Shown: positions 1 through 47,152 of the stretch, piece after piece
Layout of the letters: the number at the start of each line of letters is the position of its first letter
Position numbering within the stretch: position 1 is the stretch's first letter
From: a virus
Direction: 5' to 3' (one strand)
Virus record (IMG/VR): IMGVR_UViG_3300044712_001751
Coordinates: 1 to 47,152 of that record
DNA length: 47,152 nucleotides
Translations under genes and position numbers: made by a program
The notes under the pieces: model-generated
Told to the model about the DNA's origin: nothing
The model's input: the letters and a program-made list of their open reading frames with translations, nothing else
The model's database searches: none

Positions 1-127
1 AGTATCCCGTCAGCCCCCGCGAAAACCGATTGAACCACGAAGAGCACGAAGGACACGAAGGAGAACCGCATGTGCGATGACGGCATGTCGAAAAAGGAAC
101 GCAGCTTCGAACCGATCCGGTTGCTGG
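1..127. repeat. terminal redundancy, left copy (assembly overlap of a circular genome)
   Basis: Bases 1-127 are identical to 47026-47152. An exact overlap of 127 bases is what a de Bruijn assembler leaves when it closes a circle at its largest common k-mer, so the molecule is circular or circularly permuted, with a unique length of 47,025 bp. A physical direct terminal repeat is possible but less likely, because the copies cut through one gene (70-294) at one end and the tail of another (46867-47058) at the other. Confidence 0.93.
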
Positions 128-294
128 AGGTCGAGTTGCAGGACAAGCAAGGTAAGTGGCTGGAGTCGCTTGGCTGGAAATTCCGCTGCGACTTCGTCGA
201 TTCCTGCTGGCGGTGGTGCAAGGTGATCGAAGGGGTTCTGATGATGTGCGACCTGCGGGAGGCGATCAACATCGAACTCGAATACCTGGACTAA
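70..294 (+). CDS. hypothetical protein, 74 aa
   Basis: I do not recognise this family. The product is small and acidic with two tryptophan-rich stretches (WLESLGWKF, CWRWCKV). The start at 70 has a GGAG supplied by the dispersed repeat at 43-69, six bases upstream; an in-frame ATG at 85 (MSKKERSF) is an alternative. The gene lies downstream of the zinc-ribbon gene 46867-47058 across the circle junction, so it probably belongs to the same run of small accessory genes. Its first 58 bases appear again at 47095-47152 because of the terminal redundancy. Confidence 0.6.
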   Translation: MCDDGMSKKERSFEPIRLLEVELQDKQGKWLESLGWKFRCDFVDSCWRWCKVIEGVLMMCDLREAINIELEYLD

Positions 295-377
295 TGAGCG
301 GGCACGCGCCTTCGTGCTCTTCGTGACCTTCGTGGTGCAAAAGGGTTTTCATCCGCAGATTAGAGAAAGGGATAGAC
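295..377. repeat. dispersed CGAAG/CTTCG-type repeat between genes
   Basis: At 312-342 the sequence reads as reverse-complement units of the family found at 43-69 (GTGCTCTTCGTGACCTTCG). The two copies form an inverted pair bracketing the gene 70-294. A closely matching stretch occurs at 40899-40931. Confidence 0.7.
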
Positions 378-950
378 ATGAAGACTCATTCACGGTTCCA
401 CACGTTTACGCTTCAGCTTTTGTTGTCGCTGGTGTTTGTTTCGGAGGCGCCGGGCCTGCAGGTCTACCTGCTGGCCCAGGACGCCTGCCCGCCGCAATGG
501 AACTTCCGCAGCCAGCTCGAGTACCCGTTCGACCCGAACGACCCGAACAGCCCGGCGGGATTCGTCTATCGGAGCGCCCCCATCCTGGGCCCTGGCCCGG
601 CCGAGACCTTCGACCCGAATGACGGATCCGCCTGGATGCGGCCGGTGGGCAAGCTCGTGCGGACCGGCACTGTGTGCCTGGAGGCCGGGTGGGTCATGGA
701 GGCCATCGTCGTGCTGGAGAGTACCGGGCAGATGACGGCGACGTGGGACACGAGCCAGGCGAGTTGGACGCTCAGCGGCGATACGCTGCTGGGGCCGAAC
801 TGGTGCATCGTGCGGGCCTCGAATCGCTACGCCAACAGTCCGAAGACGATCGTGGCCTCGCGGACGGTCTGCGTGGTCTGGTTCGGGACCTTGGACCGCA
901 ACAGCGGCCCGGTCCTGAGCTCGATCGCCCAGTGGCTGAACGCCGGCTGA
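378..950 (+). CDS. putative secreted protein, 190 aa
   Basis: The N-terminus looks like a Sec signal peptide: basic residues at the start (MKTHSRFHTF), a hydrophobic core (LQLLLSLVFVSEAPGLQVYLLA) and a plausible cleavage near residues 32-35 (LLAQ-DAC). The mature part has four cysteines and DPND/DPNS-like stretches and resembles no family I know. The start is preceded by AAAGGGATAGAC. In a phage, an exported protein could be a surface or lysogenic-conversion product, but no function can be assigned. The nested inverted repeat at 965-1122 follows it. Confidence 0.65.
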   Translation: MKTHSRFHTFTLQLLLSLVFVSEAPGLQVYLLAQDACPPQWNFRSQLEYPFDPNDPNSPAGFVYRSAPILGPGPAETFDPNDGSAWMRPVGKLVRTGTVCLEAGWVMEAIVVLESTGQMTATWDTSQASWTLSGDTLLGPNWCIVRASNRYANSPKTIVASRTVCVVWFGTLDRNSGPVLSSIAQWLNAG

Positions 951-964
951 CGAGGAATGGAATG

Positions 965-1122
965 CACCACAGAGACACAGAGGACACGGAGAAGAGAGCC
1001 AGACACGGATTCACACGGATGGACACGGATTTCAGGCTTTTCAGCCGAAACCCTCAAACCGCCATCTCCGTGCGAATCCGTGAAATCCGTGTCTAAGTTA
1101 TTCTCTGTGCTCTCTGTGGCGA
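965..1122. repeat. nested inverted repeat (outer and inner arms), intergenic
   Basis: The left side carries an outer arm (965-993, CCACAGAGACACAGAGG type) and an inner arm (1001-1030, ACACGGATTCACACGGAT type). The right side carries their reverse complements in mirror order (inner about 1066-1095, outer about 1100-1122). Transcribed RNA could fold into one long imperfect hairpin. Related elements lie at 12772-12892, 26842-26983, 33122-33195, 33947-33993/34537-34607 and 40422-40523. Confidence 0.85.
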
Positions 1123-1144
1123 ACAATTCTTGGAGATGTTGGGA

Positions 1145-2047
1145 ATGGGCGAAACGAAGATTTCTTGGACCGATATGACGGTGAACCCGTTCCCGGGCTG
1201 CCGTAAGGTGAGCCCGGGCTGCCAGAACTGTTACGCGGAGACGATGGCTCGGCGGCTCAAGGCAATGGGGCAGGCGAAGTATCAGGCTGTCGTGGACGCC
1301 AACGGCTGGACGGGCAAGGTGGGCTGCAATCTGGAGGCGATGAAGGTCCCCGGCAAGGGCAAGCGCGTGTTCGTGAACAGCATGGGCGACCCGTTCTACG
1401 AGGGCGTTTCAGACGGAGATATTCTTTGTGCGTACGACGAGATCCGCAATCTGTGTCTGCAGGGGCATACAGTCCAGGTGTTGACGAAACGACCGGAACG
1501 AGCGGCGTCCCTGTTGCCCCGCATCAACTTCTTCAATCAGGGGCGAGGGTCTCTCTACTATGGTCCGGTATACCCCGTTCCTTTTGTGAAGTTGCTGACT
1601 CGCCACTGGTTCGGCGTCACAGCCGAGAATCAGGAGTGGGCCGACAAGCGGATTCCGATCCTGCTGGACATCCCATCGCATATATGGTTCGCCAGCATCG
1701 AACCACTACTCAGCCCCATTGATTTGGAACAGTCCTTAGGGAAACACGCTTGGGAACGACCGTTCCCCGCTCCTGGGGACCTTCTCGGGAGTCCCGGGGG
1801 GGCACGCCGGATGGCGTCCAAGCAAAAGTGGCTACTCGACTGGGTGATCGTCGGCTGCGAGTCCGGCCCGAGGCGGCGACCGTGCAAGATCGAGTGGGTC
1901 CAAGACATCATCGAGCAGTGCTACGCCGCCGATGTCCCGGTCTTTGTCAAACAGATCGATCTTGACGGCACGGTGGTTCACGACGTCGCCCAGATCGCCG
2001 ACGTCCTGAGCAGGGACCCGAAAAACATCCGGCAGTTTCCGCAGTAG
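1145..2047 (+). CDS. DUF5131 family protein (phage Gp37/Gp68), radical-SAM-like
   Basis: The 300-residue product matches what I know of the phage Gp37/Gp68 (DUF5131) family. It opens with ETKISWTD and WNPF-like residues, followed by a cysteine cluster GCRKVSPGCQNCYAE (C-x7-C-x2-C) that probably holds an iron-sulfur cluster, then VLTKRPER and a late VIVGCESGPRRRPC motif typical of the family. The biochemical role is unknown; proposals are radical-SAM-type chemistry on a nucleic acid. The ATG at 1145 is chosen because a GGAG sits nine bases upstream; a TTG at 1130 is also in frame. It heads a short operon with 2059-2130 and 2130-3194. Confidence 0.85.
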   Translation: MGETKISWTDMTVNPFPGCRKVSPGCQNCYAETMARRLKAMGQAKYQAVVDANGWTGKVGCNLEAMKVPGKGKRVFVNSMGDPFYEGVSDGDILCAYDEIRNLCLQGHTVQVLTKRPERAASLLPRINFFNQGRGSLYYGPVYPVPFVKLLTRHWFGVTAENQEWADKRIPILLDIPSHIWFASIEPLLSPIDLEQSLGKHAWERPFPAPGDLLGSPGGARRMASKQKWLLDWVIVGCESGPRRRPCKIEWVQDIIEQCYAADVPVFVKQIDLDGTVVHDVAQIADVLSRDPKNIRQFPQ

Positions 2048-2058
2048 GAGAAGACAAG

Positions 2059-2130
2059 GTGGTTGAAGCGACGACGGACAAGGGATGGGTGCTCTACCCG
2101 AGCCAGGGCAGCGGAAAGGATGGTGTTTGA
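2059..2130 (+). CDS. possible 23-aa leader or coupling peptide
   Basis: A GTG start follows a clear AGGAG (2047-2051). The short frame ends in TGATG, overlapping the start of the next gene at 2130 by one base. The arrangement is that of a translationally coupled mini-ORF. The peptide (VVEATTDKGWVLYPSQGSGK...) has no recognisable motif. It could be a real small protein or only a ribosome-loading device for the following gene, which otherwise has a weak Shine-Dalgarno. Confidence 0.4.
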   Translation: MVEATTDKGWVLYPSQGSGKDGV

Positions 2131-3194
2131 TGGTGCTGGAGGTGTTCAGCGGCATGGTCCGCTCGATGGGTACCGGAAAATTCGTCACGTTCGGGACCGA
2201 GGGCCGCTGCTACGTGAGCGCAGCTTTGGCCCGGAATCTCGACAGCTCCTGTTGTCAGGTGCTGATCGGCTATGACGCCGAAGTGGAGACCCTGTACCTC
2301 TGGAGCGTGCCGGCCGGCGATCGCCGCGAGGGTGCCCGGCTGACGGCGAAGTGGCGGGATGGCGGGGTCACGATTCGAGCGTACCCGGCGCTGCGGCACT
2401 GGTCGCTGGTCGACCGGGCCGCGGGGCGGAGGGCTGCCGTATTTGCCCACGGTCGGATCGAGATCGATCTGCGCGAGCCGTCGCAGCCCCTGACGGAGCA
2501 AAGCCCCGCTGACAGGGAAACGGCACCCCCGGGACACGCAGCACACAAAGAAGAGACAGCGGCGCCCGCTCAGGATGTCGCGCATCCGCCCGAGCCCCGC
2601 ACGGATGCCGCCCCGGCGGTCGCTCCCGCCGCCGATCTGATCGATGTGGCCGAGGTCTGCCGAGTGGCGCAGATCGCCGTGCGCAGCGTCGGCTACTTCC
2701 GCAAGCTGGGCAAATTCCCCGCGCCCGTGAGCAAACGCGGACCGGCGAACCTCTGGCGGCGCGAGGACATCGCGGCGTGGGTCGTGGCGCGGACCGGGCC
2801 GCCGGTCGAGGCGGGCGTGGAGCTGCTCGACATGAGGGCCGTGGCGGCGCTGCTCGGGTGTGCGCAGATGACGCTATACAACCGGATCAGTCGCAAGCTA
2901 TTTCCGCCGCACACGAAGACCCGTGGGAATAAGCATTTCTGGACGAAGACGGCGGTCGAGGAGTGGCTCGCCGGGCATAGGAGCAGGAGCAAGCGCGCGA
3001 CGCCGCCGGCGGCGGACCAGGCCAAGACCTGTGCGACGTGCGCCGACAATACGCAGCTCGGCAAACACTGCTTTTGCCGCTCCCAGGTCGAGGAGAATCC
3101 GAACCGCAATACCATGATCGAGCCGACGCACGGCTGCGAGTTCCACCGCAAGCCGGGCACATACCGGCCCGTGCGGATGGACGAAGGGGATTGA
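2130..3194 (+). CDS. DNA-binding protein with two excisionase/MerR-type HTH domains and a C-terminal cysteine cluster
   Basis: The protein has 354 residues. Residues 1-120 form an unrecognised beta-rich domain. A Pro/Ala linker follows (about 125-168). Then come two tandem helix-turn-helix units of the HTH_17/AlpA-excisionase type, about 169-222 (IDVAEVCRVAQIAVRSVGYF) and 231-284 (MRAVAALLGCAQMTLYNRIS...WTKTAVEEWL). A cysteine-rich tail (about 300-344) may bind zinc. Such tandem winged HTHs occur in phage excisionases and terminase-type DNA binders. The gene lies directly before a DNA methyltransferase, so binding phage DNA is likely, but the process is unknown. Start at 2130 by coupling to the mini-ORF. 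Confidence 0.65.
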   Translation: MVLEVFSGMVRSMGTGKFVTFGTEGRCYVSAALARNLDSSCCQVLIGYDAEVETLYLWSVPAGDRREGARLTAKWRDGGVTIRAYPALRHWSLVDRAAGRRAAVFAHGRIEIDLREPSQPLTEQSPADRETAPPGHAAHKEETAAPAQDVAHPPEPRTDAAPAVAPAADLIDVAEVCRVAQIAVRSVGYFRKLGKFPAPVSKRGPANLWRREDIAAWVVARTGPPVEAGVELLDMRAVAALLGCAQMTLYNRISRKLFPPHTKTRGNKHFWTKTAVEEWLAGHRSRSKRATPPAADQAKTCATCADNTQLGKHCFCRSQVEENPNRNTMIEPTHGCEFHRKPGTYRPVRMDEGD

Positions 3195-3222
3195 ACCACG
3201 GAGAGCACGGAGGACACGGAGA

Positions 3223-5042
3223 ATGCGTGAAATGATCGTGGACATTTTCGCCGGCGGCGGCGGGGCTTCACTGGGAATCTCGCAGGCCCTGGGCGTCGAC
3301 GTGGACTTGGCGATTAACCATGACGAGGATGCCATGGCGATGCACTGGATGAACCACCCGCACACGCGGCACGACTGCGCGGACATCTACGACGTGGACC
3401 CGCGCAAAGCCACCGGCGGGCGGCCGGTGGGGCTGATGTGGGCCTCGCCCGATTGCACGCATCACAGCCGGGCCAAAGGGGGCAAGCCCCGCGAGAAGAA
3501 GATCCGCAGCCTGGCCTGGGTCGTGGTCAAATGGGCCGCGGCGGTTCGGCCCCGAGTGATCATGCTGGAGAATGTCCCCGAGTTCCGCGAGTGGGGCCCG
3601 CTGACCAAGAGAGGCCAGCCGGACAAGCGGCGCAAGGGCCAGACGTTTCGCCTCTGGTGCGATCAGCTTCGCTCGCTCGGCTACGAACTCCAGAGCCGCG
3701 AGCTCAAGGCCTGCGATTTCGGGGCCCCGACGATTCGCAAGCGATTGTTCGTGGTGGCCCGGTGCGATGGACAGGCGATCGTGTGGCCGCAGCCGACGCA
3801 CGGGCCCGGACGCATTGCCTACCGAACGGCAGCCGAGTGCATCGACTGGTCGCTGCCGTGCCCATCGATCTTCCTGAGCCCGGAAGAGGCCAAGGAATGG
3901 GGAGTGCGCCGGCCCCTGAAGCCCAAGACCATGGAGCGGATCGCCAGGGGCATTCGTAAGTTCGTGCTCGAGTCGGGCAATCCATTCATCATCAAGTTCC
4001 GCCAGGGCGCGACGGGCCAGACGCTCGCCGAGCCGATGCACGCGATCACGGCAGGCAGTTACATCAAGCGTCCGGCTGGCGCAGGCCATGCGATGGGGCT
4101 GGTGGTGCCCGTGCTGGACAATCTGACGCACGGAGGACGCACGGAGCCGATCGAGGAACCGCTCAGAACGATCACGACGGCCAATCGCGGCGAGAAGGCC
4201 CTGATCGCGGCCAGCCTGGTCAATTACCACGGGGCCAAGGGCCAGGAGGCCCGCGGACAGGCGGTAGACGAGCCATTGCGGACGCAGGACACGCAGAACC
4301 GCTTCGGCGTGGCGGCGGCCACGCTGATCCAGACCGGCTACGGAGAGCGGCAGGGACAGGCCCCGCGCGTGCCAGGATTGGACAAACCGCTCGGGACGGT
4401 GGTCGGAACGCAGAAACATGCCGTGGTCTCTGCGTTCGTACAGAAGTACTTCGGGGACTCGGTCGGGTCGGCAGCAGATAAGCCAGCTTCGACGGTGCTG
4501 GAGCGGAATCACGACGCGCTGGTGACTGCGTCCCTGATGACGAACACGACCGGCCACAGCGGAGCGGCAATGGACGAGCCGGTGCCGACGGTAACGACCG
4601 GCAATCATCACTACTTCGTGGCCTCGTATCTGACGAAGTTGTACGGCACGACGACCAGCAGCGACGTGCGTGAGCCCATACCGACGGTGACCGGCGGCGG
4701 TCAGCATATCGGCGAAGTCCGGGCGTTCCTGTTGAAGTATTACGGCACGGCGGTCGGGCAGGACTGCCGCACGCCCCTGCACACGGTGACGGCCAAGCAC
4801 CGGCTGGGCCTGGTGATGGTGGCGGGCGAGGAGTATCAGATCGCGGACATCGGCCTGCGGATGCTGACGCCGCGGGAGCTGGCCCGGCCCAGGGGTTCCC
4901 CGACGAGTACATCCTGACGGGGAGCAAATCGACGCAGGTGGCAAAGATCGGAAACAGTGTCTGCCCGCCGATCGCGGCGGCCCTGGTGCGGGCGAATGTC
5001 AAGCTGGCCGAGATCCCGCAACGGATCGAGGCAATGGCATGA
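3223..5042 (+). pseudogene. C5-cytosine DNA methyltransferase, frameshifted near the C-terminus
   Basis: The uninterrupted frame runs 3223-4917 and ends abnormally. It has motif I (VDIFAGGGGASLG), the catalytic motif as SPDCTHHS with Cys78, and the ENV motif around residue 116. About residues 250-540 hold roughly six imperfect repeats built on EPxxTVTTxxxH. At about 4884-4891 one base is missing relative to the expected reading; restoring it continues through GFPDEYIL and AKIGNSVCPPIAAAL (motifs IX-X) to a stop at 5042, about 606 residues. Without them, target recognition and folding should fail, so the gene is either inactive, phase-variable or carries an assembly error. The GGAG before the start is supplied by the dispersed repeat at 3193-3222. 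Confidence 0.88.
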
Positions 5043-5068
5043 TTGTGAACCAGAGATAGGAACTGCAA

Positions 5069-6325
5069 GTGCCACGGAAGGCGAAGACAATCGAGGGGCG
5101 AACGACGGGCGACGGGGGACGGGCCCGCCATGTCTGGCGGATCGCCCGGTTCGGCGAGCGGTTCGAAATGAAGGACTATTGCCGCAAAGGCGGCCTGGAC
5201 TGGGTGCGCATGTTCGTGACGGCGGCGACGAACCAGCAGTCGAACGAGTCCACGCAATTCCTCGCCCAGTTGGAGGAGCTCGATTATCACTACCCCGAGC
5301 AGCGGGACGCCTACGAGGGCCGCTTCTGGCGGCTGTGCCGGCTGACGTCGACGCAGGAGGACTGGCTGCGGGGGTATCTGCTCGGGCCCGGCCGCGAGCC
5401 GATCGGCGATGCCAAGCTGGCGGCGCGGCTGCACCTGGATCTGCGGGCGATGAGGGCGACGCTGGCGGCGTTGCGGAAGGTGGGCCTGCTGGAGTACGTG
5501 CTGTGTCCCGACTTCAGTCAGGAACCCCAGCGGCCGCAGGAAGAGCCGCGCGAGCCCCGGGAAGGCGAACCGGTGAAGAAGGACGGCAAGGGCCGCGGGT
5601 CGGGAAAAGGCCGCAAAACGAGCCCTGTTGCGTCGGTGCGGGACGATTCCGGAAAAGTTCGGAAAACTTCCGAACCCTTATATGAAGTGACAAATGGCAA
5701 TTCGAAATCGAACTCCCATGGCCAAATGGCCAAGGGCAAACGCAAGGGGGTGAGCCCAACCCAGACCGCCACGGCCCCGACCACCACCCCGCCAGGGGAA
5801 GCCAACGCCGATGCAGCGCAACGCATCGCAGGCAGGCCAGGGCCAATTTCGCCACAGGATGTCACGGACGGGGGGCCGAGGCACTCGGCTGCCCAGGCAG
5901 AGAGACAACCCGCTACGGCCCCTCTCCGTGCTCACGATGGCCCCAACGTGGTGCGACTGGGCGACATGATGCACCGTGCCCATGACGGCTTGACGCACGG
6001 GTACACGTTGCGTGCCGATGCGTTTGCGGAGGAGATCTTCGCCCTGCTGCGGGCGCCCTTCGAGCGCGACAGTCGCGACGGACAGCGGGAACGCGGCAAC
6101 TACCGGGCGGCCCTGCTGGACTGCGTCGATGCCGGCATGCCGCCGGGTGCGATCGAGGAGATGATGGCCAAGGGCCGTCGGGACGCCACCGAGATTGGTC
6201 AGCACCGCAAACGCTACTACCGCAAGGATGGCTCACCCGAGCAGTACTGGCGGTTTCGCTGGAACCAGCATTTTCGCGCCCGCATCCCTCCGGCCCGGGC
6301 CGGGCCGGAGGCGGTGCTGGGGTAA
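5069..6325 (+). CDS. hypothetical protein, possible replication-initiation or DNA-binding protein, 418 aa
   Basis: It has a GTG start with AGGA upstream. The N-terminal third contains a winged-helix-like stretch around residues 110-145 (KLAARLHLDLRAMRATLAAL, then KVGLLEYV). Residues about 150-290 are low-complexity and rich in Lys, Gly, Pro and Thr. The last 110 residues are helical and charged. A wHTH plus flexible linker plus helical C-terminus is the plan of many phage O-type initiators and primosomal proteins, and the position between DNA-modification and packaging genes fits, but no family was recognised. It could equally be a regulator. Confidence 0.55.
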   Translation: MPRKAKTIEGRTTGDGGRARHVWRIARFGERFEMKDYCRKGGLDWVRMFVTAATNQQSNESTQFLAQLEELDYHYPEQRDAYEGRFWRLCRLTSTQEDWLRGYLLGPGREPIGDAKLAARLHLDLRAMRATLAALRKVGLLEYVLCPDFSQEPQRPQEEPREPREGEPVKKDGKGRGSGKGRKTSPVASVRDDSGKVRKTSEPLYEVTNGNSKSNSHGQMAKGKRKGVSPTQTATAPTTTPPGEANADAAQRIAGRPGPISPQDVTDGGPRHSAAQAERQPATAPLRAHDGPNVVRLGDMMHRAHDGLTHGYTLRADAFAEEIFALLRAPFERDSRDGQRERGNYRAALLDCVDAGMPPGAIEEMMAKGRRDATEIGQHRKRYYRKDGSPEQYWRFRWNQHFRARIPPARAGPEAVLG

Positions 6326-6642
6326 AAGGGCTCGGGACCGTGCAAGCGTAAACCCTTGTCAATCATGGCATTAGGTCACAGATGCAGTTGTCGCAAGAGA
6401 TAGTCAGGTTTGAGTCAGTCGCCAGCAGAACGCACGTAAGCCACGGCGACACGGGCACTTACGTCACGGGTCCTTCCGACACCCCCCGCCCCCTGCGGCT
6501 CAAAAGGGGGCGAAAAGGCGGTGCTTGGGGGTTTTTATTTTGGGTTTTTACAATCGTAAGTTTCGCATCTGTAAGGGGTTACGGACGGTCTGAACGGGGG
6601 CTTTTCGGGGTGTTGGGGTCGGGTTGTGAGGGTCGTTGAGTC
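6326..6642. other. ORF-free interval with GTAAG motifs: candidate packaging (cos/pac) region
   Basis: This 317-bp gap lies immediately before the terminase small subunit. It holds an inverted pair ACGTAAG (6434-6440) / CTTACGT (6458-6464), then TCGTAAG (6554-6560) and GTAAG (6571-6575). An 8-bp G/C hairpin is at 6487-6512, followed by T-rich runs around 6530-6550. Repeated short sites next to the small terminase are the expected form of a terminase-binding region. Codon 1 of a spurious frame at 6382 runs through it; I do not consider that coding. Confidence 0.4.
6487..6512 (+). terminator. G/C-rich hairpin, possible terminator
   Basis: CGCCCCCT (6487-6494) pairs with AGGGGGCG (6505-6512) around a 10-nt loop. 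A-rich and then T-rich sequence follows rather than an immediate U-run, so termination is uncertain. Confidence 0.4.
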
Positions 6643-7563
6643 GTGGCGAAAGCAGTGAAAAAGGCCGGAAAAGGGGCGAAAAAGGCAGCGACGAAGTCAC
6701 TGACGTTGTCAGTGCCGCGCGTCAGGCTGCTGGGCCTGCAGCACGACTCGATCACGGCCGCCGCGGCCCACCTCGGCAAGCGGTGGGACCTGGCCAAGCT
6801 GCTGGAGTCCCACGCCGACCTGCATGCCGCCTGGCGTCGGGGGCAACTGCTGCGGAATCTGCGGCGGCTGGCCGGCGTCGGCGCCACGCGGCACGAGGCC
6901 GCCCACGATCTGGAGATGGCTCTGGAGGATTTCGAGGCCCTCGTGAGCAAGGACCTCGAAGCGGCCGAGATCTGGAACTCCGGCAAACTCGAAACGGCCG
7001 TCAAGGTCAAAGAGTCCCTGCTGGCCAACGCCATGGAGGGCAAGGCCCAGGCGATCAAGCAACTGGAGAACGTCCTGCGCTCCGAGATCGCCCACGCCCA
7101 GTTCAACGTCCACCGCGTGGCCGAGCCGCTGGTGTGCGAGATCTTCGGTGTCACGCGGCAGAGCCTCAACATCTGGCACCGCGAGAAGGGCTGTCCCCGC
7201 AACGCCGGCGAGACGACGTACGACCTGCCGGCGATGCTGGCCTGGTTCGAGAAGTTCATTCGCGCCAAGGTCTCCGGCCAGGCGGCGCCCGACGTGAACC
7301 CCTTGCAGGCGGTGAAGGCCGAGCGGCTGGAGCTGGAGCTGCGGACCCGCAAGGGCGAGCTGGTCGAGGTCGAGAGTGTCAAGGCGGGCCTGCTGGCCCG
7401 CGAGCGGGCCCTGCTGGCCATCCTGGAACACCGGCCGGAGGAACTCGCCCAGATGCTGGCGGGCAAGACGAAACAGGAAATCAAGCCGGTCCTCGAAAAG
7501 TTCTTCGAGGACCTCCGCCGCGAATGGGTCGCGGCGGCCGAACGGGAAACGACAGGACAGTGA
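6643..7563 (+). CDS. terminase small subunit (Nu1-like)
   Basis: The 306-residue product precedes the packaging genes. It has a basic Lys/Ala-rich N-terminus, a helical region, an HTH-type segment around residues 165-200 (VCEIFGVTRQSLNIWHREKG) and a segment matching the Nu1 C-terminal pattern (LQAVKAERLELELRTRKGEL followed by VEVESVKAG). Nu1-type proteins bind the packaging site and recruit the large subunit. The start is GTG at 6643. The extra N-terminal 120 residues make it longer than lambda Nu1 (181 residues). Bases 7421-7473 within it are duplicated in the next gene. Confidence 0.75.
   Translation: MAKAVKKAGKGAKKAATKSLTLSVPRVRLLGLQHDSITAAAAHLGKRWDLAKLLESHADLHAAWRRGQLLRNLRRLAGVGATRHEAAHDLEMALEDFEALVSKDLEAAEIWNSGKLETAVKVKESLLANAMEGKAQAIKQLENVLRSEIAHAQFNVHRVAEPLVCEIFGVTRQSLNIWHREKGCPRNAGETTYDLPAMLAWFEKFIRAKVSGQAAPDVNPLQAVKAERLELELRTRKGELVEVESVKAGLLARERALLAILEHRPEELAQMLAGKTKQEIKPVLEKFFEDLRREWVAAAERETTGQ
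7421..7473 (+). repeat. 53-bp direct repeat, copy 1 (in the terminase small subunit)
   Basis: This segment matches 7759-7811 at 50 of 53 bases. It encodes the core peptide LEHRPEELAQMLAGK. Confidence 0.95.
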
Positions 7564-7571
7564 GGTCACGC

Positions 7572-7832
7572 ATGCACGTATGGCTGGACCGGACGAGCGG
7601 CAAATTGCACCTGGAGCCCCAGACTCTGGAGGAGGCGCACGACGTGGGCTACCTGGCGGCGGTCGCGCAGGACGCGGAGGTGTACTGGCATACCGAAACG
7701 AAAGATGGATCCAAGGCCGCCGGCGTACGGCTGCCCTGCGGGGTCGGCGCTGGGGCCGTCCTGGAACACCGGCCGGAGGAACTCTCGCAGATGCTGGCGG
7801 GCAAGATGAAAGAGGTGACCCGTGACTCGTGA
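7572..7832 (+). CDS. small protein ending in a copied terminase small-subunit segment, 86 aa
   Basis: The start has GAGGT six bases upstream and the end overlaps the next gene by 11 bases. The N-terminal 60 residues (MHVWLDRTSGKLHLEPQTLE...) match nothing I know. Residues 63-80 (VLEHRPEELSQMLAGKMK) are a near copy of the small terminase segment encoded at 7421-7473, in the corresponding frame. This suggests a recombination that grafted a piece of the neighbour onto this gene, and perhaps a shared interaction surface. Confidence 0.65.
   Translation: MHVWLDRTSGKLHLEPQTLEEAHDVGYLAAVAQDAEVYWHTETKDGSKAAGVRLPCGVGAGAVLEHRPEELSQMLAGKMKEVTRDS
7759..7811 (+). repeat. 53-bp direct repeat, copy 2
   Basis: It differs from 7421-7473 at only three positions and is translated in the same register (LEHRPEELSQMLAGK). 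Confidence 0.95.
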
Positions 7833-8343
7833 CCCGGGGCTCGTCATTGCCCTCGATCCCTCCAGCAGGATCTGCGGGTATGCCGTGCTGAGTCGGCGGC
7901 GGGCGCTGGTGGACGCCGGGTCGATCACGCCGGCGGCGCGGGGCGACGCCTCGTGGGACCGCATCCACGGGATGTGCGACGATCTGGTCACGCTGCTGGA
8001 CCTGCACGAGCCGGGCACGATCCTGATCGAGTGGACGAAGGGCAAGGTGAACAAGAAGCGCCACGGCGGGCTCGGGGCCGGCCTGGCGGTCTATGGCTGC
8101 GGGGTGGGCGCGATCGCGCGGGAGTGCGTCCGCTGGGCCCGGACGCGCACGGGCGTGGTGGTCGTGCCGATCTTCGAGAACGATTGGACGCGGGGCCAGC
8201 CCAAGCACGATCGCCAGCTCGCGATCGCGGCGGCCTATCCCGACTACGCCCCGCACCTGGCGGCCGACGACGGCGGGGACATCGCCGACGCGATCGGCCT
8301 GGCGGACTGGTGGCTGAAAGAGAGTTTGTTTCGCACGATGTGA
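7822..8343 (+). CDS. RuvC-like Holliday-junction resolvase / RNase H-fold nuclease
   Basis: The 173-residue product shows the RuvC superfamily layout: a first strand with Asp12 in VIALDPSSRICGYAVL, a central acidic residue in ILIEWTKGK, and a C-terminal DDGGDIADAIGLADWW helix bearing the last acidic residues. RuvC-type phage nucleases trim branched DNA before packaging, which fits the position between the two terminase subunits. GTG start with GAGGTG upstream. The C-terminus runs up to the dispersed repeat at 8341-8372. Confidence 0.8.
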   Translation: MTRDPGLVIALDPSSRICGYAVLSRRRALVDAGSITPAARGDASWDRIHGMCDDLVTLLDLHEPGTILIEWTKGKVNKKRHGGLGAGLAVYGCGVGAIARECVRWARTRTGVVVVPIFENDWTRGQPKHDRQLAIAAAYPDYAPHLAADDGGDIADAIGLADWWLKESLFRTM

Positions 8344-8378
8344 ACCACAGAGACACAGGGGACACGGAGACCAAGAGT

Positions 8379-9569
8379 ATGGGCATGATTTGTACGCAAG
8401 AGGATTTGCGGCGGTACCTGCGTGGCGCCACCGGCAACGATCTGACCGTCGTTCTCACAAACGGCTGCTTCGACCTCTTCCATGCGGGGCATTTGCAGAC
8501 GCTGCGCTTCGCCAAGAAGCAGGGCGACCTGCTCGTCGTCGCGGTCAACACGGACGAATCGATTCGGACGCTCAAGGGTCCACACCGGCCGATCCACAAG
8601 CTCCAGGACCGGATGGAGCACCTGGCGGAGTTGGCCTGCGTCGACTACGTCGTGCCCTTCGGGACGGCTGCGGACCCGAGCGTGGAGCCGCTGGTGGCGC
8701 TCCTGAAGCCGGACGTCCTGGTCAAGGGCGGCGACTACACGCGCGGGACAGTGGTCGGCGGCGCGGTCGTGGAGCACCACGGCGGGCGGGTCGTGATTGC
8801 GCCGATTGTACCGGGGGCGTCGACGACAGGGACGATCACGGCGATGGGACGGGATACGACGCCCGACCTGCGCACCATTGCAGATATCCCCACGGTGCCG
8901 GGTGCTCTCGATGATAGTCCTCGTACTAAGGGCGATTCTGTTGGTTTCTGGAAGGAAGAAGACATCTCGGCAACCGGGGGGGCGACGCCCGCCGCATCCA
9001 CGCGAGCCCAACTCGCTCTCGTCGATCTCGACGGCGTCCTGGTCGATTTCTTCGGCTCGATGGCGCGGGCCTTGAATCTGCCGTGGGAGCCCGAGGAGTG
9101 CCGCGGCGAGTACGATCCGGGCAAGATCTTCGGCGTGCCGACCGACCTCTTTTCCCTGTTCGGCCCGGACTTCTGGGAGGCGGCGGGCTGGATGCCGGAC
9201 GGCCGGGAGATCTGGTCGACCGTGCTGCGGCTGTTCGGCGAGGAAAACGTCTACCTGTGCTCCTCGCCGACGCACGAGAGTTCCTCGCCGATGGGCAAAC
9301 TCCGCTGGATCGAACGGAACCTGGACGCCCAGTGGTCGCGGCGGTACATCTTCACGCCCTGCAAGAGCATTTTGGCGACCAACGAGACTTATTTGATCGA
9401 CGATTGCTATGAGGTCGTGGCCGCTTTTTGCCATCGGGGTGGCAGAGGCGTACTCGTGCCCCGCCCGTGGAACGTCCTCTGGGATTTTCACGACAGCTCC
9501 GGCGTGGTGGGCAACCTGGAATCACGCATTCGCCTGGGATTCGCGCACAGCGAGGAAATCGCGGTATGA
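8379..9569 (+). CDS. fusion: heptose-1-phosphate adenylyltransferase (HldE/RfaE C-terminal type) + HAD 5'-nucleotidase-like
   Basis: Residues about 20-150 form a nucleotidyltransferase: TNGCFDLFHAGH carries the HxGH signature, and PDVLVKGGDYTRGTVVG, GGRV and GASTTGTI match the HldE/RfaE adenylyltransferase domain, which converts heptose 1-phosphate and ATP to ADP-heptose. After a linker, residues about 208-380 form a HAD domain with LALVDLDGVLVDFFGSM, LCSSPTHESSSPMGK and YLIDDC, resembling 5'(3')-deoxyribonucleotidases. I know of no standard fusion of this kind. The usual HldE kinase domain is absent. It may supply activated sugar for the glycosyltransferases at 30346-33053. It overlaps the terminase gene by ATGA. 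A TagD-like cytidylyltransferase is less likely given the STTG motif. Confidence 0.85.
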   Translation: MGMICTQEDLRRYLRGATGNDLTVVLTNGCFDLFHAGHLQTLRFAKKQGDLLVVAVNTDESIRTLKGPHRPIHKLQDRMEHLAELACVDYVVPFGTAADPSVEPLVALLKPDVLVKGGDYTRGTVVGGAVVEHHGGRVVIAPIVPGASTTGTITAMGRDTTPDLRTIADIPTVPGALDDSPRTKGDSVGFWKEEDISATGGATPAASTRAQLALVDLDGVLVDFFGSMARALNLPWEPEECRGEYDPGKIFGVPTDLFSLFGPDFWEAAGWMPDGREIWSTVLRLFGEENVYLCSSPTHESSSPMGKLRWIERNLDAQWSRRYIFTPCKSILATNETYLIDDCYEVVAAFCHRGGRGVLVPRPWNVLWDFHDSSGVVGNLESRIRLGFAHSEEIAV

Positions 9570-11485
9570 CCGAACCACGGGCCACGGGTCACGAGTCACG
9601 AGTCACGCCCCTTCCCCTCTTCGACGAGGAGCGGGAGCTGCTGATTCCCCGGCAGCGGCCGGACATGGTCGCCTGGGCAGAGGCGAATTACGTCCTGCCG
9701 CGGGAGACGGCGCAGATGCACGGGCGCTGGTCCTCGGAGTACGTGCCTTTCTGGGTCGAGCCGATGCGCTGGTGGAGTTCGGGGACGCTGAAGGAGTTGG
9801 TCGCCGCGGCCTGCACGCAGGCGGGCAAAACGGAGTTCGCCAATATCGCCATGGGCTACGCCGCCGACGTGGACGCCGGGCCCTTCCTGATCGTTCTGCC
9901 CACCGAGGACGTCGCCAAGCAAAGGCTCGCCAGCCGGATCCGGCCGATGTTCCGCGCGTGCGCCCGCCTGATGCGAAAGATCGGCAACGATCTGAGCAAC
10001 TTCAACATCGGCAAAGAGACCTATCTCGACGACATGATCCTGTACGTCGGCTGGGCGAACTCCGCGATCACGCTCAGTGACAAGCCGATCCGGTACCTGG
10101 TCCTGGACGAGGCGGCGAAATATCCGATGGCGGTGGGCTCGGACACCGACCCGATCTCCTTGGGCAAGCGGCGCCAGCGTGGTTTCAGCCTCAACGCCAA
10201 GACGTTCATTCCGTCCTCGCCCATCCTCGAGGATGATCTCTTCTGGCGGGAATGGCTCCACGGCGATCCCTACGACTGGCACGCGCCCTGCCCGCACTGC
10301 GGCGCCTGGCATCAGATGGCCTGGGAGCACATCGTCCTGGACAAAGACGATCGCGGCCGGCTCCTGCCGGCGCGGGAGTACGCCCGCGGCGGTCATGCCC
10401 GCTACGTGTGTCCCAAGTGCGGGGCCTGCTGGACCGAATACGACCGCTGGCAGGCGGTGACGCGGGGCCGCTGGGTCCAGGCGGGGGCGAAAGTCCGCGA
10501 CGACGGCACGATCGAGGGTGACCGGCCGCCGGGCCCGGTCCGCTCGATCCGGATCTGGGCGGGTATGCTGCACCCGATCTTCCAAACGGTGGACGGTCTG
10601 GCGGCGGAGTGGGCGGCGGCGCAGGAGGCCAAGCACGCGGGCAACACCAAGCCCCTGCAGGACTTCATCAACAACCAGCTCGCCGAGCCGTGGAAAGAGA
10701 CGGCCAAATCGACGCCCATCGAGCAGCTCCGCACGCACATCGACCCCGGTCACGTCCTGGGCCTGGTGCCGCCGGGCGTCACGGTGATCACGCGGGGCCT
10801 GGACGTCCAGATCGACCATATCTACGTGGCCGACATCGGCTGGGGCGACTTGTGCCAGGCGTGGGTGCTGCACTACGACCGCATCGAGACGGGCGACACG
10901 AGCAAGCTCTCGAACTGGGACTTGGTCGAGCAGTACCTGCGGAGCGGCTGGCCGCTGGCGCAGGACCCCAAGACCCGCCGCCATCCCGCCCTGGCCTCGA
11001 TCGACTGCGCCTACCGGACGGAGGAGACGATCAACTTCTGCCGGCAGATGCAGCGGCAGGCTCTCAAGATCGTCCCCGCCCGCGGCTCCGAGCACATGCG
11101 GAAAGGCATCGTCGCCCCCTATAAGGACGCCAACCGCCAGGTCCTCCGCTACGACATGAACGAGGACCATTACAAGAGCGCCCTGCACTCGATGCTCTGG
11201 GGCACGGACGAGCCGGGCCCGGGCTATCTGCACCTGCCCCGGGACGTGACGGACGAGTTCCTGCAGCACCTGACGGCGGAGGAGGCCCGCGAGATCCCGG
11301 TCAAGGATAAGCGCGTCGTGATCTGGGTGAACAAGACCGGCCGCCCGAACCACTGGTGGGACTGCCTGGTGCACGCCCGCAACGCGGCGGAATTGATCGG
11401 CGTCCGCTGGCTGACGCCGCCGCGCCCGCCGACGAAGCCCGCCGGCAAGCCGGTGGCGAGGAAACCGATTCGAACCAAGTATTAA
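9566..11485 (+). CDS. terminase large subunit, GpA family
   Basis: The 639-residue length is that of lambda GpA. It has a Walker A-type ACTQAGKTEF, a Walker B-type YLVLDEAAKYP, two CPHC/CPKC zinc-like pairs around residues 245-290, and a nuclease domain in the C-terminal half (ITRGLDVQIDHIYV as the first acidic strand). It is the packaging ATPase and endonuclease. The N-terminus includes residues TGHESRVT encoded by a GTCACG-type dispersed repeat (9573-9607), just after the start. It overlaps the upstream fusion gene by four bases. Confidence 0.95.
   Translation: MTEPRATGHESRVTPLPLFDEERELLIPRQRPDMVAWAEANYVLPRETAQMHGRWSSEYVPFWVEPMRWWSSGTLKELVAAACTQAGKTEFANIAMGYAADVDAGPFLIVLPTEDVAKQRLASRIRPMFRACARLMRKIGNDLSNFNIGKETYLDDMILYVGWANSAITLSDKPIRYLVLDEAAKYPMAVGSDTDPISLGKRRQRGFSLNAKTFIPSSPILEDDLFWREWLHGDPYDWHAPCPHCGAWHQMAWEHIVLDKDDRGRLLPAREYARGGHARYVCPKCGACWTEYDRWQAVTRGRWVQAGAKVRDDGTIEGDRPPGPVRSIRIWAGMLHPIFQTVDGLAAEWAAAQEAKHAGNTKPLQDFINNQLAEPWKETAKSTPIEQLRTHIDPGHVLGLVPPGVTVITRGLDVQIDHIYVADIGWGDLCQAWVLHYDRIETGDTSKLSNWDLVEQYLRSGWPLAQDPKTRRHPALASIDCAYRTEETINFCRQMQRQALKIVPARGSEHMRKGIVAPYKDANRQVLRYDMNEDHYKSALHSMLWGTDEPGPGYLHLPRDVTDEFLQHLTAEEAREIPVKDKRVVIWVNKTGRPNHWWDCLVHARNAAELIGVRWLTPPRPPTKPAGKPVARKPIRTKY
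9573..9607 (+). repeat. GTCACG heptamer repeat inside the terminase N-terminus
   Basis: Three to four 7-bp units of the (G)GTCACGA type are read in frame as TGHESRVT. Related arrays lie at 13430-13455, 30773-30803, 37361-37402, 38277-38300, 42677-42702 and 46374-46400. Confidence 0.85.
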
Positions 11486-11503
11486 CCACAGAGGGCACAG
11501 AGA

Positions 11504-11875
11504 ATGAACTTCACGGAGTGGCTGGCAGAGAACAGTTCGGACGATGCGGGGATTTCGTTTGAATGTGAGTACGACGCAAGCCCACTGAGCCGGGTGAACG
11601 AGCCAGAGACGCTCACCCTGCAGATGCGTTTCAATTGGCGAACGGTGCGATATCTGGAGCGATGCAGACGCCAAGAGCGACGCATTCTGGTGGACATTGA
11701 ACTCCGCAAAGAGAAGGGCCCAAGGCGGTCGATTCGGCTGCTCTGCCGGGTAACGGCATTGAGTTTCGCCCCGCCCAAACTGTACGACCTGCAGGGCCGA
11801 TATCAGGGCAGGGCAAGGCCGATCGAAGAGTTCTCCGTTGGGCTCACCTACAAGGATCCTGCGCTGCTTACATAG
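11504..11875 (+). CDS. hypothetical protein, 123 aa
   Basis: The start follows a dispersed CACAGAGGGCACAGAG-type repeat that serves as ribosome-binding region. The product (MNFTEWLAENSSDDAGISFE...) has a beta-rich, basic middle part and no motif I recognise. It sits between the large terminase and the zinc-finger gene, at a place where lambda-like genomes carry small packaging accessory genes. Confidence 0.6.
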   Translation: MNFTEWLAENSSDDAGISFECEYDASPLSRVNEPETLTLQMRFNWRTVRYLERCRRQERRILVDIELRKEKGPRRSIRLLCRVTALSFAPPKLYDLQGRYQGRARPIEEFSVGLTYKDPALLT

Positions 11876-11923
11876 GAAGGCTGAAATCGTAAATCGTAAC
11901 TAATCGATTCGAAGGGAAGAAAG

Positions 11924-12244
11924 ATGAGCACGGAAGCCAAGGAAAAGAAGTTTCGCTACCCCTCCCCGATCAAGTGCCCGCACTGCCGGGGGATGAACAC
12001 TTTCGCGGTGCACACCGACAACGTCCGCGGGATCCAGTACCGCCGCTGCCGGGCGGCGATCTGCCGCGGCGTAAAGTGGTCGGTGCGGGGCGTCCCGGCC
12101 GACGCGGGGCAGAAACCCCCGGTCACAGGTCACGACCTCCGCTGCCCGCACTGCGAAGCGAAGTACAGCCGTCAGGCGGACCTGACGAAACACCTCAAGC
12201 GGGTCCACGGGACCCAGACAGGAGAAACGACGAATGGCGAATGA
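11924..12244 (+). CDS. zinc-finger protein: N-terminal zinc ribbon plus a canonical C2H2 finger, 106 aa
   Basis: Residues 18-48 hold CPHC...CRAAIC, an Ogr/zinc-ribbon-like four-cysteine unit. Residues about 71-93 read LRCPHCEAKYSRQADLTKHL then KRVH. This fits the classical C2H2 rule C-x2-C-x12-H-x4-H with the aromatic and Leu core residues in place. Classical C2H2 fingers are common in eukaryotes and rare in phages (the Ros/MucR type in bacteria has a different spacing). The gene lies in the packaging block and overlaps the next by 11 bases. It probably binds nucleic acid; its target is unknown. Confidence 0.8.
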   Translation: MSTEAKEKKFRYPSPIKCPHCRGMNTFAVHTDNVRGIQYRRCRAAICRGVKWSVRGVPADAGQKPPVTGHDLRCPHCEAKYSRQADLTKHLKRVHGTQTGETTNGE

Positions 12245-12764
12245 GAAGAGTGGAAGCGGCGCAGAGTCCGTCACGGAAATGGACTGCCTGCGCGTATACT
12301 GCACGAGGATGCAGACTCTGATCGAGCACATCAGGGGCCATCTGCTCCGGGACGAGCCGTGGATCAACCATTTGCTGCACGAGATCAAACTCGGCATGCC
12401 GATCATCCACCAGGAGCCGCTGCCCAAATCCCTGGCGGATAACTTTGAACCAATCCCGCCGACCCCGGGCGACGAGCCCGCCGGGAACGTGCTGGATCTG
12501 CTCATGCCGCTCCTGGCCCAGGAGCCGCCCTTGTGCTGCCAGCTCCTGGAGACGCTCCGGAGCGGCCGCTGGCTGGTGACGATGCACCGCAAGGTCAAGG
12601 ACTCGCCGCCGGACGATCTGCTCTCGGAGAGCACGATGAATGATTTCCCGATCGCGGAGGTCCCGGCCGTGATGCAGGGCCAATGCCGCGCGATCCTCGC
12701 CGACGAGGCCCGCCAGGTCGGCAGCCTGGAAGGCCAGGCCGCCAACGTGAAGCGGTGGAAATGA
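12234..12764 (+). CDS. hypothetical protein, 176 aa
   Basis: The gene overlaps the zinc-finger gene and is therefore probably translationally coupled. The product is helical and acidic, with no family recognised. It stands between the terminase and portal blocks. Confidence 0.6.
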   Translation: MANEKSGSGAESVTEMDCLRVYCTRMQTLIEHIRGHLLRDEPWINHLLHEIKLGMPIIHQEPLPKSLADNFEPIPPTPGDEPAGNVLDLLMPLLAQEPPLCCQLLETLRSGRWLVTMHRKVKDSPPDDLLSESTMNDFPIAEVPAVMQGQCRAILADEARQVGSLEGQAANVKRWK

Positions 12765-12771
12765 TAGAATC

Positions 12772-12892
12772 AGACACGGATTCACACGGAGGAACACGGA
12801 TTAAAAACCCCAAAGCAGGGCTTGCCGGTCCGTGTGAATCCGTGAAATCCGTGTCTAAATTACTCTCTCTGCTCTCCGTATCTCTGTGGTGA
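12772..12892. repeat. inverted dispersed repeat (ACACGGATTCACACGGA family)
   Basis: The inner left arm is about 12772-12803 and the inner right arm about 12829-12857. The outer right arm (CTCTGCTCTCCGTATCTCTG type) is 12867-12889; the outer left arm is missing. Confidence 0.8.
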
Positions 12893-13044
12893 AAGATTCT
12901 TCCAGATTCTGGAACTATCTTTCGGAATCTTCGGACCAGGGTATTGCACGGTGAATAGCCCGTCGATTTTGATGGGATCGTGACAAAGGGGTCGGCCAGG
13001 ACCAACAGTCTTGCCGGCCCCTTGTTCGTTTGGTGTTCGAGTTT

Positions 13045-13091
13045 GGGCCACGTCGGCCAGGGCTGGCCCCCTGACGACGCGGCCCTTTTTT
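13045..13091 (+). terminator. rho-independent terminator or attenuator before the head genes
   Basis: A three-part stem: GGGCC (13045-13049) with GGCCC (13081-13085), CGTCG (13051-13055) with CGACG (13075-13079), CAGGG (13058-13062) with CCCTG (13069-13073). Six T follow. It ends only a few bases before the start of the next gene, so it may act as an attenuator. Confidence 0.75.
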
Positions 13092-13092
13092 A

Positions 13093-13377
13093 TTGGGAAT
13101 ACCAGTGGCTTTGACCAGTGTCAGCACGTTGAACGACGCCTTGAGCCAGTACAAGGACAACCTGCGCTGGTGGGAGAGCGCCGCGACGGCGGCGAACCTG
13201 CTGGAGGCAGTGCTGTACCTGCTGGCCTGCAAGCCCGAGACGATCGCCGCGGCGGATCAGAGCGTGAGCTTCACCGACCTGTCGCAACTCCGCGGCAAGC
13301 TGGAGCCCATCGTGACGGCGACGGCCTCGACCCGCAGTCGCGCGAGCTTCGTCAAAGGGAGGCCCCTGTACTACTGA
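13093..13377 (+). CDS. small head protein, gpW-like by position, 94 aa
   Basis: The frame opens with TTG at 13093; an in-frame GTG at 13105 (VALTSVSTLND) could be the true start. The product is mainly helical (LNDALSQYKDNLRWWESA, LLEAVLYLLACKPETI). Its C-terminus overlaps the portal gene as TGATG. In lambda-like phages a small protein between terminase and portal is gpW, the head-tail joining protein. Size and position fit, but sequence similarity is not evident to me. Confidence 0.65.
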   Translation: MGIPVALTSVSTLNDALSQYKDNLRWWESAATAANLLEAVLYLLACKPETIAAADQSVSFTDLSQLRGKLEPIVTATASTRSRASFVKGRPLYY

Positions 13378-15002
13378 TGCGGCAAGAGCTTTCCATCCTG
13401 GACGCCGGCGGCCGCCCGATTCATCGGGCGACGGGTCACGGCGCGCGGGTCACGGACCCCGGCCGCAGGCTGGACATCGTGCAGCATCGGGGCACCTACG
13501 GCTTCACCGGTTATGGGTTTCGGTCCGCGGCGACGGCGGTGGGCGAGGGCCGGGCCTATACGAGCTATTCCGGCGACAAGCACCTGGACTTTCACCGCAA
13601 GGCCCTGCTCGCCCAATCCCGGGAGCTGCACCGCAACAACGGGATCTACAAGGGCATGATTGAGCGGGCCGTGTCCTACATCGTGTCCAACGGGTTCGGC
13701 CTGCGGGTCAAGACGAGCTCGAAACAGTCGAACCGCCTCGTTGAGGGCCTGTGGCGCAAGTGGTGGAAGCGGCCGGAGATCCGCGGGATCCTCACGGGCC
13801 CCCAGGTGGCGCGGATGATCTGCCGCGAGCTCCTGGTCGCCGGGGATCACGGCGTGATGAAGACGGACAAAGCGACCGTCCGGCTGATCGAGTCCGAGCA
13901 GATCGATCACGAGAAGCTCACGGACGGGATTTCGAAGGACGATTACGGCGCCCCCATGATCTACCACGTCGCCCCGTACAACTCCGGCGGGCGTGTGGAC
14001 GTGCACAAGGCCCACGGAGTCAAAGCGGCCGACTTCATCTTCCTGACGGATCCGGCCCGGCCGAGCCAGACGCGGGGTGTCCCGGCCATGCAGTCGGCGT
14101 TCCCCATGCTGCACCGGATCAACGATGTCTGCGATTCCGAGGCAGTCTCCTGGCAACAGTTGGCCCGCTACGCCGTGGCGATTCTCCGCCAGGGCGGACC
14201 CCAGGTGGGCTATCTCGAGAGCGCCGAGGATGAGGACAAGAGCGACGACGAGGGCAATGACACGACCACGCGGGTGACCGAGCTCGATTATGCCCTGTTG
14301 TTCCACGGCGAGCCGGGCGAGGAGGTCAAGGGCATCGAGCACAACATTCCGGGCAAGGACTTCCCCGCCAGCATCCGCATGTTTCTGCGGTTGCTCGGTC
14401 TGCCCCTGGGCCTGCCGCTGGAGATCATCCTGCTCGACTGGACGGGGAGCAACTATTCCCAGTCCCGCGCTGTGCTGGAGCAGGCCTTCGAGACCTTCCA
14501 GACCTACCAGGACGTGCTCGAAGAGCAGTTCTATACGCCGGTGCTCAACTGGAAACTCGACCACTGGTCCGCGGAGATCGGCCCGCGTGCGCTCGCCGAA
14601 TTGCGGAGCGGCGTACGGACTGACGGCACGCCGACATACGAATGGATTCGCCCGACCTTCCCGTGGCTCGACCAGCTCAAGGAGGCCCAGGCCCACGCCG
14701 CCAAGCTCGATCGCACGCTGACCACGCATGCCCACGTGTGCAAGAGCCAGAAGCTCGACCGCGAGGACGTCCTGAGTACGCGGCAGCAGGAGGTCGAGGA
14801 CGCGATCCAGATGGCGCAGACCATCGAGAAGAAGTTCCCGGGGTCCAGGGTCCCGTGGCAGATCTTCGCCGGCTTGGCCGCCCCGACGAGTGCCCCGGTC
14901 GCCGCCACCGAGGATAAGCCCGCCCCCGGCCGGCAACCGCCCGAAGAGGACAAGCCCGACGACGACGAGCCGGCTGAAGAGGAGAAGTCCGATGACCAGT
15001 GA
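13377..15002 (+). CDS. portal protein, lambda (GpB) family
   Basis: The 541-residue protein has the lambda-portal-family features: an N-terminal RGTYGFTGYGF region, HRNNGIYKGMIERAVSYIVS, WRKWWKRPEIRG, a central QTRGVPAMQSAFPMLHRIND and SWQQLARYAV, and the late LDWTGSNYSQSRAVLEQAFE. The last 40 residues are acidic (EEDKPDDDEPAEEEKSDDQ). It forms the dodecameric DNA gate of the head. Residues near 19-26 (RATGHGARVT) come from an in-frame GTCACG-type repeat. The end overlaps the protease gene by 11 bases. Confidence 0.93.
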   Translation: MRQELSILDAGGRPIHRATGHGARVTDPGRRLDIVQHRGTYGFTGYGFRSAATAVGEGRAYTSYSGDKHLDFHRKALLAQSRELHRNNGIYKGMIERAVSYIVSNGFGLRVKTSSKQSNRLVEGLWRKWWKRPEIRGILTGPQVARMICRELLVAGDHGVMKTDKATVRLIESEQIDHEKLTDGISKDDYGAPMIYHVAPYNSGGRVDVHKAHGVKAADFIFLTDPARPSQTRGVPAMQSAFPMLHRINDVCDSEAVSWQQLARYAVAILRQGGPQVGYLESAEDEDKSDDEGNDTTTRVTELDYALLFHGEPGEEVKGIEHNIPGKDFPASIRMFLRLLGLPLGLPLEIILLDWTGSNYSQSRAVLEQAFETFQTYQDVLEEQFYTPVLNWKLDHWSAEIGPRALAELRSGVRTDGTPTYEWIRPTFPWLDQLKEAQAHAAKLDRTLTTHAHVCKSQKLDREDVLSTRQQEVEDAIQMAQTIEKKFPGSRVPWQIFAGLAAPTSAPVAATEDKPAPGRQPPEEDKPDDDEPAEEEKSDDQ

Positions 15003-16320
15003 CGCATACCAGACCACGATGCTGGCCGAGATGGCCGCCGAGCTCTGGGCCATGGAGCCGCATCGGCTGCAGGCCCTGTTCTCGCGGCTCTCCAGGATGG
15101 GCGATAAGGTCGCCGCCGTCGCCCAGATTCAGGTCCAGCAGAGCCAGCCGAAGCTCTCCGTGATCAACGGCACGGCGGTGATTCCGATCAAGGGCATCCT
15201 GCTCAAGACGGTCCCCTCCTGGATGGCGTTCTTCGGAATCGATGCCAGCAGCTACGGTCAGATCGCCGCCCTGGTCAGCCAGGCCGCCGCGGCCGCGGAC
15301 GTCAAACAGATTCGCCTGGAGATCGATTCGCCGGGCGGGACGGTCGCCGGGGTCCTCGACGCCGCCCGCGCGATCAAGACGGCTCGCGCCAGCAAGCCGG
15401 TCACGGCCCAGGTCCAGGACCTCGCCGCGTCGGCGGCCTACTGGCTCGCCAGTCAGGCGCAGTCGATCGCGGCGGACCTGAACGCCGAAGTCGGCTCGAT
15501 CGGGGTCTATACCGTGTACTACGACGCCAGCCAGATGGCGGCACAGGACGGAGTCAAGGTCCATGTCATCGCCAGTGGAGAGCACAAGGGCATGGGAGTA
15601 TTCGGCGCCCCGATCACGGACGCGCAGATCGCGGCGATGCGCGAGGTCATTGACGGCATCGCCGGCAATTTTGTGCAAGCCGTGGCTGACGGTCGAGGCC
15701 TTCCCCTAGCCGACGCTCAGGCCCTGGCCACCGGCCGCCTGTGGGAGGCGAAGGCGGCGCTGTCCAACAAACTGATCGACTCACTCGGCGAGGCTGCCTC
15801 TGCCGGTGCATCGTCCAACGCAACCAGTCAATCATCCATTCCTCAGTCAGGAGATCAACCGATGGAAAATCAGAATCAGCAAGCCCAGTCCGCGGCCCCG
15901 GATACCGCCGCGATCGAGGCCAAGGGGCGCGACGCGGAGCGTAAGAGGCTCGCGGAATTCAAGGCGGCATTCCCCGACGACCTGGAGTACGCCGTCACGA
16001 GCCACGAATCCGGCATGTCGCTGGACGCCGCGAAGGCTACCCACGCCCTCATGCTCAAGCGCACGCAGAACGCCGCGGTTGCCGCCACGGGCGCCGACGG
16101 CCGGATCGGCCAGCAGAACGCCGAGGGCAACGAATCCGCCTCGGCCGGCCCGGACTTCCTCGCCGTCAGCCGCCAATACGCGGCGGAGCACCGGTGTTCC
16201 ATGACCGAAGCGATGCAGGCGGTCCGCCGCGCGCAGCCGCAGTTGCACGAGCAGTACCTGTCCCGGTGCCTGGCCCAGGGCCGCCCGGTCCGCGGCAAGG
16301 TGGAGCGGGTCAAAGCCTAA
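14992..16320 (+). CDS. head maturation protease, S49 (SppA/GpC) family, with C-terminal scaffold domain
   Basis: Residues about 40-270 form the S49 fold: IPIKGILLKT, IRLEIDSPGGTVAG, LAASAAYWLASQA, EVGSIGVYTV with the catalytic Ser in GSIG, and IASGEHKGMG with the catalytic Lys. The last 150 residues are a helical, Gln/Ala-rich scaffold-like domain. This is the lambda C arrangement: the protease processes portal and scaffold during procapsid maturation. An internal start at 15862 would make the scaffold alone. Confidence 0.92.
   Translation: MTSDAYQTTMLAEMAAELWAMEPHRLQALFSRLSRMGDKVAAVAQIQVQQSQPKLSVINGTAVIPIKGILLKTVPSWMAFFGIDASSYGQIAALVSQAAAAADVKQIRLEIDSPGGTVAGVLDAARAIKTARASKPVTAQVQDLAASAAYWLASQAQSIAADLNAEVGSIGVYTVYYDASQMAAQDGVKVHVIASGEHKGMGVFGAPITDAQIAAMREVIDGIAGNFVQAVADGRGLPLADAQALATGRLWEAKAALSNKLIDSLGEAASAGASSNATSQSSIPQSGDQPMENQNQQAQSAAPDTAAIEAKGRDAERKRLAEFKAAFPDDLEYAVTSHESGMSLDAAKATHALMLKRTQNAAVAATGADGRIGQQNAEGNESASAGPDFLAVSRQYAAEHRCSMTEAMQAVRRAQPQLHEQYLSRCLAQGRPVRGKVERVKA
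15862..16320 (+). CDS. nested scaffold protein (Nu3-like), from an internal start
   Basis: An ATG at 15862 in the frame of the protease gene has AGGAG at 15849-15853, eight bases upstream. It would yield a 152-residue helical protein (MENQNQQAQSAAPDTAAIEAK...). The arrangement copies lambda, where Nu3 scaffold starts inside gene C. The match in position and the strong internal Shine-Dalgarno support separate synthesis. Confidence 0.75.
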   Translation: MENQNQQAQSAAPDTAAIEAKGRDAERKRLAEFKAAFPDDLEYAVTSHESGMSLDAAKATHALMLKRTQNAAVAATGADGRIGQQNAEGNESASAGPDFLAVSRQYAAEHRCSMTEAMQAVRRAQPQLHEQYLSRCLAQGRPVRGKVERVKA

Positions 16321-16350
16321 ACGGCCCCGGCCGTCGTGCCGGGCAAATCG

Positions 16351-16395
16351 GTGTGGGGGCGGGTCTGAAAACCGCCTACACGAAGGAGATGGATC
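16351..16395 (+). promoter_or_regulatory. palindromic GGGCGGGTTT module with RBS, before decoration gene 1
   Basis: An imperfect palindrome (GGGCGGGTCTGAAAACCGCC) is followed by ACGAAGGAGAT and then the ATG. The same module precedes the genes at 16845, 21378 and the minus-strand gene 33198-33341; a degenerate copy precedes 43847. It supplies the Shine-Dalgarno. Confidence 0.75.
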
Positions 16396-16779
16396 ATGTC
16401 ACAGGAAAGAAACAGCCCGGTCAGTTTCGAGGCCGGCGAGGACCTGGAGCAGTATCGCCGGGTCTGCCTGACGGGCGGCAAGGTCTACTACGCCGACGAC
16501 GCCGAGTACGGCATCGGCACGACGCTCAAGAAAGTGGCCGCCGGCAGCCATGTCTCGGTCCGGGATTACCGTCACGGCGGCTCCCACCGCATGGTGGCCT
16601 CGGGCGCGGTCCTGGTCAGCAAGCGCACCTACGCCGCCGCCGACGGCAAGGTGGCCGCAACCGGCACGCTGGTGATCGGGACGGCGGTCGAAGGGGCCAG
16701 CGGCAACGGCAGCGTGTTCGAGGTCTGGCCGCACCCCGGTCTGACGGTGCAGTCCTCCAGTTCGTCGAGCGCCGGCTGA
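16396..16779 (+). CDS. capsid decoration protein 1 (DUF2190-like), short Ser tail
   Basis: The product has 127 residues. The fold resembles the DUF2190/head-decoration family that follows the protease in many phages: YRRVCLTGGKVYYADDAEYG, then TLVIGTAVEGASG. It ends in a serine run and SSAG. It is about 80 percent identical to the next gene by eye, so the two arose by tandem duplication. Decoration proteins clamp the expanded capsid. Confidence 0.75.
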   Translation: MSQERNSPVSFEAGEDLEQYRRVCLTGGKVYYADDAEYGIGTTLKKVAAGSHVSVRDYRHGGSHRMVASGAVLVSKRTYAAADGKVAATGTLVIGTAVEGASGNGSVFEVWPHPGLTVQSSSSSSAG

Positions 16780-16800
16780 TAGCCCCGGGACGCCATGCCA

Positions 16801-16844
16801 TGTAGGGGCGGGTTTGAAACGCGCCCGTACGAAGGAGATCGATC
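16801..16844 (+). promoter_or_regulatory. palindromic GGGCGGGTTT module with RBS, before decoration gene 2
   Basis: TAGGGGCGGGTTTGAAAC and GCGCCCGTACGAAGGAGAT precede the ATG at 16845. It was either duplicated with the gene or inserted independently. Confidence 0.75.
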
Positions 16845-17306
16845 ATGTCACAGGAAAGAAACAGTCCGGCGAGTATCGAAGCCGGCGAGGCCCTGGAGCA
16901 ATACCGCCGGGTCTGTGTCACCGGCGGCAAGGCCTACTACGCCGACGACGCCGAGTACGGCATCGGCACGACGCTCAAGAAAGCGGCCGCCGGCAGTCAC
17001 GTCACGGTCCGGGATTATTGCCATGGGGGCACGCACCGCATGGTGGCCTCGGGCGCGGTCCTGGTCAGCAAGCGCACCTACGCCGCCGCCGACGGCAAGG
17101 TGGCCGCCACCGGCACGCTCGTGATCGGCACGGCCTGCGAGTCGGCCAGCGGCGACGGCAGCGTTCTGGAGGTCTACACTCACCCGGGCCTGACGCCCCA
17201 GTCGAGCAGCTCCTCATCGTCGTCTTCGTCGTCTTCGTCTTCGGAGTCGAGTTCGAGCAGCTCATCGAGTCTCTCCTCGTCCAGTTCCAGCAGTGCCGGC
17301 GCGTAG
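16845..17306 (+). CDS. capsid decoration protein 2, with a ~31-residue poly-Ser tail
   Basis: The 153-residue product is a paralogue of 16396-16779 through residue 118. From residue 120 it carries a tail of almost only Ser, broken by single Glu and Leu and ending SSSSAGA. Both TCN and AGC/AGT serine codons are used, so the tract is not a simple nucleotide repeat. It would display serine tails on the capsid surface if it decorates like its relatives. Confidence 0.78.
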   Translation: MSQERNSPASIEAGEALEQYRRVCVTGGKAYYADDAEYGIGTTLKKAAAGSHVTVRDYCHGGTHRMVASGAVLVSKRTYAAADGKVAATGTLVIGTACESASGDGSVLEVYTHPGLTPQSSSSSSSSSSSSSSESSSSSSSSLSSSSSSSAGA

Positions 17307-17369
17307 TCGCCGGGCAGGAGTGAAACGTAGTTGGCCGGCCCGCCGGCGGATTCCAAGGAGAATTATCCC

Positions 17370-18326
17370 ATGATTACTTACAGCACCTACGCGACGCCCC
17401 GGGGGGACCTGGGCGAAGCCTTCCACGAGTTCGAGCCCGAAGGCATGACGTTCATCGCCGATCAGATCCTCGTGCCCTACGGCGTCCAGAAAGAGGCCGC
17501 GACGATCACCGTGATCACGCGGGAGAACATGCGGAGCGACGACACGCTGCGGGCCGAGGGCGGCGGCTTCAACCGGATCGACATCACGGGCGAGGACCTG
17601 TCGTACCTGTGCAAGAATTACGGTCTGGAGATCCCGATCACCGACACCGAGCGGCGGCGGTATGTGGACGATTTCCAGGTCGAGCTCGAAAAGATCGCCG
17701 TCCTGCGCCTGCGGATGAAGATCGCCCGCGAACTGCGGGTCAAGGCCGCTATCTTCAACACCACGACCTGGACGGGCGCCCCGCTCTACACCGACACGAG
17801 CACGGACTGGGACAACATCGCCTCGGACATCATCGGCGACGTGGTTGCCGCCAAGGAGAAGGTCCGCGCGGGCACCGGTGTTAAGCCCAACGCCCTGATC
17901 GTCGGCGAGGGGGCGGTCAACAACATGATCAAGAACACGGCCATCAAGGCCCGCTTCCAGCAGAACGTCCTGGTGACCGTGGAGCTGCTCCGCACCCAGC
18001 TCGCCAGCCTGTTCGGCCTCTCGAAGCTGATCGTCGGCGATGCGGTCTACAACACGGCGGACGAGGGCCAGAGCTTCAGCGGCTCGGACATCTGGCCGGA
18101 CGATTACGCGATGGTCGCCCGGGTCGCCGAGGGCCCGGGCTCGCCGATCACCACGCCCTGCGTCGGCCGGACGCTCCGGTGGCGTGACATGGAGAGCAAC
18201 GTCGACGGCGCGCCCGAGCAGTACCGCGAGGAGCAGACGAAGTCGGAGATCTACCGGGTGGAAGACTATATCCAGGAGAAGATCATCGACCCCTATTTCG
18301 CCCACCTCATGCTGATCGATACGTGA
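17370..18326 (+). CDS. major capsid protein (GpE-like)
   Basis: At 318 residues it is close to lambda GpE (341). Recognisable are LVPYGVQKEAATITVITREN, YGLEIPITDTERRRYVDDFQ, WTGAPLYTDTSTDWDNIASD, LIVGEGAVNNMIKNT, and a C-terminal YFAHLMLIDT. It follows scaffold and decoration genes, as expected. The ATG at 17370 has AAGGAG nine bases upstream. It lacks a Ser tract. Confidence 0.9.
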   Translation: MITYSTYATPRGDLGEAFHEFEPEGMTFIADQILVPYGVQKEAATITVITRENMRSDDTLRAEGGGFNRIDITGEDLSYLCKNYGLEIPITDTERRRYVDDFQVELEKIAVLRLRMKIARELRVKAAIFNTTTWTGAPLYTDTSTDWDNIASDIIGDVVAAKEKVRAGTGVKPNALIVGEGAVNNMIKNTAIKARFQQNVLVTVELLRTQLASLFGLSKLIVGDAVYNTADEGQSFSGSDIWPDDYAMVARVAEGPGSPITTPCVGRTLRWRDMESNVDGAPEQYREEQTKSEIYRVEDYIQEKIIDPYFAHLMLIDT

Positions 18327-18355
18327 CCGGCGTGATGGCGTGATGTGTGCAACAC

Positions 18356-18378
18356 GGGGCGGGGCTCGTCCCCGCCCC
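18356..18378 (+). terminator. strong G/C hairpin after the capsid gene
   Basis: GGGGCGGGG (18356-18364) pairs with CCCCGCCCC (18370-18378) around a 5-nt loop. Only two T follow, so it may stabilise the abundant capsid mRNA rather than terminate. Confidence 0.6.
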
Positions 18379-18402
18379 TTCCGCACTTGTGGAGGTGATG
18401 AC

Positions 18403-18651
18403 GTGGCGAACGGCAAATGGTGGCTGACGTCGGCCCTGTCGATCGGGATGCTCCTGCTCGGCTGGGGCGTGGGCTGGGGCACGAATCTCTCGGCGGTCTC
18501 CCGGGCGGCCGAGGATATCAAGCAATTGCAGACCGACCAGAAGGCGGACCACGACTGCGTCGTGGAGGTGCGGACCCGCCTGCTCTCGATCGACGCCAGT
18601 CTCCTTGAGATCAAGACGATTTTGAAAGAGCATACGACCAACGAGAGGTGA
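18403..18651 (+). CDS. small membrane protein with one TM helix and a coiled coil, 82 aa
   Basis: GTG start with an excellent GGAGGTGAT upstream. Residues 6-27 (WLTSALSIGMLLLGWGVGWG) form one transmembrane segment. Residues 30-80 are a heptad-like helix (AAEDIKQLQTDQKA, LLSIDASLLEIKTILKE). The plan matches small phage holin-associated or XhlA-like proteins, but it lies inside the head-to-tail block, where lysis genes are unusual. Function unknown. Confidence 0.7.
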   Translation: MANGKWWLTSALSIGMLLLGWGVGWGTNLSAVSRAAEDIKQLQTDQKADHDCVVEVRTRLLSIDASLLEIKTILKEHTTNER

Positions 18652-18664
18652 TGACGGGGACACC

Positions 18665-18994
18665 ATGACCGATTTCGACACCACCATGCAGTTGGCGGCC
18701 GCAGCGATGCCGGAGTGCCTCGGCGCCGAGAGCGTGACCTACACGCCCCGGGGCGGCGCGGCCCGCGTCATCAGCGTCGTCGTGCAGCGGCTCGGAATTC
18801 ATCCGGATCTGCGGGTGCCCTTCGCCCAAATCAAAGCCCGGGAGCATGCGACCCTGGGCCTGGCCGCCGCGACCCTGGACACCGGCGGCGACACGATCGC
18901 CTGGCAGCCGAAGCCCGGCGGCACGGCGCGGACCGGCCGGATCACGTCGCTGATTTCCGCCAACGCCGGCTTCGTGACCGTGGAGGTGTGCTGA
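18665..18994 (+). CDS. head-tail connector (gpFII-like), 109 aa
   Basis: The beta-rich small protein (MTDFDTTMQLAAAAMPECLG..., VTVEVC) lies between capsid and gpZ-like genes, the usual place of the head-tail joining protein. It overlaps the next gene as TGATG. Assigned by position and size more than by sequence. Confidence 0.65.
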   Translation: MTDFDTTMQLAAAAMPECLGAESVTYTPRGGAARVISVVVQRLGIHPDLRVPFAQIKAREHATLGLAAATLDTGGDTIAWQPKPGGTARTGRITSLISANAGFVTVEVC

Positions 18995-19620
18995 TGGCGG
19001 ACGAGCTGCTCCAGGTCCATTACGACGATCGCGGCATCAAGGCCCTCGCAGGCCAGGCGAAAGGAATTCCGGCCATGCTGGCCCGCGTGGCGGCCCCGGC
19101 CCTCAATCGCACGGCCGCCTGGACCCGCACGCGGATGCGCCGCGAGGTCGCGAGCCAGTGCCGGCTCAAGGCCCGCCGGGCCGACTTGCTGCTGCGGACC
19201 GACAAGGCCAATCGCACCAAGCTCAACGCCCAGGTCGAGATCCAGAACCGCCGCGTGCCGATCGGCAAGTTCGCCCTGTCCCGCAGTCGCAAGGCCCGCG
19301 TCAGCGTCGCCTTCCCCTCGGGCGTCTCGCTCGGCTATCCGCGGCACTTCATCGCGACGATGCCCAGCGGGCACCGGGGCGTCTTCGTCCGCGCCCGCGT
19401 GGTCAAGCCGGGCGTGGCGGTCCGCCGCACGGAGCACGTCGGGCGCAATCGGTTCGGCTGGTACAAGTACACGAGCGAAAAGCCGATCTACGAGCAGCGG
19501 GAGCGGCTGGGCACCGTGATGCGGATGACCTTCCTCGTTCCCCTGCAGGTCGAGGGCGCCGCCCAACTGAACCGCGAGATCGAATCCAAAATGACCTGGT
19601 TCCTGCAGAGGGGGATCTGA
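18994..19620 (+). CDS. minor tail protein Z-like (GpZ)
   Basis: The 208-residue product resembles lambda GpZ: AAPALNRTAAWTRTRMRREV near the N-terminus, the RLKARRADLLLR segment, and a basic beta-rich C-terminal half. GpZ acts at tail termination and joining. The start overlaps the previous stop and its stop overlaps the next start (TGATG both times). Confidence 0.78.
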   Translation: MADELLQVHYDDRGIKALAGQAKGIPAMLARVAAPALNRTAAWTRTRMRREVASQCRLKARRADLLLRTDKANRTKLNAQVEIQNRRVPIGKFALSRSRKARVSVAFPSGVSLGYPRHFIATMPSGHRGVFVRARVVKPGVAVRRTEHVGRNRFGWYKYTSEKPIYEQRERLGTVMRMTFLVPLQVEGAAQLNREIESKMTWFLQRGI

Positions 19621-20093
19621 TGGCCCTCACGATCCGTGAAAAGATCAGTGCCCGCATCCTGGCGATCGTCAACACGGTCAGCGGGGTCACCGCGGTCCGC
19701 CCCAAGCGGGTCCACTGGGTGGACGAAGTCACGAAGAGCCTCACCGCGATCGTCCGCCAGACCGATCTGCGGGTGATCCACGAGGACGCCGACCCCACCG
19801 GCGGCACGCTCATCTGCGAGCAGGATTACGAGATCACCCTGGCCGTGGTCGAGTCGGACACCGCGACGACGACCTACGAGACCGAGGCCAATCGCGTGAT
19901 GGCGGACCTCATCGAGGCCTTGGCGGGGGATATCGACGCGTCGGACAACGCCGACTACGAGGGCCTGCGGATCGTCGGCACCAGCTCGGTCAGCGAGGAA
20001 ATTCGCCTGGCCCGCCAGATCGGCGGGGAGACATTGCTCATCACGGTCACGTTCACTACGGGCCGCACGAATATGGAAACGAACAAACGATAA
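19620..20093 (+). CDS. tail terminator / minor tail protein U-like, 157 aa
   Basis: It starts MALTIREKISARILAIVNTV, followed by VTAVRPKRVHW and a C-terminal beta region (LLITVTFTT). Size and position between gpZ and the tail tube match the GpU/tail-completion protein. It is tightly coupled to 18994-19620. Confidence 0.65.
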   Translation: MALTIREKISARILAIVNTVSGVTAVRPKRVHWVDEVTKSLTAIVRQTDLRVIHEDADPTGGTLICEQDYEITLAVVESDTATTTYETEANRVMADLIEALAGDIDASDNADYEGLRIVGTSSVSEEIRLARQIGGETLLITVTFTTGRTNMETNKR

Positions 20094-20135
20094 CCACGGT
20101 GGGCCGGGCCAGCGGCGCGCAGAAAGGAGAGCATC

Positions 20136-20555
20136 ATGCTCGGCAAGGGAATCACGCTCACCGGCAGCGTCACCGGCCTGATCGGCCACGCCCGGAATTT
20201 CACCTTCGGCGGCCCCACGGTCGACGCGATCGAAAACACCGACGCCGACACCGCGGGCTATCACCGCACGTTCGAGGCCGGCCTGATCAACTCGGAATCG
20301 GTGACGTTCAGCATGGTCTACAACGACACCTACGCCTGGGCGATCGTCAAGGCCGCGAAGAACCGCGTGACGGAATGCTGGAAGGCCCAGTTCGCCAGCG
20401 GCGCCCGCCGCTGGTTCTGGGGCTTCATCACGCGCTGCGGCCTGACCGGCCCGTACGACCAGCTCGTCGAATACGACCTGGAGATCAAAATCACCGGCGA
20501 GATCAAGAGCAGTTCCAGCAGCAGTTCCACGTCGAGCAGCAGCAGCTCCTCGTAA
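20136..20555 (+). CDS. major tail tube protein with poly-Ser C-terminus
   Basis: The 139-residue protein precedes the chaperone pair, as the tube gene (lambda V) does. It is beta-rich (NFTFGGPTVDAIENTDAD, GLINSESVTFSMVYNDTYAW, YDQLVEYDLEIKITGEI). Residues about 124-139 are Ser with one Thr, using AGC, AGT, TCC and TCG. As tube subunits stack in hundreds, every ring would expose serine tails. In many phages this position carries an Ig-like domain; here the Ser tail may replace it. RBS GAAAGGAGAG. Confidence 0.8.
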   Translation: MLGKGITLTGSVTGLIGHARNFTFGGPTVDAIENTDADTAGYHRTFEAGLINSESVTFSMVYNDTYAWAIVKAAKNRVTECWKAQFASGARRWFWGFITRCGLTGPYDQLVEYDLEIKITGEIKSSSSSSSTSSSSSSS

Positions 20556-20688
20556 GCGCGCGGCACAGCCGCAGGTGTGTCCGATAGGTCCTATCCGTCC
20601 CATCGGTCCTATCGGACATAGGACTCATAGGACAGATGGGACGAATGGGTTCCCCGCTTCGCGGGGACAGGTTGACGGAGAAACGACA
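20556..20688 (+). repeat. TCCTATCGG-type repeat block with hairpins, copy 1
   Basis: About 105-130 bp here are nearly the same as 29603-29734. Internal hairpins include TCCGATAGG/CCTATCGGA and CCCCGC-ttc-GCGGGG (from about 20652). It ends in GACGGAGAA, the ribosome-binding region of 20689. In both copies the block follows directly on a Ser-coding tail. Confidence 0.85.
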
Positions 20689-21081
20689 ATGGCTCTTTTG
20701 ACAAAGCAGCAGTGTCGCAAGCAGGTCAAGCTGCGGCAGAAAACGGTCCCCTTCCCCGAGCTCGGCGGCGAGATCCTCTTCGAAGAACTCAACGGCGAGG
20801 AGTGGGGCGAGCTCGACAAGACCCGCAAGGGCTACGCGGCCCGCCTGATCATCGCCGCCGCGCGGGACGAACAGGGCCTGCGGTTCTTCGACCAGGGTGA
20901 TTTCAACTGGCTGGCGATCTGGCCGGTCCACCTGCTCGAGCGTGGCGCCATGGCGGTCCTGGAATGCTGCGGCCTGGCCGGCGGCCAGGAAGAGGACCTC
21001 CTAAAAAACTCACTAACCCCGAGTACGCCGCCGAGTGGCGGATCGCCCTCGCCCGAGGACAAACCCGGCGCGAGCTCCTAG
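20689..21081 (+). CDS. tail assembly chaperone (G-like)
   Basis: The 130-residue zero-frame product (MALLTKQQCRKQVKLRQKTV...) lies between tail tube and tape measure, where lambda G sits. It has an acidic middle (LFEELNGEEWGELDKTRKG) and a disordered Pro/Ser end after the slippery site at 21003-21009. It binds tape measure during tail assembly. Confidence 0.85.
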   Translation: MALLTKQQCRKQVKLRQKTVPFPELGGEILFEELNGEEWGELDKTRKGYAARLIIAAARDEQGLRFFDQGDFNWLAIWPVHLLERGAMAVLECCGLAGGQEEDLLKNSLTPSTPPSGGSPSPEDKPGASS

Positions 21082-21338
21082 CCGAGATCGGAACCTACGA
21101 GCTCGCCGAGCTCAAGATCCTCGATCAGCTCAGCGCCTTCGGCGAGCGGCGCGAGGATCTGCGGGCGGCGAAGATGACGATGCACCTGGTCGCCTGTCTG
21201 CGTTCGGCGAAGGCGGGCCCCGTCAAGCTCGAGGAGTTCCGCCTGAAGAGTCTCGGGGAACGAGAGTCCGAGCCCGCTGACGGCGCAGACGAGGTCGCCC
21301 GCTTCGACGCGGCGGCCGGGGCGAAATGGACGCGGTAG
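20689..21338 (+). CDS. GT-like frameshifted tail assembly chaperone, -1 at 21003-21009
   Basis: Slippage on A AAA AAC (codons CTA AAA AAC at 21001-21009) moves the ribosome back one base. Reading then continues KKLTNPEYAAEWRIALARGQ to the stop at 21336-21338, about 216 residues in all. The second frame has no start of its own and overlaps the first, as in lambda G-T. The joined segments are 20689-21009 and 21009-21338. Confidence 0.9.
21003..21009 (+). promoter_or_regulatory. programmed -1 ribosomal frameshift site, A AAA AAC
   Basis: The heptamer is in the correct register (X XXY YYZ) with the ATG at 20689. It lies 72 bases before the zero-frame stop. Confidence 0.92.
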
Positions 21339-21377
21339 GGGCGGGTTTGGAACCCGCCCGTACGAGGGGCATCAATC
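21335..21377 (+). promoter_or_regulatory. palindromic GGGCGGGTTT module before the tape measure gene
   Basis: GGGGCGGGTTTGGAACCCGCC is followed by CGTACGAGGGGC and the ATG at 21378. The stop codon of the GT frame (21336-21338) lies in the first bases of the module. Confidence 0.75.
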
Positions 21378-23795
21378 ATGGCAGAAAGCTGGCAACGATC
21401 CGGAATCGAGTTCATCGTCAAGGACTCCACGCGCACCGGCGCCGCCGGTGTGGCCGGCTCGATGAAGGGGATCGAGAAAGAAGTCCTCGGCGTCCAGGGT
21501 CTGCTCAAGAAGGGTTTCGGCATCGCCCTCGGCGGCGTCGGCGTCTATGCCGCCGTCCGCGAGATCCAGTCGGCGGCCCGCTCGGTGGATGAGCTGGCCA
21601 AGGCCTCCGACCGGCTGGCCATGCCCACGGAGGACCTCTCCACGCTCCGCTACGCGGCCCAGGCGGCGGGCGTAGACGTGGACGCCTTCCAAGGGTCCCT
21701 GGAGCGTCTGAGCAACACGGTGGGCGAAGCGGCCCGCTCGGCGGGTCCCGCCCGCACGGCGCTCGCCGAACTGGGTCTCGATGCCCGCAAGCTCGCGGCC
21801 GCGACGCCCCAGCAGATGCTCTACGACCTGGCCGACGCCTTCGCGGCCGTGCCCAGCCAGGTCGACCGCGTGCGGCTGGCGCAGGATCTGTTCGGCCGGG
21901 GCAACCTCGAAATGATCAATCTCCTGCAGCGGGGCGCGGCCTCGATGCGGGACTCGCAGCAGGAGGCCGAGAAGCTCGGTCTGGCCATCAGCCGTCTGGA
22001 CGCGGCCAAGGTCGAGGAGGCCCGCGACGCCATGGCCCGGATCGCCGCGATCGCGGGCGGTGTGCTGAAGCGCGGCGTGATCGAGCTGGCCCCGTACTTC
22101 GAAGCGCTCGCCACCGGCCTGGTCGACGCCGCCACGGCGGGCGGCGGATTCGGCGAGATCGTGACCACGGCCATGGAGTCGGCGGCCATCGCCGCAGCGA
22201 AGGTGCTCGACATCCTCCTGACGATCGACAACCTCAAGCGTGTGGGCGGCGACGTGGCCTACACGCGGTCCTTCGAGAGAGAGATCGGCCAGCAGACGCG
22301 GGACGTCTACGAAGTCCAGATGCAGCGGGAAGGCAAGAACCCCTGGCTGGCCCCGCTCTGGAAGCGGCGTGCGACGGCCTCTTTCCCGGACCGGTATGAC
22401 GCCATCGAAAAGCAGATCCGCCAGATGTACGCCCCCGCCTTCGATCCCACCCAAGCCAATCAGGCGGCCGCGCCGCAGAACGTCAAGAACGTGGAGGACT
22501 TCTATGCCGGGGTCCGCAAGCGTGCCGCCGAAGCGAATCAACGGATCGCGGCCCAGCGGTTCAGTCTGGATTATCTGCAGGTCCCCAGCCCTCTGGGTCT
22601 GCCGGGTCCCTTCGTTCCTCGCAGGGCGCTGCCCCGCCCCGTCGGTCCCGATATCGAGCAGGTGAAGGAGATCAGTCGCGTCGAGGACCTGATCGCGGAC
22701 ATGGAGCGTCAGGCGCAGATCCTCCAGCAGACGCAGGCGGGCGTCTACCGGCCGAAGGAGCGGCTGGCCTTCGCCGAGCAGGCGGCGACCGCCTTCGGCG
22801 GCGAAGGCGGCAAGGAGTACGAGGACGCGGTCCGCCGCTACGGCGCGGCCCTCGATGCCGTGCGCTACCAGGAGAAGGCCGCCGAAGCGCGGGAGGCCCG
22901 CACGGAGGTCGAGGCGATGGACTCGGCCCTCGACCGCGAGACGGAGATCATCGGCCGCCTGAGCGACAGCCACGACCGCGCGGGCCGCATGGTGGATTAC
23001 GAGCGTAAGGTCCGCCAGGCCTACGCCGACGATCTCGACGCCCAGGGCCAAAAGATAGACGAGTACCGCCAGAAGCTTGAAGACCTCCAGAAGGCCGAGT
23101 TCGTCAATCGCCAGATGGATGATCTGGCCTCGACGCTGACCGATGTGGCCATGAACTTCGAGAGCGCCGCGGACGCTGCCGATCAATTCCTCAAGAGCCT
23201 GGCCCGCGGCACGATCAACGAGTTCATCATGCAGCCGGCGACCGATGCTCTCGGCGTCGGACTTAAGTCCGTCCTCGGGATCACCCCTGCCGCGCCCAAG
23301 GTCAACGCGGGCACTCCGGGCGCCGGCGGCGTGCACCAGTTCCACGGCGGCGGCCTGGTCGGCACCGACGGCGTCGCGGTCGCGGTGCACCATGACGGCC
23401 GCAGCGTCGGCGCGGCGAGTGCCACGCGGGAGCTGCCCCGGGGGCTCGTGGAGGCCGCGATGCAGAATCTGCGGCCCGATGAGCGGCTGATCGTCGCCCA
23501 GGTGGGCGAGCGGATCCAGAGCCGCGCCGAGGTCCGCCGCGCCGATCGGCTGGCATCGGTCCTGAGTTATCACGAGGGCGGCACGGTCGGCGGCGCATCG
23601 GCCGAGAGCGTCCCCGCCTCCGGCGGCTCCGTGCGTCCGAACGTCACGGTGAACTTCTCGAACCAGACGGGCACGGCGATGGCCGAGCCCGAGGTCTCGG
23701 CCGAGTTCTCGCTGGACGAGTACATCGTCAGCGTCGTCCTGCGCGACCAGCAGACGGGCGGCCCGATCCGCGACCGGTTCGGAGGGCGGGGCTGA
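21378..23795 (+). CDS. tail tape measure protein
   Basis: With 805 residues it is the second-largest tail protein, following the chaperones. It is Ala-rich and helical, with typical tape-measure phrases: RSVDELAKASDRLAMPTEDL, STLRYAAQAAGVDVDAF, FGRGNLEMINLLQRG, and a late FHGGGLVGTDG. Its length sets tail length; by the lambda rule (853 residues, about 150 nm) the tail would be roughly 120-140 nm. It overlaps the next gene as TGATG. Confidence 0.93.
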   Translation: MAESWQRSGIEFIVKDSTRTGAAGVAGSMKGIEKEVLGVQGLLKKGFGIALGGVGVYAAVREIQSAARSVDELAKASDRLAMPTEDLSTLRYAAQAAGVDVDAFQGSLERLSNTVGEAARSAGPARTALAELGLDARKLAAATPQQMLYDLADAFAAVPSQVDRVRLAQDLFGRGNLEMINLLQRGAASMRDSQQEAEKLGLAISRLDAAKVEEARDAMARIAAIAGGVLKRGVIELAPYFEALATGLVDAATAGGGFGEIVTTAMESAAIAAAKVLDILLTIDNLKRVGGDVAYTRSFEREIGQQTRDVYEVQMQREGKNPWLAPLWKRRATASFPDRYDAIEKQIRQMYAPAFDPTQANQAAAPQNVKNVEDFYAGVRKRAAEANQRIAAQRFSLDYLQVPSPLGLPGPFVPRRALPRPVGPDIEQVKEISRVEDLIADMERQAQILQQTQAGVYRPKERLAFAEQAATAFGGEGGKEYEDAVRRYGAALDAVRYQEKAAEAREARTEVEAMDSALDRETEIIGRLSDSHDRAGRMVDYERKVRQAYADDLDAQGQKIDEYRQKLEDLQKAEFVNRQMDDLASTLTDVAMNFESAADAADQFLKSLARGTINEFIMQPATDALGVGLKSVLGITPAAPKVNAGTPGAGGVHQFHGGGLVGTDGVAVAVHHDGRSVGAASATRELPRGLVEAAMQNLRPDERLIVAQVGERIQSRAEVRRADRLASVLSYHEGGTVGGASAESVPASGGSVRPNVTVNFSNQTGTAMAEPEVSAEFSLDEYIVSVVLRDQQTGGPIRDRFGGRG

Positions 23796-25003
23796 TGTAC
23801 AATTTCGCCGGCGATGCCAACTGCGTAGCACGATACCGCTTTCAGGCCGACGCTCTGACGGCGGACTCCAAGGGCACGAACGAACCGCTGCTCAGCCCTA
23901 CGGAAGATCAGACGCCGACCGCCAACCCGTTCGATTACCGGGAGTTCTCCGCGTCGGCCCACTTCGACCGGAGCCTTTCCCAGTTCTTCAGCCTTGCCGA
24001 TGCCTATCTGGACGCGGGCTTTCCCGGCAAGAGTGGCACGACGAACAAGACCCTCTCCATCACCTGCTGGATCAAGCTCGAGTCCCTGAACGCCAGTTGC
24101 ACCTTCGTCAATAAGGCGGGCGGCTACTCCAGTTGTTTCTGGTTGCGGGTCAACGACGCCACCCTGCAGTGGCTGATCGGCGACGGTGCGATGGGGTGGG
24201 AGACGTATTCTTTCGGCACCGTCTTGCAAACGGACCGCTGGTATCACGTGGGAGTCACCTACCGGGACGACACCAAGGCCTGGCGGATTCGCGTCTGGGA
24301 CGACACCGCCCAGGCCCTGCTGGCGGCGGACGCCACCGGAACGGGGACCTACAACATCGGCACGCCGGCGAATACGCCGTTTTACATCGGCTCGGCCGCC
24401 GGCTTTGCCTCCCACTGCTTCGACGGCTGGATCGACGAGGTGGTGATCTTCAACGATATCCTCACTCCCACTGAAATCGACACCATCCGCGCCGGCGGCT
24501 CTTCCTCGTCCTCCTCGTCCTCGTCGAGCTTGTCGTCGTCGTCGAGCGCGTCGCTCTCCTCTTCGTCCTCGGACTCCTCCAGCAGCAGCTTCGTTCCGCT
24601 GGCATGGCCCACGCTGAGTAAGGGCGTCGAGTTCGACACGCAGGAGCTGGCCGGGGCCCATGACGTCACCATACCCATGGGCAATGGCCAGGTGAAGATC
24701 CGCCCGCGCTACACGCGCAGGCCGCACCGCTGGCGGATTCGCTATCGGTTGCTGACGCTCGATGATCGGATGGCCTTGGAGCGGTTCTATCACATCGACT
24801 GCCAGCGGAGCAAATATACGTTCGCGTTCGTCGAGCGGGGCATGAATCAGACCTGGCTCGTCCGTTGGGATCCGGATGAGCCGCCCCGGTTCGCGCATGA
24901 GGAGCGTTGCCCGGGCAAGTTCCGTCTGGACGCTGTCCTGCTCGAGGACTGCGCCGGCTCCTACGGCAGCGGCCAGTATGGGGCACAGTATTACGATTCG
25001 TAG
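23795..25003 (+). CDS. distal tail protein with LamG (concanavalin-like) domain, Ser linker and tail-tip domain, copy 1
   Basis: Residues 1-230 form a LamG-like sandwich: CVARYRFQADALTADSKGTN, FDRSLSQFFSLADAYLDAGF, SITCWIKLESL, RWYHVGVTYRDDTKAWRIRVW and CFDGWIDEVVIFNDILTPTE. Residues 236-265 are almost all Ser. Residues 266-402 (WPTLSKGVEFDTQELAG...) form a second domain like those of tail-tip proteins in the M/L region. LamG modules commonly bind glycans, so this may contact the host surface. Tandem paralogue of 25012-26232. Confidence 0.82.
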   Translation: MYNFAGDANCVARYRFQADALTADSKGTNEPLLSPTEDQTPTANPFDYREFSASAHFDRSLSQFFSLADAYLDAGFPGKSGTTNKTLSITCWIKLESLNASCTFVNKAGGYSSCFWLRVNDATLQWLIGDGAMGWETYSFGTVLQTDRWYHVGVTYRDDTKAWRIRVWDDTAQALLAADATGTGTYNIGTPANTPFYIGSAAGFASHCFDGWIDEVVIFNDILTPTEIDTIRAGGSSSSSSSSSSLSSSSSASLSSSSSDSSSSSFVPLAWPTLSKGVEFDTQELAGAHDVTIPMGNGQVKIRPRYTRRPHRWRIRYRLLTLDDRMALERFYHIDCQRSKYTFAFVERGMNQTWLVRWDPDEPPRFAHEERCPGKFRLDAVLLEDCAGSYGSGQYGAQYYDS

Positions 25004-25011
25004 GGACGTGC

Positions 25012-26232
25012 ATGGCGAACAATTTTTCCAGCGATGCCAACTGCGTTGCCTTATGGCGCTTCGAGAACGGGGCCCTGACCACCGACTCCAAGGGCTCGAA
25101 CACCCTGACGGCCTCGGCCTCTGCACCGACGGCCGACACGACCAACAAGAAGGAGGGTGGTGCGAGTGCGGACTTTGAGAAGGATAATTCGCAATACTAC
25201 TCCATCGCCGACGCCTCCCTGTCCGCCGGTTTCCCCTGCAAGAATGGCACGACGAATCGGACCTTTAGTGTGTGCGTGTGGGCGAAATTCGAGACTACCA
25301 GCTCGAACCACACATTCATCTTCAAGAACGGCTATTGGCTCCGCCTCAGTTCCACGAAGGTGCAAGTCTGTATCAATAACGGGGGCTGGCAGGTATTTGA
25401 ACACACTGCGGTTCTGGTAACCGGCCGATGGTATCACATCGGTATGACGTACGAGGATACGGGCAAGACGTACCGGATTCGCGTTTGGGATGACACAGCG
25501 GGAGCCCTTGCGGCGGCGGACAAGACCGGAACTGGCACGGGGAGCATTGTCGTTGACACCACGGTTGTTACTATCGGCGGAAGTACGGGTGGGGGATGGC
25601 TATTCGACGGGCTCATGGACGAGATGGTAGTCTGTAAAGATGTCCTGACCGCCGACGAGATCGATCAGATTCGCGCCGGGACGTACGGCGCTTCGTCCAG
25701 CAGCAACTCCTCGTCGTCCTCTTCCTCGATCAGTTTCAGCAGTTCCTCGTCCTCCTTCTCTTCTTCGTCGCTGTCTTCGTCCTCGCAATCCTCATCGAGC
25801 AGCTATTCGTTCAGTTCATCGAGCTGCAGCAGCGTGGCCCCGCTGGTCTTTCCCACACTGAGTAAGGGCGTAGACCTGTCGATCGGCGAGGACATTGCCG
25901 ACGCCGGTCAGCTCGCCTCGGATCCGAATCAGGGCCGCCGGCTGGTCCGTGCGATCGCGTACAAGGCGAGTCATCGCGTGCGACTGAGCGTCAGCTACAT
26001 GACCCAGGCGGACCGCCGCACGCTGGCCCGGTTCTACCTGACCACGGCGGCCGGTCCCGTGCAGGTCTGGGAGTGGACTCATCCCAAGAGCGGCCAGACG
26101 TATCTCCTGAGCTTCGACCCCGAAACCCCGCCGATCTGGTCGCGCGAGCCCCGCCAGCCGGACAAGCATCACGCGGAGATGACGCTGATCGAGCACCTCG
26201 CCGACGGCTATTTGACAGGAGTCTATTCATGA
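25012..26232 (+). CDS. distal tail protein with LamG domain, Ser linker and tail-tip domain, copy 2
   Basis: The same three-part plan as its neighbour: LamG (NNFSSDANCVALWRFENGAL, FSVCVWAKFE, RWYHIGMTYEDTGKTYRIRV, LFDGLMDEMVVCKDVLTADE), a 47-residue Ser linker (228-274) with Asn, Ile, Phe and Tyr interruptions, and a C-terminal domain (FPTLSKGVDLSIGEDIADAG...). Divergence between the copies is moderate, so the duplication is old or the copies are specialised. It overlaps the L-like gene as ATGA. Confidence 0.82.
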   Translation: MANNFSSDANCVALWRFENGALTTDSKGSNTLTASASAPTADTTNKKEGGASADFEKDNSQYYSIADASLSAGFPCKNGTTNRTFSVCVWAKFETTSSNHTFIFKNGYWLRLSSTKVQVCINNGGWQVFEHTAVLVTGRWYHIGMTYEDTGKTYRIRVWDDTAGALAAADKTGTGTGSIVVDTTVVTIGGSTGGGWLFDGLMDEMVVCKDVLTADEIDQIRAGTYGASSSSNSSSSSSSISFSSSSSSFSSSSLSSSSQSSSSSYSFSSSSCSSVAPLVFPTLSKGVDLSIGEDIADAGQLASDPNQGRRLVRAIAYKASHRVRLSVSYMTQADRRTLARFYLTTAAGPVQVWEWTHPKSGQTYLLSFDPETPPIWSREPRQPDKHHAEMTLIEHLADGYLTGVYS

Positions 26233-26843
26233 AAACCATCCCCGGCGATCTGCTCCAGGACCTGGCCAAGGTCCGCACCGCTTCGGTCTGGGTCGAGTTG
26301 CTCAGTTTCACGCTGCCCCAGGGCCGGATGTACCGGATCGCCAACAATACCGAGCCGGTCCCCTACGCCGGCAATGTCTATGGGGCGAGCAGCTTCGAGC
26401 CGGAGATCGTGGAGCTGGGCAAGCAGGCCCGCATGCCGAGCTACCTGCTGCGGCTGTCGAACGTCTCGGGCGAACTGGTCCAGTGGCTCCGCCGCTCGGG
26501 CGGCCTGGAGGGCCAGACGGTTACGGCCGCCCTGGTCAGCACGGCGGACCTGGCCGCCGACTACACGCAGTTCACGACGACCTACGACATCCGCGGCCAC
26601 AGTGACGACGACGAGACGATCGAGTTCGAGATCGGCGGCCCGAACCTCTACCGCCATCGCTTCCCCTTCCGCCGGTACATGCCGCACCTGTGCGAGGTCC
26701 GGTTCAAAGGGGCCCTGTGCGGCTACGCGGGCGCGGAGTTCGCCTGCGGCACGTACACGCTGGAGCGGTGCCGGCAACTCGGCAACGCCGCCCGCTTCGG
26801 CGGCACGCCGGGCCTCTCCCCGCAGAGTCTGAGAGTCGTTTAA
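26229..26843 (+). CDS. minor tail protein L-like, probable Fe-S cluster protein
   Basis: The 204-residue protein begins KTIPGDLLQDLAKVRTASVW, and its first half resembles lambda L and the BR0599 family. Four cysteines lie in HLCEVRFKGALCGYAG and FACGTYTLERC, close in spacing to the four that hold a [4Fe-4S] cluster in lambda gpL. It caps the tube at the tail tip. It precedes J, as in lambda, but separate K and I genes are not seen. Confidence 0.82.
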   Translation: MKTIPGDLLQDLAKVRTASVWVELLSFTLPQGRMYRIANNTEPVPYAGNVYGASSFEPEIVELGKQARMPSYLLRLSNVSGELVQWLRRSGGLEGQTVTAALVSTADLAADYTQFTTTYDIRGHSDDDETIEFEIGGPNLYRHRFPFRRYMPHLCEVRFKGALCGYAGAEFACGTYTLERCRQLGNAARFGGTPGLSPQSLRVV

Positions 26844-26983
26844 CCACACAGAGAGCACAGAGAAGAGTTTAAGACACGGATTCACACGGATGAACACGGA
26901 TTGTAACCACCTGGCTCAAAGAGGGGAAAACCCAGAAACAGGTCTTGCCTGCCTCCGTGCCCTCTGTGCCTCTGTGGCGAACC
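26842..26983. repeat. dispersed inverted repeat between L-like and J-like genes
   Basis: It has an outer left arm (26844-26868), an inner left arm (26872-26902) and an outer right arm (about 26953-26982); the inner right arm is missing. It interrupts an otherwise overlapping tail operon. Confidence 0.8.
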
Positions 26984-27002
26984 TTCTTCCGGAGGCCTGC
27001 TG

Positions 27003-29423
27003 ATGCCGGCGCAACAACGATCCATCTGGACGAGTGTCGCGATGATCGCCCTGGCGGTCGCCGCCACGATCGTGGCCGGCCCTGCCGGGCTGGCCCTGTC
27101 GGCCGGCTGGGCCACGGCGTTCACGGCCGTCGTGACGATCGCCGGCGGCATGATCATCTCGCGCGAGCTGGCGGCCAGTCAGCCCAAGGGCCCCGAAGGC
27201 TCCCAGGCCTACGCCTGGAACCCGCAGACCCTCCAGCGGGCCGGCGGCTCGATGCCGAAATCCTTCGGGCGCAACCGGCTGCACGGCAATATCATCGCCT
27301 GCTACACCGAGGAGGTCAACACGGTCAGCGGGGCCCAGGCGGCGGTCACCAAGAGCGAGCAGCGTCTGAATCTGCTGATCGACTACGGCGAGGGCCCGGT
27401 CGAGGGGCTGGTCGCGGATTCCGTCTTGATCAACGGCCAGCCCGCGACCAGTTGGACCAACGTGGCGACGGAGTTTCGCCGCGGCCTGCTGACGCAGACC
27501 GCCTGCAGCAAGTTCGCCGGCGAGATGCCCGTCGAGATCCCCGTCGGGATGCCGGTGACGCTGGCCGACGGCGCCAAAACATACACCACGCCGGACAAGC
27601 ATTTCGACGTGCTGGAGGTCGTACTGGAGTTCCCGCAGGGGATCTTCGATCGCCATCAGGACGGCAATGTGGACACCTACGCCGTCGGCGTCAAAATCGA
27701 GCTGGCGGTCGCCGGCACGGGGGCCTGGGGCACGCTGTTCGCCGGCAACGTCTGGGGCTACAGCTACTACGCCGTGCGCCGCACCTTCCGCAGCGACACC
27801 GCCTACACCGGCGGTGCGCCCGTGACGATCGCGCGGGGCAGCCAGTACGACGTCCGCGTCACCAAGACCACCGGCGACTACTCCGGCGAAGAGGCGACCC
27901 GCCACGGCGCGGACCTGAAGATCTACAGCGTCCGCGAGATCCTCAGTATCGGCTTCACCTTTCCCGGCCGGGCCGTCCTGCAGGTCAGTGCCCTGGCCAC
28001 GAAGGAACTGAGCGGCTCGCTCGATGTCTCGGTCGAGCTGGATGGCGCGATCGTCAATACCGACATGACCGGCGGCACGACGCTGGAGTTCAGCGACAAC
28101 CCGGCCCACGTGCTGTTCGACGTACTCACCATGCCGGTGATCTCGGGCGACGGCAGCGGCACGGCCTACGCGATCGAGGAATACCGGGGCCCCTGTCTGC
28201 CGACAGACCCGATCCTGGGCACGTTCGCCACGCTGGAGTCCTACGCCGACGCTCTGGTCGCCGACGGGGCGGGCGGCACGGAAAAGCGGCTCACGTTCGA
28301 CGGCTTCTTCGACACCGACAGCTCGGTCGGCGACGCGGTGACGGAGATCTGCGCCGTGAGCCGCTGTCATCTGCTCTGGCGGGGCAATCAACCCTATGTC
28401 CAGATCGATACGAGCCGCACGCCCGTGGCCCTCCTGTGCGACGGCAACGGCCGCCGCAACGGCCGCGAGACCCTGATCCCCGCCGACGAGCGGGCCTCGG
28501 AGATCGAGGTCCACTATCGCGACGCCCTGGCCGACTACGACCGCACGCCGATCCTCGTGCGGAACCCGGCGGTCCAGAACAATCACAAGGTCACCCTGCA
28601 GGTCAACGGCGTCACGAAGCAGTCCCGGGCCGTGCGGATCATGAATTTCGAGCTGAAGCGCAATCAGTACGTCACGCGGCAATTGCGCCGCACGATGCAG
28701 TTCGACGGCTGGATCCTGGAAGTGGGCGACCCGGTCTACGCCCAGCGGCCGGGCCGGTCCTGGGGCGGCCGGCTCCAGCAGGTCAGCGGCCGGCGGCTGC
28801 GGATCGATCGGGATGTGCGGCGCTCGCAGGCGGACCGCATCATCGTCCAGGCCTACAACCCGGCGACGCAGTCCTGGGCCCTGGAGAGCCACACCGTCGC
28901 CTGGATCGACGGCCGGACCCTCCAGATCGGCGAAGACTGGTCGACGGTCACGCCGGCGGCGGGCAATGTGTACCTCTTCGGTCCGGACGCCATCAAGGAT
29001 GACCAGTTCGAGATCGTGAACCTCCGCCGCAGCGGCGATCACGAGTTCGTGGTGGACCTGGTGACGTACGATTCGCGGCTCTTCGATGCCGACGACACCG
29101 CCCCGGTGATCGTCTCGGACGTGGGCGTCAGCCGGGCCCGGCGGGGCACGACGAGCGTGATTGCCCCCGCGACGCAGGCCCAGGTCGAGAACGCCAACCC
29201 GCCGGGCGTCGAGCAGATCACGAGCACGCCCCTGGACGGGGTGGTCTCGCTCAAGAACGGCACGCGGATCTATGTGGACGCCAACAACGTCACCCGCCTC
29301 CAGCGGTACGAGGCGGGCGTCTGGAAGGACATGCAGACCTGGGGCTCGGCGTCCTCCTCCTCGAGTTCCTCGGTCTCCTCCAGCAGCAGTTCGAGCAGTT
29401 CCTCATCGAGTGCCGGAGCATAG
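27003..29423 (+). CDS. tail tip protein J-like (central tail tip/receptor region), poly-Ser C-terminus
   Basis: 806 residues. Residues 8-55 hold two hydrophobic segments like those of gpI, possibly a fused I part. Then follow J-family phrases: SMPKSFGRNRLHGNIIACYT, LLIDYGEGPVEGLVADSVLI, IYSVREILSIGFTFPGRAVL (ALxVTA-type motif), LLWRGNQPYVQID, and VRIMNFELKRNQYVTRQLRR. The end (LKNGTRIYVDANNVTRLQRY...) is followed by a serine tail of about 22 residues ending SSSAGA. At 806 residues it is shorter than lambda J (1132), lacking much of the C-terminal receptor part. Confidence 0.88.
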   Translation: MPAQQRSIWTSVAMIALAVAATIVAGPAGLALSAGWATAFTAVVTIAGGMIISRELAASQPKGPEGSQAYAWNPQTLQRAGGSMPKSFGRNRLHGNIIACYTEEVNTVSGAQAAVTKSEQRLNLLIDYGEGPVEGLVADSVLINGQPATSWTNVATEFRRGLLTQTACSKFAGEMPVEIPVGMPVTLADGAKTYTTPDKHFDVLEVVLEFPQGIFDRHQDGNVDTYAVGVKIELAVAGTGAWGTLFAGNVWGYSYYAVRRTFRSDTAYTGGAPVTIARGSQYDVRVTKTTGDYSGEEATRHGADLKIYSVREILSIGFTFPGRAVLQVSALATKELSGSLDVSVELDGAIVNTDMTGGTTLEFSDNPAHVLFDVLTMPVISGDGSGTAYAIEEYRGPCLPTDPILGTFATLESYADALVADGAGGTEKRLTFDGFFDTDSSVGDAVTEICAVSRCHLLWRGNQPYVQIDTSRTPVALLCDGNGRRNGRETLIPADERASEIEVHYRDALADYDRTPILVRNPAVQNNHKVTLQVNGVTKQSRAVRIMNFELKRNQYVTRQLRRTMQFDGWILEVGDPVYAQRPGRSWGGRLQQVSGRRLRIDRDVRRSQADRIIVQAYNPATQSWALESHTVAWIDGRTLQIGEDWSTVTPAAGNVYLFGPDAIKDDQFEIVNLRRSGDHEFVVDLVTYDSRLFDADDTAPVIVSDVGVSRARRGTTSVIAPATQAQVENANPPGVEQITSTPLDGVVSLKNGTRIYVDANNVTRLQRYEAGVWKDMQTWGSASSSSSSSVSSSSSSSSSSSSAGA

Positions 29424-29425
29424 TC

Positions 29426-29602
29426 ATGGCGGACATCACGCAACTCAAGACCAACGTGCGGATTCGCGTCGACGGGACCAACGTCGTGCATATCGAGCGA
29501 CTGGAGGCGGGCCAATGGATCAGCGGCACGCGCTTCTTCTCGGCCAGCTCCTCCAGCAGCAGCTCGTCGAGTTTCTCGACGTCGAGCAGCAGCTCCTCCT
29601 GA
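29426..29602 (+). CDS. 58-aa protein: duplicate of the J-like C-terminal domain plus Ser tail
   Basis: This small gene starts three bases after the J stop codon. Its residues 6-40 (LKTNVRIRVDGTNVVHIERL, then EAGQW) align with the J end (LKNGTRIYVDANNVTRLQRY, then EAGVW), and both lead into SASSSSS. The last 19 residues are Ser with one Phe and one Thr. It is therefore a detached duplicate of the J terminal module. It may attach to the tail tip or act as a decoy; function unknown. Confidence 0.75.
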   Translation: MADITQLKTNVRIRVDGTNVVHIERLEAGQWISGTRFFSASSSSSSSSSFSTSSSSSS

Positions 29603-29734
29603 GCACGCGCAAAGCCGCCGGCGTGTCCGATAGGTCCTATCCGTCTCATCGGTCCTATCGGGCATGGGACACATAGGACGGATGGGACGAAGGGGTTCCC
29701 CGCTGCGCGGGGACAGATTAACGGAGAAAACGAC
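29603..29734 (+). repeat. TCCTATCGG-type repeat block with hairpins, copy 2
   Basis: Nearly identical to 20556-20688, including the CCCCGC/GCGGGG hairpin (from about 29696) and the AACGGAGAAAACGAC leading to the ATG at 29735. Confidence 0.85.
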
Positions 29735-30349
29735 ATGGAAACACCCATCGATTACGCCGACCTGCTCGCCCGGGGCAATCGCCGCATGACGGAGCACGAT
29801 CTCCGCCTGCTGGTCGAGACCTGCGCCGCGGTCGGTGCCAAGACCATCGTGGAGATCGGCTCCAAAGACGGCTGCAGCACGCTGGCCATGGGCCTGTGGG
29901 CAAAAGAGCACGGCGCGCAGCTCTTCTGCGTGGAGCCGGTCCCGACCGGTCGCTGGCTGCAGAATGTCCACGACCTCGCCGTGGCGAGCGTCATCACGCC
30001 GCTGCGGTATTTCTCGCCCTGGGTCCCGCTGGCCGAGGTTCCCTGCCCGATCGACGTACTGCTGATCGACGGCGACCACCGCACGAGCCGGGCCATCGCG
30101 GATTACATCTTCTGGGGCCGGTTCGTCCGCCAGGGCGGCCGGATCGCCTTCCACGACATCGACGGCGGCAAGGGCGTCGCGCCGGACATCCGCAGGGCGG
30201 TCGAGATCTGCGTCCGGGACGACAATCTCAATAGTCCCCAGGGCCCGGATCGCCTGATCCATCAGGTCGCCCGGACCCCGCCGTCCCGCGACCGCGGCCT
30301 GGTCGTCTTCGAGAAGGGCACTCCCGCCGAGCCGCTGGAGGTCCCATGA
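29735..30349 (+). CDS. class I SAM-dependent methyltransferase (CmcI/Methyltransf_24-like)
   Basis: 204 residues with a Rossmann layout: motif I as TIVEIGSKDGCSTLAMGLWA, then FCVEPVP, the acidic strand VLLIDGDHRTSRAIADY and IAFHDIDGG. The IDGDH motif is typical of the cephalosporin hydroxylase-like/Methyltransf_24 group, often found in sugar and O-antigen clusters. It probably O-methylates a sugar or glycan made by the neighbouring glycosyltransferases. It overlaps the next gene as ATGA. Confidence 0.8.
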   Translation: METPIDYADLLARGNRRMTEHDLRLLVETCAAVGAKTIVEIGSKDGCSTLAMGLWAKEHGAQLFCVEPVPTGRWLQNVHDLAVASVITPLRYFSPWVPLAEVPCPIDVLLIDGDHRTSRAIADYIFWGRFVRQGGRIAFHDIDGGKGVAPDIRRAVEICVRDDNLNSPQGPDRLIHQVARTPPSRDRGLVVFEKGTPAEPLEVP

Positions 30350-31104
30350 CCCCCATCGGTCTTATCCGTCCCCTGGTCCTGCCTGCCTGGTTCGGCGAGT
30401 TCGGCTGGGAGGTGATGAGCTGGGCCCCCTGGTGCCGGGCGCGATCGCGCGAGGCAGGCGGCGCGGTGATCACCAGCTTCGGCGCCAGCCGCGCCCTCTA
30501 CGCGGACTTCGCGACACAGTTCCGCGACCACGGCGGCACACAGCGGAGCCTGGACTATCCGAAAGGCTACGCCCTGTACCGCAGCGACGGCCCCGGCTTC
30601 GAGCACGTGCGCTACGGCAACCCCGATGACGGGGAGCCGTTCGACGTCCTGATCCACGCCCGGGGCATCCAGCGTAAATCCGCCATCAACTACTGCCGTT
30701 GGTGCGAGGTCCTCGCCGCCCTGCAGGGCCTGAAGGTGGGATTCATCGGCACGTCGGCCGACCTGTTCGAACGGGTCACGGGTCACGAGTCACGGGCCAC
30801 GTGCCGCGACCTGCGCGGCCTGTCCCTCGATCGCCTGATGGCCACGATCGCCGCCTCGGACATGGTGGTCGGCTGCTCGAGCGGCACGATGCACCTGGCG
30901 TCCGCCTGCGGCTGCGACCTGGTCGCTTGGGGCGACACGAAGACCCGCTACGGCGAGACGCTGGAGCGGCGCTACAAAGAAACCTGGAACCCGCATCGCG
31001 TCCGGGTCGAGTGGCTCGACGCCGACGACTGGCAGCCAAACCCGGCCCGCGTGGTCCAGGCCATCGAACATCTGCTGGCTTTAGGCCAGTCACCCGTCCC
31101 ATAG
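30346..31104 (+). CDS. glycosyltransferase, GT9 (heptosyltransferase)-like, 252 aa
   Basis: The C-terminal half carries the GT9 nucleotide-sugar site: SLDRLMATIAASDMVVGCSS, then GTMHLASACGCDLVAWG, as in WaaC/WaaF-type heptosyltransferases. The N-terminal half has WFGEFGWEVMSWAPW in place of the usual glycine loop. Residues around 143-151 (RVTGHESRAT) are translated from an in-frame GTCACG repeat. At 252 residues it is shorter than GT9 enzymes (about 350), so it may be degenerate or a compact variant. Confidence 0.75.
   Translation: MTPIGLIRPLVLPAWFGEFGWEVMSWAPWCRARSREAGGAVITSFGASRALYADFATQFRDHGGTQRSLDYPKGYALYRSDGPGFEHVRYGNPDDGEPFDVLIHARGIQRKSAINYCRWCEVLAALQGLKVGFIGTSADLFERVTGHESRATCRDLRGLSLDRLMATIAASDMVVGCSSGTMHLASACGCDLVAWGDTKTRYGETLERRYKETWNPHRVRVEWLDADDWQPNPARVVQAIEHLLALGQSPVP
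30773..30803 (+). repeat. GTCACG heptamer array inside a glycosyltransferase gene
   Basis: Four 7-bp units lie in frame inside 30346-31104, between the two half-domains where a loop can be tolerated. Confidence 0.85.
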
Positions 31105-31145
31105 GTCCCATCGGTCCTATAGGTCCCACGAAAGGAAAAACGACA

Positions 31146-33053
31146 ATGCAGTTCACCGACACCATCGACCCCAGCGCCAAGCTGCGGGTGATCTTTCGCA
31201 ACCATCAATGCCTGCTGGGCGATCGCCTGGCCATGACGAGCTTCGTCCGGGACGTGAAGGCCACCTACCCGCAGTGGGAGATCTTCGTCGACGTCGAGAA
31301 GCCCGACGTCTGGCGGCACAATCCGCACATCGCGGGCCTGCTGCTGCCGGGCGATCCCGAGCCCGAGAAGATCGATTTCGCCTGGAACGTGGGCCCGGGC
31401 AAAGCCACGCAGGGCAGCAAGGCCAACGGCGTGCACCTGATCCGCGCCTTCGCCTGGGGTTGGAGCCGGATGACCGGCCTGCCCGTCAGGGACGGCCCCT
31501 GGCGGCCGGATCTGCATCTGTCCGAGGAGGAACTCGCCTACCATCCGGTCGCGGGCGACTACTGGGTCTTCAATCCCGACACGAACAATATGGGCTCCAA
31601 ACGCTGGCCGACCGAGAGCTGGCAGGAACTGATCCGCTCGATTCCGCACGTGCGGTTCGTGCAGATCGGCCTGGCGAAGGACTGTTATGCCGATTTCGCC
31701 GCCGAGCCGAACGTGATCAGCCTGGTCGGCCAGACCACGGAGCGGCAGCTCTTCGCTTTGGTCCGCCACGCCGCCGGCTGTGTGGGCCTGCTCTCGTCGA
31801 TCGTGCACATCGCCGCCGCGATGCAGCGGCCCTGCGTGGTCCTGGCCGGCGGCCGCGAGCCGGACACCTTCGCGCGTTATCCCGGGCACTACTACCTCAG
31901 CCGGGTCGGCATGCTCGACTGCTGCCGGGATCTGGCGTGCTGGAAGAACTCGATCACGGCCTGCAAGGACCAGGTCGAAACACCGGCCTACCCAGTCAGT
32001 CGCTGCATGACGTTGATCACCCCGGCCGACGTCGCCCGCGGCATCGAGCTCTATTCGTCCCATCGGTCCCCTGTGTCCTATCCGTCCCGGGCTCCGCTCC
32101 TTCGCATCGTGACGAACGGCAAGTGTCTCGGCGGCGCCGAGCGATCGGTGGTGAGCATCGCCCGCATGTTCCGCGCCCGGGATTGGCAGGTCGAGATCGC
32201 GACCCGTCAGCCGATGTGCGAGGCCCTGCGTCGCGCCCTCGAGGGCATCGCGATCGAGACGGATCGGGTCAGCAGTCCGTGCGACTGCCTGCTCTGGTAC
32301 GCCAGCGACCAGGTCTACGACGCCCACCTGCCCGAGTTCGACCCGCTCCGCGCGGCCGCGGCGAGCGCAAAGCGGCGGGTCATGGCCCTGACGTACAAGC
32401 TCGGCAAGGTCCCGGACCTCGACTGGTGCCACGACTGGGACCAGTATCTTTTCTTATCCTCCGCCATGGCGGAGGCCCTGTCCCACAAGTCCCATCGGTC
32501 CCATCCGTCCCAAGTCCTGGCCCCCGCGGTCGACCTGGCTCCCTTCCTGACCGTGGAGCGTGACTATCGCACAGGCCTGTCCGTCGTGCGTCACAGCAGC
32601 CAGGGCGACAATAAGTGGCCGGTCACGACGCAGGATCTCGTCCATGCCTGCCCGAACGCGGCCTTCTTCTTCATGCCCGCGCCGAGCTGGCTGGAGCCTT
32701 GCGATCGCGTGGGTCGCCTTCCGTATGGGGAAATGCCCGTGCCCGATTTTCTCGCGAAGGGCAACCTCTTCCTATATCTCCTCCCGCCGGGCTACACGGA
32801 TCAGGGCCCGCGGGTGATCGTGGAGGCCATGGCAGCCGGTCTGCCGGTGATCACGGAGCGTCGCGACGGCGCCGCCGATCGCGTGACGGACGAAACAGGC
32901 TGGTTTGTCGAATCGTGGGAAGAGGCGGCCGGGATCATCAACGGCGTCGCGCCGGACCTCCTGGCGGCCAAGGGTCGCGCTGCCCGGGAGCGGGCCCGCA
33001 CGGTCTTCGACCCCTGGAACTGGTACCGAGCCATCAGCGGCGAAACGGCATAG
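31146..33053 (+). CDS. bifunctional glycosyltransferase: GT9-like + GT4-like domains
   Basis: 635 residues. Residues 1-310 resemble GT9: VIFRNHQCLLGDRLAMTSFV, WVFNPDTNNMGSKRWPTESW, FVQIGL, TTERQLFALVRHAAGCVG, LLSSIVHIAAAMQRPCVVLAGG. Residues 325-635 resemble GT4: RIVTNGKCLGGAERSVVSIA, then PPGYTDQGPRVIVEAMAAGL and PVITERRDGAADRVTDETGW. Two short stretches (SSHRSPVSYPS and SHKSHRSHPS) are translated from the TCCCATCGG repeat family. It probably adds two sugars in series. Confidence 0.83.
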   Translation: MQFTDTIDPSAKLRVIFRNHQCLLGDRLAMTSFVRDVKATYPQWEIFVDVEKPDVWRHNPHIAGLLLPGDPEPEKIDFAWNVGPGKATQGSKANGVHLIRAFAWGWSRMTGLPVRDGPWRPDLHLSEEELAYHPVAGDYWVFNPDTNNMGSKRWPTESWQELIRSIPHVRFVQIGLAKDCYADFAAEPNVISLVGQTTERQLFALVRHAAGCVGLLSSIVHIAAAMQRPCVVLAGGREPDTFARYPGHYYLSRVGMLDCCRDLACWKNSITACKDQVETPAYPVSRCMTLITPADVARGIELYSSHRSPVSYPSRAPLLRIVTNGKCLGGAERSVVSIARMFRARDWQVEIATRQPMCEALRRALEGIAIETDRVSSPCDCLLWYASDQVYDAHLPEFDPLRAAAASAKRRVMALTYKLGKVPDLDWCHDWDQYLFLSSAMAEALSHKSHRSHPSQVLAPAVDLAPFLTVERDYRTGLSVVRHSSQGDNKWPVTTQDLVHACPNAAFFFMPAPSWLEPCDRVGRLPYGEMPVPDFLAKGNLFLYLLPPGYTDQGPRVIVEAMAAGLPVITERRDGAADRVTDETGWFVESWEEAAGIINGVAPDLLAAKGRAARERARTVFDPWNWYRAISGETA

Positions 33054-33076
33054 GCCAGTCGTTTCTCCGTGTCAGT

Positions 33077-33110
33077 GGTGCGGCGGGACCTCTCCCGCCG
33101 CACCGATTTT
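33077..33110 (+). terminator. rho-independent terminator ending the tail/glycosylation operon
   Basis: GGTGCGGCGGGA (33077-33088) pairs with TCCCGCCGCACC (33093-33104) around a 4-nt loop; GATTTT follows. Confidence 0.88.
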
Positions 33111-33121
33111 ATCAGAGAATC

Positions 33122-33195
33122 AGACACGGATTTACACGGATTCCACGGATTTTAACCCTTTTGCGTCCGTGTAAATCCGTGTGAATCCGTGTCCA
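33122..33195. repeat. inverted ACACGGATTTACACGGA repeat pair
   Basis: The left arm (33122-33152) and right arm (about 33163-33195) are reverse complements with a short A/T-rich centre, forming a long imperfect hairpin just after the operon terminator. Confidence 0.8.
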
Positions 33196-33197
33196 AG

Positions 33198-33341
33198 CTA
33201 TTCTTCATGTCTCCGTGGCGCCATGCCGATCCGCTGGTACAGCCACCGCTGCCGCCGGGCGGCCCGGGCCGCCCAGATCCCCACCGCCGCCATCCCCGCT
33301 ATCGCCGCCGCCAGTACGCACGCCGAAATCGTCGCTGTCAT
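33198..33341 (-). CDS. 47-aa single-pass membrane peptide
   Basis: On the minus strand, GGGAGG lies five bases before the ATG (complement of 33341). The peptide TISACVLAAAIAGMAAVGIW is a transmembrane segment followed by a very basic tail (AARAARRQRWLYQR). The start is preceded by the same palindromic RBS module as three + strand genes, which supports real expression. Such tiny membrane peptides serve as holins, toxins or exclusion factors in phages; none can be named here. Confidence 0.55.
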   Translation of the reverse strand: MTATISACVLAAAIAGMAAVGIWAARAARRQRWLYQRIGMAPRRHEE

Positions 33342-33392
33342 GATATCCTCCCTTCGTAAGGGCGGGTTTGAAACCCGCTCCTACAGGGACAG
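33342..33392 (-). promoter_or_regulatory. palindromic GGGCGGGTTT module with RBS, minus orientation
   Basis: The palindrome GGGCGGGTTTGAAACCCGC and the CGAAGGGAGGATATC that follows it read toward the minus-strand gene 33198-33341. Confidence 0.7.
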
Positions 33393-33506
33393 ACGCACGA
33401 CCGCCAGGAATCTTCGCCACAGAGGACACAGAGAGCGCAGAGAAGCGAAAAATTGCAGGGGAGGGCAGAAAATTGCAGAAAATCTTTCTTTTCCCAGGAT
33501 TTGGTC

Positions 33507-33551
33507 GAAGGAACCCGCCCCCCGGAAGTCTATCATAGTAGTGCTGGCTGT
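33507..33551 (+). promoter_or_regulatory. paired regulatory boxes, copy 1 (12-bp box, 9-bp spacer, 24-bp box)
   Basis: GAAGGAACCCGC (33507-33518) and the 24-base box 33528-33551 (GTCTATCATAGTAG...) recur at 34008-34052 with the same 9-base spacing but an unrelated spacer. Each copy lies 45-80 bases before a small gene. Probably a promoter or operator shared by the two genes. Confidence 0.7.
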
Positions 33552-33628
33552 AGCGGCCGGCACGCCGCAGGCCCCGGCAAACTTGGGTCGGCTTTACCTC
33601 GCAACGCGGGGAGAAAGAGAGGCACACG

Positions 33629-33901
33629 ATGAGTTCCACGCGCAAACAGATGGACGATCCCAAAATCACACTCGCAAAAGCCAAGCTCACAGCAGCACAA
33701 CTCCGCACACGTGCCGCGCACCAAGAGGAGCAAGCGGCCATGTACCGGAAGGCTGCGGGGCCGCTCCAAGGCAGTCAAGCCGACAACTGCAACTGCCAGG
33801 CAGCTATCGCCGAGGCCCTTGCCGCCGAGAATCGAGCCAAGGCGGGTCTGATCGAGGCCGAAGCGGAAGCAGCGTTCCGGTGCCACACGCAGATTGATTG
33901 A
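33629..33901 (+). CDS. hypothetical protein, 90 aa, Ala-rich helical
   Basis: The product (MSSTRKQMDDPKITLAKAKL...) is Ala-, Glu- and Gln-rich with coiled-coil character throughout, and has the cysteine pair NCNC. The start is preceded by GAAAGAGAGGCACACG. It shares an upstream box pair with 34097-34450, so the two are probably co-regulated. No function assigned. Confidence 0.6.
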   Translation: MSSTRKQMDDPKITLAKAKLTAAQLRTRAAHQEEQAAMYRKAAGPLQGSQADNCNCQAAIAEALAAENRAKAGLIEAEAEAAFRCHTQID

Positions 33902-33946
33902 TTCCAGATCCCTACAGGGACAGACGCCCGACCGGGAAGAATCTTC

Positions 33947-33993
33947 AACCACGGAGAACCAGACACGGATTTACACGGAGGGACACGGATTTT
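33947..33993. repeat. dispersed repeat, left arm of a pair bracketing 34097-34450
   Basis: CCACGGAGAACCAGACACGG and ACACGGAGGGACACGGAT units. The inverse arms are at 34537-34607. Confidence 0.75.
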
Positions 33994-34007
33994 TGCCGAT
34001 TTTTTTT

Positions 34008-34052
34008 GAAGGAACCCGCAGGCAGGCCGTCTATCATAGTAGTGCTGGCTGT
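34008..34052 (+). promoter_or_regulatory. paired regulatory boxes, copy 2
   Basis: The 12-base box at 34008-34019 and the 24-base box at 34029-34052 match copy 1 at 33507-33551, including the 9-base gap. Confidence 0.7.
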
Positions 34053-34096
34053 GGTGGCTGGCACGGTTGAAGAACCTCAGAATAGGGAGCAGAATC

Positions 34097-34450
34097 ATGA
34101 CACTCAGAGAAAAGCTCGATGCGTACCAAATGGGGGCCCGCTGGATCGCACGCGACAACAGCAATGAAGTGACCGCCAAGACGAGGCGAGCGGCGATGAA
34201 CGAACTCAAGGCTGGTAAGGTGGCTGAGCGAGACCGCCAGTGGAACGACGAGGACGACGACGTGTGGGAATTGGCTCGCGATATCGCCTGCGACTTGGCC
34301 GGGGGTGATCCGTGGGGCTGGAACAACCGTCTCAACACCCCAGCCGCCCATGCAGAAATTCAGACCGCCGAGCTTACTATGAGGCATCTTGTCTTGCTCG
34401 GCCAAGTGGTGCGAGCCGCCGCGAAGAAGCTGGGCCTTTATATCAAGTAG
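34097..34450 (+). CDS. hypothetical protein, 117 aa
   Basis: The ATG at 34097 follows GGGAGCAGAATC. The protein (MTLREKLDAYQMGARWIARD..., VWELARDIACDLAGGDPWGW) is helical, with an acidic centre (WNDEDDDVWE) and no known motif. It lies between a shared box pair and a strong terminator, so it forms its own transcription unit. Confidence 0.62.
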   Translation: MTLREKLDAYQMGARWIARDNSNEVTAKTRRAAMNELKAGKVAERDRQWNDEDDDVWELARDIACDLAGGDPWGWNNRLNTPAAHAEIQTAELTMRHLVLLGQVVRAAAKKLGLYIK

Positions 34451-34484
34451 GCTTCAACCGCCCCGCACTGGGGCTATACCAGCG

Positions 34485-34520
34485 GCCGGGGCCGGGAAAC
34501 TGGCCCCGGCAGGCTTTTCC
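34485..34520 (+). terminator. rho-independent terminator after 34097-34450
   Basis: GCCGGGGCC (34485-34493) pairs with GGCCCCGGC (34502-34510) around an 8-nt loop; AGGCTTTT follows. Confidence 0.85.
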
Positions 34521-34536
34521 ATCCCCCCAAAATCCG

Positions 34537-34607
34537 TGTCCCTCCGTGTGAATCCGTGTCTAAATTCTTCTCCGTGCCCTTTGTGTCTCCGTGGTGAAAT
34601 CTGCGGC
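34537..34607. repeat. dispersed repeat, right arm (inner plus outer units)
   Basis: AATCCGTGTCCCTCCGTG, GAATCCGTGTCTAA and TTCTCCGTGCCCTTTGTGTC units; reverse complements of 33947-33993. Confidence 0.75.
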
Positions 34608-34617
34608 GAAAATAGCA

Positions 34618-34658
34618 GGGGGCCGTCGCCAGATGGGATAGGAGACGGCCCCCAGGAG
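34618..34658 (-). terminator. terminator of the minus-strand pilin gene
   Basis: GGGGGCCGTC and GACGGCCCCC arms (about 34620-34655) enclose a 15-nt loop; on the minus strand the stem is followed by TGCTATTTTC. Confidence 0.7.
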
Positions 34659-34676
34659 ACTACGCGTCTGACCTGA

Positions 34677-34865
34677 TCACTGTGGCGCTTTGTTTCCGTT
34701 ACTCAGCGCGGCCGCCAGCTTGTCGAAAATCCCGTTGATGTGCTGACCGACTGTCGTGATCACAAGGATTGCGATCACGATCACCAGCCCCGCCATGATC
34801 GCGTACTCCGACAGCTCCAAGCCCTGCTCATCCCGCACGAACTTTCCCAATAGCTTTCTCATCAT
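34677..34865 (-). CDS. Flp/Fap-type class IVb pilin
   Basis: The 62-residue product begins MMRKLLGKFVRDEQG, then LELSEYAIMAGLVIVIAILV. This is the Flp prepilin signature: a basic leader, cleavage after Gly15, Glu at mature position 5 followed by Tyr, and one hydrophobic helix. A TadV-type peptidase would process it and a Tad machine would assemble it; neither is encoded here, so it must rely on the host. AGGAG precedes the start and a terminator follows. It lies alone against the direction of the neighbouring genes, as a lysogenic-conversion (moron) gene would. Confidence 0.9.
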   Translation of the reverse strand: MMRKLLGKFVRDEQGLELSEYAIMAGLVIVIAILVITTVGQHINGIFDKLAAALSNGNKAPQ

Positions 34866-35051
34866 ATTCTCCTATCCTCACGAAACCCTTCCGAAAACAG
34901 CAGAACGCCCGCCGTTTGCTTGTAAGAGGGCTGGTGAGAAGTTGGCACAACTACCAGCCCCATAGGCCGCCCGGATCTGACCCCAGGCGTACTGCACGTC
35001 ACCGGCCGGTTGCATGGGCCGACCCGTGGACGATTACAGCCAATTTTGTCC

Positions 35052-35080
35052 TTGCAATCCATCACGCGATCGGGTATAAT
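35052..35080 (+). promoter_or_regulatory. sigma70-type promoter, TTGCAA-N17-TATAAT
   Basis: -35 at 35052-35057, -10 at 35075-35080 with perfect 17-base spacing. A start site near 35087 would transcribe toward 35112, antisense to the end of the regulator gene 35230-35688. Confidence 0.8.
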
Positions 35081-35111
35081 ATGTCCCGTTCGCCCGACCG
35101 ATGAGGGAGTC

Positions 35112-35375
35112 ATGCAGGCCGAGCGAGGTATCACCCGAGGGAGTAAGACAGCAATGGATTCGCCACTACGTTCGCGCATCGTACCACTCCACCCCCCCAG
35201 TGTTGAGCAGGCCATTCGCGACATCGAGGTCATGCTCCACGCAGCTTCGCCCGAGTTTGTTTTCGCGGCGAGACATCGGTTGCGGCAGATTCTACCCACT
35301 GTTCACCCCGTTCGGCGTCGCTGGGTGCCTGCGCGGACTCGCCCGCGGGGCCCAACTCCCGTCGAATCACATTGA
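35112..35375 (+). CDS. possible 87-aa protein opposite the regulator gene
   Basis: The frame begins 25 bases after the predicted start site with GGGAG just before the ATG. The central part (VEQAIRDIEVMLHAASPEFV, FAARHRLRQILPTV) looks like a real helical protein. The last 146 bases are antisense to 35230-35688, so one of the two overlapping ends may be non-coding. Alternatively the promoter makes an antisense RNA. Confidence 0.4.
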   Translation: MQAERGITRGSKTAMDSPLRSRIVPLHPPSVEQAIRDIEVMLHAASPEFVFAARHRLRQILPTVHPVRRRWVPARTRPRGPTPVESH

Positions 35376-35688
35376 CGGCCGCCTGTTCTGTCTCGCTGAG
35401 GATCCGGTAACCCGCCTCATCGATGCCGGCCACGAGGTTGCGGACCTGTTCGATGGCAGTACGAGCGTCCGCCGCCGTGTTGGCGGCAGGATCCTCCGGA
35501 AGCTGAAGCATGTCGGGGGGGCCGTAAGCGATTCCCTGAGCCTGCTCTCGCCCCTCTGCGGTGGCCAGATGAAACACCACGATGGCGGTGTTCACCATCT
35601 TTTGGGGTTCCCATCCCCTCCGCTTCCAAAATGCCATTATTGGCTTCACGGCCGGAGTGAACCGAATTGACGTCTTCTCACCGGTCAT
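35230..35688 (-). CDS. putative ribbon-helix-helix-like transcription regulator, 152 aa
   Basis: The N-terminus (MTGEKTSIRFTPAVKPIMAF, then WKRRGWEPQKMVNTAIVVFH) has the beta-strand/helix/helix spacing of RHH repressors. The rest is helical (DARTAIEQVRNLVAGIDEAG). The promoter TTGCGT-N17-TAGGAT on the minus strand ends seven bases before the ATG at 35688, so the mRNA may be leaderless; a longer form from 35697 is possible. A 14-bp palindrome (35720-35733) overlaps the -35 box, which suggests self-repression. It is the best candidate for the lysogeny regulator. Confidence 0.6.
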   Translation of the reverse strand: MTGEKTSIRFTPAVKPIMAFWKRRGWEPQKMVNTAIVVFHLATAEGREQAQGIAYGPPDMLQLPEDPAANTAADARTAIEQVRNLVAGIDEAGYRILSETEQAAVNVIRRELGPAGESAQAPSDAERGEQWVESAATDVSPRKQTRAKLRGA

Positions 35689-35694
35689 AGTGCC

Positions 35695-35723
35695 CATCCT
35701 ATCAAAAAAATCCGATCAACGCA
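35695..35723 (-). promoter_or_regulatory. minus-strand promoter TTGCGT-N17-TAGGAT
   Basis: Read on the minus strand, the -35 lies inside the right half of the palindrome 35720-35733 and the -10 at about 35696-35701. The start site would fall at or next to the ATG of the regulator (35688). Confidence 0.6.
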
Positions 35724-35733
35724 AGTGCTTGCG
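35720..35733. promoter_or_regulatory. operator-like palindrome CGCAAG-TG-CTTGCG
   Basis: A perfect 6-bp inverted repeat with a 2-bp centre overlapping the -35 of the minus-strand promoter. It is the most symmetric short site in this control region. Confidence 0.7.
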
Positions 35734-35766
35734 GTGTAGACACTTAAGCCTATTTGGCCCTACACA

Positions 35767-35786
35767 CGCCCTCTTTCGCCCTCTTT
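35767..35786 (+). promoter_or_regulatory. tandem 10-bp repeats CGCCCTCTTT x2
   Basis: Two exact 10-bp units, one helical turn apart, end 15 bases before the -35 of the + strand promoter at 35802. They could bind an activator or the regulator. Confidence 0.6.
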
Positions 35787-35801
35787 GGCGGTATTTTGCC
35801 C

Positions 35802-35830
35802 TTGACTTCTCACGCGCGTACCGCTAGACT
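35802..35830 (+). promoter_or_regulatory. sigma70-type promoter, TTGACT-N17-TAGACT
   Basis: -35 at 35802-35807, -10 at 35825-35830. The expected start site is about 35837, the A of an ATG, so the transcript may be leaderless. Confidence 0.78.
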
Positions 35831-35836
35831 CTCGGC

Positions 35837-36007
35837 ATGGATTGGTTGGATGTTCATGGATGGACTGATATCGGAGGGGCCGAGAGGGGCCTTAAGATGC
35901 GAAAGTCAAATTCGAAAACCCGAGCGCAACGACAGACGGCAATCTGTCCAGCGCGGCGGAATCCCTCCCTGATGAAGATCACCCCAGACTCGTTGGCGCG
36001 AGTCTGA
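35837..36007 (+). CDS. possible small basic protein from a leaderless transcript, 56 aa
   Basis: The frame begins at the predicted transcription start and ends at 36007. The product (MDWLDVHGWTDIGGAERGLK, then basic) has 12 Arg/Lys in 56 residues and no HTH that I can see. A second start at 35897 (MRKSNSKTRAQR) follows GAGAGGGGCC. It would sit where a cro-like gene sits relative to the regulator, but this is only positional. Confidence 0.4.
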   Translation: MDWLDVHGWTDIGGAERGLKMRKSNSKTRAQRQTAICPARRNPSLMKITPDSLARV

Positions 36008-36054
36008 CGCGAACGATCCGGCCGCTCTCCGAGCCGCCGGTTGATGATACGGTC

Positions 36055-36082
36055 ATTATAGACTTGGACGCCCAAGAGTCAA
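36055..36082 (-). promoter_or_regulatory. minus-strand promoter TTGACT-N16-TATAAT
   Basis: On the minus strand the -35 is the complement of 36077-36082 and the -10 the complement of 36055-36060. Transcription would run left through 35837-36007 in antisense and on toward the regulator gene. Confidence 0.7.
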
Positions 36083-36117
36083 GAGTCTTTTACCTATTTT
36101 AACAGATTCCGGATTTT

Positions 36118-36178
36118 GCACCACGAAGGGCACGAAGAGCACGAAGTTCAAAACCACAGAGATCACGGAGGCTATGGA
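36118..36178. repeat. dispersed repeat units before 36181
   Basis: GCACCACGAAGGGCACGAAG and CCACAGAGATCACGGAGG units; the last supplies GGAGG/GGAGC before the ATG. Confidence 0.7.
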
Positions 36179-36180
36179 GC

Positions 36181-36660
36181 ATGGATCAGCAGGGAAAGCA
36201 GCCGTTTGCGGAGTGGACAATCCTCGAATTGATGGGCCATCGCCGTTTGGCCGGCTACGTTCAGGAGGTCGAGATTGCGGGCAAGGGATACCTGCGGATC
36301 GACATCCCCAGCGAGCCGCCGGTGACACAGATCTATGGCCCGGACGCCATCTACTGCATGACCCCTACGACGGAGGAGATCGCCCGCGGCCTGGCCAAGA
36401 GCGTGCACCTAGCCCCGGTCAGTCGATATGAACTGCCCGCCGCTGCGACGCCGAGTCCCATGTGTGACACGTGCGAGCGGGACATCAACCCGGGGGAGAC
36501 GGGCGTCGTGTACCTCGGTAGCAATCGGTTCCGGTGTGCCGCCTGCCAGGAGAGATTCGATGGGCAGAATGAGCCCGAGGACATATCGGATACGCCAGAG
36601 TGCAGTTGCGGAGAGCCGACGTGCTTGGGCACTTGCGGTCAACCGCCGGTTCAATCGTAA
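36181..36660 (+). CDS. hypothetical protein with cysteine clusters, 159 aa
   Basis: The N-terminal half (FAEWTILELMGHRRLAGYVQ, EVEIAGKGYLRIDIP) resembles a small family of phage proteins of unknown role. The C-terminal half has a zinc-finger-like C-x2-C...C-x2-C (MCDTCERDINPG...RCAACQE) and a last Cys-rich end (CSCGEPTCLGTC). Probably a metal-binding protein; function unknown. Confidence 0.65.
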   Translation: MDQQGKQPFAEWTILELMGHRRLAGYVQEVEIAGKGYLRIDIPSEPPVTQIYGPDAIYCMTPTTEEIARGLAKSVHLAPVSRYELPAAATPSPMCDTCERDINPGETGVVYLGSNRFRCAACQERFDGQNEPEDISDTPECSCGEPTCLGTCGQPPVQS

Positions 36661-37052
36661 CTCATCAATCAACAGTCGCCACGTAGGCCGAGGGCACAGG
36701 GAAAAATGGCAGGAAGCCGAATCCATTTGAACAGGGCGGTTCTTCTCCGTGCCCTCTGTGCCTCCGTGGTGCATCGATCCCCGCCGGCCGGCAACACCAT
36801 CCATCGAGCTGCACACTCAGTTCGGTTACCGGTCCGGCCTTGCTTTCTCTGCGGCTCCAGGTCATCTCGCTTCCTCTCCCTCCGCTCCTGGAGCCGCTTT
36901 TTTGGATATCGCGCCGGGCAGAGCTCGTGGCCCTGTCCCGGTCTGGTCTACGCAGAGCCGGCAGGATCGACCGGCGGCAGGGACGCTGCCGGCCGGGTCC
37001 TGCGGGCAAAGACATTTCGCCACAGAGAACACGGAGAACACGGAGGTAGATC
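36661..37052. other. 392-bp interval without a credible gene; repeats, terminator, hairpin
   Basis: It contains repeat units at about 36748-36775, a terminator (36851-36903), a large nested G/C hairpin (36959-37007) and repeat units at 37017-37046 that form the leader of 37053. Frames that cross it (for example from 36749) run through the terminator and show no coding character. Confidence 0.6.
36851..36903 (+). terminator. rho-independent terminator
   Basis: GCGGCTCCAGG (36851-36861) pairs exactly with CCTGGAGCCGC (36887-36897); six T follow. The loop of 25 bases is long. Confidence 0.75.
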
Positions 37053-37286
37053 GTGGTAATCATCGCACTGCTGGTTCTGATGGTGATTCTGGCGGTCCTG
37101 TGTGGATCGCTGATGTTGGGCGAGATGGCCGGCGCGGCGGCGGAACGCAGGCGGATCGACGGAGAACTGAAGGACGGACAATGTACGATCGGAGGCTGCA
37201 CATACCTGGTCAAAGCAGTCGTGTTCACGCCGGCCGACGAGCAACATTTGGTGGGCGTGATGGTGGACGAGAGAGACCAGACCTGA
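37053..37286 (+). CDS. small membrane protein, 77 aa
   Basis: GTG start after GGAGGTAGATC. Residues 1-25 (VIIALLVLMVILAVLCGSLM) form a transmembrane helix, with the rest probably cytoplasmic: a charged helix (AERRRIDGELKDG) and a short beta part (CTIGGCTYLVKAVVFTPA). No family recognised. Confidence 0.65.
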   Translation: MVIIALLVLMVILAVLCGSLMLGEMAGAAAERRRIDGELKDGQCTIGGCTYLVKAVVFTPADEQHLVGVMVDERDQT

Positions 37287-37360
37287 TTTGAACCACGGAG
37301 AACACGGAGGCCACGGAGTATGGAACCCAAGATGAACGCGGATGAACGCAGATAGGCGAA

Positions 37361-37402
37361 TCACGGGTCACGGGTCACGGGTCACGGGTCACGAGACACG
37401 AT
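37361..37402 (+). repeat. GTCACGG heptamer array
   Basis: Five tandem 7-bp units, the most regular copy of this family, in the leader of 37422. Confidence 0.9.
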
Positions 37403-37421
37403 TAGAGGCATGGAGGCAGCG

Positions 37422-37739
37422 ATGGCATTGGAGATCGAGCACGAATCGGAAGGAGTTCAGTCGATGCTGGAGGGCTTGGAGGCGTACCTGACGGCCTACT
37501 GCGTGGCGAAGAATCGCCGGGCGATCGTGATCGTGCGAGAGGACACCGGCTTTGTCTTCCGCCGCTCGATCGGCCCCAACGGCGTGACGCCAATCCCGGT
37601 GGAATTCGACGACGCGGTCGTGGTCTCTCGCTTCGTCGCCCAGGGCAGCGATGCGGATCTGCTGGCGATGGACGCCACGATCGCAGCAGCCCATGCCAAC
37701 GGCGAACGAGTTGTGATTGTGGAGAACGGAAATGAGTGA
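37422..37739 (+). CDS. hypothetical protein, 105 aa
   Basis: The ATG at 37422 is chosen because GGAGG lies six bases upstream; a longer form starts at 37410. The acidic alpha/beta product (MALEIEHESEGVQSMLEGLE, RRAIVIVREDTGFVF, RVVIVENGNE) has no recognised family. The stop overlaps the next gene. Confidence 0.62.
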   Translation: MALEIEHESEGVQSMLEGLEAYLTAYCVAKNRRAIVIVREDTGFVFRRSIGPNGVTPIPVEFDDAVVVSRFVAQGSDADLLAMDATIAAAHANGERVVIVENGNE

Positions 37740-38274
37740 GCGGTGTACAAGATGCGGCGGTCCGAACGACATATTCAACTATTGCCCTGCCGGACTGCAC
37801 GGTGAGCCGTGTGTCGGTGCTCAGAAGAACGAGACGGCGAAACAGAATCAAGAGGCCCTCTACGGCTCGCAGTGCGGCCGGGACCATCTTGGCGACGTGA
37901 ACAAAAAGGTGCGCAACGGCCTGACGGCCATACGGGAGATTTGCCGGAGCGAAGCACCTGGTGAGATCGAGGCGATCGTCGACGGCCTGCTGGGCCTGAT
38001 CGGGGAGGTTGACCCGGCTGGCACCACGCCTCCGACGATGCAGTTGTGGATCGTTGGCCAGTACAAGGGCGAGTGCGAGACGGGTGACGGAACGACGGCG
38101 TGGGAATTCCAAGGGGTCTTCGCCAGCGAGGCGGCAGCAGACAAGGCCTGCCGTGATGAGACCTACTTCTACGCAGGCCCCTACGCGCTGGGTGAGGAGT
38201 TGCCGCATGAAACCCGTGACGTCGAAGCGGTGTTTCCGAGGGTGATGATCGATGACGAGGAGGAAGAATACTAG
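37732..38274 (+). CDS. hypothetical protein with N-terminal cysteine pairs, 180 aa
   Basis: It starts MSERCTRCGGPNDIFNYCPA, a small zinc-knuckle-like unit. A helical part follows, then a beta part (MQLWIVGQYKGECETGDGTT, AWEFQGVFASEAAAD) resembling small proteins that respond to query input in accessory phage regions. It ends in an acidic tail (DDEEEEY). Coupled to 37422-37739. Function unknown. Confidence 0.62.
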   Translation: MSERCTRCGGPNDIFNYCPAGLHGEPCVGAQKNETAKQNQEALYGSQCGRDHLGDVNKKVRNGLTAIREICRSEAPGEIEAIVDGLLGLIGEVDPAGTTPPTMQLWIVGQYKGECETGDGTTAWEFQGVFASEAAADKACRDETYFYAGPYALGEELPHETRDVEAVFPRVMIDDEEEEY

Positions 38275-38300
38275 CGACGAGTCACAAGACACGAGTCACA

Positions 38301-38319
38301 GCCCGGCCTAGCCGGGCCT
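38301..38319 (+). terminator. short hairpin before the tRNA gene
   Basis: GCCCGGC-CTA-GCCGGGC, a 7-bp stem with a 3-nt loop. It lacks a T-run and may act in tRNA 5' processing. Confidence 0.4.
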
Positions 38320-38322
38320 CAC

Positions 38323-38394
38323 TGCGGGGTAGAGCAGCGGTAGCTCGTTCGGCTCATAACCGAGAGGTCGGAGGTTCGAATCCTCCCCCCGCTA
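38323..38394 (+). tRNA. tRNA with anticodon CAU (initiator-like tRNA-Met)
   Basis: A full cloverleaf: acceptor G2-G7 with C66-C71, D stem GAGC/GCTC, anticodon loop CTCATAA, T stem GGAGG/CCTCC with TTCGAAT, discriminator A. T1 faces T72, so the 1:72 pair is open, and A11-T24 is present; both are marks of bacterial initiator tRNA. The three G-C pairs at the base of the anticodon stem are not the classic GGG/CCC (C29-G41 is reversed). CCA is not encoded. It could therefore initiate, or be an Ile2/Met elongator relative. Confidence 0.9.
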
Positions 38395-38593
38395 TTGCGA
38401 ATCGATGCGGACCGCCGGTATCGGCAGAAAACGGCATGGAGCGTGTCCAAGTGACAGCCCACCGGGTTCGCGACGAAACGCGGAATGGTTGCTCTTTAGG
38501 GGTGCCGCGCCAAGGCTTCCCGGACAAGTAGTGCCCGTCTGGGCCAATAGAGGTTTTCGTAGCTCGGCGGCTGAGCAGGGGGCATGAATATGG

Positions 38594-38599
38594 TATAAT
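38594..38599 (+). promoter_or_regulatory. extended -10 promoter (TGGTATAAT) of the integrase
   Basis: TATAAT with an upstream TG one base away lies about 42 bases before the integrase TTGGAGG. The -35 region (TGAGCA, 38572-38577) is weak, which is usual with an extended -10. Confidence 0.65.
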
Positions 38600-38647
38600 G
38601 GCATCGGGCCGGTGTGCCTGGTGCTGTGCCGTAGATTGGAGGTCTAC

Positions 38648-39685
38648 ATGCCTGAGCATAGCACGCTGAGTGAGCTATTTGACAAGTTTGATGCGTCTTC
38701 CGTAACCCAGGGAACGACCCGGAAGAAGTGCCGGACGGCCTGGCGGGTTTTGATGCACCTGCTGGGCCCGGACTATCCGGCGGCCGAGGTGGTATCCGAG
38801 GACTTCGACCGCATGCAGAGGTATCTGCGGGACGAGGCCGTGAGCCGGTTCGGCAAGGCCTTTTCGGAGCATACGATCTTTTCGTATGTGGCGGCGGCGG
38901 GGCAGGTCTTCTGCTGGGCCGTCGACGGCAAACGCCTGGCCGCCAATCCCGCACGGGATTGTCACCGGATGAAGCCGACGAAGAAGAAGGTCCACATCTA
39001 CAGCCGCGAGGAGATCAGCGACATGCTGGACACCGTGCGGGGCAACCCGGAGCGGGACATCGAGGCCTTGCGCTGGCCGGATGCCGCCGGACTGCTGCGG
39101 TGGACGGGCTTTTTTCTGACGGCCCTGACGGGTCCGCGCATCGGCGAGATCTGGAATTTCCGCTGGGACGATATCGATCTCGATGCCGGGGAGCTGCGGA
39201 TTCAGGCCCGGCCGGATCGACCCGGGGAGTACTGGCGGTGGGGCAGTAAGGGCAAGGCCGATCGGCGGGTGCCGATGAGCGACGAGCTCTGGGCTTTGCT
39301 CTGCCGGCTGCGGTCGGTGGCGCCCTGGCGGTATCCGTTCCTCAAGGAGCGGACCTGCCGGCGCCAGCAGGGCAGGATCGGCCGATTGAGTGAGACCCAG
39401 AGGAAGTATCCGTACAACAACTTCCACCGGGAGCTCGATCGGGTCGTCGTGGCGACGAACGCCCGCAGAGTGCGGGCCGGCCGCGAGCCGATCCGGGAAG
39501 GGACGTTTCACACGTTGCGGAAGAACGCGGCCACGGTGATGGCCGAGGCCGGCGTGCCGAGCCATTTCTGCCAAGAGATCCTCGGACACGCCAGCGATCG
39601 GCTCACCAAAGAGGTCTACACGTATGTAGACCAGCGTAAATGCCTGGACGAGAGTCGCCGGGCGTTCAACGCGGCGTCCTGGTGA
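38648..39685 (+). CDS. int: tyrosine recombinase / phage integrase
   Basis: 345 residues. A core-binding SAM-like domain (about 1-95) is followed by the catalytic domain. Arg164 lies in GPRIGEIWNFRW, a Lys in KADRRVPMS, H288-x-x-R291 in FHTLRKNAATV, His314 in LGHASDR and the nucleophile Tyr324 in TKEVYTYVDQ. The ATG at 38648 has TTGGAGG six bases upstream. It inserts the phage into the host chromosome, and the tRNA 3'-half 24 bases after its stop is the likely recombination site. Confidence 0.95.
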   Translation: MPEHSTLSELFDKFDASSVTQGTTRKKCRTAWRVLMHLLGPDYPAAEVVSEDFDRMQRYLRDEAVSRFGKAFSEHTIFSYVAAAGQVFCWAVDGKRLAANPARDCHRMKPTKKKVHIYSREEISDMLDTVRGNPERDIEALRWPDAAGLLRWTGFFLTALTGPRIGEIWNFRWDDIDLDAGELRIQARPDRPGEYWRWGSKGKADRRVPMSDELWALLCRLRSVAPWRYPFLKERTCRRQQGRIGRLSETQRKYPYNNFHRELDRVVVATNARRVRAGREPIREGTFHTLRKNAATVMAEAGVPSHFCQEILGHASDRLTKEVYTYVDQRKCLDESRRAFNAASW

Positions 39686-39708
39686 GGATACCAATGGATA
39701 TCCACGAC

Positions 39709-39752
39709 TGGGCCCGCAAGGATTCGAACCTTGGACCAAGGGATTATGAGTG
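39709..39752 (-). other. attP: attP core candidate: 3' half of a tRNA(CAU) gene
   Basis: Read on the minus strand, this holds an anticodon loop CTCATAA, 3' anticodon stem TCCCT, variable loop, a perfect T arm (CCAAGGTTCGAATCCTTG) and the acceptor 3' strand CGGGCCC-A. The 5' side does not pair with it, so the tRNA match begins at the anticodon loop. Phages that integrate into tRNA genes carry exactly such a 3' half to rebuild the target. It differs in sequence from the tRNA at 38323-38394. Confidence 0.85.
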
Positions 39753-39819
39753 TCCCCGTATGATTGTTTGGTAAATTTCAGCTATCCCATGGCATAGCTC
39801 AGGCAGCACCTGCTCAACA

Positions 39820-39855
39820 GGGGCACCGTCGGCCAACGGTGCCCCGCCTTTTTCC
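39820..39855 (+). terminator. rho-independent terminator
   Basis: GGGGCACCGT (39820-39829) pairs with ACGGTGCCCC (39836-39845) around a 6-nt loop; GCCTTTTT follows. Confidence 0.88.
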
Positions 39856-39965
39856 TCAGAACAACGCGTTTGCGCTTGAGGTCGCTGCGGATATCCTCCA
39901 AGAAGGGCAAGCCCCAACGCCCCGCCGAGTGAAAGTTCGACCGGTAGCCGGTCCAACCGCGACCT

Positions 39966-40001
39966 CCTCCCTGTCCCGGCCGAAAGACTGGGACAGGGAG
40001 T
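39966..40001. repeat. long inverted repeat CTCCCTGTCCC / GGGACAGGGAG
   Basis: 11-bp perfect arms around a 12-13-nt centre, without a T-run. Confidence 0.75.
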
Positions 40002-40014
40002 GATATGCCTCCTC

Positions 40015-40063
40015 CGAAGCCGGGCCGCCGCCACTATCAACGCAGACGGCGGCCGGGCTTTTG
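40015..40063 (+). terminator. terminator-like hairpin
   Basis: AGCCGGGCCGCCG and CGGCGGCCGGGCT form a long stem (with a small mismatch) around a loop of about 16 nt; TTTT follows. Confidence 0.75.
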
Positions 40064-40073
40064 ACTCATGAGA

Positions 40074-40096
40074 CCTGGCGGCCCGCCAGGATTTTC
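40074..40096 (+). terminator. terminator-like hairpin
   Basis: CCTGGCGG-CCCG-CCAGG forms a compact stem followed by ATTTTC. Confidence 0.65.
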
Positions 40097-40194
40097 AACT
40101 CATACGGTCCTCCGACTTATCGCACAGCCAGGATGCCCCGACAGGGGACGTAAGGCCAAGGATGGCCTGATCATTCAGTTGAGTCCACAGACCC

Positions 40195-40240
40195 CGGCGG
40201 CGGCCGCATCGTGATGCACACACCTGACGCCGCCGGCTTT
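40195..40240 (+). terminator. terminator-like hairpin
   Basis: CCGGCGGC and GCCGCCGG arms with a loop of about 26 nt; CTTTTT follows. Confidence 0.65.
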
Positions 40241-40421
40241 TTGGATCTCACAGCCCCCGCGGCGTCTGAGCGGGGCTCTCATCGCGCCGGCCCCAAGGCG
40301 TATGTCGGACCCCGCTCGCGAGCACGAGTGCGGTCGGGCCGGGCAGATACGACTCGGGCCGCGAGTCCCGAGCGTCGCTGGAATGCTGCCCGCCGGCGTG
40401 ATCGTGGAAACCCAAGGACGT

Positions 40422-40523
40422 CACCACGGAGAAGAGACTCAGACACGGATTCACACGGAGGGACACGGATTGATCTCCGAGAAGAATAGGTCTTCCGTGT
40501 GAATCCGTGAAATCCGTGTCTAA
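40422..40523. repeat. inverted dispersed repeat before 40543
   Basis: Left arm at 40441-40470 (ACACGGATTCACACGGA) and right arm at about 40493-40521 (TCCGTGTGAATCCGTG...), with an outer unit CACCACGGAGAAGAG on the left. Confidence 0.8.
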
Positions 40524-40542
40524 AAATCGAAAGGAGTCCATC

Positions 40543-40671
40543 ATGTACCGCATCAGAATTATCACCCATCAGGCCCGCGAGCTGCTCGCGGCGATCGCCG
40601 CGGCCGCCTGGGCCGGACTCTGCCCCCAGGACGAGGATTTGGTCCGCTGCGGCGTCCGCATCGGAAGGTGA
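40543..40671 (+). CDS. small protein, 42 aa
   Basis: AAGGAG lies seven bases before the ATG. The peptide MYRIRIITHQARELLAAIAA then AAWAGLCPQDEDLVRCGVR has an amphipathic or weakly hydrophobic helix and two Cys. No family recognised. Good ribosome-binding site and GC codon pattern support it. Confidence 0.55.
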   Translation: MYRIRIITHQARELLAAIAAAAWAGLCPQDEDLVRCGVRIGR

Positions 40672-40710
40672 AGAAGGTCTAACCACGGAGAGCACGGAGG
40701 ACACGGAGAA

Positions 40711-40914
40711 ATGGCACGGATCACGCTGACGATGCAATCGCTGGGCACGGCGGCCGAGAAGTGTTCGGGCCACGGGGGGGCTTTCGACCGTGGTGAAACG
40801 ATGCACGCGATCGAGTACGACAACGGCGAGAAGGCCGGCTGGTTCTGCACGCCGTGCGTGGATTATTGGAAGGTCCACGGCCAGCCGCCGCAGCCCCCTT
40901 CGTGCTCTTCGTGA
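40711..40914 (+). CDS. small Cys/His protein, 67 aa
   Basis: The leader 40681-40710 is a dispersed repeat giving CACGGAGAA before the ATG. The product (MARITLTMQSLGTAAEKCSG, HGGAFDRGETMHAIEY, GWFCTPCVDYWKVHG) has C...H and C-x2-C, probably one zinc site. Its last residues (PSCSS) are read from the next repeat (40899-40931). Confidence 0.62.
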   Translation: MARITLTMQSLGTAAEKCSGHGGAFDRGETMHAIEYDNGEKAGWFCTPCVDYWKVHGQPPQPPSCSS

Positions 40915-40945
40915 CCTTCGTGGTTCAAAAAGGATTTATCCCAAG

Positions 40946-41254
40946 ATGCCTACAATCGAAATATCCCAGGTCGGACTCACGATGGAGTTCCACGACGGAA
41001 CGGAGCCTGTCTACCCTGACGCCAAACGCGGTGATTCCGTCGCAGGCCGAGTGACGGAAACCAAAGAGCAGCAGGACGCACATCTGGTGTGGTGGCCCTG
41101 CTCCTTTTGCGGTCGCAAGGTGCTGGTGGCGGTGTACGAAAGGCACTATGAGCGATGCGCGTGCGGGGCGCGTCGCTGCTATCACACGGACAAAGCCAAG
41201 GACATCTATGAGGAGGGCTGGCGCAAGGACGGCCAGGAGAGATGGTTCTGTTAG
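40946..41254 (+). CDS. zinc-ribbon-like protein, 102 aa
   Basis: The C-terminal half has CSFCGRKVLVAVYERHYERC then ACGARRCYH, a likely zinc ribbon. The N-terminal half (MPTIEISQVGLTMEFHDGTE) is beta-like. The start is weakly preceded by AAAAAGGATTTATCCCAAG. Function unknown. Confidence 0.62.
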   Translation: MPTIEISQVGLTMEFHDGTEPVYPDAKRGDSVAGRVTETKEQQDAHLVWWPCSFCGRKVLVAVYERHYERCACGARRCYHTDKAKDIYEEGWRKDGQERWFC

Positions 41255-41353
41255 CGGTTTTAACCGCAGATTATCCAGAGTCTGAATAGTTCCGGGAATA
41301 TTTTCCCACGGTTTTGAGCACGACACGGACGGTAAAGGAGAAACGGAGTTCAC

Positions 41354-42760
41354 ATGGGACGAAGAAAATCCACGACAGTGAAGGAGCCGAAGCGCAAGGC
41401 CGTAAAAGTGCGGCTGGCGCCGAGGATGCACGCCGGACAGGTGACGGAGCCCTACCGGATCATGGAAGCGATCATCGCCTCGGACCGCGAGGACCTGGCG
41501 GATGTCAAGATCGGGCTCGCCTGGCATACCGGCTGGCGGCCGGACGCGGACGGGGTCCGCACCCACGGCAAGTGCGTCAAGCGGACGGATCTCGACCGGT
41601 CCCTCGACAGTTACGACGTAATGATCCTCTTGAACGAACAGTCGTGGAAGGCGTTCGACGAGACCAGCAAGCAGCGGCTGCTCTTCCACGAGCTGGAGCA
41701 CGCCCAGATCGCCCGGGACAAGAACGGCCAGCCGCTGATCGACGACAAGGGCCGGGTCGTGATTCGGATGAAGCGGCACGACGTGGCCGACTTCGCCGAC
41801 GTGATCGAGCGCTTCGGTTTGCCGCCGTGCCTGCAGGATGTGGACATCGCGGACAGTGACCGGCCGCTGTTGAAGCTCGCCGAGCAGAAGGCCGAGAACG
41901 CCGACGAGTGGACGTATGTCGTCGACGCGGACGGCTTCGTGACCAATCCGACTGAGGAGCCGATCATCGTGCCGGACTTCCTCAAGGCCGAGGTCAAGCT
42001 GTTGTTCGCCTGCATCGATGACATCTGGTACTACGGCTATGAGATCAAGGGGCGTGTGGGGCGGTCGCGGCGGGTGCGTACACTGCTCACCGACGGCTGG
42101 GCGGAGCTGGCCGCGTGCCTGCACGATCTGTCCACCACGATCAAGGAGGACCTGAAGGCCGACAGGAGCCGCCTGGCGGAATTCCTGGTCTACAAGATCG
42201 ACGCGGCGGCCCAAGCGGTCGAGCGTCGCGCCACTACGCTCGCCGAGGCCATGGCCCAAGAGGTCCGCCTGCCGGCGGATTTCGCGGAGGGTTCAACCAC
42301 GGAGGGCACGGAGACCACGGAGAATTCAACCGCGGAGGTCGTAGAGAACGCGGGGGGTAAGACGATCACCCTGGAGCCAAAGCTGGCCGGGCTCAAGAAC
42401 TGCTCGGTCCTGGTCCGCATGGGTTTCGATGTGGACCTACGCTGGCATGCCGGATACTGCGTGACGCTGGGCAACAGGGAAACGACGGTAGGCAGACACG
42501 AGGGGCCCAGCGGTGCGACCCAGGCGGACTGCCTGCGGGAAGTCAGCGAGGCCGTGGCGGAATGGGCGGTCAACCTGACGATGCAGGAAAAGTCTGAGAT
42601 TTCCCGCCGGGAACGGTTCCTCAAGCAATGGGGCAAAGTCCGGTGGGGCAAGCTGCTCCGCGCAGCGGACCAAACGGGTCACGAGTCACAGGACACGAGC
42701 GACGATGGCAAGGATGCCAAAGATATCCCGTTCGAAGAAGACCCGCCGCGCGGCGAGTGA
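41354..42760 (+). CDS. phage metallopeptidase-domain protein, 468 aa
   Basis: Residues 25-180 match the putative phage metallopeptidase domain: VKIGLAWHTGWRPDADGVRT, LDSYDVMILLNEQSWKAF, then HELEH (112-116) in RLLFHELEHAQIARD, the zinc-binding motif, and an acidic ERFG region. The C-terminal half is a separate helical and beta region. Two segments are translated repeats: residues about 313-335 (TTEGTETTENSTAEV) and TGHESQDTS near 440. Target unknown; proposals include lysis or host-protein cleavage. Confidence 0.8.
   Translation: MGRRKSTTVKEPKRKAVKVRLAPRMHAGQVTEPYRIMEAIIASDREDLADVKIGLAWHTGWRPDADGVRTHGKCVKRTDLDRSLDSYDVMILLNEQSWKAFDETSKQRLLFHELEHAQIARDKNGQPLIDDKGRVVIRMKRHDVADFADVIERFGLPPCLQDVDIADSDRPLLKLAEQKAENADEWTYVVDADGFVTNPTEEPIIVPDFLKAEVKLLFACIDDIWYYGYEIKGRVGRSRRVRTLLTDGWAELAACLHDLSTTIKEDLKADRSRLAEFLVYKIDAAAQAVERRATTLAEAMAQEVRLPADFAEGSTTEGTETTENSTAEVVENAGGKTITLEPKLAGLKNCSVLVRMGFDVDLRWHAGYCVTLGNRETTVGRHEGPSGATQADCLREVSEAVAEWAVNLTMQEKSEISRRERFLKQWGKVRWGKLLRAADQTGHESQDTSDDGKDAKDIPFEEDPPRGE
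42677..42702 (+). repeat. GTCACG repeat inside the metallopeptidase gene
   Basis: Units GGGTCACGAGTCACAGGACACG are translated as TGHESQDTS. Confidence 0.8.
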
Positions 42761-43193
42761 TCCGCAGGCCCGCCTCGGGCAGGATCCGACGACGATCGCC
42801 AATCCGCACGCCCGGCCGCGGGCCGGCTCGATCCGGCCGGTGGTCGCCGGACTGCCCCAGGTCGTGGACCATCGGGGCCACTGCCCGCACTGCGGCGTGG
42901 AGCACCGGGTGACGTTCGCGCTCCAGCGGGGCCAGGCGTATTCGTGGGACAATATCGGCGTGCGGACCGTGTGGTACCGGACCGAGTACGCTCACGGGGC
43001 GATCGATGAGGTCTGCCGCTATCAGCAGGTGATCGCGGCGACGGACGCCAAGGCCGTCGAGGTCATTCAGCGGCTGCAACGGGGCTACCCGCGCATCCAC
43101 CTGTTCGGCATCGACCGTCCGCCGACGGTGCAGGAGATCGAGGCCAGCCGGGAAGTCACGGCGCAGCAGACAAAGGCGGATGGAAGCGCATGA
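42705..43193 (+). CDS. hypothetical protein with C-x2-C motif, 162 aa
   Basis: It overlaps the preceding gene by 56 bases. A basic N-terminus leads to HRGHCPHCGVEHRVTFALQR (half zinc ribbon), TVWYRTEYAHGAIDEVCRYQ and a helical end. No family recognised; overlaps the next gene as ATGA. Confidence 0.62.
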   Translation: MARMPKISRSKKTRRAASDPQARLGQDPTTIANPHARPRAGSIRPVVAGLPQVVDHRGHCPHCGVEHRVTFALQRGQAYSWDNIGVRTVWYRTEYAHGAIDEVCRYQQVIAATDAKAVEVIQRLQRGYPRIHLFGIDRPPTVQEIEASREVTAQQTKADGSA

Positions 43194-43798
43194 AGGAACC
43201 CCTGTGGTGGGTCACGAAGGATGGCGACAGGACATGCAGGCGACTCTATGAGCGACACTATTCGTGCTATCGATACCGGGATGGCCGCCGACCGAGGAAG
43301 TTTGTCGGGCCCGGCGAGTATATCGCCCTGCGAACGGCAGCGGGAGACGCCTTCTTTGTTTGGCGCAAGTTCCTCGACGCCAGCGGGCAGACCGGGATCA
43401 ACTGTGCGGCGTTCCGCAACGAAGGAGCGCACCAGAGCAGCGACCTTATTCGCCAGGCGGACGCAGTTGCTGATCTCTGCTGGCCTGGTGAAAGGCATTA
43501 CACCTACGTCAATCCGAAACGAGTGCGGAGCTGCAATCCCGGATATTGCTTCCTCGTGGCTGGCTGGCGACGGTGCGGGCGGACGAAAGGGGGACTGCTG
43601 ATTTTGGAGCGGGAACCGATAGTAAATCGTCGATCGCAGATAGTAGATGGCAAGGGGGACGATGACGGCGAGGTTGAGCCGAAGAGCGGCCACGATATCG
43701 ACATCTGGGGCGACGGCTCGCCGACGCGCAGCACGCCGATCCCGGAAGAGTGGGAGCGCTTCCACCACGAAGGGCACGAAGAGCACGAAGGAACGTGA
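43190..43798 (+). CDS. conserved phage protein, possibly GNAT/Mom-like, 202 aa
   Basis: MKEPLWWVTKDGDRTCRRLY, then ERHYSCYRYRDGRRPRKFVG, YIALRTAAGDAFFVWRKFLD, GQTGINCAAFRNE and VRSCNPGYCFLVAGWRRCGR. This pattern recurs in phage genomes; the NPGYCF..AGW.R.GRT block looks like an acetyl-CoA-fold end as in Mu Mom, which modifies adenine in DNA, but I cannot prove this. The C-terminus (EGHEEHEGT) is read from a dispersed repeat. Its neighbour is a Dam-type methyltransferase, which would suit DNA modification. Confidence 0.5.
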   Translation: MKEPLWWVTKDGDRTCRRLYERHYSCYRYRDGRRPRKFVGPGEYIALRTAAGDAFFVWRKFLDASGQTGINCAAFRNEGAHQSSDLIRQADAVADLCWPGERHYTYVNPKRVRSCNPGYCFLVAGWRRCGRTKGGLLILEREPIVNRRSQIVDGKGDDDGEVEPKSGHDIDIWGDGSPTRSTPIPEEWERFHHEGHEEHEGT

Positions 43799-43808
43799 AC
43801 CGCGAAAT

Positions 43809-43846
43809 GTAGGGGCGGGCCCCCGTGCCCGCCCTCTTGGACCTAT
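43809..43846 (+). promoter_or_regulatory. degenerate palindromic GGGGCGGG module before the Dam-type gene
   Basis: TAGGGGCGGGCCCCCGTGCC and CGCCCTC form an imperfect stem. Here the Shine-Dalgarno part is lost (TTGGACCTAT). Confidence 0.55.
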
Positions 43847-44836
43847 ATGAGCAACGGATTACCGATCAATCAGATGAAGATCAAGGCCCTGGCCCCGTGG
43901 TTCGGAGCCAAGCGCACGCTCGCCCCGCGCATCGCGGAGTTGCTTGGTTCCCACACGGCGTACTGGGAGCCCTTCTGCGGATCCATGGCCGTGTTGCTGG
44001 CGAAACCACCTTGTACGTGCGAATCAGTCAATGACCTGCATGGGGATCTGATCAATCTCGCCCGCACGATACAGGATCCCAAAGCCGGTCCGCGTCTGTA
44101 CCGGAGGCTTCGCCGGGTCCTGATGCACGAGGACATCGTGCGGGAGGCCAGATCTGTGATCCGAGCGACGCAATGCCAGCCGGGCGAAGAACGGGCGTTC
44201 TGGTTCTTCATCGACGCATGGCTCGGCCGCAACGGTGTCGGCGGAACGTACAGTCGGAACAACGGATTCTGCCGGAGATTCACAGACCGGGGCGGGTCGC
44301 CGGCCGTACGATTCTCGTCCGCGGTCAATTCCATCCCGGTATGGCGGAGGCGGATGTCACGGGTGGCGATTCTATCGTGCGACGCCTTCGAGATCTTGGA
44401 TCGCATCGACGATTCGCCGAGAGTGGCCGTCTACGTTGACCCACCCTACCTCGTGAAAGGAGCGAAGTACGAACACGACTTCCTGCCCATCGATCATGTC
44501 CGACTGGCCCAGGCGCTGCATAGATTCAAACGAGCGCGGATTGTACTGAGCTATTACGATCACCCGGCCCTGCAGGATCTGTACCCGGACTGGGCGATGG
44601 ACAGGATCCAAATCAGCAAGGCGATGGCTCATCAAGGGTATCGCGGGAAGAACGCCACAAAAGCAGTCGAGGTCTTGCTGGTCAATCAGGCAGGAGTGAA
44701 ATCGGGGCAACAGGCGAGGGCCGACGGAGACCGCATGTCTCTTTTCTCCGTGCCCTCCGTGCCCTCTGTGGCTCACTCCTGTAATCTGCGTAAATCTGCG
44801 CAATCTGCGGAAGAAACCTCTATTGGAAAGGATTGA
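43847..44836 (+). CDS. dam: Dam-type DNA N6-adenine methyltransferase
   Basis: 329 residues with the alpha-group order: APWFGAKRTLAPRIAELLGS (SAM-binding start), YWEPFCGSMAVLLAKPPC, ESVNDLHGDLINLAR, and the catalytic DPPY at 198-201 in VYVDPPYLVKG. It probably methylates adenine in a short DNA site to protect from restriction. Residues about 298-310 (SVPSVPSVAHS) are translated from a dispersed repeat, so the last 30 residues are not part of the fold. Confidence 0.92.
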   Translation: MSNGLPINQMKIKALAPWFGAKRTLAPRIAELLGSHTAYWEPFCGSMAVLLAKPPCTCESVNDLHGDLINLARTIQDPKAGPRLYRRLRRVLMHEDIVREARSVIRATQCQPGEERAFWFFIDAWLGRNGVGGTYSRNNGFCRRFTDRGGSPAVRFSSAVNSIPVWRRRMSRVAILSCDAFEILDRIDDSPRVAVYVDPPYLVKGAKYEHDFLPIDHVRLAQALHRFKRARIVLSYYDHPALQDLYPDWAMDRIQISKAMAHQGYRGKNATKAVEVLLVNQAGVKSGQQARADGDRMSLFSVPSVPSVAHSCNLRKSAQSAEETSIGKD

Positions 44837-44839
44837 ATC

Positions 44840-45496
44840 ATGAGAGCAAGGACGTGGGGGATCATCGGACTGTTTGTTTTGCTGACGAGTTGGGGGGCCG
44901 GCTGCGGGATGACCAGTCAGGAGCGGATCGACCTGGCGAAACAGACCATGCCCATGGCGCGGCAGGCGTTGGACACGGCCGTGGCGGAGGTCACGGCGGT
45001 GCGGGCCGACATCAGCGCCGCCGAGTCCCAGCTGGCGGATCCCAATATGGCCGGTCCCCTGGCGGACAAGCTCCGCGCGCAGTTGGCGGCGTCCAAGGCC
45101 CGGCTGAGCGCGCTGCTCGATCGTCAGGGCCAGGCCGAGCAGGTGATTGCGATGCTGGAGCGGACGATCGCGGCCGGTCCCGCGGCCGACGCCACGCTAG
45201 GCGATGAGATGGTCATCCTGGGCCAGGCCCTGCTGGGCGGCTCGGCCTACGTCAGCGGCCAGGCCAAAGTCTGGATGTTCGGGGTGGGGACCGTGCTGAC
45301 GGTCATTGGCGGCGCCATGCTGCGGAAGCTCGGGACGCTGGGGACGGCGTTCAAGGAGGTGGTCGCCGGCGGCGAGCAGCTCAAGGCGGCCAAGCCGGAG
45401 GCGATAGGCGCATTCCGCGAGGCGCAGACCAAGACCCAGAAGCACGAGTCCACGCGGCTGCTCGTGGAGCAGGCGCAAAAGGAACTGGCGGCGTAA
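44840..45496 (+). CDS. exported or lipoprotein-like coiled-coil protein with a late TM helix, 218 aa
   Basis: Residues 1-23 (RARTWGIIGLFVLLTSWGAG then C) look like a signal peptide with Cys at a lipobox-like place, though the -3 residue (Gly) is not canonical. Residues 25-120 are coiled coil. Residues 143-165 (KVWMFGVGTVLTVIGGAMLR) form a TM helix; the rest is helical and charged. Membrane-anchored coiled coils serve in spanins and lysis control; this is the best lysis-related candidate but weak. Confidence 0.65.
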   Translation: MRARTWGIIGLFVLLTSWGAGCGMTSQERIDLAKQTMPMARQALDTAVAEVTAVRADISAAESQLADPNMAGPLADKLRAQLAASKARLSALLDRQGQAEQVIAMLERTIAAGPAADATLGDEMVILGQALLGGSAYVSGQAKVWMFGVGTVLTVIGGAMLRKLGTLGTAFKEVVAGGEQLKAAKPEAIGAFREAQTKTQKHESTRLLVEQAQKELAA

Positions 45497-45509
45497 GCTA
45501 CCGAAACCG

Positions 45510-45545
45510 ATTGAACCACGAAGAGCACGAAGGTCACGAAGGGCG
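45510..45545. repeat. CGAAG-type dispersed repeat before 45558
   Basis: Nearly the same as 30-62 (and 47055-47087), beginning ACCGATTGAACCACGAAG. Both copies sit between genes. Confidence 0.8.
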
Positions 45546-45557
45546 GATAGCTGCGTT

Positions 45558-46409
45558 ATGAATAGACGGATCATCCGAGTGTTTCCGCGGCGGACGAAGG
45601 CCGTGCCAACCGATGAGATGGCCTTTGTCGGCGATCCGCCCCTTTTCCGACCGGAGGCCGACGAGGTCCATATCTCCATCACATTCACCTGGGATTTGGG
45701 CCGGATGGGGCACCTGTATACGGCATGGAAGCAGTACTACTCCATCGTCAGAATCGGCGGTCCCGCAGTTCATCCCGACCCGGGCGACTTCGAGCCGGGA
45801 CTGTATCTCGCGCCGGGCTACGTCATTACGACTCGCGGTTGCCCGAATCGCTGCGCCTACTGCTTCGTCCCGGAACGGGAAGGGCCCCTGCGTGAATTGC
45901 CTATCCGGGATGGTCACGACATTCTCGATAACAACCTCCTGGCCGCCAGTCGTGGGCACGTCGATCGGGTGCTGAATATGCTCAGCCGCCAGAAGAAGCG
46001 GGCCCGCTTCACCGGGGGACTGGAGGCCCGCCGAGTAGAGCCCTGGTTCGCGACTGCACTGAAGGACATCAGAACGGAGATCGGCTTCCTCGCGTACGAC
46101 CGGCCGACGGACCGCAAGCCCCTGCAGGACGCGGCCCAACTCCTGCTGCCGTGCTTCACGAAGCGGCGTCTCGGCTGCTATGTACTTTGTGGCTTTCCCG
46201 GTGACACGATCGAGGCGACTCGGGAGCGATGCCAATTCGTGGCGGACCTGAGCATGATGCCCTTTCCGATGTACTACCGGGCTCGCGACTGGAAAGGCCG
46301 GGTGCCGAGCGATTGGCAGGCGTTCATTCGGCTGCACGCGAGGGGCGTGCCGTACCAAGCCCCGGCGACGGCGGGTCACGGGTCACGGGTCACGGGAGAC
46401 GGCCTATGA
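45558..46409 (+). CDS. radical SAM enzyme, 283 aa
   Basis: The Fe-S motif is RGCPNRCAYCF (C-x3-C-x2-C). Later come FTGGLEARRVEPWFATALKD and YVLCGFPGDTIEATRERC, as in radical SAM TIM barrels. Substrate unknown; similar phage genes are annotated only as radical SAM. The last residues (AGHGSRVTGDGL) come from a GTCACG repeat. The stop overlaps the ASCH gene by ATGA. Confidence 0.85.
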   Translation: MNRRIIRVFPRRTKAVPTDEMAFVGDPPLFRPEADEVHISITFTWDLGRMGHLYTAWKQYYSIVRIGGPAVHPDPGDFEPGLYLAPGYVITTRGCPNRCAYCFVPEREGPLRELPIRDGHDILDNNLLAASRGHVDRVLNMLSRQKKRARFTGGLEARRVEPWFATALKDIRTEIGFLAYDRPTDRKPLQDAAQLLLPCFTKRRLGCYVLCGFPGDTIEATRERCQFVADLSMMPFPMYYRARDWKGRVPSDWQAFIRLHARGVPYQAPATAGHGSRVTGDGL

Positions 46410-46870
46410 TGTTGCCCGCCCTATCCGTCAAGCAGCCCTGGGCGTCGCTGATCCACAGCGGCCGCAAGTGGATCGAGACGCGCGAGTGGGTGACGCGGTA
46501 CCGCGGGCCCCTGGTGATCTGCTCGAGCAAGCTGCCGGTGGGCCAGGGTCCGACGGGTGTGGCCCTGTGCGTCCGGTTCCTGCGGCACTGCGAGGAGATG
46601 ACGAAGGCGCACGAAGCAGGAGCCTGCTGCGAACTGTACCGCAACGCCCGAAGCTGGATCTTTGCCGAGGACCGGCGGATCGATTTGAACTGGTTCAAGG
46701 TGCGCGGTCAACGGGGCATCTTCCCGCTCCTGGTGCCGGACGGGGCGTTCTTCTCGCCGGAGGATCGGCTGCGGGCTTACAAGTGGCTGGATTGGGCGAA
46801 GGAAAAGGGAATGCTGGATCGGATCCGGAACGGGTGGAACCACGAAGATCACGGAGGACAAGGAGAATGA
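46406..46870 (+). CDS. ASCH (PUA-like) domain protein, 154 aa
   Basis: LPALSVKQPWASLIHSGRKW, then IETREWVTRYRGPLVICSSK, is the ASCH signature. ASCH proteins bind RNA or cleave modified nucleosides (for example N4-acetylcytidine amidohydrolase YqfB); the exact activity here is not known. The C-terminus (NHEDHGGQGE) is repeat-derived. It overlaps both neighbours, forming a small operon with the radical SAM gene. Confidence 0.85.
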   Translation: MMLPALSVKQPWASLIHSGRKWIETREWVTRYRGPLVICSSKLPVGQGPTGVALCVRFLRHCEEMTKAHEAGACCELYRNARSWIFAEDRRIDLNWFKVRGQRGIFPLLVPDGAFFSPEDRLRAYKWLDWAKEKGMLDRIRNGWNHEDHGGQGE

Positions 46871-47058
46871 GCGCAGACCGACAAGGGAAGCCACTGTTTA
46901 TGAGGTCAAGCTGCAGAATGGAATGGTTGTGCAGCAGTTGTGGCTGTCACAACACCGCGATCAAGATCAATGGCCCTGGATCGTATCGCCGCCGCTGTCG
47001 AAGGTGCAACAGGTACACCAATATCAGTATCCCGTCAGCCCCCGCGAAAACCGATTGA
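46867..47058 (+). CDS. small zinc-ribbon protein, 63 aa
   Basis: AAGGAGA precedes the ATG; ATGA overlap with the ASCH gene. CSSCGCHNTAIKINGPGSYR then RRCRRCNRYTNI gives C-x2-C...C-x2-C, a zinc ribbon. It ends in the terminal-redundancy region. Confidence 0.7.
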   Translation: MSADRQGKPLFMRSSCRMEWLCSSCGCHNTAIKINGPGSYRRRCRRCNRYTNISIPSAPAKTD

Positions 47059-47152
47059 ACCACGAAGAGCACGAAGGACACGAAGGAGAACCGCATGTGC
47101 GATGACGGCATGTCGAAAAAGGAACGCAGCTTCGAACCGATCCGGTTGCTGG
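47026..47152. repeat. terminal redundancy, right copy
   Basis: Identical to 1-127. It includes bases 47095-47152, the first 58 bases of the gene annotated at 70-294. Confidence 0.93.

Follow-up and report, generated by a model that had tools for sequence, protein, structure and literature searches.

The window analysed here is the whole 47,152-nt stretch of the IMG/VR virus record IMGVR_UViG_3300044712_001751. It carries a 127-bp terminal repeat, the record looks complete, and a partial Pfam survey finds an integrase among its genes. The capsid, J-like tail tip and tail tube identities are backed by PHROGs and those of two LamG proteins by Pfam; all features described below lie on the plus strand. 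Dense serine tracts, defined as at least 9 serines in 12 residues and sought in all six frames, form the C-termini of decoration protein 2 (tract 17202-17294, gene 16845-17306, PHROG 673), of the tail tube protein (tract 20508-20552, gene 20136-20555, Pfam and PHROGs) and of the J-like protein (tract 29346-29414, gene 27003-29423, PHROG 31, E 1.3e-86). In LamG protein 1 (gene 23795-25003) and LamG protein 2 (gene 25012-26232) the tracts are internal, 3' of the LamG domain, at 24500-24589 and 25690-25833. The sixth belongs to a 58-residue protein (29426-29602), which duplicates the C-terminus of the J-like protein and has its own serine tail; its serine-free part aligns to the J tail with a score of 71, whereas 300 shuffles gave at most 39, bearing out the duplication proposed in a sequence-only reading of this DNA. 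No further tract reaches the threshold in the six frames of the window. That reading had counted seven structural proteins with serine tracts: six stand, whereas decoration protein 1 (gene 16396-16779), whose translation ends in a short run of six serines (approximately 16753-16770), falls below the threshold. Its homologues in related viruses carry 10 to 58 serines.

Relatives of the window (n = 20) were retrieved with the capsid protein (MCP). All 20 bear serine tracts, mostly on the same proteins, and tract length varies freely among them. A Planctomycetota MAG holds the closest relative among named genomes, and searches with three query sequences of 50,697 records from isolated phages returned no homologue. 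Host polyserine was rejected as the source of the tracts, as none was found in about 242 kb of a single host-candidate MAG.

Directly after the tail genes lies a cassette of three genes (29735-33053), which Pfam confirms as the methyltransferase and glycosyltransferase genes proposed earlier. It encodes a Methyltransf_24 methyltransferase (29735-30349, PF13578, E 1.5e-14), which is kept in relatives, a short GT9-like glycosyltransferase, GT9a (30346-31104, PF01075 at 23.1 bits and alignment), and a fusion (31146-33053) of a TibC-like GT9 domain, GT9b (approximately 31146-32075), with a GT4-like domain, delineated by Pfam, homologue alignment and a structure model. Regular loss of the transferases from relatives that keep their tracts, which would have spoken against a link, was not seen: the methyltransferase, the GT9b-GT4 fusion and the tracts occur together in 11 of the 11 related contigs that reach the cassette region, and GT9a is kept in 10 of them. 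Most relatives add an epimerase and another putative transferase. Further upstream, at 8379-9569, an HldE-like heptose-1-phosphate adenylyltransferase domain is fused to an NT5C-like HAD phosphatase domain (TIGR02199, E 3.6e-46; PF06941; PDB matches). With 156.6 bits against a curated cut-off of 181.5, it is by sequence a close relative of the TIGR02199 family. The HldE domain claimed earlier is present, but its standing as a core component is weakened: of 50 records of GT9b phages, only 6 had it. On that ground it was rejected as an essential partner of GT9b, and we count its rarity against the glycosylation scheme proposed below.

GT9b was compared with known heptosyltransferases through 51 diverse homologues, only one of which has a PHROG match, a weak one. 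D26 and K152 are invariant in all 51 and align with D13 and K192 of WaaC, the enzyme to which the catalytic base of TibC (D110) was mapped; in TibC, the lysine contacting the beta-phosphate is K230 (PMC4358343). Four cysteines, C259, C265, C273 and C287 (31920-32006), are likewise invariant. A model of the full fusion built from six sequences was set aside (pLDDT 59.7) in favour of an AF2 model of the GT9b core built from the 51 sequences (pLDDT 91.8, pTM 0.90). In a PDB fold comparison, TibC gave the lowest rmsd among the top matches (TM 0.69, 4.7-4.8 Å over nearly the whole domain). In E. coli, TibC attaches heptose to an autotransporter, on serines and not on threonines, and the iron finger of this enzyme has been described as unique among transferases (PMC4358343). 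C342-W, C358 and C370-TRLI of TibC align with C265-W266, C273 and C287-MxLI of the phage enzyme, so that the CW and C-x-x-L-I contexts are shared; the fourth cysteine is shifted, the spacing being C-x5-C-x7-C-x13-C in the window and C-x2-C-x15-C-x11-C in TibC. The cysteines match the TibC iron finger in sequence, and metal binding is predicted. A longer profile (A7) recovered TibC, which a profile restricted to the cysteine region had missed. The Aah/TibC model TIGR04414 matches 9 of the 51 homologues, all below cut-off (best E 1.2e-8), and the window GT9b scores 15.2 bits against a curated cut-off of 200. Together, the fold, the cysteines and these sub-cut-off matches support the earlier claim that the GT9 domain of the fusion has its precedent in the BAHT family.

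GT9b also resembles WaaC and WaaF. LPS heptosyltransferases are the best sequence matches of GT9b (WaaF, 3.5e-10), although the best NCBIfam model of that group reaches 32.5 bits, short of its cut-off of 170.2. GT9b shares with them the fold, the catalytic Asp and Lys and a His in the sugar site, and differs by its four-cysteine finger, its virion-gene neighbourhood and its association with serine tracts. From TibC and AAH, with which it has in common the GT9-type GT-B fold, the catalytic Asp, the phosphate Lys, the finger cysteines and a serine-rich acceptor often encoded next door, GT9b departs in other respects. It lacks the N-terminal beta-barrel and opens directly with a WaaC-like, Rossmann-type N-lobe; the sugar-contacting W305 of TibC aligns with a His, as in the LPS enzymes; it is phage-encoded and frequently joined to GT4 or other domains. 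The invariant phage Arg nearest to R286, a sugar-site residue of TibC, sits two positions off in the alignment. The TibC acceptor is a beta-helix loop, unlike the polyserine of virion proteins proposed as acceptor for the phage enzyme. This difference, the His and the missing barrel are counted against a TibC-like function.

A survey of the co-occurrence of serine tracts and transferases extended the association to unrelated phages. Finger-type GT9 domains are encoded in 80 viral loci. In 13 of 32 GT9b clusters outside the clade of the window, a strict polyserine gene lies no more than 5 kb away; the figure for random viral loci is 4 of 137 (p = 6e-8), the GC match being imperfect, with two control sets (0.60 and 0.37) that bracket the cases (0.50). 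The other 19 clusters have no strict tract within 5 kb, though many loci are small parts of large genomes. Lenient counts (47 of 70 GT9b loci, 9 of 80 controls) include redundant loci and antisense frames, and the strict cluster counts are therefore preferred. The serine gene lies at most 600 bp from GT9b in 18 of the 34 positive loci, and one locus (L055) holds a serine-rich protein, GT9b and an HldE domain within 3.7 kb. The tracts near GT9b are of serine, not threonine, and among the other residues tested, Gly, Thr, Pro and Gln included, none was comparably enriched. Finger-less GT9 phages, which represent few lineages, have tracts in 0 of 16 cases. Within seven large phages, 3 of 20 distant 20-kb regions contain tracts, a comparison biased by the choice of these phages, which were picked for having tracts close to GT9b. 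Tracts and GT9b could also each be a habit of the phages of a single host group, independently of the other, which we count against a functional pairing.

What maintains the tracts bears on their function. The earlier claim that TCN and AGC/AGT codons alternate in them, and so argue against slippage, fails on both points: the codons are mixed without alternating, TCN and AGY switching about as often as chance predicts or less often (LamG2, p = 0.006), and two relatives with identical capsid DNA (L018 and L019) differ in their decoration tracts by three 39-nt units, revealing tandem growth. Such growth, seen within one pair, would suit tracts that are a functionless by-product of DNA repeat expansion. 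We regard this as extremely improbable. Serine codon usage in the tracts resembles that of the other serines of the genome; with the remaining two frames reading as mixtures (A/P/R and Q/L/V/F), it is serine in the tract frame that is kept, despite codon turnover. The same proteins bear tracts in relatives down to 42% capsid identity, and tracts are rare in random viral loci, the single one inspected being antisense to a portal gene. Selection on serine itself, as first proposed, is upheld by the mixed codons at background usage and the single conserved frame. The tracts could instead be unmodified flexible spacers or a hydrophilic brush, with the transferases acting elsewhere; their freely varying length and the two internal ones between a LamG and a C-terminal domain fit this, and in Saccharophagus over a quarter of the carbohydrate depolymerases have their domains set apart by polyserine linkers (PMC2386152). 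Most tracts, however, are C-terminal with nothing to link, Gly, Thr, Pro or Gln would make equally good spacers yet are not enriched in this way near GT9b, and the association with one enzyme type would be left unexplained, which makes this reading unlikely.

The transferases, for their part, could remodel LPS or another envelope glycan of the host, blocking superinfection or altering receptors, with the tracts unrelated. The WaaF-like sequence points that way, a lysogen could benefit given the integrase, and phage Kapi1 is reported to modify the O-antigen of its own lysogen (PMC8787464). This reading does not predict the co-occurrence with serine tracts in unrelated phages or the adjacency of the genes, and it sits poorly with the TibC-type finger, the position of the cassette after the tail genes and the tract-free finger-less phages; we hold it to be improbable, if worth keeping in mind. 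Glycosylation of DNA bases or another nucleic acid, a common role of phage transferases (general knowledge, summarised in PMC12619734), is very improbable: a GT9/TibC-type fold with its catalytic residues conserved suggests chemistry on ADP-heptose, the partial Pfam survey of the window recognised C5 and D12 DNA methylases and no base-hypermodification genes, and polyserine would have no reason.

Tracts, conservation, co-occurrence, fold, catalytic residues and finger were computed directly, and from them we infer that the phage probably O-glycosylates its serine tails by means of the TibC-like enzyme. The acceptors would be the tracts that end the decoration, tail tube and tail tip proteins and those inside the two LamG proteins. 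We further infer in what order the reactions run, which sugar is used and what the phage gains. Working in the host cytosol, ahead of assembly or in its course, the GT9 domain of the fusion would add the first sugar to serine, with heptose the likeliest sugar and ADP-heptose its donor; the GT4 domain of the fusion and GT9a may then extend or branch the sugar, the methyltransferase may cap it, and the HldE-like protein may top up the ADP-heptose pool. The benefit would be a hydrophilic sugar coat over head and tail; mimicry, adsorption or stability had first been suggested as its purpose. For the broader proposition, that a large undescribed family of phage O-glycosyltransferases with a TibC-like GT9 core and an iron finger heptosylates polyserine tags on the virions of many unrelated uncultured phages, we judge the balance slightly favourable.

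Virion glycosylation is known in mycobacteriophages; the proposed combination of a TibC-like enzyme and a polyserine acceptor would be new. In Che8, Corndog and Myrna (Freeman et al. 2023, as summarised in PMC12619734 and PMC12363180), transferases encoded by the phage modify the capsid and tail tube proteins, whose C-termini carry the glycans. The window likewise encodes glycosyltransferases and has, as known from its sequence, serine tails on decoration and tail tube C-termini. The parallel is one of description, and those summaries mention neither polyserine tails nor a GT9/TibC-like enzyme. Polyserine phage proteins or phage virion heptosyltransferases were not found in the open-access literature. 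Long serine runs maintained at the protein level are also found in Saccharophagus and Microbulbifer hydrolases (PMC2386152), where they link enzyme domains, whereas the phage tracts are mostly C-terminal virion tails tied to a transferase.

The pairing of GT9b and polyserine across unrelated phages suggests a widespread, undescribed route to sugar-coated virus particles. For phages that yielded no cultured relative in the search above, the scheme suggests which enzyme, which acceptor tag and which donor route could serve to glycosylate the virion. It would account for the polyserine tails, tie phage glycobiology to the heptosyltransferases of autotransporters and offer for testing a transferase whose polyserine acceptor is simple. 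If the broader proposition is true, polyserine in a phage virion could be read as a mark of glycosylation. The scheme would also give a sequence rule by which to predict sugar-coated virions.

A recount over all six frames of the window placed serine tracts in decoration protein 2, the tail tube protein, both LamG proteins and J, as well as in a 58-aa protein whose gene follows J. The sequence-only reading had listed seven such structural proteins; decoration protein 1, with just six serines, drops out, while the 58-aa protein is indeed a tract-bearing copy of the J C-terminus. The alternation of TCN and AGC/AGT codons that it had also described is absent, the codons being mixed at background usage. 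In a pair of relatives with identical capsid DNA, tract length differs by three 39-nt repeat units. Selection for serine is supported by reading frame, codon mixture and conservation; alternation forms no part of its basis.

A capsid search of viral contigs returned 20 loci (42-78% identity), all of which bear polyserine tracts; these lie on the decoration protein, the tail tube protein, LamG/tail proteins and proteins of the J region. When these tract-bearing relatives were checked for missing transferases, as the sequence-only reading had proposed, a cassette of methyltransferase (29735-30349 in the window), a short GT9-like gene (GT9a, 30346-31104) and a fusion of a TibC-like GT9 domain (GT9b) to a GT4 domain (31146-33053) was found downstream of J in every contig long enough, the glycosyltransferases sharing 46-65% identity. 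In most relatives the cassette also includes two genes absent from the window, one for an NAD-dependent epimerase and one for another putative transferase, which has no Pfam match. In one relative (L017:7856-8995, compared with L016:8804-9481), a non-Ser domain of about 250 residues, possibly a beta-helix as judged by eye, takes the place of the Ser tail of the decoration protein, which suggests that this C-terminus serves as an exchangeable display site; the tail tube protein of this relative retains its tract. Two relatives (L039:8080-11541 and L035:10850-11935) encode, directly after the cassette, giant proteins in which Ser/Ser-Gln or Ser-Glu repeats spanning hundreds of residues are joined to a domain akin to window gene 18665-18994.

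The terminase, portal, S49 protease, capsid, tail tube, L-like and J-like genes mark the 47,152-base window record, which has a 127-base terminal repeat, as a lambda-like siphovirus by gene content. The ~220-bp spacing between a tRNA-Met gene (38323-38394) and the adjoining tyrosine integrase gene (38612-39685) suggests that the phage is temperate, with the tRNA gene possibly serving as its attachment site. Short intergenic tandem 9-mers of the CACGAAG family (15 matches vs 0.01 expected; 36-62, 310-334, 36122-36146, 40898-40922, 43766-43791, 45517-45544, 46841-46856, 47061-47087, and similar), some inside or close to the terminal repeat, and further 7-10-nt arrays (ACACGGATT, GTCCCATAG, CACGGGT) look like interspersed short tandem repeats, which the host may share; the pattern recurs in one relative (L023/L039). 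Among named bacterial genomes, the capsid matched only one contig, of 39.6 kb, from a Phycisphaerae MAG; it carries Ser tracts, the methyltransferase and the GT9b-GT4 fusion and lacks GT9a. Its binning hints weakly at a Phycisphaerae host. No polyserine tract occurs in ~242 kb of this MAG outside the virus contig, which suggests that the trait belongs to the virus itself.

TibC heptosylates the autotransporter TibA on serines, not threonines, and requires its four-cysteine iron finger for activity (PMC4358343). A GT9b-core profile search of viral contigs yielded 80 loci, many of them in phages that have no relation to the window and are 20-550 kb in size; in the 51 that were aligned, D26 and K152 (WaaC-type Asp and Lys) and four cysteines are invariant. 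Phage C265-W266, C273 and C287-M-x-L-I align under TibC C342-W, C358 and C370-T-R-L-I. The AF2 model of GT9b is confident, and the solved structures that it resembles most are WaaF, a Veillonella GT9 and TibC; of the top matches, TibC has the smallest rmsd (4.7-4.8 Å, TM 0.69). GT9b has the finger and fold of the bacterial autotransporter heptosyltransferases (BAHT); it lacks TibC's beta-barrel and has His at the position of W305. The NCBIfam Aah/TibC model matches 9 of the 51 homologues (best 1.2e-8), and the window protein falls far under its curated cut-off, which rules it out as a BAHT by the curated definition.

Outside the window's clade, ORFs in which 9 or more of 12 residues are Ser were present at 47/70 GT9b loci vs 9/80 random viral loci (7.5 vs 1.2 such ORFs per 100 kb), and across these loci no other residue, threonine in particular, was comparably enriched near GT9b. 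A stricter test, again outside the clade (12 Ser in 15, 5 kb either side, one representative per 60% identity cluster), left 13 of 32 GT9b clusters positive vs 2/80 and 2/57 random viral loci (p=6e-8). Phage GT9s without this finger, from few lineages, had no Ser tracts (0/16). In 18 of 34 distinct positive loci, no more than 600 bp separate GT9b from the nearest Ser-tract gene, and locus L055 encodes a Ser-rich protein together with GT9b and an HldE domain within 3.7 kb. No random control locus contained GT9b; the one control tract that was inspected (L208) runs antisense to a portal gene. One phage whose GT9b has no polyserine nearby encodes, close to it, collagen-like proteins with Gly-Pro-Thr repeats (L054:12853-16451), a possible candidate for another acceptor.

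In the best-supported scheme, the Ser tails of virion proteins would be the acceptors, the GT9b domain would put the first sugar on serine, extension of the glycan would fall to the fused GT4 domain and GT9a, and the methyltransferase would cap it, with donor supply aided by the HldE-like protein where present. The sugar is likely heptose, a prediction drawn from the GT9 fold and its catalytic residues together with the HldE domain found in the window and in 6/50 other GT9b records. In the window (8379-9569), this ADP-heptose-type adenylyltransferase domain is fused to an NT5C-like HAD phosphatase domain, possibly covering two steps of one sugar-nucleotide route.

Polyserine linkers are known from bacterial hydrolases (PMC2386152). 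In the open-access literature we found no published case of polyserine tails on virion proteins linked to a TibC-like enzyme of a phage, and three queries gave no homologue among 50,697 phage records; PHROGs covers 1 of the 51 homologues. One BFVD entry from an uncultured phage carries the name Aah/TibC, and single annotations therefore exist. In mycobacteriophages, phage-encoded transferases glycosylate the virion at capsid and tail tube C-termini (Freeman et al. 2023, as relayed in PMC12619734 and PMC12363180). Phage-encoded virion glycosylation at C-termini is already known, and the new part would be the proposed polyserine acceptor together with a TibC-like phage enzyme.

Follow-up and report, generated by a model that had tools for sequence, protein, structure and literature searches.

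An orphan Tad pilin gene in a temperate tailed phage as a candidate lysogenic-conversion gene

Introduction

What could a temperate phage gain from a single pilus subunit if it carries nothing with which to assemble it? Bacteria use Tad pili as adhesins for surface adherence (PMC11067988), and phages use them as receptors. According to that study, Caulobacter PilA has a 14-residue leader, and a hydrogen-bond network connects Glu19 to Ala17 and Tyr20 of neighboring subunits; Glu19 and Tyr20 are crucial to Tad pilus assembly, while neither is needed for the pilin to be expressed or processed. PhiCb5, an RNA phage, touches four neighboring pilins at once, and the PilA surface differences N43R and T51A accompany lost PhiCb5 adsorption (PMC11067988).

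The locus that raises the question belongs to the IMG/VR virus record IMGVR_UViG_3300044712_001751, which we analyzed along its whole 47,152 nucleotides (referred to as the window). Its pilin gene had been picked out from the sequence as a probable conversion gene. Here, we describe this gene, the phage around it, and the recurrence of similar genes in other virus records, and we weigh the roles that they might have.

Identity of the pilin gene

The pilin corresponds exactly to one minus-strand open reading frame (Table 1), with the translation MMRKLLGKFVRDEQGLELSEYAIMAGLVIVIAILVITTVGQHINGIFDKLAAALSNGNKAPQ. The Pfam profile Flp_Fap (PF04964) matched it over its full length at residues 9 to 54 (E value of 2.4e-7, 30.9 bits, slightly under the curated cut-off of 32.2). 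A profile of 25 distinct virus-borne Flp pilins (see below) scored it at 51.6 bits (E value of 2.8e-15), against 6.5 bits for the next-best ORF of the window and a top score of 8.1 bits among 76,158 ORFs from 60 dinucleotide-shuffled windows. In the PDB its sole relatives were Caulobacter-type PilA/Flp pilins (E value of 0.01), and a profile of 10 pilins retrieved PilA 8u1k at 3.3e-13. The search of NCBIfam gave nothing meaningful and that of PHROGs no match for the window pilin; for eight pilins tested, PHROGs offered no convincing family (best E value of 0.024).

Counted from the second ATG, the protein begins with a basic leader of 14 residues that ends in glycine. Cleavage is predicted after this Gly14, leaving a mature part of 47 amino acids that starts with LELSEY and includes Glu19 and Tyr20, at the same positions as in the published description of Caulobacter PilA. 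After cleavage these residues would become Glu5 and Tyr6, as expected of Flp/Tad pilins. An alignment of 10 pilins had seven invariant columns, among them Asp12, Glu13, Gly15, Glu20, and Tyr21 (62-residue numbering). AlphaFold2 modeled the 62 residues as a single helix (residues 2 to 57; mean pLDDT of 83, pTM of 0.46) with no globular domain. The score far above the shuffled controls and the intact leader, Glu19, and Tyr20 confirm the original prediction of a complete Flp prepilin.

The signals around the gene agree with that prediction in part. Its own ribosome-binding site is represented by a Shine-Dalgarno-like AGGAG, spaced 3 nt from the first ATG and 6 nt from the second. The proposed terminator stands as a strong GC-rich hairpin after the stop codon (-32.7 kcal/mol for the folded stretch, z of -2.96), but the U run a few bases downstream is only UUUU, and a consensus scan detected no terminator and, on the minus strand, no promoter.

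Table 1. Positions of the features described in the text, in the window unless another record is named.
Feature	Positions	Strand	Remark
Terminal direct repeat, left copy	1..127	+	exact, 127 bp
Terminal direct repeat, right copy	47026..47152	+	exact, 127 bp
DUF5131 and radical-SAM genes	1130-2047 and 45558-46409		
Terminase large subunit, TerL	9428..11485	+	GpA type, phage hallmark
Portal	13011-15002		
Duplication, two copies	16352-16651 and 16801-17100		directly upstream of major capsid gene
Major capsid	17331-18326		
Tape measure	21378-23795		
LamG/concanavalin-like lectin ORFs	23795-25003 and 24907-26232		between tape measure and tail tip
Tail tip J-like protein	27003..29423	+	late module, upstream of cargo region
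Methyltransferase and glycosyltransferases	29735-33053		
ORF with glycosyltransferase domains	30699..33053	+	GT9, GT group 1; cargo-like, between tail and pilin
Inverted copies of second repeat	33961-33993 and 34529-34561		
Hairpin 3' of pilin stop	34618..34653	-	imperfect terminator (short U run); folding
Flp/Tad prepilin	34677..34865	-	62 aa, or 61 aa from second ATG
Shine-Dalgarno-like AGGAG	34869..34873	-	upstream of pilin start; sequence reading
tRNA-Met(CAT)	38323..38394	+	adjoins integrase
Tyrosine integrase	38612..39685	+	
tRNA upstream of integrase, record L005	9653-9727		tRNA-Met
tRNA upstream of integrase, record L004	8813-8885		tRNA-Ile(TAT)
39-mer repeats	23-61, 3184-3222, 36109-36147, 37008-37046, 40671-40709, 45504-45542 and others		
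Second repeat	975-1031, 12746-12802, 26846-26902, 33935-33991, 34529-34584, 40415-40471		intergenic
Two Flp pilins, record G325 (L066)	9304-9465 and 9681-9875		

Phage genome and position of the pilin

Both ends of the contig share an exact direct repeat of 127 bp, which we take to be a common assembler k-mer length. The record is therefore very probably a closed circle, that is, a complete phage genome of ca. 47,025 bp (a repeat could also produce a false closure), and the pilin gene lies inside the phage and not in flanking host DNA. Structural genes and a tyrosine integrase are found within this one genome of a temperate phage. Beyond the integrase there are metallopeptidase, Dam-like methylase, and radical-SAM genes. 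The DUF5131 ORF also matched a "radical SAM mobile pair" model weakly.

The pilin is located 1.6 kb past the glycosyltransferase ORF and 3.5 kb ahead of the tRNA-integrase region. Its minus-strand orientation, opposite to its tail, glycosyltransferase, tRNA, and integrase neighbors on the plus strand, is as claimed at the outset. Each of the three closest integrases is immediately preceded by a tRNA gene (tRNA-Met in the window and in L005, tRNA-Ile in L004), which points to the tRNA-Met as the likely attachment-site region and would place the pilin close to an end of the prophage once integrated. By position, as cargo between the late genes and the integrase, it may fairly be called a typical conversion gene. 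As for a transcription unit of its own, the opposite strand, the AGGAG, and the hairpin are in place, and no consensus promoter or terminator was found.

The Tad assembly system had been said to be absent, and our searches for its parts agree. Neither the T2SSE motor ATPase (detected in 14 of 14 control genomes) nor the A24 prepilin peptidase (detected in 12 of the 14) was present anywhere in the window, and Pfam scans of 30 ORFs besides the pilin gave zero Tad components.

Several repeated elements were also observed. The two adjoining lectin ORFs have a 98-nt repeat in common, and the 300-nt duplication ahead of the capsid gene is 89% identical, with starts 449 nt apart. A family of 39-mers is present in 11 copies (ACCACGAAGG-CACGAAGG / ACCACGGAG-CACGGAGG). 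Five of the 16 forward matches to its motif have their ends no more than 20 nt from a called start codon (crude calls, for part of the window genes), as if the repeat supplied a ribosome-binding site. A second dispersed repeat (AGACACGGATTCACACGGA) has inverted copies that bracket the ORF adjoining the pilin. Its regular-expression form was found in none of the 28 related phage loci checked, and its exact form in none of 288 Verrucomicrobiota genomes.

Orphan pilins in other virus records

A scan of IMG/VR with the degenerate motif D-E-x-G-x4-E-Y-[G/A]-h-h-A gave 32 stretches, and translation left 27 records with Flp pilins (28 pilins, 25 distinct). The other five stretches (L032, L038, L054, L058, and L062) were dropped because the region after the motif was not a pilin helix. 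All 27 records have a pilin above the Pfam cut-off and none has a T2SSE motor ATPase; they are viral by the IMG/VR classification, with phage hallmarks checked in part of them. This recurrence of orphan Flp pilins in virus records without the motor ATPase is the new element of our analysis. Other searches gave no further members: 16 stretches from an IMG/VR scan for close relatives of the window pilin included no relative, and a narrow pilin motif had zero matches over IMG/VR. A tblastn search with P0001, part of PilA, and another viral pilin matched none of 50,697 phage records, which is no proof of absence because short hydrophobic queries are weak probes.

We fetched the pilin contexts of 13 of the 27 records and scanned selected neighbors in nine. 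Some pilins lie deep within their records (at 33.3 of 54.0 kb in G319, 20.5 of 53.3 kb in G331, and 20.7 of 53.3 kb in G320). In G320 and G331 the pilin is flanked by the antiterminator and TerL, while in G319 it is at most 2 kb from TerL and in G324 at most 3 kb from the portal gene. G325 resembles the window arrangement, with two pilins past the tail module on the opposite strand; the scanned neighbors in G328, G342, G334, and G316 have no assigned function or are not hallmarks. The two G325 genes, side by side, encode different Flp pilins, and a transposase-like ORF lies beyond them. By crude gene calls, 9 of the 13 contexts (7 of 13 with ORFs of at least 45 aa) have the pilin running counter to both of its nearest ORFs of at least 100 aa.

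In phage lambda, the lysis genes are near the antiterminator-TerL interval. The pilins of G320 and G331 thus sit close to the lambda lysis-gene position, which, like the predicted single helix of 62 residues in the window, would suit a small membrane protein that descends from a pilin and has been turned to another purpose, e.g., as a peptidase or motor poison or as a lysis accessory. We regard this as very improbable, since such a protein would not need the residues of assembly and the cleavage-site Gly, Glu19, and Tyr20 are all kept; the usual placement of the pilin on the strand opposite to its neighbors also argues against it.

To look at selection, we used seven pilins, all different, from a single sequence group (L034, L036, L037, L049, L050, L051, and L060; identical copies omitted), which belongs to another phage group than the window phage. 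The dN/dS ratio was 0.08 to 0.45 in all 21 pairs. Up to about residue 32 the change was almost only silent (pN of 0.04, pS of 0.45), while beyond it, in the outer half, pN was 0.31 and pS 0.62. Given the low ratios and the nearly silent N-terminal change, the pilins borne by these phages appear to be under functional constraint, their assembly core being fixed. The variable outer half may also be normal for host pilins, as the comparison was among viral pilins only.

Related phages and host searches

To place the window phage among its relatives, IMG/VR was scanned with TerL, the integrase, and the major capsid protein, and 27 records, mostly fragments, were gathered. None of them carries the pilin gene, which therefore shows no sign of being a family trait and looks like recent or variable cargo. 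One record (G314) had a PF04964 match (E value of 0.00124) that was rejected because it is a short membrane stretch in which the pilin motif is missing. In the relative G004, a PAPS-reductase ORF and a minus-strand DUF6745 ORF are located between the tail-type ORFs and the tRNA-integrase region, which suggests a similar slot holding other cargo.

Absence from all 27 relatives, fragmentary as most of these are, would also be expected of an accidental passenger, i.e., a host pilin gene acquired by imprecise excision or recombination and of little or no function to the phage. The lower GC content of the gene (55.6%, compared with 64.5% for the phage) and the missing consensus promoter point the same way. 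We nevertheless think it unlikely, as all the key prepilin residues and the ribosome-binding site are intact, orphan pilins without the motor recur in other virus records, at least 27 of them, and purifying selection acts in one, although a different, pilin group.

As for the host, a scan of genome contigs with the TerL alignment gave 38 stretches with a single weak relative, in a Verrucomicrobia MAG. Among 288 Verrucomicrobia genomes, the window pilin matched one (E value of 4.4e-4) and the integrase profile, run without a positive control, matched none. Judging by the style of the repeats, we suspect Planctomycetota to be the host phylum. Plasmid searches with the pilin and with a window repeat were empty, and those with TerL and the integrase had matches solely below 60% identity.

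Proposed role of the phage pilin

The explanation that we put forward, and to which we would give an even chance, is that of a lysogenic-conversion pilin that joins the Tad pili of the host and alters the pilus surface, with defense against pilus-binding phages as its most plausible use. The orphan gene would be expressed in the lysogen from its own strand, the prepilin would be cut by a host TadV-type peptidase, and the host motor would build it into the host's own Tad pili, which would become mixed. The invariant core residues would permit assembly, and the diverged outer half would change the pilus surface. Since PhiCb5 binds four pilins and two residue differences go with the loss of its adsorption, the admixture of a foreign pilin could impair binding sites of this kind. 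The likeliest benefit would then be that the multi-subunit site of pilus-dependent phages is spoiled, a superinfection exclusion by receptor dilution, with altered adhesion of the lysogen as the second candidate. The initial statement that the pilin must join or poison host Tad pili was too strong, but the intact Glu19 and Tyr20 favor joining over poisoning. The missing consensus minus-strand promoter and the absence of the gene from the 27, mostly fragmentary, related records count against the conversion role that we propose, as does the origin of the purifying selection in another phage group and not in the window gene.

The adhesion of the lysogen, or its biofilm, might be what the pilin chiefly alters, as a conversion for host fitness with no anti-phage role. 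This is possible, though we lean against it. Adherence is a known service of Tad pili, the Flp pilins of Vibrio harveyi prophages were interpreted, by database match, as virulence or adherence factors (PMC12482185), and the cargo near the window pilin is glycosyltransferase-like. The assembly step is identical to that of exclusion, and the data do not separate the two.

Extending conversion by co-assembly beyond this phage is more tentative. Orphan Flp pilins could be widespread and overlooked conversion genes, in which the lone Tad pilin of many unrelated temperate phages would co-assemble with host subunits and scramble the multi-pilin site to which Tad-dependent phages bind, an exclusion by subunit substitution that we find somewhat doubtful. 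The published phage defenses against pilus-binding rivals considered here inhibit the assembly machine. If the idea were true, a phage-supplied pilin would edit the receptor, and the pilus would be kept while its binding partners change. The 27 other virus records, perhaps including phages with culturable hosts, make it testable; G320 and G331, to judge by their IMG numbers, seem to come from isolates.

Comparison with known systems

The window pilin resembles Caulobacter PilA (PDB 8u1k and 8u2b) in its 14-residue basic leader ending in Gly, its Glu19-Tyr20 pair, and its single helix, and the mature lengths are similar (47 and 45 aa, respectively). Unlike the Flp/Tad major pilins of PF04964, it is phage encoded, comes without a Tad motor or peptidase, and scores slightly below the Pfam cut-off.

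Flp pilins in prophages have already been published. One case is that of the tailed V. harveyi prophages phi345 and phiGANI1709 (PMC12482185), in which Flp pilins are annotated; they share with our case an Flp pilin in a tailed phage and differ in host and phage. Another is a Flp family type IVb pilin (COG3847, count of 2) in Sinorhizobium meliloti phiLM21-like prophages (PMC12429752); it is likewise an Flp pilin inside a prophage, known from a table row. Among the open-access journal papers searched, we came across none that deals with orphan Flp pilins of phages as a group or puts one to the test.

The nearest functional parallel comes from Pseudomonas phages, which guard their lysogens by blocking type IVa pili: PfsE acts on PilC (PMC8764522), and Aqs-1 and D3112 Gp05 act on PilB (PMC11436027). 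The likeness is that of a phage gene altering a pilus that serves as a phage receptor, which for the window gene is a proposal. The Pseudomonas proteins inhibit the type IVa machinery, whereas the product of the window gene is itself a pilus subunit, from a different class of pili, and would have its effect by changing the pilus.
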